From: Crambe crambe
Taxonomy: Eukaryota; Porifera; Demospongiae; Poecilosclerida; Crambeidae
Reading direction: 5' to 3'
Length of the DNA: 64,000 nucleotides
Assembly (NCBI GenBank): GCA_963924555.1
Contig: OZ004581.1
Span: 7,913,338 to 7,977,337 of the forward strand
The notes beneath the pieces are model-generated. The model made no database searches, was not told where the DNA came from, and was given only the letters and a program-made list of their open reading frames with translations. A program made the position numbers and the translations under genes. Shown here piece after piece: positions 1 to 64,000 of the stretch (the stretch's first letter is position 1; the number at the start of each line of letters is the position of its first letter).

Positions 1-241
1 CAGTCCTTTGACTCCTTTTATAAAAGAATAAAAGATGGGACTAGATGCATTGCTATCATGCAGCTGTGCTATAGAACTGCATTGGAGGCATTTTTAAGCA
101 TACAGCTGCATGCAAGTACATAGCTAATAAAGTTTTTATAATTATTATTTTTTCAGGGAGGGGGTGGGAGGGGGCATCCCCTATATCCATAGAAAGTTGC
201 TACCATGTTCTCTTACTAGTTATAGTTCACTGGTTTTTCAG

Positions 242-430
242 GTGGACAGGATGTGGGCCATGCGGGATTATGAAGGAGCACGTCGCAACTCAAAATACGC
301 TCGCAACTGGAACATAGCTGGTATTATTGGAGGTTTCGTGACTCTTGCATTACTGGCCATCTTTTTGGGGCTCTTCCTTGGACTGTACTACTTCCCTCAA
401 GCTTACAAAAGATATTCCATTCATTTTTAA
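242..430 (+). CDS. G1: last exon of a CD225/dispanin (IFITM-like) gene, 5' part outside window
   Basis: Only exon 4 is in the window. A pyrimidine-rich tract ending TTTTTCAG at 241 is followed by an open 62-codon exon starting V-D-R-M-W and ending with TAA at 428-430. It carries the CD225 signature (D-Y-E-G-A-R-R-N-S-K-Y-A) and then a long hydrophobic segment, I-A-G-I-I-G to L-G-L-Y-Y, read as transmembrane helix 2. A poly(A) signal AATAAA lies at 497-502. The exon and the preceding intron (1-241) are close relatives of the G6 (26.55-27.2 kb) and G8 (33.06-33.48 kb) equivalents, so exons 1-3 should lie left of the window on the plus strand. Family assignment is firm; the full product cannot be given. 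Confidence 0.8.
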   Translation: MDRMWAMRDYEGARRNSKYARNWNIAGIIGGFVTLALLAIFLGLFLGLYYFPQAYKRYSIHF

Positions 431-683
431 CACTATAGATAGCTACGTATGTAGTCCACCCATGCATGCAGTGCTGAGAATCAACTTTTTTTCCTCAATA
501 AAAATAAGTAGCTAAGAACTTCATGCAATTTTGTGTCTGATTATAATTATATAGATTAATAATTGGTTTCAGCGAGTGAGCTGGCGTCATGACTCATATA
601 ATCTGTATATGTAGCTAGATGCATGACAAAAACAGCTGTCTATTTATATTCGGAGATTCCACATGCAACATCTATTTCATCAG

Positions 684-850
684 GTCATCAATAGTCGGCT
701 GACGTACATCAGACAGGCAGGGTTCTATATCTGCTTCCACTCCTTAAAAGGTCACATCCTAACATAGCTGGTATTATTGGAGGTTTCATGAGTCTTGCAT
801 TTCTGGCCATCTTTCGGGGGCTTTTCTTTGGACTGTACTACTTCCCTCGA
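684..850 (+). pseudogene. Vestigial CD225 exon 3 and exon 4 fragments
   Basis: At 681-683 a CAG acceptor is followed by GTCATCAATAGTC, matching the start of the G5/G10 exon 3 (GTCACAAATAGTC) before similarity is lost. At 761-850 there is the second half of an exon 4 (codons for N-I-A-G-I-I-G-G-F to G-L-Y-Y-F-P) without its V-D-R-M-W beginning. The exon 3 relic recurs at 27451 and 41835, and the exon 4 relic at about 21507. Not expected to be coding. Confidence 0.6.
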
Positions 851-1384
851 TCACCTTTACACTTGAAGTTAATTATACCTATAATCAATATTAACACTCT
901 ACATAGTCCATGCACCCTGAGAATCAACTTGTTTTCCTCAGTACAACATTCTTACATTAGCTAGCTAACTAATTATTACATAGCTAGCTATATATAAGAT
1001 GGATATAAGAATTTCATGAAGTTTCATGCGTGACTGTGTTATACACGTAGCTATATAATTTAAATTGTATACATTATGGATAGCTAATAGCTTAATTGAG
1101 AAACGTAGCTACATGTACGTATTAATGGACAGAGAATGGCTTGACTTGCATGCATGGCATTATTATGTATATTTAGCTAGCTGTGCATGCATGACTATCT
1201 AGCTATCGCCAGTTTAGATGCATGCATGGCTAGCTATATGTAATGCCATGCATGCATGAGTTTATGCATGTGACAATCTCTGGTGCATAAGTAACAGTTA
1301 ACAAAAATTGAAACTCAGCCATCTCTGTCCTAAGTGTAATCATTATAGTTATAGTAATAATTAACCATTATTATATGGACTCAC

Positions 1385-1454
1385 ATAATTCATTGCCGTC
1401 ATTTCTTATCAGTGCCTTCTTCTCGGTCATATCATGCATATTAAGGTTTGCCAT
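1385..1454 (-). CDS. Orphan CD225 start exon (exon 1)
   Basis: A 70 bp minus-strand exon opens at 1454 with M-A-N-L-N-M-H-D and runs 23 codons plus one base to a GTGAGT donor at 1384-1379, the standard exon 1 structure of this cluster. No matching exon 2-4 is visible between it and the left edge. It sits at the outer end of the left palindrome arm; its mirror partner is the truncated exon 1 near 55582 (G14). It is either a relic left by the duplication breakpoint or the start of a transcript whose other exons are not recognisable. Confidence 0.5.
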
Positions 1455-1808
1455 AGCTAGCTATACTGCAATTGGAGATCATGCAATGATAACTATCTCT
1501 GTAATATGATATTATACGTCCAGCATGCACTACTGGCTTTAGCTACAGAATTTAATTTACTGTATTATTTTGCTTCCAAATCTTATAGATTATAGCTACG
1601 TAGCTAGACTGAGATTACTGTGAATCAGCTAAAAGTAACAGTCGCTGGGAAAAGGTACCATGTAGTAAAACAATTATAAACTATCTATAGCTACTAAGCA
1701 CTTCCATGGATCCTAAAGTTTCAACTTTGATATCTCTATTTTCAATTCCACCTCCATTCCTAAAGTTTGTCTACATTATTAGCAATATGAGCTCACTGGG
1801 ATTTTTTA

Positions 1809-1935
1809 GGCTGACAGGATGTGCATGGGCCATGTGGGATTAAGCTTAAGATAATTATTATGCTCACAATAGAGTCTTGTATTTCTGGTAGGATTGCAAC
1901 CCCTCAGCCATCCAGCCCTGGCCCTGGCCCTTGCC
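1809..1935 (+). pseudogene. Degenerate CD225 exon 4 relic, antisense to the surrounding arm
   Basis: After a T-rich tract and TTTAGG the sequence GCTGACAGGATGTG...CATGTGGGATTAA resembles exon 4 starts (V-D-R-M-W-A-M-R-D) but stops where the family has D-Y-E. Equivalent relics occur at 15773-15905 (+), about 48140-48275 (-) and 54945-55060 (-), so the relic predates the duplications in this window. Confidence 0.5.
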
Positions 1936-2252
1936 CTGATAAAAATGAACGTGTCATGCAAAATGCTAGCTTGCTTACCCTATACATAATTTCTATGATC
2001 ATATAGTTCCTATCATTAATCCCCTCCTCACTGATTTTTATCATAGCTACGTAGATGCTGACTCAAATAATATTGTAGTGCTTTAGTAACCTTTCAAATT
2101 GTTATAATGATTGTAGCTATTGTCTAGCTAGCTATAGCTCAGTCCACTGCATGTAGCTATGTGTACATGTACGTAACTGATGATGGCTACTATGTATGAT
2201 TTTAAGGCTATCATACAACTAAAGATCTATTGCTGGAGTAGAGTCAGTAAAA

Positions 2253-5200
2253 TCAGTTGTAGTAAGTGTACCTCCTATTATTATAACTGGCAGTAACTAT
2301 AATGCTGTAGAGAATGAGACCAGTGTAGGTGAGTGCTAGCAACACTCCAACTATTATGCCAAATATGTTGAAAATTTTGGTATAAATCGAATATCGACGA
2401 ACTCCTTCGTAATTTCGATTCTCCCATTTGTCATCAACCTGCATGTATGTATATAATGTATGCATTGATTTTTGTGGCTATGTACATGGTATAATCTATA
2501 GCTATAGAGTGACTATATTATTATACTGGCAGGAAAAATAATATCGCACATAAAGACAAAAAATAGGGCTGTATAGGGCTGGATACATTTTTTTCAACAT
2601 TATGGTGTATCAGAAAACCTCCTGACAGAACTTGCTACAGATGCCTGACTTGTGGAACAGGGACATGTGTTAATTATTATCTCAATTCACACTTAGATCA
2701 TGCATAGTGCTATTGTTCTAATCTTAGCTTCTATTTTTAGATTGACTGATTTCTATAAAAATAGGCTGAGTTGATTTTTGTATCAGTTCCATTTTAATGA
2801 ATAAGTTTGGCATCTCCTGAAATCTCTTACATGGTGCATGTATAGCTTACACAGTGACATCATTATGTAGCTATGTATGTAGCTAATTCACATTCTATAG
2901 AGCTAGGGTATATTTCACTTATGGGACACTATAGCTAGCTACCTGCTTTATATATTACATTGTAACTAAATATAGGAAAGTGAATTTTCATGCTCTCTCC
3001 TATACCCATGTTACCAGAGTATACAATCTAAACAGAGAGAGAAGCTTTGCTACAGTTGATTTACGGTCCGTTTGAATTTCCGTATGCCATACTGTACACG
3101 GGAAGCTTGTTTATAAAATGTATGCACGCACAAAGCATACGCTTCCCGTGTATGGCATACGGAATATTTGAATGGAGCGTAAATCCACTGTACCCCCTTC
3201 TTTATTGAGAGTTTTGTCCTCTTTGGGGTATCCTATATGCTGTATTAGCAGCTACACACACTTCTCCTGTATGACCTTATTGCTGTAGAGCAGTGCTGCA
3301 ATTCCAAGGGGCCAACAGCAGCAGATGCAGGTGAAGATGGACAAGTAATGCCAGGTACGTGGCTTTATAGGGTCCAAATGAAAATCATTAGATGATGACA
3401 TTTGTTCATTATTTGCAACCTATAGAGAAAAAAGGATTATTGTAGTGAGGGCCAATTATCTATGACCCCATCACCTTGATAGATATACGTACGTAATAGC
3501 TACACTTATAGGCAGTTATAATGTGATTATATTATTACCCTGACATAAGCTGGTAAATTCTGGAGGTGCGGCATCTCAGCAGATGGTGGGCCTGCATGCA
3601 CTGCAAATTTAAAACTGTTAGCTAAGTGTGTGAGTGTATGTGTGTTAGTCTCGCGTGGTCAAACCCTGAAGGAAGGGGAAGGGGGAAGGTCTGGCCACAT
3701 GAGACTATGTGTGTGCATGTGTCATGGACCTCCATCCCAGACACAGAGGCCCCTGACAACTGCAGCCTTCGATTAGCACATATGGAGGCGTGAACCCGAC
3801 TCTCATGACACTTGACGATATATGTACAATTCTAGCTAGATGATGACTGAGACAGTTAGTCAGTTTTTTTGGCTTAGCTTTTCTTTTTGGGCTGTATAAT
3901 CAGAAATAATAATAATTTACTTAGCTACTTGATCAGTAAACCCCAACATTCATCTGCAATCTTCTCCTGGGAGGGTCTGTCATCACCATATCTCCTTCCC
4001 TTGTCAAATCTCTCCCCGTGGTGACGTTGGAATGGCTCTCCCATACCTCTCCTGAAGTCTCTGCTGTCAGCTCTCTTCAGCCATCGTGGATCGTCAAGGT
4101 CCATGTTCCTATCTTGGAAGTAGTATTCTGCAAGACTTGCTGCTTCTTTAGATGATTTGGGTTCTTTCTCTCTGATGCTTGTAGCTGCTGACTTGGGTAG
4201 CATTTGCAACAGCTTCTCAGTGACTACTTGATCCAGTGACTCCTTCACAGTGTCCTTCTCTGCAAACCGATGTATTAGTCGTGTTAAGTTCCTGGCTACC
4301 TGGGAAAAATTTTGTCCTTTTTTCCTCTCCAATGTCCAAAATGACTCCCCAGCTCTCCTAGAGCTGCTTGAACTGGCATTGATTAGCTCCTCCTTTAACT
4401 TCTTGTACTCCAGCTTGTCTTCTGGTTCCATGTGTGATGTAATTGATCTGCACTCGTCATTCATTAATGGCGTTAAGTGCCCGCACCATTCGCACCTCGG
4501 TATTTCCTTCCGTCCCATGTTTTCTTTGAACATCTCCAAGTATTCCGATATCTCAGTTTCCTTCGTCATTGCTGCTATCTTGGGGATCGCTTCCTTCTGT
4601 TTGTCTCTTTTCCTCTCTGCTGCTGTCTCTGATCGGGTCCTTTCATCTTTTTCCATGGACAGTCTCAAAAGTTCTGCGGTCTGTTCCATCTGGGTTTTCA
4701 ATAACTGGGCAAAATTGGTTTGCAATAATTCAAACTTCCTCTCCTGAAATTCTTGCTCTTGTGCTCGTTCGCTCTTCTCCTCTTCTCTCCTAATTCTTTC
4801 TTGTTTTTCACGTTGACGATCTCTCTCTTCTCTTTCTTGTTGCCTGATTTTCTCTTGCTCTTGTTTTTCTCGATCTCTGTCCTCCTGCTCTTGCTGTCGT
4901 GTCCGTTCCTGGTGTTTCAAAAACTCCAGTAAGTCAGATGATTCGTGCGTTACTTCATAGCCTCCTTTCTTCTTTGATGCCATCCCGTTCGCTTCCTGTA
5001 CCGTTCACTCGAATTAATGTTTCCTCTCGTGCTATTTTATTCCCTCTGATCAGTCGCTCCCCTGGGTCCTTGAACAAAATCCTGGTCCTATCTCCATCTT
5101 CTCCTCCAAGACTTGGCTAACGATAGTCCAGAGCCACTGCTGCCACCAGAATGTTGGGGTTTACTGATCAAGTAGCTAAGTAAATTATTATTATTTCTGA

Positions 5201-6230
5201 TTATACAGCCCAAAAAGAAAAGCTAAGCCAAAAAAACTGACTAACTGTCTCAGTCATCATCTAGCTAGAATTGTACATATATCGTCAAGTGTCATGAGAG
5301 TCGGGTTCACGCCTCCATATGTGCTAATCGAAGGCTGCAGTTGTCAGGGGCCTCTGTGTCTGGGATGGAGGTCCATGACAGCATGTGTACTTTATATCAA
5401 AGGAATAATTATTGTTACCAGTTTGTCTTACAGTTTACAGAAAGCGTTCCTTAGATATATGCATGCATAATACATAACGTAGCATTACACTTTCACTTTG
5501 GAGTATGGAAGAATAATTGCTACTTGACAATGCATAACTCCATGGCTAGCTAATATCACACACAGTGCATACATACATGGCCTATAACTATACAGTGTCA
5601 ATCACTTGTGAAATAGCTAGGTACTGTTTTATTAACAGTTAAGGTAAAGCGGGGCTATTTCGAACGGCGAGTAATTCCGTATTGTTCAAATATTTCTGGA
5701 AACTACTCAGGCTTCTGAGCTCAATGTTGGAGGATATAATCTACCATAATAGTAGAATATACCTTTCAAAATAGAGCTCATAAGCTCGAGGAGTTTTGAA
5801 AATATTTGACCCTACGGAATAGCCCCACCGTTCGAAATAGCCCCGCTTTACCTTACTGTTGAGCACTAACTGGATAATACTAGTATAGATAACTAGCTAG
5901 CTCTATAGCTGTAGCTACTCCTTCAATATAAAAGTTTCTCCACCTTGCCATGCACCATAGCTACATAGCTACATATGTGATAGCTAATCCCAGGTGGCTG
6001 TATAGTTAGAATAGCTACTAGCTATCTTGAGATTGTCACAAAATATTAGCTGTAGCTAGCTTGGTACTCCATAGACATAATTATAATAGATATAGCTATT
6101 TACTAGCTACTATACAGTAAATGTAGTCTAGTTATTAGCTACAATACGTAGACTCACATAATAATTCATTGCTATCACTTTTCATCAGTGCCTCGTCCTC
6201 AGAAGCATCATGCATATTAAGGTTTGCCAT
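2253..6230 (-). CDS. G2: CD225/dispanin-family membrane protein, 4 exons, ~151 aa
   Basis: Exons (minus): 6158-6230, 3539-3591, 3276-3419, 2253-2438. The spliced frame is open: 24 codons plus 1 base, 53 bp, 48 codons, 61 codons plus stop. Exon 1 begins M-A-N-L-N-M-H-D. Exon 2 is the short type, C-P-P-S-A-E-M-P-H-L-Q-N. Exon 3 carries I-K-P-R-T-W-H-Y-L-S-I-F-T and the membrane-buried C-I-C-C-C-W-P-L-G-I-A-A-L-L-Y-S-N-K. Exon 4 has V-D-D-K-W-E-N-R-N-Y-E-G-V-R-R-Y-S-I-Y and transmembrane helix 2. In the family this core forms two hydrophobic segments around a cytosolic loop. The first base of the signature pair differs from paralogues (E-G-V instead of E-G-A). Intron 1 contains an LTR-type element (3720-5380) and a MITE (5642-5853), both absent from the mirror gene G13. 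Tyr-rich C-terminus. Function is known only by family. Confidence 0.82.
3058..3185. mobile_element. Foldback MITE-like element (GATTTACG ends)
   Basis: The ends are inverted copies: GATTTACGGTCCGTTTGAAT at the left and ATTTGAATGGAGCGTAAATC at the right, with inner arms around CCGTATGCCATAC and ACACGGGAAGC. It lies in the intron between exons 3 and 4 of G2. The same element sits at 53456-53570 in G13, so it predates the inverted duplication. Confidence 0.7.
3720..5380 (-). mobile_element. LTR-type retroelement with two inverted 229-bp LTRs
   Basis: Both outer ends read TGTCATGGACC inward and are flanked by the 5-bp direct repeat GCATG (3715-3719 and 5381-5385). The 229-bp terminal segments 3720-3948 and 5152-5380 are near-identical inverted copies, each TG...CA when read inward. 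On the minus strand the right LTR ends CCCCAACA and is followed by TTCTGGTGGCAGCAGTGG, a primer-binding-site-like stretch, then the Gag-like ORF. TG/CA termini, 5-bp target duplication and a PBS-like sequence fit an LTR retrotransposon, but the LTRs should be direct repeats. There is no protease, reverse transcriptase or integrase. The paralogous intron (near 52825, and 17.76 kb in G4) has no such element. Confidence 0.8.
3925..4983 (-). CDS. Gag-like protein (352 aa) of the inverted-LTR element
   Basis: A single open frame starts M-A-S-K-K-K-G-G at 4983, about 170 bp inside the right LTR. Residues ~20-120 are a highly charged Q/E/R/K coiled coil. A C-E-W-C pair lies near residue 165. Residues ~225-300 resemble the alpha-helical Gag capsid region related to SCAN domains (N-L-T-R-L-I-H-R-F, E-K-L-L-Q-M-L-P, A-A-S-L-A-E-Y-Y). 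The C-terminus is basic (R/G/D-rich), and no CCHC zinc knuckle is seen. The last ~9 residues are encoded in the inverted left LTR, so the natural C-terminus, and any pol, has been lost. Capsid-like function is inferred from family resemblance. Confidence 0.65.
   Translation of the reverse strand: MASKKKGGYEVTHESSDLLEFLKHQERTRQQEQEDRDREKQEQEKIRQQEREERDRQREKQERIRREEEKSERAQEQEFQERKFELLQTNFAQLLKTQMEQTAELLRLSMEKDERTRSETAAERKRDKQKEAIPKIAAMTKETEISEYLEMFKENMGRKEIPRCEWCGHLTPLMNDECRSITSHMEPEDKLEYKKLKEELINASSSSSRRAGESFWTLERKKGQNFSQVARNLTRLIHRFAEKDTVKESLDQVVTEKLLQMLPKSAATSIREKEPKSSKEAASLAEYYFQDRNMDLDDPRWLKRADSRDFRRGMGEPFQRHHGERFDKGRRYGDDRPSQEKIADECWGLLIK
5642..5853. mobile_element. 212-bp TIR element (AGGTAAAGCGGGGC ends) with empty site in the paralogue
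   Basis: Terminal inverted repeats are AGGTAAAGCGGGGCTATTTC and its complement, flanked by TA on both sides (5640-5641 and 5854-5855). The mirror position in G13 (about 52585) reads straight through as CAACAGTAACTG, the expected empty target with one TA. It inserted after the inverted duplication, into intron 1 of G2. TA duplication and structure suggest a mariner-type MITE. Confidence 0.82.
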
Positions 6231-6272
6231 TACTAGCTTATTAATGTTACTGCTATTCAAGTTCAGGCTATA

Positions 6273-6343
6273 TATTTATAGCTAGCGGATTTGGGCAGTC
6301 TTCCGATAATTATAAATTAGGCAAAGATCGTCAGCGCATGCGC
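6273..6343 (-). promoter_or_regulatory. G2 promoter: NRF-1-type palindrome and TATA-like box
   Basis: Reading minus, TGCGCATGCGCT (core 6334-6343) fits the NRF-1 consensus YGCGCANGCGCR. About 55 bp downstream is TATAAATA (6273-6280), 43 bp before the ATG at 6230. The same pair precedes the start exons at 34850 and 52243. A TATA-driven start would leave a very short 5' UTR. Protein binding is inferred. Confidence 0.55.
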
Positions 6344-6774
6344 AGACTGATTTAACTTATATAATAAGAATGTCTGAGAAAGAAAAGGTGAGCACTTAGC
6401 ATTTGGTTAAGTTTCAGCCAGTGCAGTTTATTGCTAGCAGCTAGCTACAGGCTACAGCTACCAGAATGCTTAGCTAGCTACTGAAGCTTTAGACATAGAG
6501 GTAGCTGGGCCATCAGCACCAAATTCTTATACTTCATACTGTTATTATAATTGTTATGAAATGGGCGTGGCTAAGCAAAGGTGGGCGTGGTCAGATGTAT
6601 GGTGGAAGACTACCAATTTCAAGGGTGCCCCTGACATGCAAGTGCAATAGAGCATCTGTGTATACTCTCTTGTATGTATGTATTCAGCAGTCATTCCCAA
6701 AGTTCATGTTTGGTGGTGTGTGTCACGTATACACACACACCGATGTATTAAATCGAATGGAAATCATTTTATAG

Positions 6775-6995
6775 CTGCCGCTGAGTGGTCACATAAGCCA
6801 GGATGCCTGTGCGCTAAGCAGGCAGTGCTGGAAACCTTAGCTTGCAGGAGGAGGACTTGACTATCTCTTCTCAGCAAGTGCATGGTGTGTGGGCACCGAA
6901 GTCCCACTGGCTGGAGACCACAACTGATTTTTGGTTCAGTCCAGGAAACTCCTCCTCTGAGGTCATTACGTAGAAGCCAACTTTAAATTCCTATA
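6775..6995 (-). repeat. Upstream conserved block, copy 1 (5 copies in window)
   Basis: A ~200 bp segment containing GAGGAGGAGTTTCCTGGA, a run ending CTTGCTGAGAAG, TCCTCCTGCGAG and CAGCACTGCCTGCTTAG. Copies: here, 18640-18835 (-), 45165-45385 (+), 51460-51680 (+) and 61833-62045 (+). Each lies on the upstream side of an exon 1 (G2, G4, G11, G13, G16). Reading frames within it are not conserved between copies, so it is not annotated as coding. Confidence 0.6.
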
Positions 6996-7109
6996 GCCAA
7001 TAGCTAACATATAGTTAGCTGCTAGGGTGCATGCTCCATATTGTAGCTATAATGTAATGTACTTACATAATAATTCATTTACTGTCCATCATGCAGTGCG
7101 TTGTAGCTT

Positions 7110-7165
7110 CACACGATATCATATGATAGAGCTGTAGCTATCACATGATAGAGCTGTATAGCTAT
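7110..7165. repeat. Short copy of the CTATCATGTGATAG satellite
   Basis: Two to three units built on the palindrome CTATCA(C/T)(A/G)TGATAG followed by AGCTGTAGCTA. The mirror region 50899-51115 holds about ten units, so the array expanded in the right arm or contracted here. Confidence 0.6.
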
Positions 7166-9244
7166 AATGCAGCTCAGGTACTCCATGCAATAAATATGTA
7201 CATACATATAATAATAATAGTAATATTTTTATTTTACATTAATTAGCTAGCTACGTACATGAACCTGTAGTACATGTGTGTATGATAACAATGAAATAAT
7301 TATGTGAGTCTATGAGTCTATACTCATGATATAGCTACGTACTTCACTGAGGAAAAGAAGTTGATTCTCAGTAACTGCATGGAGGGACTATGTGGCTAGT
7401 GTTAAGTTATAAATGACATGGAATAGAGGGACGAATACAATTCAAAGAAAAGCCCCAAAGAGTTTGCCACAGTTACCAGACACACGAAACTTCCAACAAT
7501 ACCAGCTATGTTCAAGTTGCGAGTATATTTTGAGCTGCGATGTGCTGCTTCATAATCTTGCATGGCCCACATCCTGTCCACCTGAAAAATCAGTGAATCT
7601 CTCTCAATGCATATCATTATAGTATAATTATTCTCACTGTTATTAGAGAGCACAGCAGCAGCTGACTCTCTATGCACGTATATATATTATAGGGATGACC
7701 CATCTAAAACCACCATAGTGTATACATTCATATGTGCCAAACTTCACATGCTTTAATTGTACATGATAGCTACAGTAATCCTATACGTACTTTCAATTGT
7801 AACATTATAGAATGTCCCTCTGGGCAGTGACAGCTATGCATGTAGCTACATCTGGAAGTAATCAGGTGTGAAGTTTGGAAGCAATCAGGTTTGAAGTTTG
7901 GAAAAAAAATAATCAGTGAAATTGTTGTTTTTCACAAGTTGTATAATAAAAGCAAACACTTTGTTAACTATTAGCTAACACCTGTAGCTACTGCATGACC
8001 TTATCACTGTAGAACAGTGCTAGGAACCCAAAGGGGCAGCAGAACCAGCAGAAGAGGAAAGTGAAGACACAGGTGAAAATAGACAAGTAAAGCCAAGTAC
8101 GTGGCTTAATAGGATCCATATGATAATCATTGGGTGATGACGTTTGTTGATTGATCTATAGAGAGAGAAAGAAACCTATTTTGTGAGGGAATGGTTAGCT
8201 ATAGCTATATACGTATAGCTCTCTGGACCTCTCTCTATCTATGTCCCTGTCACCCTATAACACTCGGCCTACATCATAATGCAATTACCCTGACATAAGC
8301 ACTTGTGTGAGGTGAATTATGGAGGTGCGCATCTCAGTAGAAGATGGTGGACCTGCATTGAATGGAAGAGTTCATAATAATAATAATAATAATAATAATC
8401 AGAGAGTGCGGTAGCACTCTCTAAGTAGGGATGGCAGGTCAAAGTCCATAGGACAGTATAAACTAAAAACTCTTCTTTCTCTTCTACCCTTACTCTACAG
8501 GTTCTCAGAAGGCTACAGTGAATTATTATATCTACAAAGAAGAGAGGAGAATGTTCAAAAGCCAAAAATTCATTCGCCAACATAAGAAAAAAACGAGTTC
8601 TAAAATTGACTTTTCGTTCTTTTTCTTTATAATAATAATAATAATAATAAGGATAATAATAATAATAAGATCGACGTACCGACTTACTGGCTATAGTCAT
8701 CAAAATTCTGCTTTGGCCTGTCACGAAAAATTTGGACCGGGGAAAAAAGTGGACCGGGGGTCCAGTTTTTTCCATGAAAAAAGTGGACCGCCTTTACCAA
8801 AAGTTATCCGGGCATATCAGCTTATACATAACTGAGCAGCGCTACCCACCAGACTGTAGTCAAGACAAAAAGAGAGCTATTGGAGAGAAAGCAGCTATGT
8901 TCAATGTAAGAAAGGGAGTTCTTTTCATCAAGAAGAAAAAGAAGAGCGTGGTAAGACCTGATTTTTCATAGGTGCTTATTATGCTTGTAGATAGCTAGCT
9001 AGCTTAGCTAGCTACGCATGAAGTTGAGTCTAGATGCAATCATGGTGATTCTACTTAATTATGGCCTTACTGGTTACCAGCATAGATACTATATATCTAC
9101 TGCACAGTATAATTATGGTATCTGTACCAGATTTTTGGCCTCTGTAAAAGAAGCTCATGAAATTTGCCTGTAGCTGTAGCTAGCTATGTACCAAGTTACC
9201 CAGCTATTCTCTTCAAATAAATAATCAAATCAAATATCATTCTG

Positions 9245-9935
9245 ATGACCTTGGGTTTTCCCTATCCCTGACCAAAAGGCTGTATGGTTTAATAGTGGAC
9301 ATACTGATGCTGAGATCATGTGTGTGGTGTTCCAGAAAGTCTACTATCAGAGAAGGGACCCAATCAGCTATCCTACCTGATGACTGATGTATGCAGTCTT
9401 CTTGGAATTACGAAATTGAATACTACAGCATACCATCTTCAGTGTGATGGCCTCACCGAGAGGTTTAATCGTACTCTCGTACTCTAAAGACGCTGATATG
9501 CAAGCATGTTGATGTCTATGGGAAGCAGTGGGACAAGTATTTACATGGGATGCCTATGAGGCAACAGGCGAGAAGCCATCTTACCTTCTTTATGGTAGCT
9601 ATCCTATTGAAGCTGCATTTCTTCCTGCTAATGAGGTAGAAGGGGCTGACCTGACAGGCTACCAATACGACAGGAACTCACTGAGATACTCAGTCAATCC
9701 AGAAAACCCAGAAGCATTGCAAAAAGTACTATAATAAGGTGAACAAATGTTCTCCTATGCAGTTCAAGATTGGCGGTCTAGTGCTATTTCGATTTCCTCA
9801 GGAAGAGTCCGGGAAGTTTCAGAAGTTATCTCGTCTGTGGCATGGACCCTATATATATTGATTTTTTGAGGTGACTCCAACCGGCATTGCAGGAAAACGT
9901 GTCTACACTTCAAAAGATGTTCATGTACACTTAAA
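9245..9935 (+). pseudogene. Decayed Ty3/gypsy integrase (pol 3' part)
   Basis: In frame at 9341 the text reads L-L-S-E-K-G-P-N..., then L-L-G-I-T-K-L-N-T-T-A-Y-H and G-L-T-E-R-F-N-R-T-L, the rve core. The glutamate of E-R-F-N lies 35 residues after the position that should be the second catalytic Asp, but that residue is Glu here. A stop follows, then a frameshift into 9528-9734 (E-K-P-S-Y-L-L-Y-G-S), and then a C-terminal stretch (F-P-Q-E-E-S-G-K, W-H-G-P-Y) broken by another stop. No protease or reverse transcriptase remains. Inactive. Confidence 0.75.
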
Positions 9936-9972
9936 TCTGAGTTACCCTAGTTATCTGACCATCCCTCTACTT

Positions 9973-10968
9973 AGTCTCGCGTGGCCAGACCCTTTACCAA
10001 CTGCAGCACGGATGTATTACATCATCCGCACGCAGAAGGAAGGGTCTGGTGTCAGCGTGTACTGGCTTTCGTTGCATTCCCCAGGAATGTGAACTTCAAT
10101 ACTTAGTGTGTATTGCTTATGGGAGTGTGGTTTTATTATCACATTAATAATATTCACGCGCACCGATAACGTTAACGTAGGCGATTCCGGCCGGGCTATT
10201 TTTTCAGCAGGCGTAGAATGAAGCGATGGCTTCTTTGCAAGACAGTGCATCTGCAGATGTAAAATGTATAGTAGCTAGGCTTGAAGAAAGAACAAGAGGA
10301 GAGTGTGTTTCAGCTGGTCAGTGGCAAGGATGTATTTGTGTGCCTGCCAACAGGCTGTACTTGACCTGCTCGATTGGTACAGAAGAAGTTGGTCGTATCA
10401 CCACTTAGTGCCTTGATGAAAGACCAGGTAGCTTCTGATTGGTGATTTGCTTGGACTACATTGAGGAACTATACTATGGGTGCTGGTGAAGCACCATCGG
10501 TTGCTACAATGCCTGGTTCCACTTGTGCTGACTGAAACTTAGGAAGAATGGCCAGTGCACTCTGCAAATTGTTGGTCAGTGTTTGCAGGCGGTCATTACA
10601 AGATCTGCAAACGTATCCAGTGTGCAACTTGGTGCAGTCCACTTCAGGAAACCTGGACATCAGAGCAGTAAGGCATTCCAGTGCACTTGATATGCCAGGA
10701 CTTGACAAGGGTCTCCTTCTCTTCTCTTCTTCTCATTGGCACTGGCCACAGACTTTCCACAGCAAAAACAATTTTCCATAGCCAGATGCAATAATAATAG
10801 CGCGCAGTTTACTCTTATGGTTTTGTGGTGTGAACGTGGGTGTAAATTGCATTCCACTGCAACGAGAGCCAGTACACGCTGACACCAGACCCTTCCTTCT
10901 GCGTGCGGATGATGTAATACATCCGTGCTGCAGTTGGTAAAGGGTCTGGCCACGCGAGACTACCCTCT
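9973..10968. mobile_element. DNA transposon with ~110-bp TIRs (AGTCTCGCGTGGCCAGACCC)
   Basis: The left end (about 9973-10085) and right end (about 10848-10968) are inverted copies including AGTCTCGCGTGGCCAGACCC, GCAGCACGGATGTATTACAT and CGTGTACTGGCT. It interrupts or abuts the gypsy relic. Related termini occur at 3650, 17640, 38319/39243 and 52850. The interior contains a minus-strand Cys-rich fragment (M-E-N-C-F-C-C-G-K-S ... Y-V-C-R-S-C-N-D) split over two frames, possibly a zinc-binding relic. No transposase is recognised. Confidence 0.65.
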
Positions 10969-11395
10969 ACTATGGAAGAAAGTAAGCTCGGGGCAAGCTC
11001 TAACTGGAGGGGGTGTGTGACAGTAACATTAATTATTAGTTTTATCATTACTAACTGTTATGTAATCATCATTGTGATTTCACTTATGACGTAATCTTGT
11101 ATCACATGTTCACTCCTTGATTCGTGACCCTTGAGTAAAGTCTAATATCACTTGAGATGCTGCCTGGTGACATTACATGAATAACATATCTGATATAAAG
11201 TAGTCTTGTCCTACATGTAAAAATAACCAGATAGTCAACAAGTGAATTTTATATAGCATGCAGTTATATTCCTACATAGGTATCCTTTCAAGGAAAAAAC
11301 AACTTAACAAACTTCAATAGACTTGATTAACTTATAATTATTGGGAGGAGGGTGGGTTAATCTTCAAAGCCAGGTCCACTGGACCTGCCTAAATT

Positions 11396-13380
11396 TCAGC
11401 AGCAAAAATGGACCTGTCTGGATTTCGGCAGGAAACTGGACCGGGTCCACTTTTTTCCCCTGCAAAAAATGGACCTGCCTGGATTTCGGCAGGAAACTGG
11501 ACCGGGTCCACTTTTTTCCCCTGCAAAAAATGGACCTGCCTGGATTTCGGCAGGAAACTGGACCGGGTGCACTTTTTTCCCCTGCCAAAAATGGACCTGC
11601 CTGGATTTCGGCAGGAAACTGGACCGGGTCCACTTTTTTCCCCTGCCAAAATGGACCTGCCTGGATTTCGGCAGGAAACTGGACCGGGTCCACTTTTTTC
11701 CCCTGCCAAAAATGGACCTGCCTGGATTTCGGCAGGAAACTGGACCGGGTCCACTTTTTTCCCCTGCAAAAAATGGACCTGCCTGGATTTCGGCAGGAAA
11801 CTGGACCGGGTCCACTTTTTTCCCCTGCCAAAAATGGGCCTGCCTGGATTTCAACAGCGAAACTGGACCGGGTCCACTTTTTTCCCCTGCCAAAAATGGG
11901 CCTGCCTGGATTTCAACAGCGAAACTGGACCGGGTCCACTTTTTTCCCCTGCCAAAAATGGACCTGCCTGGATTTCGGCAGGAAACTGGACCGGGTCCAC
12001 TTTTTTCCCCTGCAAAAAATGGACCTGCCTGGATTTCGGCAGGAAACTGGACCGGGTCCACTTTTTTCCCCTGCCAAAAATGGGCCTGCCTGGATTTCAA
12101 CAGCGAAACTGGACCGGGTCCACTTTTTTCCCCTGCCAAAAATGGGCCTGCCTGGATTTCAACAGCGAAACTGGACCGGGTCCACTTTTTTCCCCTGCCA
12201 AAAATGGACCTGCCTGGATTTCGGCAGGAAACTGGACCGGGTCCACTTTTTTTCCCTGCCAAAAATGGACCTGCCTGGATTTCGGCAGGAAACTGGACCG
12301 GGTCCACTTTTTTTCCCTGCCAAAAATGGACCTGCCTGGATTTCGGCAGGAAACTGGACCGGGTCCACTTTTTTTCCCTGCCAAAAATGGACCTGCCTGG
12401 ATTTCGGCAGGAAACTGGACCGGGTCCACTTTTTTCCCCTGCCAAAATTGGACCGGCCTGGATTTCGGCAGGAAACTGGACCGGGTCCACTTTTTTCCCC
12501 TGCCAAAAATGGACCTGCCTGGATTTCGGCAGGAAACTGGACCGGGTCCACTTTTTTTCCCTGCCAAAATTGGACCGGCCTGGATTTCGGCAGGAAACTG
12601 GACCGGGTCCACTTTTTTCCCCTGCCAAAAATGGACCTGCCTGGATTTCGGCAGGAAACTGGACCGGGTCCACTTTTTTCCCCTGCCAAAAATGGACCTG
12701 CCTGGATTTCGGCAGGAAACTGGACCGGGTCCACTTTTTTCCCCTGCCAAAAATGGACCTGCCTGGATTTCGGCAGGAAACTGGACCGGGTCCACTTTTT
12801 TCCCCTGCCAAAAATGGGCCTGCCTGGATTTCAACAGCGAAACTGGACCGGGTCCACTTTTTTCCCCTGCCAAAAATGGGCCTGCCTGGATTTCGGCAGG
12901 AAACTGGACCGGGTCCACTTTTTTCCCCTGCCAAAATTGGACCGGCCTGGATTTCGGCAGGAAACTGGACCGGGTCCACTTTTTTCCCCTGCCAAAATGG
13001 ACCTGCCTGGATTTCGGCAGGAAACTGGACCGGGTCCACTTTTTTCCCCTGCCAAAAATGGACCTGCCTGGATTTTGACAGCGAAACTGGACCGGGTCCA
13101 CTTTTTTCCCCTGCCAAAAATGGACCTGCCTGGATTTTGACAGCGAAACTGGACCGGGTCCACTTTTTTCCCCTGCCAAAAATGGACCTGCCTTGATTTT
13201 GACAGCGAAACTGGACCGGGTCCATTTTTTTCCCCTGCCAAAAATGGACCTGCTTAGAATTTGACGGCGAAACTGGACCGGGTCCACTTTTTTCCCCTGC
13301 TAAAAACGGACCTGTTTAGATTTTGATGGCGAAACTGGACCAGGTCCACTTTTTTCCCCTGCCAAAACTGGACCGGGTCC
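11396..13380. repeat. Minisatellite, ~32 units of 60-61 bp
   Basis: The unit reads ATGGACCTGCCTGGATTTC, then GGCAGGAAACTGGACCGGG, then TCCACTTTTTTCCCCTGCC plus A's. Variants replace GGCAGG by AACAGC or GACAGC, or the first CTG by CGG. The unit carries an 11-bp near-palindrome GGACCGGGTCC and inverted CCTGCC/GGCAGG. Because the unit contains no stop in most frames and its length is not a multiple of three, long apparent reading frames of up to ~600 codons appear on both strands. They are artefacts of the repeat. Units degrade toward both ends (13260-13530), and half-units reappear at 8735-8800. Confidence 0.9.
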
Positions 13381-14479
13381 ACTTTTTTCTTGACAAAATG
13401 GACCAGGTCCACTTTTGGCAGGGCAGGTCCACTTTTGGCAGAAAAAAGTGGACCCCCCGGTCCATTTTTTTCTGCCAAAAGTGGACCGGGGGGTCCACTT
13501 TTTTCCCGGTCCACTTTTGGCATGACAGGCCATCTGTTAGAGCGGCACCTAGAGGCTGATCTTTTGCTATTAGTTTTGACTAAGGCTCTACTTCACTATT
13601 CGATAGCACTCGGAACACAGCTGCTAATCTTTCTACGCCATTTTGAAGGGGGCGGGGCTTATGGGCGGAGCCACGTAAGCTTAAGTTTAGCTATAGCCAA
13701 GGTCTTCATTCATTATCTGATGATGTTCCAGTCACTCCTTGCTGAATTACAGTACAGATGCTCATCCTATAGTAGCATTATAGCCAGTACTTGGCTGTAG
13801 TGTAGTCAGCTCACTTCACCATGCCGTGTACATGTCATTTACATTGCTGTTGCTGTAAAGTTTTATATCAACAAAACTTAAATAGCTAAACAAATTCTTC
13901 AACCAGAGACACTGTATGTACCTACAAAAGAGGTTTATGTAGAGCTGGCTTTGTATAGTACTGTACTGTAGCCTCCCTCATTCAACTTCAAGCACTAAGA
14001 AAAAGGATAGAAACAAGTGAGCGTAAAAAATAAAAAGGTTAAGTAGGGATAGCCTAAAATCAAGCTGGGCTATCTATAATGTGCTGCAGCCTCGTATGAA
14101 AAAAATCTTCGCGATATTACCTCATAAAAGGGGTGGGGCAATTAATAGCAGTTCTCCTCATATAACACCTGCACAGGATGTGGCCATTTGATGGCATCCA
14201 CTATTATGATCACTACACCAAATGCATAAACTCCCCATACTCCTCCCTCAAGCAAGACATACGTACCATCTCAATAATTATTTCAGTGATCACATATGTA
14301 ACAATTAGCTAATGCTGTTCACTTTTTAAAATGTTCACTCCTTTCAGTACTCCATTACACTGCAGATGATCATCCTTCAAACTCTCCTCCCTGAACAGAA
14401 TGAAATACTGATCATTAATTCAATCAAGGAAGCCTTTAGTGTCTATCAATTTTCATAATCACAAAGAAAAAGAATGCAA

Positions 14480-14935
14480 ACAAGTGAATGTAAAAAATTT
14501 CTTCGAAATAAAAATGTGAAGTAGGGATGCTATTATAACTGCAGCTTCATTATGAAAACCAAGTACTGCAGCATCGAAGCAGTATGGCCCAAAAATCTAG
14601 CTGGAATATGTATTATAACTGCATGCAAGAGAGTGAACTTAGTGAAGTGACCCTTACCCATCATCAAGTACAAGATACTATTCCTACTTCACTCCCATGA
14701 TCAAGGGCCAAGGGAGTGAAGTAGGAATAGTATCTCGTACTTGATGATGGGTAAGGGTCACTTCACTAAGTTCACTCTCTTGCATGCAGTTATAATACAT
14801 ATTCCAGCTAGATTTTTGGGCCATACTGCTTCGATGCTGCAGTACTTGGTTTTCATAATGAAGCTGCAGTTATAATAGCATCCCTACTTCACATTTTTAT
14901 TTCGAAGAAATTTTTTACATTCACTTGTAATAATA
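14480..14935. repeat. 450-bp near-perfect palindrome (foldback element)
   Basis: Two ~215 bp arms meet around CACTCCCATGATCAAGGGCC (about 14690-14715). Outer ends are CAAGTGAATGTAAAAAATTTC and its complement, and arms include GAAGTAGGGATGC and CTAGCTGGAATATG. Partial relatives sit at 13990-14110 and 61570-61680. No coding potential. Confidence 0.85.
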
Positions 14936-16219
14936 GCAATGTATTATCACATTCTGTCCCAAGTGGATAGGTAAGCTAGTTACTTGCAAGCTCAATCACT
15001 TGAGAAACATAACTATGTAGCTCTTTCAAAATAAGCAATATTAATATAGCTATAGCTACATAGGGTTGTGTATATCTTCCATCATTCAATAATGTAATGG
15101 ACAGAGAATGGCTTATTGCTTGCATTGCAATCGAGCACAGCAAAACACGGACCCTATTATAGCTATAAGCCAAGCATGTATGCTATCTTTAGTTCTGAGG
15201 AACTTGCTAATCATGTGAAAAAAACCCTGTGAATGAGCTTCATCTCAGGTACTCCATAGTCACAATAGCTAGTATATAGCTACCTATAATATACAGTAAT
15301 TGTATATAGCTTTAGCTTATCTTATTAATTATGGACTCACATAATTCATTGCTGTCATTTCTCATCAGTACCTTCTCGGTCACATCATGGTTTGCCATAG
15401 CTAGTTATATACTGCAATTGGAGATCAGTAATGGCTATCTGTAATAATAATTACGTGCAGCAATGCTGGCTATACGTACGTAGCTACACAAAACTGTATT
15501 TGCTTCCAAATCTTATATAGATTATAGTTAGACTGAGATCAGCTATAAAGTAACAGTTGGTGTGAAAAGTAAAACATTGAAAGTCATTATAAACTGCAAG
15601 TTGCATCTATAGCTAATGAGTGTAATTTACAACACTTCATCACCATCCTAAAGTTTTCACGTTGATACGATTAGCTATAGCTAGCTTACTCTATCTTCAA
15701 CTTCCACCTTTATTCCCAAAGTTTGTCTACATAATTATAATTATAATATAGTTCACTGGGTTTGTTTTTTTTAGGCAGACAGGGTGTGGGCCATGTGGGA
15801 TTAAGCTTAAGATACGTAATGCTGGTATTGTTGTGAGTCTTGTATTTCTTGGAGGATTGCAACCCCTCAGCTATCCAGCCCTGCATGCATGGCCCTGGCC
15901 CTTAATTGCCCTGATAACAATGAACGTGTCATGCTAAATGCTAGCTTACTAAAGTAGCTGCATGCACACAATGTCATACAGTTGACTGAGCTATAATAAT
16001 AATTAATTAGCTATAGCTGCAATCATTATAACAATTAATTTTAAAAAAGATTACAGCAGTTATGTTACTAAAGCACTAGCTAAAATAGCTATAAGTGTGG
16101 AGGGAGAGAGGGAGGGAGGGAGGGAGGGAGGGAGGGAATGACTGTTGATGGCTACTATGAAGACACTAAAGATCTATTGCTAGAATATAGTTGAGTCAGT
16201 ATAATCAGTTGGGGAGTAG

Positions 16220-17506
16220 TTAATATTTGTAACTGTACCTATTATTATAAATAGCAGTAACTATAATGCTGTATAGGATGAGACCAGTGGAAGTGAGTGC
16301 CAGCAACACTCCAACTATTATGCCAAATATGTTGAAAATTTTGGCATAAATCGAATATCGACGAGCTCCTTCGTAGTTTCGATTCTCCCATTTGTCATCA
16401 ACCTGCATGTATGCATGCATACATAATTATCATTGATTCTTGTGGCTAGCTATGTCCTTATATATGTGATAGTACTTGAGAAAAGGGGTCTTAATTATCG
16501 GGCAAAATATAAAAGCTGCTAAACACTTGTAAAGTTTACAAGCTATAGCTACATATAAAATGTACATGAGATGTGAAATTCAACTCAGGAACAAAATGGG
16601 GTAGCTATTAGATTTAAAAACCATATGTAGCTGAATCTCCTGATTAAGAGCTTTTTTACTCCGTTTATTTTTGCTCCATAAGACCCCTTTTCTCAAGTAC
16701 ATAATATACTATCACATAATTATCTAGTTATAGCTATAAAGTGACTATTATACTAGCAGGAATCACACATATGGACTTGATAAAGCTAAGTATATATAGC
16801 TACATGTATAATTTATACATGACATACGTAGCATACATAATATAGCTAGCTAACTCCATTCTATATAGAGCTATGGAAGATGGGTGTGTATATCACTTGT
16901 GGGACAGTGGGATATGCCTGCTTTACGTACATATTACATTGTAGCTAGGTATGTAGGAAAGTGAATTTTCATGCTCTCTCCTATACCCAAATGTAGAAGT
17001 AGCTAGCTATTGAAGAGTACAATCTAAAAATTGCTATACCCCCAAATATTTTCCACTCTTTATTGAGAGTTTTATCCTCTTTTGGGGTATCCTAGCTTTA
17101 TCGGAGGTTCCATGGACATGCTGTATTATTAGCAGCTACATAGCTACACTTCTCCTGCATGACCTTATTGCTGTAGAACAGTGCTGCAATTCCAAGGGGA
17201 AAACAGCAGCAGATGCAGGTGAAGATGGACAAGTAATGCCAAGTACGCGGCTTTATAGGGTCCATATGAAAATCATTAGGTGATGACATTTCTCCATTAT
17301 TTGCAAGCTATATTATAGAAAAAAACCATTATTGTAGTGAGGGCCAAATATATTTTTCTTGTAGCTATGACCCTGTCACCTTGATAGATAATATACGTAG
17401 TATACTAGGCAATGATTATTGTTGTACTGTGACGTAAGCTGGTGAATTCTGGAGGTGCGGCATCTCAGCAGATGGTGGGCCTGCATGCACTGCAAATTTA
17501 AAACTG

Positions 17507-17601
<95 letters not shown>

Positions 17602-18399
17602 TGTGTGTACGTGTGTGTGTGTACGTGTGTGTGTGTGTGTTAGTCTCGCATGGTGGCCAGACCTTTCTGTGGAAGGAAGGAAGGAAGGGGAAGGAAGGGG
17701 AAGGAAGGGGAAGGGGGAAGGAAGGGGAAGGGGGGAAGGTCTGGCCACATGAGACTATGTGTGTGCATGTACTTTATATCAAAGGAATATTGTTACCAGT
17801 TTGTCTTACAGTTTACAGAAAGCGTTCCTTAGATATATGCATGCATATACATAACATAATAGCTATACACTTTCACTTTGGAGTGTGGAAGAATAATTGG
17901 CTGACATTGCTACTTGACAATGTATATATAACTCCATGCATGGCTAGCTATATCACACACAGTGCATGCATGCATGGCCTAGTGGAATGGTGAATAATGG
18001 ACACACTTGGGACCCAGAGCTTGTCTTTTTTGAGTGTAAGTATATACAATTATTATAAAAAATCTAATTGAGGTACTTTTAGACTAGCTATATCCTTTCT
18101 TGAGAAGTTTATCCTCTTTCAGAGTGTCCTTTATCAGAGGTCCCATTGTAGCCAGGGTCAATCACTTATGAATTATACTCCACAAAAATATAATTTACAG
18201 TCTGTAGCTATACGTAGATAGATAGCTAGCTCTATAGCTAAAAGTTTCTCCACCTTACCATTCACCATAGCTGTGTGATAGCTAATCCTAGCTAGTTAGA
18301 ATACATCCTGAGATTGTTACAAAATATTAGCTGTAGCTAGCTTCGTGTATAGACATATACTACCATACAGTTATTATAATGGACTCACATAATTCATTG
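16220..18399 (-). pseudogene. G4: CD225/dispanin gene whose start exon is split by a micro-inversion
   Basis: Exons 2-4 (minus: 17428-17480, 17164-17307, 16220-16402) are open and in phase: short exon 2 (C-P-P-S-A-E-M...), exon 3 with C-I-C-C-C-F-P-L-G-I-A-A-L-F-Y-S-N-K, exon 4 of 60 codons (V-D-D-K-W-E-N-R-N-Y-E-G-A-R-R-Y). Exon 1 is broken. Its last 11 bases plus GTGAGT donor are on the minus strand at 18389-18399, but its first 54 bases, with the ATG (18571-18624), lie on the plus strand. The segment ~18400-18625 is inverted relative to the mirror gene G11. Intron 1 also holds a (TG)n tract at 17507-17640. Probably null unless another start exon is used. Confidence 0.75.
17507..17640. repeat. 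(TG)n microsatellite in intron 1 of G4
   Basis: About 130 bp of TG dinucleotides with a few TAC interruptions, followed by AGTCTCGCATGG...CTGGCCACATGAGACT, a foldback with GGAA-rich centre. The mirror gene G11 has (CA)n at the same place. Confidence 0.95.
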
Positions 18400-18625
18400 T
18401 GGTATCAGCGGCAGCTATGTATTATATGATTTGGATTTGATTTTTGCATTAGCTATAGGTACATAAACTTATTTTAATACGTATGAAATCCAAACACAAA
18501 TTTTGGGAATGCAACCATAATTATAAGCTGATTGAAACCTTGTGATATCCTCATAAATAGCTAACAGCTAATGGCAAACCGTAACATGCATTATGAGGAG
18601 GAGGCACTGATGAAAAATGATGGCT
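18400..18625 (+). other. Inverted segment carrying exon 1 of G4
   Basis: Collinear with 45390-45660 of the right arm in the plus direction, although everything around it is collinear only in the minus direction. Junctions fall inside exon 1 (CATTG|TGG at 18399/18400 and GATGGC|TG at 18624/18625). It includes the flipped ATG at 18571 and the upstream AAATCCAAACACAAA motif. Confidence 0.75.
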
Positions 18626-19553
18626 GTGATTGGATACCTGTGCACTATAAGCAGGCAGTGCTGGCAACCTCCTGGAACCTGGCTATAGGAACTCGCAGGA
18701 GGACTGACTATCTCTTCTCAGCAAGTCATGGTGTGGGCATGCACTGAAGTCCTACTTGGCTGGACCACAATTGATTTTGGTTCCAGGAAACTCCTCCTCT
18801 GAGGTCATCACATAGAAGCCCACTTTAAATTCCTGTATATATATACATGCACAGTGCAATGTACCTGAGCCCAAGCCAAATCTCTCAGTGGGTATCAGTG
18901 ATATTCCTTTTCTCCTGACAAGTATAACCACTATTATAATATTATTGTCCCCATAGCTACTTGACGGACACACACTATAATAGTAGCTAGCTAAGTAGCT
19001 AACATAGTTAGAGCCATAACTATGATGTATATGAAGGGAAAAAAATAATAAAAAGGCCATGTAGGGTTAATCTTAGACTACATACTTTTACCTATAGCAG
19101 TTTCTGTGAACAAAATACAGTCAACTCAAATAGCTAATACTGAGATGACAATAATGCTACAACGATAGCACATTACTGGAATGGCAATGTACTATCAGCT
19201 AGATAGCATAGAGTTACGTATAACTAAATATAATACCAGTACAGTCATCTCAACGAATAGCTAGCTACGTGAATACTGAGATGATGATAATGGTCACATA
19301 CAATACCACACACACACATGGATCAACCATGACCTTGTGTGCATATCACATGATAAATTAGCTAAATCCAAGCGCATATGTATAGCATGTACGTCAGGGA
19401 ATCAGCAGATTGGCTTGATGCCAACACCTTCATTGTGTACAATGATTCAGATATCAATAGGAATAAGATATGTGAGGGTTTATTAATTGATTTATAAATC
19501 TGTGATATTCTAGCACTAAATAAAACTATAAGATTATGCAATTAATAGTACAG

Positions 19554-21096
19554 TCAAGTCGAAGTGACTGTGATGGCGATAATGATATTATACCATATCA
19601 TACCTCCTATCACACTTGTAATATTGGCTCCCAGGGCATAGGAGGAATTGCGACGGGCTCCTTCATAATCTTGCTTCTCCCACATGCTATCAACCTGCAT
19701 GCAATAAACAGAATTAACTATTGTCAAAAACCCTGTCCAAATTGTGAAAATAAATATTCATCCCAAAATTTATTATAGCTAGTAGCTACACTGAAAGACA
19801 ACTGTATCCAAACACTCATCAGAAGAGAAACTACCTTTAAACTTTGTATAATAAATCTATACAAAATAACCTCCAAAAGAGGACAACCGCTCTAAAGCTG
19901 CATGAGTCCTAATTAGAGTTTCCTCTCTAACTATAATTATCCTGCTATATAGATCCATCCACTGACCCGGCCGCCAAAGATAAATGCAATAATTGCAATT
20001 GGCCATGCACAGCACAAACAGGTGAAGAGGGAGAAGGCATAGTAATTTCTTGGCTTGGAGTTGACATGATATGCAGCCGATCTTGGTTGACTATTTGTGA
20101 CCTGATAAAATAGATATTAAAGGACAAGATAGCTACATACAGACATGTGGAACCTCCGAATAATGGACACACTTGGGACCCAGCATTGTAGAGAGAGAGT
20201 GTGTCATATTCATATATTATATGTACTTTTATATTATCCTTTGTTGAGAGGTGTGTCCTTTATCAGATGTTCCACTGTACAAGGAAAGTCAAGTGTTCCA
20301 CCTGCATGCATGTAGCTACAATTATACGCAATGTATGCTATAGTTCCCTTCAAACCAGCTTTATCCTACAAAACTTCCCTATATACTGTAGCTATGACCT
20401 ATACTGTAGCAGTATGTAAGATAGCCTCGAACCCAGCCTCTTTTTTCCTCTTTTTTTTTAAAGGAAAAAGAGGCTGGGTTCGAGGCTAGTAAGATACGTG
20501 CTACTATTATATAACCGTAACATCCAGCTACATTTTCATCGGCACATGTAGTCTGTAGCGAGGCAGCCAGAGGCTGATACTGCTGGTGTATCTCAGATCG
20601 TATCCCAGATCTCTTTGGAAAAGGATGCACTGCCCCTGGAGCTGCAATATTAATCTCATACTTAGAGGGTTCGGCACTGGAATCTCTGGAAGTGTAGGGT
20701 GGTGGAGCTGTGGAATGAAAGAGATATATGGAAGCCAAGAAAGGGGCAATTTGCATGCGCAGTGAAAGATCTGCATGCACTGAATCCTTAACACTAGCTA
20801 GCTATAGGAGTTTCCACATGTCACTGAATCCCCACATTGAAACACCTGCAGCAAAAAAAATATTGGCCTCATAGAAGCTATAGGATCAAGCTGTAAGTGC
20901 TGCGCAGTGTTATACACACAGCTAGCTACTCTCCATAAAGGTTCATGTGTTTCATATCCACTTGAGCACTAGCAACAATTACACTGAGATTAGCTATCAC
21001 TAATAGCTAATAACTTGTAGACTCACATAATTCACAGCCATCACTTTTCATCAGTGCCTCCTCCTCAGATACACCATGTATATTAGGGTTTGCCAT
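19554..21096 (-). CDS. G5: CD225/dispanin-family protein with PPxY and YxxPhi motifs, ~173 aa
   Basis: Exons (minus): 21027-21096, 20532-20707, 19967-20101, 19554-19694, all in phase (23 codons + 1; 2 + 58; 45; 46 + stop). Exon 1 reads M-A-N-P-N-I-H-G-V-S-E-E-E-A-L-M. Long exon 2 opens S-P-P-P-Y-T-S-R-D (a PPxY motif) and ends H-Q-Q-Y-Q-P-L-A (a YxxL sorting-type motif). Exon 3 has the F-T-C-L-C-C-A-W-P-I-A hydrophobic segment ending G-G-R rather than Y-S-x-K. Exon 4 has V-D-S-M-W-E-K-Q-D-Y-E-G-A-R-R-N-S-S-Y-A and a short second hydrophobic segment ending I-T-V-T-S-T. In vertebrate IFITM3, PPxY binds NEDD4-type ligases and an overlapping YxxPhi motif directs endocytosis; similar roles here are inference. 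The exon 2 donor (AAT|GTAGCT) is weak. Mirror gene: G10. Confidence 0.83.
20422..20488. mobile_element. Short foldback element (TAGCCTCGAACCCAGCCTC)
   Basis: Near-perfect hairpin of TAGCCTCGAACCCAGCCTC arms around a T-rich/A-rich centre, in the exon 2-3 intron of G5. The same element is at 43435-43502 in G10. Confidence 0.7.
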
Positions 21097-21327
21097 AGCT
21101 AATTCTACTTTGAAGTAATACTATACTATCAGTCATAGCTTAGTTATAACTCTAGTTTGATAGTTATTATGAAACTAGCAAAGTTTAGTTATTAAATCCC
21201 ATTTAGCAAACATACATACTATCAGTCATAGCTATAGATTTTAGTTATAACTCTAGTTAGTAGCTACATTGTCAGCCCAGTATAGTTAGACACATAATTT
21301 TAATACTATATAGCTATTAAGCTACCG

Positions 21328-21443
21328 CACTATAAAAACAAGCTACTGCACACCATTTTGTCCCAATACATACACACACTATTTTTGTTGATGTGTGTAT
21401 TGGGACAATTTAGTGTGCAGTACACACTTTCATTTTTATAGTG
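21328..21443. mobile_element. MITE of the CACTGTAAAAACGAAAGTG family, copy 1
   Basis: Ends CACTATAAAAAC and the inverse TTTTTATAGTG; inner arms GTCCCAATACA and TGTATTGGGAC. Other copies: 37612-37702, 41316-41448, 53715-53821 and 54744-54863. The last is flanked by TA on both sides. Confidence 0.75.
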
Positions 21444-21506
21444 TGGCATTCCTCATTCGTTTTCTTTCCTCTGGAGAAAACTGCTCCCACTCCTTAAAGG
21501 TCATAT

Positions 21507-21600
21507 CCTAACATATTGGAGGTTTCGTGAGTCTTAATTGCATTTCTGGCCATCTTTTGGGGGCTTTTCTCGGACTGTACTACATCCCTCGATCACCTTT
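21507..21600 (+). pseudogene. Truncated CD225 exon 4 fragment
   Basis: Carries the second half of an exon 4 (GGAGGTTTCGTGAGTCTT ... GGACTGTACTACATCCCTC) with small indels. It is a direct repeat of 745-1020 including flanks, so a block from the left edge was copied here. Non-coding. Confidence 0.6.
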
Positions 21601-21778
21601 ACACTTGAAGTTAGTTATACCTATAATCAATATTAACACTCTACATAGTCCATGCACCCTGAGAATCAACTTGTTTTCCTCAGTACAACATTCTTACATT
21701 AGCTAACTATTACATAGCTATTATAGCTATAAGATGGATATAAGAATTTCATGAAGTTTCATGCATGCATGACTGTAT

Positions 21779-22096
21779 TTTGAACAGGGTGCATTGCTTC
21801 AGAAACATTCTTCGGTTTCTCAGAGTAGGCAGTCCAGCTTTGTCTAGGAGATCATTGTAGCCACAATCCCACTGACACAGACATATCCTCAATGCGAACT
21901 TCTGGACCTTTTCCAGTTTTTCAATATTTTTGACAAAGTGAGGGTCCCATACTTGAGCAGCATATTCCAGGTGAGGACGGACCATAGTGATATACAACTG
22001 TAGAAGACCCTCATTATCCATATTCCCATAAAACCTCCGGTAGAGTAGGCCAATTAGCTTTCTAGCCTTCATACACATTGATGGCATGCAGAGCAT
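21779..22096 (-). pseudogene. Non-LTR retrotransposon reverse transcriptase C-terminal fragment
   Basis: The minus-strand frame reads K-A-R-K-L-I-G-L-L-Y-R-R-F-Y, then Y-I-T-M-V-R-P-H-L-E-Y-A-A-Q-V-W-D-P and K-L-E-K-V-Q-K-F-A-L-R, the conserved region following the RT palm in CR1/Jockey-type LINE proteins. There is no catalytic YADD, and it is truncated on both sides. Roughly 105 residues. Confidence 0.8.
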
Positions 22097-22189
22097 CTCT
22101 CAGCTATACAGACTATTTGGAATCAATTCAAGTGACTTATATACTCTCCAATTACTCTTCCTTCCAAGCTCCAAGACATGGAGTATTGA

Positions 22190-22830
22190 AAGCTCTGAAG
22201 TTAAAATCACTCTAGCTCATAGAGAATTTCTAACCAAGGTGGAAGGATTTCACAATGGGAGTGTTGTCCAGCAGATCACATTCACCACTGAAATTTTCAG
22301 TAGCAATAACAAAATAAAACACACTAAGTCTTATGGCCACTGGTATCACACAGTTTTCAATAGAAGGATATATAGCTAGTTGGTTTCCATAATGTATGCA
22401 CTTGCTTTTCTCTCAAAAGTGAGGAAGTCGGTGGTGAAGACAGTCATCACAAGCTTACCCACTTTGATGACACACCGGATAGTGTGTATATGTAGAATCA
22501 ACATACTCTATAATTATGATGCTGTTGATTTGTTTAAAACCATTTATTTCATCCTTGGTAGGGACATCCTACAGAGTGATTGGCATGGTGGTTCTGGTGG
22601 AAACCAGACTACGATCTCTCTCACCAAAGATGAAGCCATCATTGGAGTGGAAGGATCCAGCAAGCAACAGCGTTTACATTAACCAAAATTCAGTTTTATA
22701 ACATGACGAGGGAATGATGGAAATGTGACCAAGTACGGGCCATTTGGGAAAGCAGCTTCCAGAGCATTTTCCTTCTATGGGAACATTCTTGGTTTTTCAG
22801 GGAGTTATGCAAACCGCATAGTACATACAG
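22190..22830 (+). pseudogene. Decayed jacalin-like lectin repeats
   Basis: Fragments in changing frames match the jacalin fold pattern. Near 22190-22345: S-E-V-K-I-T-L, then V-E-G-F-H-N-G-S-V-V-Q-Q-I-T-F-T-T and S-Y-G-H-W. Near 22565-22680: W-H-G-G-S-G-G-N-Q-T-T-I-S-L and I-I-G-V-E-G-S-S. Near 22725-22820: K-Y-G-P-F-G-K, then G-N-I-L-G-F-S-G-S-Y-A-N-R-I. The Y/W-G-x-x-G-G and L-G-F-x-G-x-S motifs recur as in two tandem beta-prism repeats. Frameshifts between segments indicate a pseudogene, or exons whose introns I cannot place. Confidence 0.5.
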
Positions 22831-22843
22831 TGTCTTTAATAAG

Positions 22844-23166
22844 GCCACTATTAATAGAATGATTGTTTCCTGTCCACCGCCCGCGTATTGAAAATATCAC
22901 CGCATCAAAAATTATTACTGCCTATAGCGCCTGCCATTGCTCATGCGCGCAGTAGAGCGCGCACATTTGGCTTCACATGCAGCTCTTTTTGGGAAAGCCC
23001 GTGGTGAATGACTAGTCTCGTGGGCCGCGAGACTAGTGAATGATGAAGACAGGACCCTTGAAACAAACAACGAAGCAGTAATAGAATAATTATAATAACC
23101 GCCCGCCCGCAGCACTTGTGGATATTTTCTTGGACAGGAAACTAGGATTCTATAAATAGTGGCCTA
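22844..23166. mobile_element. 320-bp TIR element (GGCCACTATTAATAGAAT ends)
   Basis: Left end GGCCACTATTAATAGAATGA and TTTCCTGTCCA; right end TGGACAGGAAACTAGG...TATAAATAGTGGCC. The interior is GC-richer (CGCCCGCG, GCGCGCAG) and contains a small ACTAGTCTCG/CGAGACTAGT hairpin. No ORF of note. It lies directly upstream of the G6 start region. Confidence 0.65.
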
Positions 23167-23263
23167 ATGTTACGCCGCAGAGGGGCCGACTGAGCCAATT
23201 TAAAATATATATAAGTTCAGACATAGCTAACTGCGATCAGCTGAACTGCACTTTTCTCGGGGA

Positions 23264-26200
23264 ATGGCATCTAAAGTTGAGATTGAAAGGACGGAGAAGA
23301 CTAACCTGATTGATGATGGTGACCCTGATCTCTGTAAGCTGCCAAAGAGCCATAGCTAGAGGATTTCAGACAGCTAGCTAGCTCTGCTTGAAATCGTATG
23401 AACTACGTAGGAAGTTTGGTAATGTACGTAGCTCCATGTAACGTCAAAGTTATGAGAGGTATTCATAATTACCCTGACTTACCAGCCAATACAAAAAACT
23501 GAATATTGATGAAATCATGCCTTAAACTGGCAACTAAAACTGGGTGTCTGTGGATATTAAAGATAGGAGGAGAGGGGAAAGCTACTTAACCAGGATGGGG
23601 TAGGCCTGGTAGCTATAGCTGTGTGTGGTAGACCTTCAGGTTTATGCATGCTGTAGCTAACTGCCAAATTAATTTCTAAGCTTTAACTCTTACACTGTCA
23701 TGAACTACGTATAATTGTTTAGTCTACATAATAGCTAATATCAGCATTCCACTTGCTAACAGCTCATAGCTATGATCAGCAGGCTACATGTAAGATAAAC
23801 TTTCATAATAATTCAGCCCCAGAGCTTCAAGTATGGTGGTTGAAATGCCGTTTTCCCTGTTATGAATGAGAACTACATGCAAGCACTCTTTTTAGTATCA
23901 TGGCCAAACTAGATAACTGAAATACCACAGACTTGAAATGGGGCCAGGGCTGCCCTTAGTGACAAATTGGTCCTGACCACGGGAAAGTCCATGCAATAAA
24001 GTTGTGGCATGCAGCAATTATTAGGTTATCAGTCTTCCTACCACATGAAAGGTTTCACCTGGCACCTTGATGATCGCTTTAACTGCTATAACTTTCTCAA
24101 TTCTCAAATTTCAAACACCAGCAGAGAGAGTGGATATATCTCTCTGATGAAATTTGGTTAAGAATTGAGAAAGTTATAGCGAATGCAAATAGACTTTAGG
24201 ACAAGGGATCTTATCACACAATTGTTATAACTATATTAGCATGTTAAGCAAGCTAGAGTGAATTTTACAAACCGCCATGACTATGGAACCAAAGAGTTAT
24301 GATTTTATTAGAGAGAGAGGATTAATTTGATATCAATTACTCAAATTGCATTTGTTCCATTATTATAAGCAGGTGTTTCATTTAGGATTATACCCAAGGG
24401 GGGAGGCAAAATGAAGGTTGGGCAAAATGAAGGTTTAGCAAAATAAGTGTATCCGCGCGCTTGCGCATGGAAAATTTTGTGACCTAACCACATCCACTTT
24501 TGCCTGACCACACCCTTTTGGATAAACTGCACCACCCACTTGATGATATTAACAATGACTTATGTATTATCAATGGACATTAGCTACCTACAGCTTCAGA
24601 GCTGGTACTTATTCCTGGAAATTCTTTGATTTATTCGGAAATTCTTTGATTTATTATTTGGTCACATACATTTCCTTGGTAGCTATAATAACTGTGAAAT
24701 GAAAATGTGCTGTGCATGCCCAAAATTAATGTGCAAATAATATGGACACCAAAAGAAGCTGCTGTTATTGTACGTGTCTGTAGAGAGACATTATTGGACA
24801 GGAATTTAGTTACTGTACATGTATTAGGAGTCACCTGATTCTATCAATCCATCTACTCAGTACACATGTACAGTGATAATGGACACACTTTGAACTCATC
24901 CTTTGTAGAACGCTTGTCCCCTTTTGGAACTTTTAGCTATTAGATTGTCCTTTGTTGAGAGGTTTGTCCTCGACCATTATTGGAGGTTCTACTGTATAGC
25001 TAAAATGTTAATAGTGTGTGCATGCATGACTATCAATACTAGCTACTGTCATCACCATCTGTTTCAGGTGATAAGTCACTGTTATCCATGATGACTAATG
25101 TGAAGCTTTTAAAGCAATAATGGTGAACAATCCATGCACTCCGTATTATGTCTGTATAGTTAAGCTCTGGGGAATATTATAAACATTGGCTATGATTTCA
25201 AGAATCGATGATAATTGACGAACTCGGATCATTGGCAATAATAATATTATTTTTTCAACAGTGAGAGCTATATACACGATAAGTATTTATCTATAACGTT
25301 ACCTTTTGTCAGATGTGTATATAGTGTGCTGGATTTGGACTGTTATACAGTGGAGCCTCCGAATAATGGACACACTTGAGACTCAGCCTTTTGTCCTTTG
25401 TAGAGAGGTTGTTCTCTTTTGGAGTTTAATTATTTCGTAGTGTATGTCCTTTATTGAAAGGTTTATTTCCGTTCAGAAGTGAAGCTATTGGCCAGTCTAT
25501 TATTATCATCCTCTTCTCTCTTTCCTCTCTAGCTCCACCCTATACTCCCAGAGATCCCAGTGATGGACCTTCTAAGGATGAGATTAATGTCGTAGCCCCA
25601 GGAGCAGTGCGTCCTTTTCCCAAGCGATCTGAGATGCGATCCGAGACGCACCAATATCAGCCTCTGGCTGCCCCACAACAGACTATGTGTGCTAATGCTA
25701 CAGTATGTTACACTATACATATTGTATTTATAGCCTACTTGTGGGGTTAAGATCAAAGCACTACTACTTGTTCTACTACAGGCACAACCACAGGGTGATA
25801 CTGATACAACCCAAAAAGGTGATATCAAATATCACTCTGTTTATTGCCCAATTTAAAACCTACTTGTGGCTAAGATCAAAGTATCAGGAAGTCCATTGTA
25901 GGCTTTAAAACAATTAAACCATGCCTTACCCTCGTGCTGTACAGGATATATTGCCTTCACCTTCGGGTGGATATATCCTGTACAGCCCTCGTAGGCATGG
26001 TTTAACTATGTAGCTTATACCACAACCACTCAGGCCATAGAATAATATAGTTTTTCACATAGTGAAGATGTAGCTTTATAAGTAAAACTCATAATGAACA
26101 GAGTCACCCAGACTCCTTGAGGGCAGTTCAGAGAGTTTGCTAGCGCTTGTTTTCTTTGTTTGTAAAGTATTGATTCGTTTTCTTCCTTCTTCCTTCTCCT

Positions 26201-27196
26201 ACAGGTTGTGACTACTCAGGCATCATTACACGGCAATAACAGGACCTACAGGACCTACGTCAACTCTGATCCAAAACCAGAGAACTATCATTCTTTATCT
26301 TTATGGACCTGTTTTTGCTGCTGTTTGATCTTTGGGCTCATAGCTGCTCACTATAGCGATGAGGTACCGTATGTACATACCATGTCTGTGTGTTTGAGAA
26401 AGGCATACAGTGGAACTTCCGGTAAAGGAATGAGGACAAGCCTCTCTACAAAGTCATATATATTTTGCCTGTGATGATATATCACTATTAGCTGTGCTAT
26501 AGTAGGATCAATCAGAAAACAGAACAATAATTATGAGTACTGTGTTGGAGAAGTCCAGTCCTTTGACAAAAGAATAAAAGATGGGACTAGATGCATTACT
26601 ATCACGCATACAGCTGTGTTATATAGAACAAGTAACTGTGACAGTCGAGGGTAGAAATCAAACTTTATTCACGCTTTCTACTTCCGGAAAAAAAAGTTCG
26701 AAAGGCAGAAAATTCTATTGTAAAGCATCAGTCATGACAAAAGGAAACTTTGACTAAAACGTGAATTTGATTTCTACCCTCGACTGTCACAACTGCATTG
26801 GAGTAGCACAGTGAATATAGACACTGTGTAAGGCATATGAAATGAAGTTTGGCTGCATGCAAGTACATAGCTAATAAAGTTTTAGATGTAATTATATATA
26901 TTTTTCGGGGAGGGGGTGGGTGGGAGGGGGCATCCCCTATATTCATAGAAAGTTGCTACCACGTTCTCTTCTCTATTAACTAGTATCATAATACTAATTA
27001 TAATTCACTGGTTTTTCAGGTGGACAGGATGTGGGCCATGCGGGATTATGAAGGAGCACGTCGCAGCTCAAAATACGCTCGCAACTGGAACATAGCTGGT
27101 ATTGTTGGAGGTTTTGTGATTCTTGTATTTCTGATCATCTTTTTGGGGCTTTTCTTTGGACTGTACTACTTCCCTCACCTTTATCACTCTACATAG
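23264..27196 (+). CDS. G6: CD225/dispanin-family protein, 4 exons, ~191 aa
   Basis: Exons: 23264-23333, 25533-25702, 26205-26363, 27020-27196, all in phase (23 codons + 1; 2 + 56; 53; 58 + stop). Exon 1 differs from the other start exons (M-A-S-K-V-E-I-E-R-T-E-K) but has the same length and phase and a GTAAGC donor; a TATATATAAG stretch lies ~55 bp upstream. Exon 2 (long type) opens S-P-P-Y-T-P-R-D and keeps H-Q-Y-Q-P-L-A. Exon 3 has W-T-C-F-C-C-C-L-I-F-G-L-I-A-A-H-Y-S-D-E. Exon 4 has V-D-R-M-W-A-M-R-D-Y-E-G-A-R-R-S-S-K-Y-A and helix 2. AATAAA lies at 27236-27241. Assignment of exon 1 rests on structure only; exons 2-4 are secure. Intron 1 (2.2 kb) holds dispersed repeats and no other gene I recognise. 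Confidence 0.78.
25916..26005. repeat. Foldback (AAACCATGCCT ... AGGCATGGTTT)
   Basis: Hairpin with outer arms AAACCATGCCT and AGGCATGGTTT and inner CTGTACAGGATATAT/ATATATCCTGTACAG, in the exon 2-3 intron of G6. A copy lies at the same place in G8 (32457-32535), showing shared ancestry. Confidence 0.7.
26638..26790. mobile_element. MITE (GTGACAGTCGAGGGTAGAAA ends) with empty site in G8
   Basis: Terminal inverted repeats GTGACAGTCGAGGGTAGAAA. Flanks read ...AAGTAACT | element | AACTGCATTGG. The homologous intron in G8 (about 33128) reads AAGTACTGCATTGG without the element, giving an ACT duplication. Inserted in the exon 3-4 intron of G6 after the G6/G8 split. Confidence 0.78.
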
Positions 27197-28072
27197 TCTA
27201 CCCATGTAGTGCTGAGAACCAACTTTTTTTTCCTCAATAAAGATACTGTACAACATTTTTATATTAGCTAAGATGGATAAGAACTTCATGCAATTTTATG
27301 ACTGATTATAATTATTAATAGATTATGGTTTCAGTGAGTGAGCATATAGCGAGTGAGCTGGCAAGTCATGACTCATCTGTATACCTAGATGCACGATAAA
27401 AATAGCTGTCTACTATTCAGAGATTCTACATGCAACATCTATTTCATCAGGTCATCAATAGTCAGTCAAAATCAGCTTACGTACGTGCATCAGGCAGGGT
27501 TCTATGATAGGGATAAATTTTCATTTTTGGTTTTGGGGTAGTTAGATGGTTTGGAGGATCCTAGAAGCTCCCCCTCCCCATGACTGAAATTCTAGATGGA
27601 ACCCTGGCATGTCGTATCTACTCCAAGTTAATTAAGAAAATAGCTACTATGCCTCCTCATCTGTATAATAATGTTATAATAATTATAATTCCCCATACAT
27701 GTAATGTATGCATGGTGCATCTTGAAAATATTCAAGTGGTTATTTGCAGTACTTCTCTACAATTTACAAAACAGCTGTCTGCTGTCTATCATTCGGAGGT
27801 TAATAGTGGTTGTGTGTTTGCATAAAGCTCCACTATATATGTGTATATAAAATAAGGCCACAAGTTGCATGTGTGTAGCTATAGCCAACAATGTGTACGT
27901 GTAGCATGTGAATCATTGTGATTATGTTGAGGTATAGCTTGTAAGCCCTGTAAAGCCTTCTTCCTATCATACAGTGAATCAGCAAGTAGCTATACGTATA
28001 GCTATGAAATAGAGAATACTTTGATCACAGCTAGTGGATCAGCAGTGTGTAGTCTTCAAAGTAGAATTAGCT

Positions 28073-28898
28073 ATGGCAAACCCTAATATACATGGTGTAT
28101 CATGAGGAGGAAGAGCTGATGAAAAGTGATGGCTGTGAATTATGTGAGTCTATAAGTTATTAGCTATATTATTAGTGATAGCTAATCTCAGTGTAATCGT
28201 TGCTACTCAAGTGGATATGAAACACATGAACTTCTATGGAGAGTAGCTAGCTGTGTGTATAACACTGCAGCACTTACAGCTTGATCCTAGCTTCACAGTT
28301 AATTGACTACAGCTAGATCACAGTTAATTGACTACAGCTTGATCCTAGCTTCACAGTTAATTGACTATCGTGTCAACTCCAAGCCAAGAACTTACTATGC
28401 CTTCTCCCTCTTCACCTGTAGCTCTATGCCGTTTCTGGCCAATTTCAATAGTTGCATTTATCCTTGGTGGCCAGGTCAGTGGATCTATAGCAGGTTAGGA
28501 TAGAGAAGAAACTCTAATTGGGACCCATGCATACAGCCTTAGAGAGATTGTCCTCTTTTGGAGGTTATTTTTATAGAATTATTGTTTAAAGGTACTATAA
28601 ACAAAGTTCCCCTTTTGATGACTGGATACACAGTTGTCTTTCAGTGTAGCTACACTACAGCTATTAAAAATTTTGGGATTTTAATATTATTAATAATTTA
28701 GAGTTTGAATAAGCGAAGTTTTCGTACTTCAGACAGGAATAATAATTATTGTAGGTTGATAGCAAATGGGAGAAGCGAGACTATGAGGGAGCCCATCACT
28801 ACTCCTCCTATGCCCTGGGAGCCAATATTGCAAGTATGATAGTAGGAGGTGTTGGTGTGATATTATTGAATATTATGCTCCTCCGACGGCAAGATTGA
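28073..28898 (+). pseudogene. G7: broken CD225 gene (G5/G10 type)
   Basis: Exon 1 (28073-28143) is one base too long: an extra A turns G-V-S-E-E into G-V-S-stop. Exon 2 is absent, its place taken by three copies of TTCACAGTTAATTGACTA at 28290-28366. Exon 3 (28367-28475) keeps V-N-S-K-P-R-T-Y-Y-A-F-S-L-F-T-C and then shifts frame. Exon 4 (28755-28898) is intact: V-D-S-K-W-E-K-R-D-Y-E-G-A-H-H-Y-S-S-Y-A, ending L-L-R-R-Q-D. Confidence 0.75.
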
Positions 28899-29029
28899 TT
28901 TTACTGTACTATTAACTACATACATATAGTCTTAGACTTAAAGTTACATGTTAGCTATTTTAGATATAGCTAGTATAGTGCTAGAATTATCACAAATCTA
29001 TTAATTAATTAACCCTTTGCATATACCTT

Positions 29030-29990
29030 TGTTCTTATTGATATCTGGGATCTCAATCTCTGGAAGTGTAGCTAGGGTGGTGGAGCTACGTAGAGTGAAG
29101 AAAAGATTATGGACCAAGAAATGCAAGACTCCAATACAGTTATAGGATGTAAGTGGAAGCAGTTTTCTCCAGAAGAAAGAAAACGAATGAGGAATGCTAG
29201 TCAGCCATTGCATGTGCCGAGATTAATATTGCAGACTCAGGGGCAGTGCACCCTTTTCCCAAGAGATCTGAGATGCGATCGGAGACACACCAGTATCTGT
29301 GACCTAGCCTTTTGTTATTTGTAGAGAGGTTGTCCTTTTTAAGAGGTTATAAGAGCTATACTATAGAATTAGATAGCACGCTGTACATGTATAGCTGAGG
29401 GGGAGGGAGGGCGGGCAGTAATTTTAAGGGGTCATACATACATACTAGCTAGTTTTCCTCCCCAAAAACTGTTATAGCATTGTAATTATTATAATGGAGC
29501 AAAGAAAAAGGAAAAACTACCATGATGACATGTAGCTATACTGCATGCAAAGAAAAGAATATCATGATCACATGAATTTTTGGGGTAAAAGTTTGGATAC
29601 AGTTGTCTTTCAGTATAGCTGTATACTGCAAAGAAAAATAGATATTGGGATCATAACCATAGCAGATATTTTGTAGTTTAAGTGAAAGTTTTGATGACAG
29701 TTTGGATACAATTGTCTTTCAGTAGCTTTATGCAGCTATTGTTACAATAATTATTGTAACATAAATTTTGGGATTATAATAATTATTATAATTAGCATCA
29801 AACAACGACATGTATGTAGTTGAAGTGAGCATTTCAATTGGACAGAGTTTTTGACAATGTTATTTTGTTCATTGCAGGTTATGTGGGAGAAGCGAGATTA
29901 TGAAGGGGCCCGTCGTAACTCCTACTACGTATGCCCTGGGAGCCAATATTGCAAGCATGATAGTATATTGCCATTAGCTATCATCATCTC
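29030..29990 (+). pseudogene. Scattered CD225 exon 2 and exon 4 relics
   Basis: 29050-29095 is an inverted exon 2 start (complement of CTCCACCACCCTAG). 29210-29300 is an exon 2 tail in plus orientation (GAGATTAATATTGCAG ... CACCAGTATCTG). At 29878 a CAG acceptor precedes GTTATGTGGGAGAAGCGAG, an exon 4 lacking the D-S codons, with later frameshifts. A similar exon 2 relic is at 33855-33965. No coding role expected. Confidence 0.55.
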
Positions 29991-30744
29991 AGTAATTTTT
30001 TTGACTATTGACTGCATATAGTCTACTGACCATCCCTCATACTATACATACAATACATATGTACTGATGAATGGTAATAGTGTTAAATATCACAGATTTA
30101 TCAATAAATTAACCCTTTAGCCAGTAGCTACGTATGTCTGATCAACCAAAGAACAAGTGGGGGTTTCATACGAGGTCTGCCCAATATTCTAGTATCTGCA
30201 AAGGGGGTGTGGTTAGATCAGCCCATGAGTTGTCAACATAATAGAAAAAGAAAGAAAGAAAGAAACTGTTTAGCTGATACTGATGGTCTACATTGTATGC
30301 ATGCAGCAATTGAGAGAGTTAAAAGAATGGGTGGGTGGGGAGTGTTAGCTACATGCAAGGGCATGATAAATGGAATGAACAACTATTAGCTAATTTTGTT
30401 TGGTCAAATTAAGTTTTGTACAGAAAATCATTGATGGTCTAGGTGAGTTTCTCAAATTGATTTCAGGTACTGAATTCCCTTGGAAGTTGTAGCTATCTGG
30501 AAAGTTTTGCCTTTCTAAGCTAGCTGTACCTGGAAAGTGATGGCATACGTAAGTCTATAAAGCTAGCTATTATGAATATGGAACAATTGAGTTATTATTC
30601 ATGATACAATAACAATTTATAAAGTGAATGTATGCACAGATGCTCTTATAAATATAGCCTGCAGTCTCCACTGCTGCATGCAGCACAACTTCGGAGATAT
30701 AGCAACTGAACTTGAATAGCAGTGATTTTTATAACAAGCTAATA

Positions 30745-33477
30745 ATGGCAAACTATATTATGAATTACGAGGAGGAGGCACTGATGAAAGTGATGGCAAA
30801 GAATTATGTGAGTCCATAATAATAACTATCTCATGCACATTTTATATGTAGCTTGTAAATTTTACAAGCTTTTAATGTTTTGCGCGATAAGACCCCTTTT
30901 CTCAAGTACTATCACATATAACTCTAAATTTAATGTACGTATGGTAGTTATACGTAGCTATATCTTTTATAATTATGTCTATGGAGCACCTGCATGAGCT
31001 CTGCATGTGTAGCTGTACGTAGCTACAGATAATATTTTGTAACAATCTCAGGATAGTACGAACATGGCAAGGTGGAGAAACTTTTGAGCTATACAGCTAT
31101 AATTATAGAGCTATACTAGATATCGGTTAGCCACGTAGCTACTGTAAATTGTTTTTGTGGAGTATAAAAATTAAAATTTATGGTACTAAGTGTTTGACCA
31201 TGCATGTATAGCTAGCTACGATGGGACCCAACACTCCGAAAGAAGATAAACCTCTCAAGAAAGGATATAGTTATATACCTTAATTACTTTCAAAAAAGAC
31301 AACCTCTCTACAAAGAAGGCTGACCGGGTCCCAAATATTATTCAGAGGTTGTCCCATTCCACTGTAGTTATAGGCCATGCATGCACTGTGTGTGGTATTA
31401 GCTAGCCATGGAGTTATACATTGTCAAGTAGCAATATCATTCCACACTCCAAAGTGAAAGTGTTGCTACATATATATGTTATGTATACACATGTAGCTAT
31501 GCATAATCTGCTTTCTGTAAACTGTAAGACAAACTGGTAAACAATATTCCTTTGGTGTATAAAATTAGATACACACACATAGTTGTTCTTTTCTATTTCG
31601 TAGTGTATGTCCTTTGTTGAAAGGTTTATCTCCATTCAGAAGTGACACTATTGGTCAGAGTCTATTATCATCCACTTCTCTTTCTCCTCTCTAGCCTCAC
31701 CCTATAGCTACTTCCGGAGATCCCAGTGATGGACCTTCTAAGATTAATGTCGCAGCCCCAGGAGCAGTGCATCCTTTTCCCAAGCAATCTGAGATGCGAT
31801 CCGAGACGCACCAATATCAGCCTCTGGCTGCCCCACAACAGACTATGTGTGCTAATGTTACAGTATGTTACACTATACACATTAAAATAGTAGTATTTAT
31901 AGCCTACTTGTGATTAAGATCAAGGCACTGCTAATACAACCCAAGAAGGTGATAACAATATCACCCTGTTTATTGCCCAAAATAAGACCTACTTGCGGTT
32001 AAGATCAAAGTACCCCGCTACTGCTCTACTATCCATTGCAGGTTGATTGTCAGGAAGGTATGAGGAATCAGTGTAACCTGTTTATCGGGTATCTATATAG
32101 AACCTCGTTTATCCAGATTTGGAAATGCATTTATAATGGACTTTAACACTTGTTTTTTTGAGACACCTTGTCCAAACTTTTTTCTAGGCTGCCAGATAAG
32201 AATAAGTCCAGATACGAAAGTGAAGTGTATACATTGAAATAATAGTGTTGTGGTTATGCTGTGTTGTATAGTTTAATATTATGGACTAGTACTAACAGCC
32301 TAGAACAATGTAGATACTACTGATTAGCTATTGCTAATTATGTGCCTGTGCAAAGCACTCCGGATGACTGAGGTTCGACTGTATTATTCATATCAGCTAC
32401 CTAGGATGGAGTTAGGGCAATATCAGGAAGTCAATACATTTCCATTGTAGGCAATTAAACCATGCCTTACGTATGATATATTGCCTTCGCTTTCGGGCAG
32501 ATATATCCTGTACAGCCTACATAGGCATGGTTTAACTATTACAATTAACTTATACCACTCAGGCCATAAAGCATTAATAAAATTTTTTACATAGTGAATA
32601 TGTAGCTTTATAAGTAAAACTTTGAAATTCATAATGAATAGAGGCATGGTATATCGGGTTCAGAGAGTTTGTTTGCTTATTTTCTTTGTTCGTACAATAA
32701 TAATCCTTCTCCTACAGGTTGTGACTACTCAGGCATCGTTACACGGCAATAACAGGACCTACAGGACCTACGTCAACCCTGGTCCAAAGCCAGAGAACTA
32801 TCATTCTTTATCTTTATGCACCTGCTTTTTCTGCTGTTGGATCTTTGGGCTCATAGCTGCTCACTATAGCAATGAGGTACCGTATGTACTTACCATGTCT
32901 GTGTGTTTGAGAAAGGTATACATTGGAACCTCCAGTAAAGAATGAGGACAAGCCTCTCAACAAAGTTATATATATATTATTCTGCCCATGATATATTACT
33001 ATTAGCTAGCTGTGCTATAACAGGATCAATCAGAAAACAGAACAATATTTGTGTACTGTGTTCTTTCATAAAATAATAAAAGATGGGACTAGATGCACTA
33101 TAATCATGCAGCTGTGCTATAGAACAAGTACTGCATTGGAGGCATTTTTAAACATACAGTTGGAGGAATGGAATTAGCACAATGAATAATTATAGACAAT
33201 ATGAAGTGAAGTGCAAGTACATAGCTAATTATTTTTTTTTCAGGGAAGGGAGGGCATCTCCTATATCCATTAGCTGCCATGTAATAGTTCACTGGTTTTT
33301 CAGGTTGACAGGATGTGGGCCATGCGGGATTATGAAGGAGCACGTCGCAGCTCAAAATACGCTCGCAATTGGAACATAGCTGGTATTGTTGGAGGTTTCG
33401 TGAGTCTTGTTTTTCTGGCCATCTTTTTGGGGCTTTTCTTTGGATTCTACTACATCCCTCACCTTTATAATTATTAA
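30745..33477 (+). CDS. G8: CD225/dispanin-family protein kept open by compensating indels, ~187 aa
   Basis: Exons: 30745-30807, 31695-31862, 32718-32876, 33304-33477. Exon 1 has lost one A relative to G11, so it ends in phase 0 (63 bp, ...A-L-M-K-V-M-A-K-N-Y) rather than leaving one base. Exon 2 differs from G6 by +4 and -6 bases (168 bp) and reads open from its first base, P-H-P-I-A-T-S-G-D-P-S, then joins the family frame (A-A-P-G-A-V-H-P-F-P-K, Y-Q-P-L-A). The proline motif is lost but the rest is preserved. Exon 3: C-T-C-F-F-C-C-W-I-F-G-L-I-A-A-H-Y-S-N-E. Exon 4: V-D-R-M-W-A-M-R-D-Y-E-G-A-R-R. AATAAA at 33534-33539. Confidence 0.72.
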
Positions 33478-34737
33478 CACTCTACATAGTCTACCCATGC
33501 ATGTAGTGCTGAGAATCAACCTTTTTTTTCCTCAATAAAGATACTGTACAACATTAATTTTTTAAATTAGCTAAGATGGATATTATGAACTTCATGCAAT
33601 TTTATGACTGTGTTTATATAATAATAAAAATAATTGGTTCCAGCAAGTGAGTGCATAGAGAGTGTGTGACTCATTGAAATTGTATAATCTGTATGATAAC
33701 TTCATGGATGCATGACAAGAATATGCAGCTCAAATTTCAATGTGGGGATTTTTGGTGCATGTGGAAATTAACTCCTATAGTGTCAAGAATTCAGTGCAGA
33801 GCATTCACTGCACATGAAAATTACCACCTTTTGGCCTCCATAATCTTTAGTTCCACCACCCTAGCTACACTTCCAGAAATCGACGAGATTAATATTGCAG
33901 CCTCAGGGGCAGTGCACCCTTTTCCCAAGGGGTCTGAGATGCAATCCGAGACACACCAGTATCTGCGACCAAGCCTTTTGTCATTAATTTTGTAGAGAGG
34001 TTGTCCTCTTCAAGAGGTTATAAGAGCTATACTTTAGAATTAGATTGCACGCTGTACATGTATAACTCCGGAGGGAGGGAGGGAGGGCAGTAATTTTAAG
34101 GGGTCATAGTAGCTATGATTTTTTTGTACTACATAGTTAGCAAATAAACCCTACAGTTTCCTTCCCATAAACTGTCTCTGGTTTGTTATAGATATTATAG
34201 CATTGTAATGGAGCAAAGAAAAAGAAAAAACTGCCATGATGACTGCGTGCATAGAAAAGAATTCATGATCACATGAATTTTGGGGATAAAAGTGTATGAA
34301 GTTTGGTTGTGTATACTGGAAAGAAAAATATCATGATCACATAGATTTTGGCCAGTTTAAGTGAAAGTTTTGATGACAGTTTGGATACAGTTGTCTTTCA
34401 GTAGCTTTATGCAGAGTGTACATATTATACAGATGCTCTATTGCACTTGCATGTCAGGGCACCCTTGAAATTGGTAGTTTTCCACCATAACATCAGGGGG
34501 GGAGGGGAATTTTTATTTAACCACGCCCACCTTTGCTTAGCCACGCCCATTTCACAACAATTATAATAACAGTATGAAGTATAAGAATTTGGTGCTGATG
34601 GAGCTAAGCATTCTGGTTGCTGTAGCCTGTAGCTAGCTGCTAGCAATAAACTGCACTGGCTGAAACCTAACCAAATGCTAAGTGCTCACCTTTCTTTCTC
34701 AGACAAGCCAAATATCTTTTTTATCTTTAATCAGTCT

Positions 34738-34809
34738 GCGCATGCGCTGACGATCTTTGCCTATTATTAATTGACGGAAGAAGAGTGCCCAAATCAGCTA
34801 GCTATAAAT
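34738..34809 (+). promoter_or_regulatory. NRF-1-type palindrome and TATA-like box before start exon 34850
   Basis: TGCGCATGCGCTGACG at 34737-34752 and TATAAAT at 34803-34809, 41 bp before the ATG. Sequence and spacing match the upstream regions of G2 and G13. Confidence 0.55.
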
Positions 34810-34849
34810 GTATAGCCTGAACTTGTATAGCAGTAACATTAATTTTGTA

Positions 34850-34925
34850 ATGGCAAACCCTAATATGCATGATGTTTCTGAGGAAGACGAGGCACTGATG
34901 AAAAGTGATGGCAATGAATTATTAT
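34850..34925 (+). CDS. Intact CD225 start exon without its own gene; possible alternative exon 1 of G9
   Basis: A 76 bp exon reads M-A-N-P-N-M-H-D-V-S-E-E-D-E-A-L-M, 25 codons plus one base, ending at GTGAGT. It has a G2/G13-type promoter just upstream. No exon 2 follows before the second start exon at 36355. Its phase fits exon 2 of G9 at 37154, so it could serve as an alternative first exon there, or be an orphan duplicate. Confidence 0.6.
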
Positions 34926-36368
34926 GTGAGTCTATTGTAGCTATAATAACTATAACTCTACACTTACTGTATAGTAGCTAGTAAATAGCTATATCTATTA
35001 TAATTATGTCTATGGAGTACCAAGCTAGCTACAGCTAATATTTTGTGACAATCTCAGGAATAGCTAATGGGACCTCTGATAAAGGACACTCTGAAAGAGG
35101 ACAAACCTCTCAAGAAAGGGTAGTACCTTACATTTTTTATAATACTTAAAAAAGACAACCTCTCTACAATGGACAAAGGCTGGGTCCCAAGTGTGTCCAT
35201 TATTCAGAGGTTAATTGGCCCATTCCACTGTATAGTTATAGGCCATGCATGCATGTGATATAGTCATGGAGTTATGCATTGTCAAGTAGCAATATCAGCT
35301 AGCCAATTATTGGTGTCCACATTTAGAGGTTCCACTGTACCTATAATGACCAAATATTAGTCATTTCCTCTTTCTCGAGGTCTGATGGAGCAGGACTTTT
35401 CCGTTTACTCAAAAGATATAGCTACACTGCTAGAAGCTTCAGGCTCAGGCTCGATTTCTTTCCCAGAAAAGCTTCAGGCACCTTTTCTTTCAGTATCAAT
35501 ATGCTAAAAATGTTGACCTAGATGTTGCTAAGTCAATGCCAGACTGGCTGCAGTAGCTATAGCTACATGTTATTCATCATGTCATGCATGTCGAAATGGA
35601 ATCAGCAAAACATTTTTTTTTGCTGACTTAGCTAGATGTCACAGCTGTGTGCATGTTATTCATCATGTCATGCATGTCGAAATGGAATCAAAGCAGTGAG
35701 AGGGCATGCAACTAGTGTACGTACGTAGGTGGTGATATATAAAATTGGTACTATATTTAGCTACAGTTTACTGCAGTAAACGGGCATATATGCTGACAGA
35801 GCCTACCATGTACTAACTTGCCATCTATATGTATAGAGCATTGGCAGTTGCATGCCCTCTTGCCACTTCGTGACCCTTGGTGTATGTTATTCATCATGTC
35901 AAAAAGGGAATCAGCAAGTTGCCAGTCACTACTCAAAATTCTACCCATAATGTTCAACACACCTAAAATGTTCACCAGCATATAATTTTTATGCAGAATA
36001 TTATGTAGCCACACCCATTTCACTTGACCACACCCACATCTTGGCCTGACTATTAAAATTTTGCTTCCTACAGGCAACACCTATAGCTACGTATAGTTTA
36101 TAACACTATTATGATAGCAACACCTATACATAGCTTATGATTATAATAGCTATAGTTTATGCCCATTTCAATGTTTGAAAAAATTTACAGGCAGCTATGT
36201 GTGTGCACGTGTGTTAATTAGTAATCTCAGTCAGCTACTTATTAAGGTGGCTACAGCTATAAACACCTCCACTTCCAGTAGTGCTGCAGGTAGCTATAGA
36301 AAGAGCTAGGTATAATTATATTATCTCCTATAGCAGTAGCTATAATTATAGCTATGGCAAACCTTAAT

Positions 36369-38108
36369 ATGTATTATGTGACTGATAAGGACACACTGAT
36401 GGAGAGTGGTTCAGAAGGCAATGAATTATGTGAGTCCATTATAGATAAAGGACACTCCAAAAGAAGATAAACCTCTAAAAGGACGATCATTTGTATTATA
36501 ATACACTCTATACAAGTATAAACCTCCAAAAGAGGATAACCTCTCCAGGGGCGGATCTAGAAAAATGAAAAGGGGGGTTCTTTTCTACCGCGCGCGTAGC
36601 GCGCGAGCGGAAATTTTTAGAAACCACGCCCACTTTTACGTAACCACGCCCCTTTATCGGTAAGTATGGCTGCGCTGCACTGACGGACGTATACCTAGTA
36701 CCTAAGAGCGTGCGTTAATTAGAATAGTACGGTCGATCGATCGAGCAACAGTTATAAATATGCAAGTAGGCAGAGTCTGAGAGTCTAGCTGTCGGCATTC
36801 TTAGTCGATAAAATATAGATTATTGCCCTAAAAAGGGGGGTTCGGACGAACTAAGTCGAACCTTCTCTGAATCCGCCCCTGCTCTCTACAAAAGCAAGTG
36901 TTTATTATCATGGAGCATGCACCCATGCAGGCTCTATAGCTCTAGCTCTATCATGTGATAATCTCTCTAGCTATAGATGATTAGCTACTCCAGGCAAGTT
37001 CAATAAATTTTCAGTGAAGGATTTTTACTGCGGAAATTTTATGGAAATTCTAGTGTGTGAGGATTAGCTAAGTGCAGAGTTTTTCAGTGATGAGATTCTA
37101 TGTGGAAATTGCCATGATCCTCTTATGTTTTGATTTTATTTTTTCAACCATAGCTCCTCCACCCTACACTGAACGAGATCCCAGTACTGAGTCTTCTAAG
37201 GATGAGGTTAATATTGCAGCCCCAGAGGCAGTGAGTCCTTTTCCCAAGCGATCAGAGATACACCTCCAGTATCAGCCTCTGGCTGCCCCACAACAGACCA
37301 TGCATGTGTGCTGATGCAGTATTAATGGCTATAGCTAATTTTTATACCTTTATAATTATAGGTAGTGAAGTCACAACCAAGAATGCAAGCTGCTAATAGA
37401 GGCACCAGCCTTAATGATTATCTTGGGCTCTCCGTCTTTACCACATTCTGCTGTTGTCTACCCTTTGGTCTCATCTCCTTATTCTACAGTATTAAGGTAT
37501 ATCTATAGACAATAACCACTGGCTATACACAATGGAATCTCCAATAAAGGACACTCGGAAGAGAATAAACCTCTCACAGTCTAAGTGTATTACCTCCCAC
37601 TATTAACACTGCACTGTAAAAACGAAAGTGTGCTGTGGACACCATTGGTGTCCGTATTGGGACACACCAAAGTGTCCATAGCACACTTTATTTTTTACAG
37701 TGTGGGTTCCAAAATTAATGTGTCCATTATTCAGAGGGTCTACTCTAGTATGGGGAGATAAAGTATGAAGAATTTCCCTAAAGTGTTGGGGGTGGAGGTT
37801 CTATTAATCTAGCTATAGTAAAAGCAAAATTGTTGCTGCCCCCAAATCATTTGGTTTCATTCTGAGCATGAAATTAACAAACTAGATATCTATAGCTCAG
37901 TAGAAGTATTATGTTCTGAATCGTATGCCTTCAGTGAAAAATAGCTACATCTCAGGTTCATGATGCTTGGTCTCAAGGTGATGTGGAAGAAGCATATCGT
38001 TACTCCCGCAGAGCTAAATATTGGAATATCGCTGGTATTGTTACTGGATTCATTCTTGGAGTGATTGTAGGAGTTGTGGCTGGTGTTTTGAGATTTGTTG
38101 CCCTATAA
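36369..38108 (+). CDS. G9: divergent CD225/dispanin-family protein with PPxY motif, ~166 aa
   Basis: Exons: 36369-36429, 37154-37305, 37362-37496, 37956-38108, in phase (20 + 1; 2 + 50; 45; 50 + stop). The usual ATG at 36355 lost one A (GCAACC for GCAAACC) and opens only a short frame; the next ATG (36369) restores the frame, M-Y-Y-V-T-D-K-D. Exon 2: S-P-P-P-Y-T-E-R-D (PPxY) and L-Q-Y-Q-P-L-A; its donor is uncertain (CAT|GTGTGC chosen, since a downstream GT follows a stop). Exon 3: V-F-T-T-F-C-C-C-L-P-F-G-L-I-S-L-F-Y-S-I-K. Exon 4: V-H-D-A-W-S-Q-G-D-V-E-E-A-Y-R-Y-S-R-R-A-K-Y-W-N-I-A. This last pair is the closest in the window to the general CD225 consensus. Relative: G15. Confidence 0.72.
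36546..36881. mobile_element. 336-bp TIR element (CAGGGGCGGATCTAG ends)
   Basis: Left end CAGGGGCGGATCTAG, right end CTGAATCCGCCCCTG, flanked by CTCTC on both sides. The interior is GC-rich at the left (CGCGCGCGTAGCGCGCG) and has no coding frame. Termini resemble hAT-type MITEs, but the apparent target repeat is 5 bp rather than 8. In intron 1 of G9. Confidence 0.7.
37612..37702. mobile_element. MITE of the CACTGTAAAAACGAAAGTG family, copy 2
   Basis: CACTGTAAAAACGAAAGTG at the left and an inverted AAAAAATGTCAC-like end at the right, around ATTGGTGTCC/GGACACACC. It lies in the exon 3-4 intron of G9. Confidence 0.7.
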
Positions 38109-38310
38109 CAACGTCTGGAACTACCTTCAACAGATTTTGAACAGTCTCAGTGCAGGATGAATAGACAGTCATACTATAATATAGTCACACATGCACAGAA
38201 ACATATTAGCTACTTCTCATATGCAAAAATTATACTTATGATATCAAGGTAAAGTGGGGTAGATAAATTCTGCTACATGCGCGCGCGTAAAGGAAGAAGG
38301 TAAAGCTTGG

Positions 38311-39265
38311 GTAGTCTGGCGTAGCCGACCCTTTACCAGTGCAGCTACGCCACTCCTAGGTAAAGGCATAGATATTAGACACGGAACAGGATTGGAAACT
38401 GCCTACGTCATGTGACGTCACGCCCATTAAGCTAATACATTTCGCGCATGCTATCCGCGTTGTAACCATAGAAAATTTAGCCCTATTGTCGCAATACATT
38501 TTCTGAGGAAGAGAGGTACAGACTTTGTGGGACTAGAGCTACGAGTGAGAGTACTTTTCTAGCAATTTTATCCTATAGAAGTTTGGAAGGTAAAGTTTCT
38601 TACTGGAATAGACTGAAATAAAGAGTGTAGTAATTGTTCTTGGTGTAGGATATGTTGCTAAAGATTTTATAGGCCTACCAATTTGTGGGACTAAAACAGG
38701 ACTCACATAAATTTAGAAGTCAAGTGTTTGGTATCTTTTAGTAGTATAATAGTTTGTCTATCGGATGATATATGTTATATTGATTCATAGCTGTTAGTTT
38801 TTTTGATTGCAGTGTTAAACTATGGGTTAAATAGTTATTATTATTACATTTCTATTATTTATTTGCATTATCATGTTTTATTATCCACTCCATAAAGTTC
38901 TCTGCACAAGAATGGGCATCTATAGATGGCTGGAGAGGAAGACTAAACTCTTCATCTTTCAAAATCCTTGAGATACTGAATCTCTCATAGATTTGTACTG
39001 TCTAGCTAGATCTAGTATCATATTAAGTTTTATTATTTTTATAGAAACACAACATGGAAACACTCTAGCCCAGCTAATATTAAGCTACTAGACTAATATC
39101 TACTCTGATATCTTTTGCAGAACTCATCCTTAACTATGTGGTAACTATGCATTCATATCTCGCGCCAAAATTTCCCGGCAAACACGGATAGTACGCGCAT
39201 GGTAGTATTAAGTTTCCAATCCTGTTCCGTGTCTACTATCTATGGTAAAGGGTTGGCTACGTTAT
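38311..39265. mobile_element. Nested TIR element(s), ~0.95 kb
   Basis: Outer ends CGTAGCCGACCCTTTACCA (38319) and TGGTAAAGGGTTGGCTACG (39243-39261) are inverted. Immediately inside are AGACACGGAACAGGATTGGA (38375) and its inverse (39209-39232). No transposase frame. The outer ends resemble the 9973-10968 element (AGACCCTTTACCA). Confidence 0.6.
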
Positions 39266-40446
39266 ACAATTGAATTTTCCGCACACAATTACAAGTGCAC
39301 GGATATCCCAAAAATCCTGGCTACAGCCTAATCTCCAGATCAGCTGGCTAGTGCACTTGACCGTCCTTTGTATCAGAGCAACTTGGCTATAGCTATATCG
39401 AAGTAGCTATAAGCTATACATAGAGAAAATGGGTGTGACACAGAGCTAACTAATTATGTGTAACTAACATGAACTTAATTCCACAGTATCTAGATCTACA
39501 TGGATTGTCAGGGTGGGGTAGAAGCTTCTACCCCAAACACTCCAGCTTCTACCCCAAAACTTGCCTGCAGACAGTCTTAAAATTAGTATTGAGTGTAGCA
39601 CTTATACACAGGACTGGATCTAGGGGTGGGTTGAACCCCCTTATTGTTCCCAAGCTATTATAAAATGACAATGCAATTTGATTATTTTGTAGCCATGTCT
39701 ATTTTTCTTTGACAACTTGCGTTTCTCCTCTAAATTACATGTAATTACTGTAGAAAAGAAAATATGTTACATGTGTAGGCTAACTAACTCTCAAGGTCAC
39801 ACACATTGGATAACTTGGTACATACTAACTAATTTTCTTTTACGATCACACCTGGCTGTGACCACTTCAAAGATATCTTTGTGCTCCTAGTCCTGCAACC
39901 CCACCTATCTAAAAATCCTGGATCCAGCCCTGACACACTGCATGCCTAGCTAGCGACCAGTGACCACATTATGCATGCAAAATTGGACAAAGGACGTGTT
40001 ATAATGAGTCGGATGACATGCAGCTTGTCCACATGGCTTACTAGTTATTCAATTACGTAGCTTGCCTCTTGATGAAAATGGACTAATTTGTCATCAGAAT
40101 AAACACTTCTACCGCAAATTATAATTTCTAGATAGAACACTGATTGTATAGAGATTGTCGGCTTGATATATATGCTGACCCCTTCATCCCAACCCTTAGC
40201 TAATTAATTTTCCCTCACATGTTTCAACAACAATCCACCATAGTTACCATACTAGCTATGTAGCTACGTACATCCGCAATGTTTATTGCTTCTCTCCATT
40301 ATATGCACTAACTTTCAATAATAATTATATTTCTACCATGCAAGCATACACCATCCACATGCATGCACTGGCCATTATGATAGCAAATAGTTTATAAATT
40401 AATACTATTATGATAGCAACACCTATAGCTATAGTTTATAATACTA

Positions 40447-41207
40447 TAAGGGAAAAACATTTTAAAAAAATGAAAGGTGATGTAGGGATGACAAAAAACA
40501 GTGTACAAAAAACAAAGAAACAAGGGAAGAAATTGTGGAAAGAAAAAGGTTTGACTTTATCATCCCTACATCAAGCCTATGAATGGAATAGCTACTTGGA
40601 CTATTCAAGCTATAATTATACTCTTCCCCTACCTTGTACTCTTCCTCCACCTTCTCTTCCTGTACAATACTGTCTTATCTATACTCTGATTACATGGAGT
40701 GTATATGTACAGTCATCCCACCTTCCCATTGATTCAGTCAATTTTCCCACTAAATTGTTTTCATTACCAAAAAGGCTGCATAACTATGGACAATTGCATA
40801 ATTCATGATTCATTTAATTCACTGGTACAATTGAATGTAGCTACTAGTTTCACTGCATGTACTTGGTGCTCACAATTCAACCTCTGATAAAGGGTACTGA
40901 AAGGACAGTCTCAACAACCTAAAGCATGCTAAGAGTGACTGCTAATAGATTTTCACCTCTGAAAGAGGAGAGCCTCTAATATTCTACTATTAGGAGGTTT
41001 CAATATTATAGTCAGATGCTGGCAGTAGCTATTATGGTAGATGTCAATTAGCTACAATAATTCCATTCATAGGCTTGATGTAGGGATGATAATAAGTCAA
41101 ACCTTTTTCTTTCCACAATTTCTTCCCTTGTTTCTTTATTTTTTTTGTACACTATTTTTTGTCATACATCACCTTTCATTTAAAAAAAATAAATGTTTTT
41201 TCCCTTA
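40447..41207. mobile_element. Foldback element with ~145-bp TIRs (TAAGGGAAAAACATTT)
   Basis: Left arm 40447-40595 and right arm 41064-41207 are inverted copies, including GATGTAGGGATGA, GTTTGACTT and CTATGAATGGAAT. The middle ~460 bp is unrelated AT-rich DNA. A smaller relative with the same ends (TAAGGGAAAAAGCATTT ... GTAGGGATGACC) is at 58746-59051, and half-elements are at 51370-51440 and 61740-61820. Confidence 0.8.
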
Positions 41208-42029
41208 CTTGTTTTAAATTTTTAGCACTAGCTCCCCTGCTTAAGTCCTTGGTAGCTACATGTCAAAGGGTGGACAAGCTACGTATATAAGATCATGAAA
41301 CTTTGAGGAGACATACACTCTAAAAATGAAAGTGTGTATCGCATATCTAAGGAATGCTCTCTGTAAACAGTAAGGTATAAACTACATACCTATCTGTTTA
41401 CAGGGAACATTCCTGTGGTATAAAGTACACACTCTTGTTTTTACAGTGTAGCTATTATTATGACAAATTGCTCCTCCCCCACATCCTACTGCATGCAGTG
41501 CATGTGGGGTATGAAATATAATTTTGTACTTGGTAACCATGGACAATCGACCACACAGCATGCATCATAAGCATGGTGTGATTGATTGCCCCTCTTTGTT
41601 AAAGAGGAAGTGGCAATTCGACTGTTTCGCTCTATTCTACTATTCGCTCTAGATGGATATAAGAACTTCATGCAATTTTATGACTGATTATAATTATTAA
41701 TAGATTAGTTTCAGTGAGTGAGCATAATAATAGCGAGTGAGCTGGCAAGTCATGACTCATCTGTATACCTAGATGCACGATAAAAATAGCTGTCTACTAT
41801 TCAGAGATTCCACATGCAACATCTATTTCATCAGGTCATCAATAGTCAGTCAAAATCAGCTTACGTACGTGCATCAGGCAGGGTTCTATGATAGGGATAA
41901 ATTTTCATTTTTGGTTTTGGGGTAGTTAGATGGTTTGGAGGATCCTAGAAGCTCCCCCTCCCCATGACTGAAATTCTAGATGGAACCCTGGCATGTCGTG
42001 TCTACTCCAAGTTAAGAAATTACGTATAG

Positions 42030-42893
42030 CTACTATGCCTCCTCATCTGTATAATAATGTTATATAATAATTATAATTACCCATACATGTAATTATGCAT
42101 GGTGCATCTTGAAAATATTCAAGTGGTTGTTTGCAGTACTTCTCTACAATTTACAAAAACAGCTGTCTGCTGTCTATCATTCGGAGGTTAATCAAGTAGC
42201 TATACGTATAGCTATGAAATAGAGAATACTTTAATCACAGTGAATCAGCAGTGTATAGTCTTCAAAGTAGAATTAGCTATGGCAAACCCTAATATACATG
42301 GTGTATCTGAGGATGAGGCACTGATGAAAAGTGATGGCTGTGAGTTCATAAGTTAGCTATTAGCTATTATTAGTGATAGCTAATCTCAGTGTAATTGTTG
42401 CCAGTGCTCAAGTGGATATGAAACACATGAACTTTTATGGAGAGTAGCTAGCTGTGTGTATAACACTGCAGCACTTATCCCTTTTCATTCCACAGCTCCA
42501 CCACCCTACACATCCAGAGATTCCAGTGCCGAGCCCTCTATGTATGAGATTAGAAATTAGCTACTATGCCTCCTCATCTGTATAATAATGTTAATTGTAA
42601 TTACCCATACATGTAGCTATATGCATGATGCATCTTGAAAATATTCAAGTGGTTGTTTGCAGTACTTCTCTACAATTTATAAAAACAGCTGTCTGCTGTC
42701 TATCATTCGGAGGTTAATTGTGGTTGTGTGTTTGCATAAAGCTCCACTATATATGTGTATATAAAATGAGGCCACAAGTTGCATGTGTTTAGCTATAGCC
42801 AACAATGTGTATGTGTAGCATGTGAATCATTGTGATTAATATGTAGAGGTATATCTTTGTGGGCACTGATGAAAAGTGATGGCTGTGAATTAT
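42030..42893 (+). repeat. ~520-bp tandem duplication at the start of G10
   Basis: The segment from ACTATGCCTCCTCATCTG to ATCATTCGGAGGTTAAT occurs at 42030-42192 and again at 42555-42720. Between and after lie a truncated exon 2 (42496-42550, cut after GAGATTA) and the 3' half of an exon 1 (42862-42893). The functional exon 2 is the later one at 43216. Confidence 0.7.
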
Positions 42894-44379
42894 GTGAGTC
42901 TATAAGTTATTAGCTATTAGTGATAGCTAATCTCAGTGTAATTGTTGCTAGTGCTCAAGTGGATATGAAACACATGAACTTTTATGGAGAGTAGCTAGCT
43001 GTGTGTATAACACTGCGCAGCACTTACAGCTTGATCCTATAGCTTCTATGAGGCCAATATTTTTTTTGCTGCAGGTGTTTCAATGTGGGGATTCAGTGAT
43101 ATGTGAAAACTCCTATAGCTAGCTATAGTGTTAAGGACTCAGTGCATGCAGATCTTTCACTGCGCATGCAAATTGCCCCTTTCTTGGCTTCCATATATCT
43201 CTTTTCATTCCACAGCTCCACCACCCTACACTTCCAGAGATTCCAGTGCCGAACCCTCTAAGTATGAGATTAATATTGCAGCTCCAGGGGCAGTGCATCC
43301 TTTTCCAAAGAGATCTGGGATACGATCTGAGATACACCAGCAGTATCAGCCTCTGGCTGCCTCACTACAGACTACATGTGCTGATGAAAATGTAGCTGGA
43401 TGTTACAGTTATATAATAGTAGCACATATCTTACTAGCCTCGAACCCAGCCTCTTTTTTCCTTTAAAAAAAAAAGAGGAAAAAAGAGGCTGGTTCGAGGC
43501 TAGTATCCTATGTACTGCTACAGTATAGGTTATAGCTACAGTATATAGGGAATTTTTGTAGGATAAAGCTGGTTTGAAGGGAACTATGCATGCATTGCGT
43601 ATAATTGTAGGTACATGCATGCAGGTGGAACACTTGACTTTCCTTATACAGTGGAACATCCGATAAAGGACACACCTCTCAACAAAGGATAATGTAAAAG
43701 TACATTATACTTAATATGTAACTCCAAAAGCGGACTCTCTCTCTCTACAATGCTGGGTCCCAAGTGTGTCCATTATTCGGAGGTTCCACATGTCTGTATG
43801 TAGCTATCTTGTCCTTTAATATCTACTTTATCAGGTCACAAATAGTCAACCAAGATCAGTTGCATATCATGTCAACTCCAAGCCAAGAAATTACTATGCC
43901 TTCTCCCTCTTCACCTGTTTGTGCTGTTCATGGCCAATTTCAATTGTTGCATTTATCTTTGGCGGCCGGGTCAGTGGATCTATAGCAGGATAATTATAGT
44001 TAGAGAGGAAACTCTAATTGGGACTCATGCAGCCTTAGAGAGGTTGTCCTCTTTTGGAGGTTATTTTGTATAAATTTATTGTACAAAGTTTAAAGGTACT
44101 ATAAACGAAGTTTCTCTTTTGATGACAGTTTGGATACAGTTGTCTTTCAGTGTACTAGCTATAATAAATTTTGGGATAAATAGTTATTTTCACAATTTGG
44201 ATAGTGTTTTTGACAATAGTTAATTTTGTTTATTGCAGGTTGATAGCATGTGGGAGAAGCGAGATTATGAAGGAGCCCGTCGAAATTCCTCCTATGCCCT
44301 GGGAACCAATATTGCAAGTGTGATAGTAGGTGTGATATGGTATATTACCATTATCGCCATCACAGTCACTTTGATTTGA
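42279..44379 (+). CDS. G10: CD225/dispanin-family protein with PPxY and YxxPhi motifs, ~170 aa
   Basis: Exons: 42279-42339, 43216-43391, 43835-43969, 44239-44379, in phase. Exon 1 is 9 bp shorter than in G5 because a deletion fused GATGGCT to GTGAGT, making a new donor with the same phase (20 codons + 1). Exon 2: S-P-P-P-Y-T-S-R-D ... Q-Q-Y-Q-P-L-A. Exon 3: F-T-C-L-C-C-S-W-P-I-S-I-V-A-F-I-F-G-G-R. Exon 4: V-D-S-M-W-E-K-R-D-Y-E-G-A-R-R-N-S-S-Y-A then a short helix 2. AATAAA at 44448-44453. It is the right-arm mirror of G5. A truncated exon 2 and a partial exon 1 lie in its first intron, so its splicing should be checked. Confidence 0.8.
43649..43790. mobile_element. Representative of the GGAACCTCCGATAAAGGACAC repeat family
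   Basis: Imperfect inverted ends CAGTGGAACATCCGATAAAG and CATTATTCGGAGGTTCCACA around CTCTACAATGCTGGGTCCC. Whole or partial copies are at about 18000, 20146-20278 (mirror copy), 24870-25000, 25350-25460, 31225-31370, 35065-35220, 37525-37745 and 46045-46195. The most abundant dispersed repeat in the window. Confidence 0.7.
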
Positions 44380-45164
44380 CTGTACTAGCTATTAACTGCA
44401 TAATCTTATAGTTATGTGTTATTTAATGCTAGATTTATCACTCAATTAATAAACCCTTACATACATACATTCCTATTGATATCTGAACCATTGTGCACAA
44501 TCATGGTGATGGCATCAAGCCAATCTGCAGCTGCTGATTCCCTGATGTACATGCTATCAGCTAATTTGTCATGTGATATGCACATGAGGCCATGGTTGAT
44601 CCATGGAAATGCTATGTGTGTGTGTGTGTGGTATTATAATTATTGTATGTGACCATTGTCATCATCTCAGTATTCACGTAACTATTCTTTGAGATGACAG
44701 TACAGCTACAGCTACATACATACTATTAGTCACAGCTAATATTTTAGTTATAACTCTATATGGCCTATAGCTATGTACGTAGCTGCTAGTACATTGCCAT
44801 TCCAGTAGTTAGCATAATGTGCTATCATTGTAGCATTATCGTCATCTCAGTATTAGCTATTTGAGTTAACTGTATTTTGTTCACAGAAACTGTTATAGGT
44901 AAAAGTCTAAGACTGACCCTACATGGTATATATATTTATTTAGCATAATTTTTTTTCCTTCATACATTATAGTTATGGCTCTAACTACGCATCATGTTAG
45001 CTACTTAGCTGGCTACTATTATAGTGTGTGTCCGTCAAGTAGCTATGGGGACAATATTATAGTGGACATACGTACTTGTCTGGAGAAAAGGAAGATCACT
45101 GATACCCGCTGAGTGATTTGGCTCAGGCTCAGGTACATTGCACTGTGCATGCGTATATATTATA

Positions 45165-45385
45165 GGAATTTAAAGTGGGCTTCTACGTGATGACTTTAGA
45201 GGAGGAGTTTCCTGGAACCAAAATCAATTGTGGTCCAGCCAGTAGGACTTCGGTACCCACGTACACCATGTGCTTGCTGAGAAGTGATTGTCAGTCCTCC
45301 TGCGAGTTCCTAGCCAGGTTCCAGGAGGTTGCCAGCACTGCCTGCTTAGCGCACAGGCATCCTGGCTTGTGTGATCACAGTGTCA
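45165..45385 (+). repeat. Upstream conserved block, copy 3
   Basis: Same ~200-bp block as 6775-6995, here 240 bp before exon 1 of G11. It contains one 73-codon frame (F-Y-V-M-T-L-E-E-E-F-P-G) that is not conserved to its end in the other copies. Confidence 0.6.
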
Positions 45386-45624
45386 GCGGCAGCTAGTCTA
45401 GCTATGTATATGATTTGCATTCTTATACGTATATGAAATCCAAACACAAACTTTGGGAATGCATAATTATAAGCTGACAATGACACAATTTATAAAGTGA
45501 GTATATACACAGACACTCTTATATAGCCAGCAGTCTCCACTGCTGCAGCACAAGAGATAGCTATACTAGCTATAAGCAACTGAACTTGAATAGCTACAGC
45601 AGTGATTTTTATAACAAGCTAATA

Positions 45625-47764
<2,140 letters not shown>

Positions 47765-48665
47765 CTATTATACTCCCCGACATAATTATTATACTGACTC
47801 AACTACTCTATGCAGCAATAAAGAACTAAAAAGGTTTCATAGAAATCGGATACTAATAATTAGTGCATGCTTTTATTGTAGTAGCCATCATCAGTCATTA
47901 GCTAATGTCCTCCCTCCCTCCCTCTCTCCCTTTCCACTTATAGCTATTTTAGTGCTTTAGTAACATAACTGCTGTAATCTTTTTAAAAATTAATTGTTAT
48001 AATGATTGCAGCTATAATTATTGTGATGCATAATTATAGCTAGCTAGCTCAGTCAACTGTATGTGTGCGGCTACTATAGTAATTAAAGCAAGCTAGCATT
48101 TAGCACGACACGTTCATTGTTATATCAGGGCAATTAAGGGCCAGGGCCATGCATGCAGGGCTGGATGGCTGAGGGGTTACAATCCTTCAAGAAACAAGAC
48201 TCACAACAATACCAGCTATTGTGAGCATTACGCTTAATCCCACATGGCCGGCCCACACCCTGTCTGCCTAAAAACAAAAAACAAAAAAAAAAAAAAAAAA
48301 ACCCAGTGAACTATAGCTATTATAATTATATTATGTAGGCAAACTTTGGGAATAAAGGTGGAAGTTGAAAATAGAGTAAGCTATATAGCTAATGGTATCA
48401 ATGTGAAAACTTTAGGATGGTATTCCAAAGTGATGAAGTGTTGTAAATTACACTCATTAGATATAGATGCAACTTGCAGTTTATAATGACTTTCAATGTT
48501 TTACTTTTCCCACCAACTGTTACTTTATAGCTAGCTGATCTCAGTCTAGCTATAATCTATATAAGATTTGGAAGCAAATACAGTTTTGTGTATAGCCAGC
48601 ATTGCTGCATGTAATATTATTACAGAGATAGCCATTACTGATCTCCAATTGCAGTATAGCTAGCC

Positions 48666-50637
<1,972 letters not shown>

Positions 50638-50898
50638 AATTAACAATAGCCACATAGTCCCTCCATGCAGTTACTGAGAATCAACTTCGTAGCTAGCTAT
50701 ATCATGCATGAGTATAGACTCATAGACTCACATAATTATTTAATTGCTGTCACACACACATGCACATACACACATGTACTACAGGTTCATGTAATCATGT
50801 ACATAGCTAGCTAGTTAATATAAAATATAATACTATTATTATGTGTATGTATGTACATATTTATCGCATGGAGTACCTGAGCTGCATTATAGCTATAC

Positions 50899-51115
50899 AG
50901 CTCTATCATGTGATAGCTACAGCTCTATCATGTGATAGTTAGCTACAGCTCTATCATGTGATATGTAACTACAGCTCTTTCATATGATAGTTAGCTACAG
51001 CTCTATCATGTGATAGTTAGCTACAGCTCTATCATGTGATAGTTAGCTACAGCTCTATCATGTGATAGTTAGCTACAGCTCTTTCATATGATTATATCTA
51101 CAGCTCTATCGTGTG
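50899..51115. repeat. CTATCATGTGATAG satellite, ~10 units
   Basis: Units of about 22-24 bp, AGCTACAGCTCTATCATGTG-ATAGTT. Each contains the 14-bp palindrome CTATCATGTGATAG (or CTTTCATATGATAG). Downstream of G12. A second array of ~11 units is at 57013-57245 and a two-unit stub at 7110-7165. Confidence 0.9.
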
Positions 51116-51459
51116 AAGCTACAACGCACTGATGGACAGTGAATCCATTACATGTAACATATTATAGCTACAATAATTATATTTATGACCATGGAGCATG
51201 CACCCAAGCTCTACAGCTAACTAACTATGTTAGCTACGTATTGGTTATTCCTCATGCTGTGTAGCTATAGTTGATGAATTATAAATAGTACCTCAGCTGA
51301 ATACACACAAGATTTGGAATTATAATTATGCTCTAGAAAAATTTGAAATGGAGTTATGCATAATATACAGGTAAGGGAAAGTGAAAAAATAAAAATTGCC
51401 ATTGCTTGAAAAAGTAAGGGTAGCTATAGCTAGCTAGGGGTGAAGGATGGAAATGGGCA

Positions 51460-51680
51460 TAGGAATTTAAAGTTGGCTTCTACGTAATGACCTCAGAGGA
51501 GGAGTTTCCTGGACTGAACCAAAAATCAGTTGTGGTCTCCAGCCAGTTAGACTTCGGTGCCCACGCACTTGCTGAGAAGAGATAGTCAAGTCCTCCTCCT
51601 GCGAGTTCCTAAGGTTTCCAGCACTGCCTGCTTAGTGCACAGGCATCCTGGCTTGTGTGACCACTCAGCAGCAGCTATAA
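51460..51680 (+). repeat. Upstream conserved block, copy 4
   Basis: About 560 bp before exon 1 of G13; the best match is the copy at 61833-62045. Preceded by GAAAAAGTAAGGGTAGC and GGATGGAAATGGGCATAGG, which also precede copy 5. Confidence 0.6.
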
Positions 51681-52102
51681 AATGATTTGCATTCGATTTG
51701 CATTGATGTGTGTGTATACGTGACACACACCACCAAACACAAACTTTGGGAATGACTGCTGAATACATTAACAGTTATACTTTCAGATACAAGAGAGTAT
51801 ATAGCACAGATGCTCTATTGCACTTGCATGTCAGGGGTACCCTTGAAATTGGTAGTCTTTCACCATACATCAGGGAAAATTTTTATCTGATCACGCCCAC
51901 CTTTGCTTAGCCACGCCCATTTCACAACAATTATAATAACAGTATATGAAGTATAAGAATTTGGTGCTGATGGCCAGCTACCTCTATGTCTAAAGCTTCT
52001 GTAGCTGTAGCCTGTAGCTAGTTGCTAGCAATAAACTGCACTGGCTGAAACCTAACCAAATGCTAAGTGCTCACCTTTCTTGTCGACAAGCCTCATCAGT
52101 CT

Positions 52103-52191
52103 GCGCATGCGCTGACGATCTTTGCCTAATTTATAATTATTATATTAATTGACGTCGGAAGAAGACTGCCCAAATCCGTTAGCTATAAATA
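52103..52191 (+). promoter_or_regulatory. G13 promoter: NRF-1-type palindrome and TATA-like box
   Basis: TGCGCATGCGCTGACG spans the palindrome 52103-52112, and TATAAATA is at 52184-52191, 52 bp before the ATG at 52243. Same order as in G2 and before 34850. Confidence 0.55.
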
Positions 52192-52242
52192 TATAGCCTG
52201 AACTTGAATAGCAGTAACATTAATTTTTATAACAAGCTAGTA

Positions 52243-52899
52243 ATGGCAAACCTTAATATGCATGATGTTTCTGAGGAGGACCAGGCATTGGTGAAAAATG
52301 ATGGCAATGAATTATTATGTGAGTCTATTGTAGATATAAACTATAAACTGTATGGAAGCTAGCTATATCTATGTCTATGGAGTACCAAGCTAGCTACAGC
52401 TAATATTTTATGACAATCTCAGGATATGTAGCTATTCTAACTAGCCTATACAGCCACCTGAGAATTAGCTATCACATATGTAGCTATGGTGCATGGCAAG
52501 GTGGAGAAACTTTTATATTGAAGGAGTAGCTACAGCTATAGAGCTAGCTAGTTATCTATAGCTACTAGTATTATCCAGTTAGTGTTCAACAGTAACTGTT
52601 AATAAAACGGTAGCTATTTCACAAGTGATTGGGCCATGCATGCACTGTGTGTGATATTAGCTAGCTATGGAGTAATGTATCGTCAAGTAGCAATTTAAAC
52701 CAATTATTCTTCCATATGTACTCCAAAGTGAAAGTATGTAGCTATATGCATGCATATCTAAGGAATACTTTCTGTAAACTGTAAGACAAACTGGTAACAA
52801 TATATTATTCCTTTGATATAAAGTACACACACACACAGTCTCATGTGGCCAGACCTTCCCCCACCCCTCCCCTTCCTTCAAGGTTTGACCACGCGAGAC

Positions 52900-52988
<89 letters not shown>

Positions 52989-54524
52989 CTTAACATTTTA
53001 AAATTTGTAGTGCATGCAGGCCCACCATCTGCTGAGATGCCGCACCTCCAGAATTTACCAGCCTATGTCAGGGTAATAATAATTATAACTGCCTATAAGT
53101 GTAGCTATTATGTATGTATATCTATCAAGGTGATGGGGTCATAGATAATTGGCCCTCACTACAATGTAGCTTTTTCTCTATACTATATATTACAGGTTGC
53201 AAATAATGAACGAATGTCATCACCTAATGATTTTCATATGGACCCTATAAAGCCACGTACTTGGCATTACTTGTCCATCTTCACTTGCATCTGCTGCTGT
53301 TGGCCCCTTGGAATTGCAGCACTGCTCTACAGCAATAAGGTCATACAGGAGAAGTGTGTGTAGCTGCTAATACAGCATGTAGGATACCCCAAAGAGGACA
53401 AAACTCTCAATAAAGAAGGGTAAACATTTGGGGGTAGCTACAGTGGATTTACGCTCCATTCAAATATTCCATATGCTGTACACGGGAAGCGTATCCTTTG
53501 TGCGTGCATACATTTCATATTAAAAACAAGGCCATGTACGGCATACAGAAATTCGAACGGAGCGTAAATCAACCGTAGCAAATTAAGCTTCTTTCTCTGT
53601 TTAGATCGTATAGCTACTCTGGTAGCATGGGTATAAGAGAGAGCATGAAAATTCACTTTCCTATAATTATTTAATAATATTATGTAAAGCAGGTATCTAG
53701 CTAGCTATATCCCACGCTGTGTTTACTGCACACCATTTGTCCCACTACACACACTGTTTTTGTTTTTAGTGTGTGTATTGGGACAATTTAGTGTGCAGTA
53801 TACACTTTCATTTTTACAGTGTGCACTGTACGTCCCATAAGTGAAATACACCATCTTCCCTAGCTCTATAGAATGTGAGTTAGCTACATACATAGCTACA
53901 TAATATTATGATGTCATTGTGTCATGCACCATAATGTTGAGAAAAAGAAATGTAGCCCTACAGCCCTAGCCCCACTTTTTGTCCATTTATGTGCAATATC
54001 AATTTTTTCCTGCCAGCATAAGGCCAGTGTTAATGACATTCATTTTTCTGGTCTGGATTTTTCCTCACAGCCATGCGGGCGGGCGGTAGTTATTATCCAT
54101 TATACCATTATTATCAATGTCAAAATGTCCATTTTCTAGCCATAAAATCATCACAAGTACAGTCTGCAGTATAATTAATGCAATAATGGCTTCTCAAGCG
54201 GTGCCAATTTTCCAATGCGGGCGGTTGACCAGAAACATGAATATCATTAACACTGGCCTAATAGTTACTCTATATAGTACCATGTACATACTGAGCCACT
54301 AAAATTAATGCATGCATACATATACATACATGCAGGTTGATGACAAATGGGAGAATCGAAATTACGAAGGAGCTCGTCGATATTCCATTTATGCCAAAAT
54401 TTTCAACATATTTGGCATAATAGTCGGAGTGTTGCTAGCACTCACTTACACTGGTCTCATCATATACAGCATTATATATGCTGATATTATATATAGGTAC
54501 AGTTACTACAAACATTACAACTGA
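52243..54524 (+). CDS. G13: CD225/dispanin-family protein, short-exon-2 type, ~153 aa
   Basis: Exons: 52243-52318, 53020-53072, 53196-53339, 54336-54524, in phase (25 + 1; 2 + 17; 48; 62 + stop). Exon 1: M-A-N-L-N-M-H-D-V-S-E-E-D-Q-A-L. Exon 2: C-P-P-S-A-E-M-P-H-L-Q-N-L-P. Exon 3: V-A-N-N-E-R-M-S-S-P-N-D-F-H, then C-I-C-C-C-W-P-L-G-I-A-A-L-L-Y-S-N-K. Exon 4: V-D-D-K-W-E-N-R-N-Y-E-G-A-R-R-Y-S-I-Y-A and helix 2 with a Tyr-rich tail (Y-R-Y-S-Y-Y-K-H-Y-N). Intron 1 contains (CA)n at 52902-52985. The mirror gene G2 additionally has the LTR-type element and the MITE, which are absent here. Short promoter as described separately. Confidence 0.85.
52830..52985. repeat. GTCTCATGTGGCCAGACC foldback plus (CA)n
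   Basis: GTCTCATGTGGCCAGACCTT ... AGGTTTGACCACGCGAGACT forms a hairpin, then ~80 bp of CA. Equivalent hairpins flank the (TG)n of G4 and the exon 2 side of G2 (3648-3715). Termini match the 9973-10968 transposon. Confidence 0.75.
53715..53821. mobile_element. MITE of the CACTGTAAAAACGAAAGTG family, copy 4
   Basis: Right end TTTCATTTTTACAGTG intact; left end truncated. Interrupts the region matching 2930 in G2, where the sequence is CTATAGCTAGC, so it was gained in the right arm or lost in the left. Confidence 0.65.
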
Positions 54525-54743
54525 CTCAACTACTCCAGCAATAGATCTTTAGTTGTGTAATAGTAGTGGCCATCATCAGTTATGATCATATAGTTCCTAT
54601 CATTAATGCCCTCCCTCTCTCCCTCTCCACTGATTTTTATTATAGCTATGTAGCTGCTGACTCAAATAATATTATAGTGCTTTAGTAACTGCTATAATCT
54701 TTCAAATTGTTATAATGTTTCAAGTGTAGCTATTGTCTAGCTA

Positions 54744-54863
54744 CACTGTAAAAACGAAAGTGTGTACTGCACACTAAATTGTCCCAATACACACACCAAA
54801 AACAAAAACAGTGTGTGTATTGGGACAAAATGGTGTGCAGTAAACACTTTCGTTTTTACAGTG
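54744..54863. mobile_element. MITE of the CACTGTAAAAACGAAAGTG family, copy 5 (intact, TA-flanked)
   Basis: Perfect ends CACTGTAAAAACGAAAGTGT and inverse, inner arms GTCCCAATACACACAC, TA on both sides (54742-54743, 54864-54865). The mirror position in the left arm (about 2130) has no element. TA target and hairpin structure fit a mariner-type MITE. Confidence 0.82.
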
Positions 54864-55581
54864 TAGCTATAATATAGTTCAGTCCACTGCATGTGTATAC
54901 ATGTACGTAGTAACTATGTAGTAGCTTGCATGACACGTTCATTGTTATCAAGGCAAGGGCCAGGGCTGGATGGCTGAGGGGCTGCAATCCTGGGACCCAG
55001 AAATACAAGACTCTATTGTGAGCATAATAATTATCTTAATCTTAATCCCACATGGCCCAAATCCCAGTTAGCTCATAATATTACGTATTTCTAATAGCTA
55101 ATGTAGACAAATAACTTTGGGAATGGAGGTGGAATTGAAAATAGAGATATCAAAGTTGAAACTTTAGGATCCAAGTGCTTAGTAGCTATAGATACAACTT
55201 GCAGTTTATAATGACTTTCAATGTTTTATTACTACATGGTGCCTTTTCCCAGTGACTGTTACTTTTAGCTGATTCACAGTAATCTCAGTCTAGTTACAAA
55301 TACTGTAAATTAATTCTGTAGCCTATAGCCAGTGCATGCTGTGTTAGCAGAGCTAGTCTCAAGAATCAAACTTTTAATCACAGAATCCACTAGTAATGAT
55401 ACAAGTCACAGTCATGTATAAATGAGAAAGACAAACTTCTAGAATGTTCCAGAATTATGAGTGCATGGCATGACTAATGTGGTTTGATCTGACATAGCAC
55501 GTTTGTACAGTTATAATCCAGATTGATTGCTGATTACTTTCCAACATGCTGGACATATAATAGCCATTACTGCATGATCTC

Positions 55582-56304
55582 CAGAAATGATGACAATGAA
55601 TTATGTGAGTCCATAGTTATAAGCTTACTGCTATAACTATGATATGATTACACTTACGTACGTAGGACGGAGATGGCTGAGTTTCAATTTTTACTTATGC
55701 ACCAGAGATCGTCACATGCATAGACTCATGCATGCATGGCATTATCATGTACATTTAGCTAGTCATGCATGCATGACTATGTATCTAAACTGACGAGAGC
55801 TAAATAGCTATATATAGTCATGCATGCACGGCTATAGCTAAATGTACCTAACAATGCCATGCATGCGCATGAGTTAGCAATGCAAGCCATTCTCTGTCCA
55901 TTAGCTAAATTACGTACATAATACGTAGCTACGTTTTTGTGATGATACATACATGATGGCTATTACTACGTACGTATGCAGGCCCACCATCTTCTACTAC
56001 GACCTCCATAATCCACCTCACACAATTGCTGATGTAGCTATTAAGCTATTAGGGTGACAGGGACATAGATAGAGAGAGGTCCAGATAGCTATACGTATAG
56101 CTAATCATTCCCTCACAAAAATCAGCTTCTTTTTCTCTCTATATAATTTATATAGGTCACAAATAATCAACAAACATCATCACCCAATGATTATCATACG
56201 GAAGCCACATACTTGGCTTTGCTTATCTGTTTTCACCTGTGTCTTCACCTTCCTCTTCTGCTGGTTGTGCTGCCCTTTTGGACTGTTCTACAGCAATAAT
56301 TAAG
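55582..56304 (+). pseudogene. G14: decayed extra copy of a G12-type CD225 gene
   Basis: A truncated exon 1 (55582-55604, only ...R-N-D-D-N-E-L), a damaged exon 2 (55982-56036, C-P-P-S-S-T-T-T-S) and exon 3 (56156-56304). Exon 3 lacks the bases for D-P-I-K and part of F-G-F-L-A and has TTAA inserted near its donor. No exon 4 before the satellite at 57013. It lies outside the right arm and shares its downstream satellite arrangement with G12, so it is a tandem duplicate. Confidence 0.7.
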
Positions 56305-57012
56305 GTCATGCAGTACAGGTAGTTGACAGTGTGTTTGCTTTTATTACTACAACTTCTGAAAAACAGTTATTAGTACGTAGCTATATCAGAGTTATGATCA
56401 TGTGTACCCATTAGCTAAAAACCCTAGTTTCACTTTTACAATTTTTTCCCCAAACTTCAAACCTGATTACACTTCCAAACTTCACACCTGGTTAGCTAGC
56501 TACTTCCAAACTTACCTGATAACTTCCAAACATCATGCAATTTTCTCTCATAACTATACATTAACAAGTCGTCGGTTAGTGACAGATTCTATAAACTAGC
56601 TAGGGCTTCCACACGTGCATGTGGAATGAAGGGGTTGGTAGTAGTGCAGGGGCCACTCCCCCCACATGGCTCAGTGTGGAGACCTATTTCCCAGAGGGAC
56701 AAAGAGGTACACTCTATATAAGTAGAAAAAATATTATAATTGAAAGTACATAATAATTATGTAGGATTACTGTCTGTATGGTGTATAAACATGCATGCAT
56801 GTGAAGTGAAGTTTGGCTGCATATGAATGTGTGGTTTTAGATGCCCACCACTTGGGTCATCCCAACATAGAGGGTCATACAGGTGCTACTCTGCCCTTAA
56901 TAACAATGCGAATAATTATAATAGGTATATCAGCTAATCATGGAATTACGTAATAATTACATTATATATATATACATATTTATTGTGCGAATGGAGCACC
57001 TGAGCTGTATAG

Positions 57013-57245
57013 CTACAGCTCTATCATGTGATAGCTACAGCTCTATCATGTGATAGCTACAGCTCTATCATGTGATATATCTACAGCTCTATCATGTGAT
57101 AGCTACAGCTCTATCATGTGATAGCTACAGCTCTATCATGTGATAGCTACAGCTCTATCATGTGATAGCCACAGTTCTATCATGTGATAGCTACAGCTCT
57201 ATCATGTGATAGCTACAGTTGTTCTATATCATGTGATAGCTATAG
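57013..57245. repeat. CTATCATGTGATAG satellite, ~11 units
   Basis: Unit AGCTACAGCTCTATCATGTG-ATAG (about 22 bp), more homogeneous than the 50899 array. Ends abruptly at TATAGTCTCATGCATGC. Confidence 0.92.
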
Positions 57246-57513
57246 TCTCATGCATGCACTTGATCATCCTTCGCATCATAGCAACTTGGGCCGTACATAT
57301 ACTTATGTACATCATATAGCTATGAGGCTACATATTATGTACATAGAGAAAAATGGGTCCTCTCACATAGCTATATATTATGATGCAAAAAATATATAAT
57401 GTGACACAAAGCTATAGCTAGAACTATTAATTACAGAGGTATAAAATTGACTGCTAAATGTGTAGCTGGCAGATATGCAGAACAGAGATTCACCCCTTCA
57501 CATCCTAACCCTT

Positions 57514-60051
57514 ATGGCAAACCTTAATATGTATTATTTGACTGAGAAGGACACACTGATAGACAGTGAAGGCAATGAATTATGTGAGTCCATTATTAAG
57601 TAGCTAAAGGACACCCCAAAAGAAGACAGGACAATCTATACAAAATGCATTTGTATTATACTGTGCTTTAATGATGGAGACTATAGCTAATACTCAAACT
57701 GATACATCTATCACTATAAGCCAGGCCAAGCTAGTTCAATAAGTTTTCAGTGCAAGTTAATTCTTTTTCTAGCTAAGGGTTTTTACTGCTATAGCTATGT
57801 GAAGATATTTTCAGTGTGGAAATTTCTAATGTGGAGGATGAAGTGCAGAGTTTTCAGTGCAAAGATTCTGTGTGGAAATTGCTTCCATAATAATGAGATG
57901 ATCCTCTTCATGTTCTAATTTTATTTTTTTTCAACTCTATACGTAGTTCCTCCACCCTACACTGAACGAGATCCCAGTACTGAGTCTTCTAAGGATGAGG
58001 TTAATATTGCAGCCCCAGAGGCAGTGAGTCCTTTTCCCAAGCCATCAGAGATACACCTCCAGTATCAGCCTCTGGCTGCCCCACAACAGACTGATACAGT
58101 ACGTGTGTTATACTTTGTTATTCTATAAGTATTAGTATAGAAAAAAATTTATTGGGTGAAACTAGTACTCCCTCCCGTGAAAAGATTTTGGTGGTGGTGG
58201 AGGAAAATGATTTGTGCTATGCGTAGCTACATTCAGGTATATATATGGTAATTTGAGAGGCTCAGAAAGATTGTTTAATTGACCATCTGATTGTTTATCT
58301 GTTTGTTTGTTTGTTTAATGACCACAGTTATAGCTACGTTCATTTGTTTTCCCCTGCAGGTTGTGGCTACTCAGGCATCATCATTATGCAGTAGTAACAG
58401 GACCTACGTCAACCCTGTAAAACCAGATAATTATCGTTCTTTATCTTGCTGGACCTGCTTATTCTGCTGTTGGGGCTTTGGATTCATAGCTGTTCTCTAT
58501 AGCGACAAGGTACTTAGCTATCTGTGTGTTTAAGAAAGGTAGTTTATAAGCCATAATAATTAAGCCTTTCAAACTTTGATTGTTAATTGATAATTATTTC
58601 CAGTGTATATCCTTCAAGTTGGTAGCAGCTACCAATATTACCAAACATGTAGCTAGTGAGTGAGGAAATATGCTGTTTATACATAAAAGGCGGCATGAGT
58701 TTAGCTAATATTCTGTCACTCAGCTATGCATGAGCGTTATAGCTATAAGGGAAAAAGCATTTCGTGAAATGAAAAAAAGATGTAGGGATGACCACTGCTG
58801 AAAAAAAGTAAGGAAACAAGAAGGATGGAAATGGGATCAATCTTTGTTCTGTATATCCAGCCAACAATCCCTACATATACGTACATTACTACACTATAAT
58901 CTGAAGTTACCCGACGTATATGTAGGGATTGTTGGCTGGATATACAGAACAAAGATTGATCCCATTTCCATCCTTCTTGTTTCCTTACTTTTTTTGAGCA
59001 GTGGTCATCCCTACATTTTTTTTTCATTTCACGAAATGCTTTTTCCCTTACTTGTTCCTGGTCTTTTTTCCTCTCTTTTATGGTTTTAGCTATGATTAGA
59101 GTTCATTCTTCTATGTGTATGCAGGGACAGATGAAAGAAGTTCTCCAATAGTTCTCCGATAGCATGCCAGCCCAATCATTATCGAGTCAAGGTATTGTGT
59201 TGTTGAGCCATACTTGGAGGTCGAAGATGCTGAAATAGAGTCTACCGTGGTGAATCTAAATCCCCGAATCGATACAGTAGTCTATCATCCAGAGCTAGAG
59301 CTAGCTAGCTGCTGAGTAATATTATGATTTCGAATAATTGGATATTCAAATACATGCGCATGCGTATTATAGAAAAGATGGCATCCTAATTGAATTAGTC
59401 GAGTGTTGTGCTCCGTAGTGTCTCCTTTTTCATCGACTCTTTCGAGGATCAACGAGTAGAAAAGATCGTAGTTCGTAGAATTTGGAGTGGATTTGTCCAG
59501 AAATCATGGCTGTAGCTTGAGTGGTTCGAGAGATAATGGTTGTCTAAGAATAATAATAATAATAATAATAGAGAAGAAGAAGAATATAGCGATTTACCTG
59601 TTTCTGAAACGGTAAGCTCCCTGGTCCTGAAACTTGGTCTGCACATTGTAGTAGGCTCTAGTAGGCTGGATAATCATTCACAGTAGCTTTTGTTAGGTCT
59701 AAGTGGGGGAACTAGAATTTCACTTTAGTATTACTCTATAGGCAGTGCGCGCGGCCGTCCGAGTCATCCCTACATAGAGAGTGCTACTGCACTCTCTGAT
59801 AATATAATAATGTAGTTATATATAAGATGATCATGCCTGCTATGATTTTTCAGGTGGACAAGATGTGGACCATGCGAGAATATGAAGAAGCACATCGTAG
59901 CTCAAGATACGCTCGCAACTGGAGCATAGCTGGTTGTATTGTTGGAGATTTCATAAATCTTGTGCTTCTGGCCATCTTTTTGGGGCTCTTCTTTGGACTG
60001 TACTATATCCCTCACCTCCAATCACAACAGTTAATCCGTTATAACCATTAG
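57514..60051 (+). CDS. G15: CD225/dispanin-family protein with PPxY motif, ~189 aa
   Basis: Exons: 57514-57583, 57947-58098, 58360-58509, 59854-60051, in phase (23 + 1; 2 + 50; 50; 65 + stop). Exon 1: M-A-N-L-N-M-Y-Y-L-T-E-K-D. Exon 2: F-P-P-P-Y-T-E-R-D (PPxY), A-P-E-A-V-S-P-F-P-K, L-Q-Y-Q-P-L-A. Exon 3: V-V-A-T-Q-A-S-S-L, W-T-C-L-F-C-C-W-G-F-G-F-I-A-V-L-Y-S-D-K. Exon 4: V-D-K-M-W-T-M-R-E-Y-E-E-A-H-R-S-S-R-Y-A, helix 2, tail L-Q-S-Q-Q-L-I. Exons 1-2 resemble G9, exon 3 resembles G6/G8 and exon 4 resembles G1/G6, so the gene looks like a mosaic of two subfamilies. Intron 3 contains the foldback element 58746-59051. Confidence 0.82.
58746..59051. mobile_element. Foldback element (TAAGGGAAAAAGCATTT ends), 306 bp
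   Basis: Arms of ~130 bp, nearly perfect inverted copies, with GTAGGGATGACC, GGATGGAAATGGGATC and CCAGCCAACAATCCCTAC, around a 40-bp loop. Open frames on both strands simply mirror each other. Intron 3 of G15. Confidence 0.88.
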
Positions 60052-60309
60052 CTAACACTATTAGCTACACATGCATAGTCCGACTGTACAACCTTTTTAC
60101 ATTAGCTAACTGAAGTGATATAAAATTCACTTCATATGACTGTAGTTATACGTGTTTATATAATTAATTGCTTTTAATTCAACAAGCAAACAAGTGAGCA
60201 GCGAGCAAGCCCACGTATGCATTAGTACGTATGCACCCTGCCATGCTCCAAAAAATGACCTCCAAAAGTGGACAACCTCTCTACAAAGGATAAAAAGCTG
60301 GCCAGGTCC

Positions 60310-60520
60310 CATCCCCTATATCCTTAACCCTTAATTAGCTCTATCCTTAGCCTTTAGCTATATAGCCCTATCCTTAACCCTTAACTAGCTCTATCCTTAA
60401 CCCTTAACTAGCTCTATCCTTAACCCTTAACTAGCTCTATCCTTAACCCTTAACTAGCTCTATCCTTAACCCTTAACTAGCTCTATCCTTAACCCTTAAT
60501 TAGCTCTATCCTTAACCTTT
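60310..60520. repeat. Minisatellite, ~7 units of 23 bp (CTCTATCCTTAACCCTTAACTAG)
   Basis: Units CTCTATCCTTAACCC-TTAACTAG, most regular from 60371 to 60510. The CTTAACCC core is reminiscent of telomere-like repeats but is not a pure TTAGGG-type array. Confidence 0.85.
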
Positions 60521-60808
60521 CAAGCAAATATCATCATGACATCAAGTGGTATATTGATCATGCCATAGCAACCTGGGACACGCATACATTATAATGTACA
60601 TGTGCATCAATCTAATTACATATTATTTGCCATACAGTATGTAATTATGAGTAAGCTATAGTATAGTTTCCCCTTGCATGTGCATGACATATAGCTAATA
60701 GATAGCTTATTTTAACTGAAGAGTAGTTAATACTATAATACGTACATTCATGGTTATAGCTTTTGATACAGTTTCCTGGTAGATAACATTCACCCAGCTA
60801 TAGTAACT

Positions 60809-60884
60809 ATGGCAAACCCTATATACAAGTCTCTGAGAAGACAGAACTGATGGGAAATGACAGCAATGAGCAGGAAGAATTATG
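60809..60884 (+). pseudogene. Broken start exon related to G16 exon 1
   Basis: ATGGCAAACCCTATATACAA then GTCTCTGAGAAGACAGAACT-GATGGG: two extra bases relative to G16 exon 1 shift the frame into TGA after 13 codons. The 3' part (G-N-D-S-N-E-Q-E-E) and the donor (GTAAGA) are kept. No exon 2 follows before G16. Confidence 0.6.
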
Positions 60885-62943
60885 TAAGAAATTTATTAAT
60901 AAGTGGACCCATGGGCCCCATGCATAGTATATAGAAATCAGATACCATTAAGTTCTTCATACGTGTAGCTCTTTGTTCTGCATATCCAGCCGACAATCCC
61001 TACAATCCACAGTGCAATTAGCTAGCATAGCTACATAGCTATATCTCTGTACGTATCACATGATAGTCCAGGTAGAAATTAAGCCCATCGCCATGCATTT
61101 TAGCTATCATTGTTAATTCTTTAGATTCAATGTGTCCTAAACTTTTGTCATTGCTCATGTGGCTGTAACTTTATCTCCAACCATTAGCTCTAATTGCTAT
61201 GTCTTAATTTCCCTCACATATTTAACAACAATTCAGCTATGTGTACGTAGCTACATACATTGAAACCAATAGCTAGCTACCGTACTGGTTCATTTCGATA
61301 TGCACTGCTGGTGCTGTTGCATACGTGCAGCCCCTTTGAGTGATGCAGCTGCTCCTCTTACTTTAGCTATACGTAGCTATAGTTACCATGATAAACTACA
61401 TCAATGTTTATTGCTTCTCTTGATCCATAGATGCACTTTCAATAATAACTCTATTTCAATACCATGCAACCATGCACCATCCACATGCAGCTATAATAGT
61501 TTATAGCTATAACACATTATTATGATAGCAACAGTTACAGGTCTAGTTTGCGCTATAACTATAATAACAAGTGAGCACAAAAAATTTCTTCAAAATAAAT
61601 AGGTTAAGTAGGGATAGCCTAAAATCTAGCTGGCTATATAATGTACTGCAGCCTAGCTCATATGAAAACAATCCCTACTTTTACAACTGCCGTAGCTACC
61701 TATAGGTAGTGGATTGAAATGGAGTTATGCATAATTCTATACAAGTAAGGGAAAGTGAAATGAAAAAAAAAAATGTAGAGATGACCATTGCTTGAAAAAG
61801 TAAGGGTAGGAGTGAAGGATGGAAATGGGCATAGGAATTTAAAAGTCCCATGGCTTCTACGTAATGACCTCAGAGGAGGAGTTTCCTGGACTGAACCAAA
61901 AATCAGTTGTGGTCTCCAGCCAGTGGGACTTTGGTGCCCACACCATGCACTTGCTGAGAAGAGATAGTCAAGTCCTCCTCCTGCGAGTTCCTAAGGTTTC
62001 CAGCACTGCCTGCTTAGCGCAGGCTTATGTGACCACTCAGCAACAGCTATAAAATGATTTGCATTCGATTTGCATTGGTGTGTGTGTATACGTGACACAC
62101 ACCACCAAACACAAACTTTGGGAATGACTGCTGAATACATTAACAGTTATAGATACAAGAAAGTATATATTATACACAGATGCTCTATTGCACTTGCATG
62201 TCAGGGGCACCCTTGAAATTGGTAGTCTTCCACCATACATCAGGGGAAAAATATATATGTAATTTCACCCATGTAAGAGTAACACTGAGTAACAGAGAAA
62301 TCTTACACAGAAAGGAGAGGTATTTAATGCAACAATACTATATTAGTTATACTATAGTTAGGTGCACTAAGCTAGTGGCTATATAGCTACATTTAACATG
62401 ACATGCACTTTCATTGTTATATAGCTATCAGGGTCAATCAGAGTTGAATCCATGCAGCTAGGGATGCATGGGACGATTGAGGGGGTTGCAATCCCCATCC
62501 CCTCCTTGTCCCATGCCCAGGCAGCTACATAGCTGTGCATGTTACAGTTAATTGTAATGCTCCAGTTAGATATCCTTAAACTTCCAAGCATCATGACATT
62601 GAACTTTGTCATGGAATTCCAATCATCTTATCATAGCAACCTGGAATATACATACACATGCATATGTGCATCAACCTAATTCCATTATAGCATTATCAGA
62701 TCATAATAAACTTCCCCTTGCATGGGTTCCACATGTGCATGATACATTCTACATACATATAACTAGCTATTATAGCTATAGCTCTTTTACTAAAATCTTC
62801 TATGGCTACAGTTTCCTGATGATATAGGTATAGTTAGTATTCACCCTGCTAGCTATAATCTCGCCACAGGCTCACATATTATAAATATTACAAGTGGTAT
62901 AGCAATAGTGAATCCTATAGCTATAGCTAGCTCAAGAGTAGCC

Positions 62944-63346
62944 ATGGCAAAACTTATACGAGTCTCCGAGAAGACAGAACTGATGGGAAATGACAGCAAT
63001 GAGCAGGAAGAATCATGTAAGAAATTTAAGTATACGTAGATCTATGTTATTTACAGAAATCAGATACCTAGCTAAATGCATTCACTTCTTTATAGCTACT
63101 TTTTCAACATGGCTCAAGCTAATTTTGGTCTGGAGATAAAGTTATAGCCAATGAGGATTGTTGTGCATGGAAGTTGAAAATTGATTGACACAGCTAATAG
63201 ATATACGTAATAGCTAGCTATAGCCAAATTTATTGCATCCTTATTACTATTCCAACTCGGCAATACATTTAGGCTCTGCACCATCAGTTGTTGAGATGCA
63301 CCAGTCTCCACCCCTGCACACACACACTGCTGATTCTTCTGTCAGG
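62944..63346 (+). CDS. G16: CD225-cluster gene, exons 1-2 only, continues beyond window
   Basis: Exon 1, 62944-63016 (24 codons + 1): M-A-K-L-I-R-V-S-E-K-T-E-L-M-G-N-D. Exon 2, 63273-63346 (2 + 24 codons): C-S-A-P-S-V-V-E-M-H-Q-S-P-P, ending ...S-S-V-R with a GTGAGG donor. Lengths, phases and the C-x-x-P-S-x-x-E-M pattern match the short exon 2 of G2/G11/G13. No exon 3 is visible by 64000, so the diagnostic CD225 core is not seen and identity rests on exon structure. AT-rich DNA fills 63347-64000. Confidence 0.6.
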
Positions 63347-64000
63347 GTGAGGGCTATAAAAGTAGCTGACATAATGTCAGGTGCCCCCTGATTACGTATT
63401 AAAGTGTGTATAGCTATATGGCATAGAATATAGCTGTTATTATTATCATGACATGGCATAGAATTTTTTATTAACACAAAAATTAATTATACTAGCTCCA
63501 TAGACATCTTATCATCTATAGCTATATGTCTTTTGAGTACATTGAATTGCTAAATTCTTGTGATTATTATATCTAGCTAGCTTTCATATTGATTTTTAGA
63601 GAAAACTGCACACAATAGTCTATGTAGCAATTGTACATACGTAGCTCATAAAGTACTGTCATTTAAAAATCAGGGCTAGGGAATTTGAAAGTGTTTTCAC
63701 AGGCTTTGTTCTTATGAGCTACATGCTATGGCTTGCTTAATTGCATTCTGTGTAAATTCTGTAATATATAAAGCTTCAATTTGAGGTGAAAGTTTGTGGA
63801 ATAGCCATACGTAGCTATCAAAAATAATATATAGCTAAGCTCCAATTTATGCACCCACATGCAACAACTGGCAGCTGACTGTAAGGATTCAAGGCTATAT
63901 ACGTAGCTAAGCTACCGTAGCCATAGTACCTACAATTCTTCCAGTAGAATATTCATGAATGCATGATTATAGCAAAACCTCCAAATAATAGCTAGACTTT

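Follow-up and report, generated by a model that had tools for sequence, protein, structure and literature searches.

The CD225/dispanin proteins have a splice site in the loop between their two helices, and the vertebrate dispanins A and B are encoded by two exons; in a survey of 36 species, the largest set was the 17 dispanin genes of mouse (PMC3282796). CD225 proteins bind SNAREs and regulate membrane fusion (PMC11730294). Residue G95 of IFITM3 is needed for the antiviral activity of this protein, and a glycine at this place is common to other dispanins such as PRRT2 (PMC11730294). Outside vertebrates, CD225 genes are enriched in Hydra, with counts of 21 and 19 (PMC7642931), dispanins are expanded in lophotrochozoans (PMC5620054), and dispanin C appears in the counts for two of four sponges (PMC7653359). 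Among the matches listed, the open-access literature contained no CD225 array from a sponge, and term searches of PMC12723187, PMC12909245 and PMC11229196 gave no match for CD225, IFITM, interferon or dispanin.

We analysed a 64-kb stretch of DNA (the window) which had been presented, in a preliminary description, as a sponge-like cluster of about 16 CD225/dispanin loci in several subfamilies. The host, Crambe crambe, is indeed a demosponge. Searching its genome with the Pfam profile gave 61 exon-level PF04505 matches, 52 of which fall in C1:7845442-7996844, including 21 within the window. The dense array was confirmed and exceeds its first description: it covers 152 kb and holds 27 cleanly paired loci, the window being its middle part. 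Five more paired loci lie elsewhere, giving 32 genome-wide. Exon-specific profiles were used for the exon-3 half (first hydrophobic segment, cysteine cluster and YSxK-like end) and the exon-4 half (VDxxW...EGA and second helix). Both halves were found at 14 window loci, counting L1 although its own exon 3 sits just before the window. Since fragments near 755, 29204-29931, 33849 and 55584-56365 add to these, the figure of about 16 was fair. The existence of several subfamilies was also supported. With 12 of 31 inner branches of the tree well supported, the deepest subfamilies of the array may be either old or specific to the lineage.

The superfamily label proved right. Predicted spliced products of ten loci matched CD225 across the exon junction with E values of 1e-15 to 1e-26 and scores of 57.8 to 92.9 bits, against the PF04505 cut-off of 27.1 bits. 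Eight further products also exceeded this cut-off (18/18), so that the profile search proposed in the preliminary description was significant for all products scanned. In the predicted products, exons 3 and 4 join into a CD225 core, as it had claimed. Hydropathy analysis revealed two hydrophobic segments in 30 of the 32 paired loci, the two exceptions being incomplete copies. GT..AG boundaries are present between exons 3 and 4 in 32/32 cleanly paired loci, and the predicted intron sits in the inter-helix loop where dispanins have their common splice site. In the conserved A-x6-A motif of the loop, A61 is invariant and A68 is found in at least 90% of 15 aligned rows. An aspartate ahead of the first helix is a feature of eukaryotic dispanins; by eye, about 3 of the 15 rows have it directly before the tyrosine, most others having asparagine or threonine.

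The four-exon structure described earlier was recovered, in nine window loci (L2, L5 and L8-L14) rather than ten, which predict proteins of 147-189 aa. The phases are 1-0-0 as reported in eight of them; in L8 (30745..33477, plus strand) they are 0-0-0, as exon 2 offsets a shift in exon 1. The exons of L2 (2253..6230, minus strand) lie at 6158-6230, 3539-3591, 3276-3419 and 2253-2438. Exon 2 of L5 (19554..21096, minus strand) encodes the motifs PPPY and YQPL, and L14 occupies 57514..60051 (plus strand). The exon-1 splice motif was matched 14 times against 0.28 expected in shuffles, and 12 of the 14 matches fall inside exon-1 profile matches.

The remaining window loci are incomplete or damaged. 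Exons 2-4 are open in L1 (exon 4 at 242..430, plus strand, exons 2-3 just before the window), L4 (16220..18627, minus strand, open exons at 16220-17480) and L6 (25533..27196, plus strand), but none of them yielded a usable exon 1. For L1 and L6, neither the profile nor the pattern search detected one, and the exon-1 copy near L4 (18571-18627) lies on the strand opposite to that locus. L6 also has a candidate additional exon, a small one lying after exon 2 and before exon 3. L3 (7402..15398, minus strand) retains four exons with a frameshift in exon 2, and is probably a pseudogene; its intron 1 holds a minisatellite. L7 (28077..28874, plus strand) is a broken copy with damage to its exons 1 and 3. 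The plus strand also carries a fragment with exon-2-like and exon-4-like pieces (29204..29931) and a partial copy with exon-1-like and exon-2/3-like pieces and no exon 4 seen in it (55584..56365). Scanning ten other long open reading frames of the window returned one SCAN domain, one weak jacalin match and one CD225 exon, and no domain match for the other seven.

The array grew by tandem and inverted duplication. The left arm, L2-L5 (2253..21096), mirrors the right arm, L13-L10 (42279..54524), as a diverged inverted duplication with seven mirrored blocks of at least 600 bases, 79-89% identical and carrying different insertions. In the right arm, all on the plus strand and all with four open exons, L10 (42279..44379) corresponds to L5, L11 (45625..47764) to L4, L12 (48666..50637) to L3 and L13 (52243..54524) to L2. 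Haplotypes or misjoins could in principle be mistaken for extra copies. Such errors do occur, since the genome note records 18 haplotypic duplications removed in curation. However, it also gives duplicated BUSCOs of 0.8%, and the divergence of the mirrored blocks, their inverted order and their different insertions make an assembly artefact extremely improbable; assembly duplication was rejected on identity and order.

Several genes are mosaics joined inside introns. L9 (36354..38108, plus strand) combines exons 1-2 of L14 type with exons 3-4 of left-array type, and L12, like L3, combines exons 2-3 of L2/L13 type with an L1/L6/L8-type exon 4. The first exon of L12 does not tell the types apart, its best match being L14. 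For L3/L12, exon 4 supports the mosaic (p-AU 2.3e-6; support 95/88). In the exon-3 tree, grouping with the L1 type was not formally rejected (p-AU 0.061), and support for the six-row branch joining the pair to the L2 type is 73/67. The mosaic call for this pair relies on exon 4, exon identities and breakpoints. The diverged inverted duplication and the intron-joined mosaics are new here, and the latter make exon-cassette exchange within a tandem array open to testing. It is even conceivable, albeit doubtful, that the genes form a set of exchangeable cassettes: they would trade N-terminal exons, with or without sorting signals, and CD225-core exons at introns, so that sorting signals and membrane-active cores keep being combined anew under pressure from microbes that live in, or take advantage of, the endocytic cells of the sponge.

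Comparison of copies showed that the CD225 core is under purifying selection. Six pairs gave a core pN/pS of 0.33 (Fisher p 0.0002), and four non-overlapping pairs gave 0.31 (p 0.0009), whereas selection on the tails was not detectable by the same comparison. Two pairs point in the opposite direction in the core, with 9 nonsynonymous versus 1 synonymous changes for L10/L5 and 2 versus 0 for L12/L3. Similarly, conservation is higher in exons than in introns for three of the five close-copy pairs, and exon and intron similarity are equal in L10/L5 and L12/L3. An array in which duplication outruns loss and few copies are used would fit the damage in L3 and L7, the loci lacking a detected exon 1, the orphan exons and the pN/pS of 0.57 pooled over exons 3-4. 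It is nevertheless a very unlikely general description, as core constraint is significant and 9/14 window loci retain all four exons open.

The relation of these genes to IFITM, PRRT1 and bacterial proteins was assessed with a profile of the Crambe core. It scored 73.3 bits for a bacterial protein, 70.5 for PRRT1, 60.7 for PRRT2, 58.7 for a Hymenobacter protein and 53.6 for IFITM3. PRRT1 thus scores highest of three vertebrate references; because the IFITM3 and PRRT2 segments were provisional, this ranking is a lead more than a test. PRRT1 was also the one clear relative in the PDB (E 1.5e-18; 9zks chain M and two further entries), and it groups weakly with the two C17 genes in the tree (93/43). 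The bacterial relatives show no break at the intron position of the Crambe genes. Bacterial contamination was rejected, as the genes are spliced and the contig is chromosome-scale. A single query of viral contigs returned no relative.

Among the 32 paired loci, cysteine occurs in 5 and 0 at the places of C71 and C72, which we take to be the cysteine pair of the IFITM subfamily, and in 16, 25 and 28 at places 68-70. The place of G95 holds glycine in 25/32. At the place of R85, arginine is found in 0/32 and aspartate in 27/32, the numbering being aligned through the residue numbers given in PMC11730294 and the provisional IFITM3 segment. Together with the tree, the R85 and cysteine counts led us not to adopt membership of the IFITM subfamily. 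By the features tested, the predicted proteins resemble PRRT1 and the bacterial CD225 protein more than IFITM3, and their relation to IFITM appears more distant than that to PRRT1.

Each predicted protein would comprise a variable soluble N-terminus (exons 1-2), a cysteine-rich first hydrophobic helix, a short loop, a second helix and a variable tail. By analogy with studied CD225 proteins, they may reside in the plasma membrane or in endosomal membranes, where palmitoylated cysteines probably anchor them, and may tune vesicle trafficking or fusion. Motifs in exon 2 could steer endocytic sorting in some copies. They are not general, since YQPL is present in 7/13 and PPPY in 4/13 modelled loci, and short motifs arise easily by chance. 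In a sponge, which lives by taking up microbes, repeated duplication would most likely be driven by the need to deal with microbes and symbionts along the endocytic route. We give a probability of about one half to this reading, namely trafficking or fusion proteins of a broader PRRT1-like, bacteria-like type, in an array driven by microbe handling.

The main alternatives concern function. The preliminary description offered an antiviral reading as inference. In an IFITM-like antiviral restriction cluster, endosomal membranes would be stiffened, fusion of enveloped viruses blocked, and expansion driven by viral pressure. The CD225 domain, the frequent glycine at G95, the cysteine-rich first helix, the freely varying tails and the clustering, as for IFITM genes, all fit. 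In contrast, the missing R85 arginine, the displaced cysteines, the four exons instead of the two of dispanins A and B, the better profile fit of PRRT1 (on partly provisional sequences) and the similar domains in bacteria leave this reading unsupported and unlikely; an antiviral role is guesswork. Nor can it be taken for granted that the proteins bind SNAREs as IFITM3 does, since the R-SNARE-like central arginine is absent. Alternatively, these might be PRRT1/SynDIG-like adaptors for housekeeping or receptor sorting with no link to microbes, multiplied by unequal crossing-over and kept for dosage. The similarity to PRRT1 and the constrained core agree with this. To our knowledge, sponges have no AMPA-receptor synapses, so an older trafficking role is plausible. 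However, turnover is high, many copies are broken and the tails are loose, all of which is unusual for housekeeping genes kept for dosage, and we regard this possibility as rather unlikely.

The trafficking or fusion reading with microbe handling as driver has a parallel in Hydra, where symbiotic animals show higher levels of a PRRT1-like CD225 gene than symbiont-free ones, 6.1-fold in array data and 6.7-fold by qPCR (PMC6019070). If expression tied the Crambe array to microbes, it would extend the idea of CD225 proteins being recruited, without interferon, where hosts and microbes meet. The suggested bearing on the origin of membrane-defence proteins is weakened, as invertebrate CD225/dispanin expansions are already in print. 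Moreover, 'interferon-induced transmembrane protein', as Pfam names the family, can be a misleading label: the proteins of this array look like the PRRT1 and bacterial type.

Altogether, the array compares as follows with known systems. The Hydra and lophotrochozoan expansions share lineage-level enrichment outside vertebrates, the comparison covering counts or a remark; the 32 paired loci of Crambe exceed the 17 genes of mouse and the 21 of Hydra, with counting methods that differ. IFITM1-3 (dispanin A) share the CD225 domain, two helices, the loop intron and the G95 glycine, and differ by the R85 arginine, the location of the cysteines and a two-exon structure. The bacterial CD225 proteins (L029, from MAG SKW228, and L030, from Hymenobacter guriensis) are 44-48% identical in the matched part and share V(N/D)SxW..GDYEGA, but have no intron and different N-termini. 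PRRT1 (dispanin D) lacks the G95 glycine and has nothing equivalent to the short N-termini that exons 1 and 2 supply in the window genes. Its CD225 core nevertheless aligns gap-free over 81 residues, with a CCxWPxGI-like first helix and a proline-rich N-terminus as in the left-array Crambe genes.

A search with the Pfam CD225 profile gave 21 exon-level matches in the window, and exon-specific profiles resolved 14 loci (L1 to L14) that carry both domain halves. Exon 3 of L1 lies just upstream of the window start, and L7 is a broken copy. Gene models were assembled from profile matches, splice sites and phases. Nine loci (L2, L5, L8, L9, L10, L11, L12, L13 and L14) were open over four exons, one fewer than in the preliminary description, with a GTGAGT donor 3' of exon 1 and GT-AG at all introns. 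The 1-0-0 intron phases proposed there were recovered in eight of the nine, L8 having 0-0-0. The proposed joining of exons 3 and 4 into a CD225 core was supported: in these nine loci and L6, a single match of the predicted spliced product ran unbroken over the exon 3/4 junction (E 1.2e-15 to 1.3e-26), and the spliced products of L1 and L4 likewise matched the profile.

Exon 1 encodes about 20-25 residues starting with MAN. The L2/L13 type (types being groups of similar exons) has a short exon 2, and in the others it spans about 50-58 residues; YQPL is present in 7 of the 13 modelled loci and PPPY in 4. The first helix, with its Cys cluster, is contributed by exon 3; the loop, second helix and tail come from exon 4. 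Two hydrophobic segments were found in 30 of the 32 paired loci genome-wide. L3 and L12 have in common six inserted residues within the first helix (7994-8107, reverse strand; 49912-50025, forward strand). Exon-1-like sequences at 1377-1454 (reverse) and 34850-34933 (forward) have no downstream gene and are either orphan copies or alternative first exons. At 18371-18659, the L4 exon-1 copy runs opposite to its gene, with a remnant left on the gene's own strand; a small local inversion there probably disabled the gene.

The window is part of a larger array. The genome searched comprised 143,139,886 bases in 119 contigs and gave 61 exon-level CD225 matches, a count to be read as a lower bound; 52 of them lie at C1:7845442-7996844, C1 being the contig that contains the window (at 7913338-7977337). 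With the exon-specific profiles, the array spans C1:7845313-7996892 (151.6 kb) and contains 27 loci with clean exon pairs, on average 5.8 kb apart, including L1-L6 and L8-L14 (13 loci) and a truncated one at C1:7906900. Two extra exon pairs, L7 and C1:7900597, have no usable donor, and unpaired CD225 exons are also present. Outside the array, five paired loci were detected (two on contig C17, two on C1 and one on C9), and contigs C13 and C17 also carry CD225 exons without clean pairing. Exon 2 of the array genes left of the window differs from that of the window genes, being rich in Pro, Gln, Gly and Tyr with YPGQPQGAYP-like repeats (e.g. C1:7893276-7893446).

Other sequences lie among and beside these genes. 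Jacalin-lectin-like single-exon genes are interspersed with them: one at C1:7907826-7908914 (4489-5577 of flanking piece L016) carries two stretches of jacalin (E 2.5e-32) that follow a signal-like hydrophobic beginning, another long ORF (C1:7895778-7896851) sits within a block of 91% identity, and window 22044-22682 holds a degraded copy interrupted by a stop. Intron 1 of L3 contains a minisatellite (11403-13374; 61-base unit, 32 copies, 96% matches) that reads open in several frames, hence the long spurious ORFs there. A 358-residue SCAN-domain ORF in intron 1 of L2 (3925-5001, reverse strand; E 9.6e-9) probably derives from a retroelement. Just past the right end of the array, a single ORF of 1510 residues (C1:7999644-8004176; L019:2307-6836 in the flanking piece) encodes numerous ankyrin repeats together with a Roc/GTPase stretch.

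Within the window, L2, L3, L4 and L5 on the reverse strand mirror L13, L12, L11 and L10, respectively, on the forward strand, and seven mirrored DNA blocks of at least 600 bases have 79-89% identity. Exon identity was compared with intron identity, all except two comparisons being limited to exons 2-4 or 3-4. Exons were the more similar in L13/L2 (91.7% vs 84.5%), L11/L4 (95.0% vs 84.8%) and L6/L8 (93.8% vs 81.1%); there was no clear exon excess in L10/L5 (96.5% vs 95.7%) or L12/L3 (96.5% vs 97.6%). The values for the distant pair L14/L9 were 52.1% and 45.2%. Because similarity is uneven across the inverted-duplication pairs, later conversion or separate duplications inside the inverted duplication are suggested.

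Two cases of mosaic genes are conspicuous. Exons 1 and 2 of L9 are nearest to L14 (86.8% and 96.7%) and its exons 3 and 4 to genes left of the window (92.6% and 74.4%); the DNA match switches in or adjoining the 56-base intron 2 (37306-37361). Their mutual match aside, L12 and L3 have exons 2 and 3 nearest to the L2/L13 type and exon 4 nearest to the L1/L6/L8 type, the switch for L12 falling between 50036 and 50438, within intron 3. The exon-4 tree supported placement with the L1 type (95/88) and rejected the L2 type (p-AU 2.3e-6). The exon-3 tree placed L12 and L3 together with the L2 type in a clade of eight rows (95/92), but the six-row branch reached only 73/67, and the L1-type alternative stayed unrejected (p-AU 0.061). 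These tests are optimistic, since the groups were picked after the identities were seen.

Constraint was seen in the CD225 core. Over six close pairs, its pN/pS was 0.33 (24/949 nonsynonymous and 20/257 synonymous sites; Fisher p 0.0002), and over four non-overlapping pairs excluding L3 it was 0.31 (p 0.0009). Opposite to this trend, the L10/L5 core showed 9 nonsynonymous changes and 1 synonymous, and the L12/L3 core 2 and 0. Neither the tail (0.79) nor the exon-3 N-terminal part (0.78) gave a value that could be told apart from 1.

As regards the kind of CD225 protein, a profile built from 15 Crambe cores had one convincing PDB relative, PRRT1 (E 1.5e-18). Its scores were 73.3 bits for a bacterial protein, 70.5 for PRRT1 and 58.7 for a Hymenobacter protein; sequences that we take to be PRRT2 and IFITM3 scored 60.7 and 53.6 bits. 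A 34-protein tree had 12 of 31 inner branches well supported, with IFITM3 and PRRT2 as long branches, and grouped PRRT1 weakly with two C17 genes (93/43). In IFITM3 numbering, Cys occupies places 68, 69 and 70 in 16, 25 and 28 of 32 cores, and places 71 and 72 in 5 and 0; the G95 place is Gly in 25/32. R85 is described as the centre of the R-SNARE-like motif of IFITM3 (PMC11730294); its place in Crambe is Asp in 27/32 and Arg in 0/32. Judged from sequence, these proteins classify as CD225/dispanin, as had been claimed; most of the IFITM-specific features tested are absent from them. This makes it less likely that they are IFITM proteins, but does not reduce the possibility that they work on membranes in an IFITM-like manner.

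As to function, the likeliest interpretation is that the proteins would serve in vesicle membranes and trafficking, judging by the studied relatives described in PMC11730294, by the constraint on the core and by motifs in some copies that resemble sorting signals. Antiviral restriction is the less favoured view. Microbe handling may have driven the array, as sponge feeding and a Hydra gene suggest: in Hydra with algal symbionts, a PRRT1-like CD225 gene is reported to be 6.1-fold (array) and 6.7-fold (qPCR) higher (PMC6019070).

Among the matches listed in the open-access literature, no prior report of a sponge CD225 array was found. In a count over four sponges, dispanin C appeared in two (PMC7653359), lophotrochozoan dispanins are stated to be expanded (PMC5620054), and Hydra is listed as enriched in CD225 genes (21 and 19, with 2-9 for five further cnidarians; PMC7642931). 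What is new here is how dense the array is, along with its inverted duplication and the mosaics bounded by introns. The intron between exons 3 and 4 sits in the inter-helix loop, where dispanins of animals and choanoflagellates have a common splice site (PMC3282796). The two bacterial CD225 relatives found are uninterrupted at this position.
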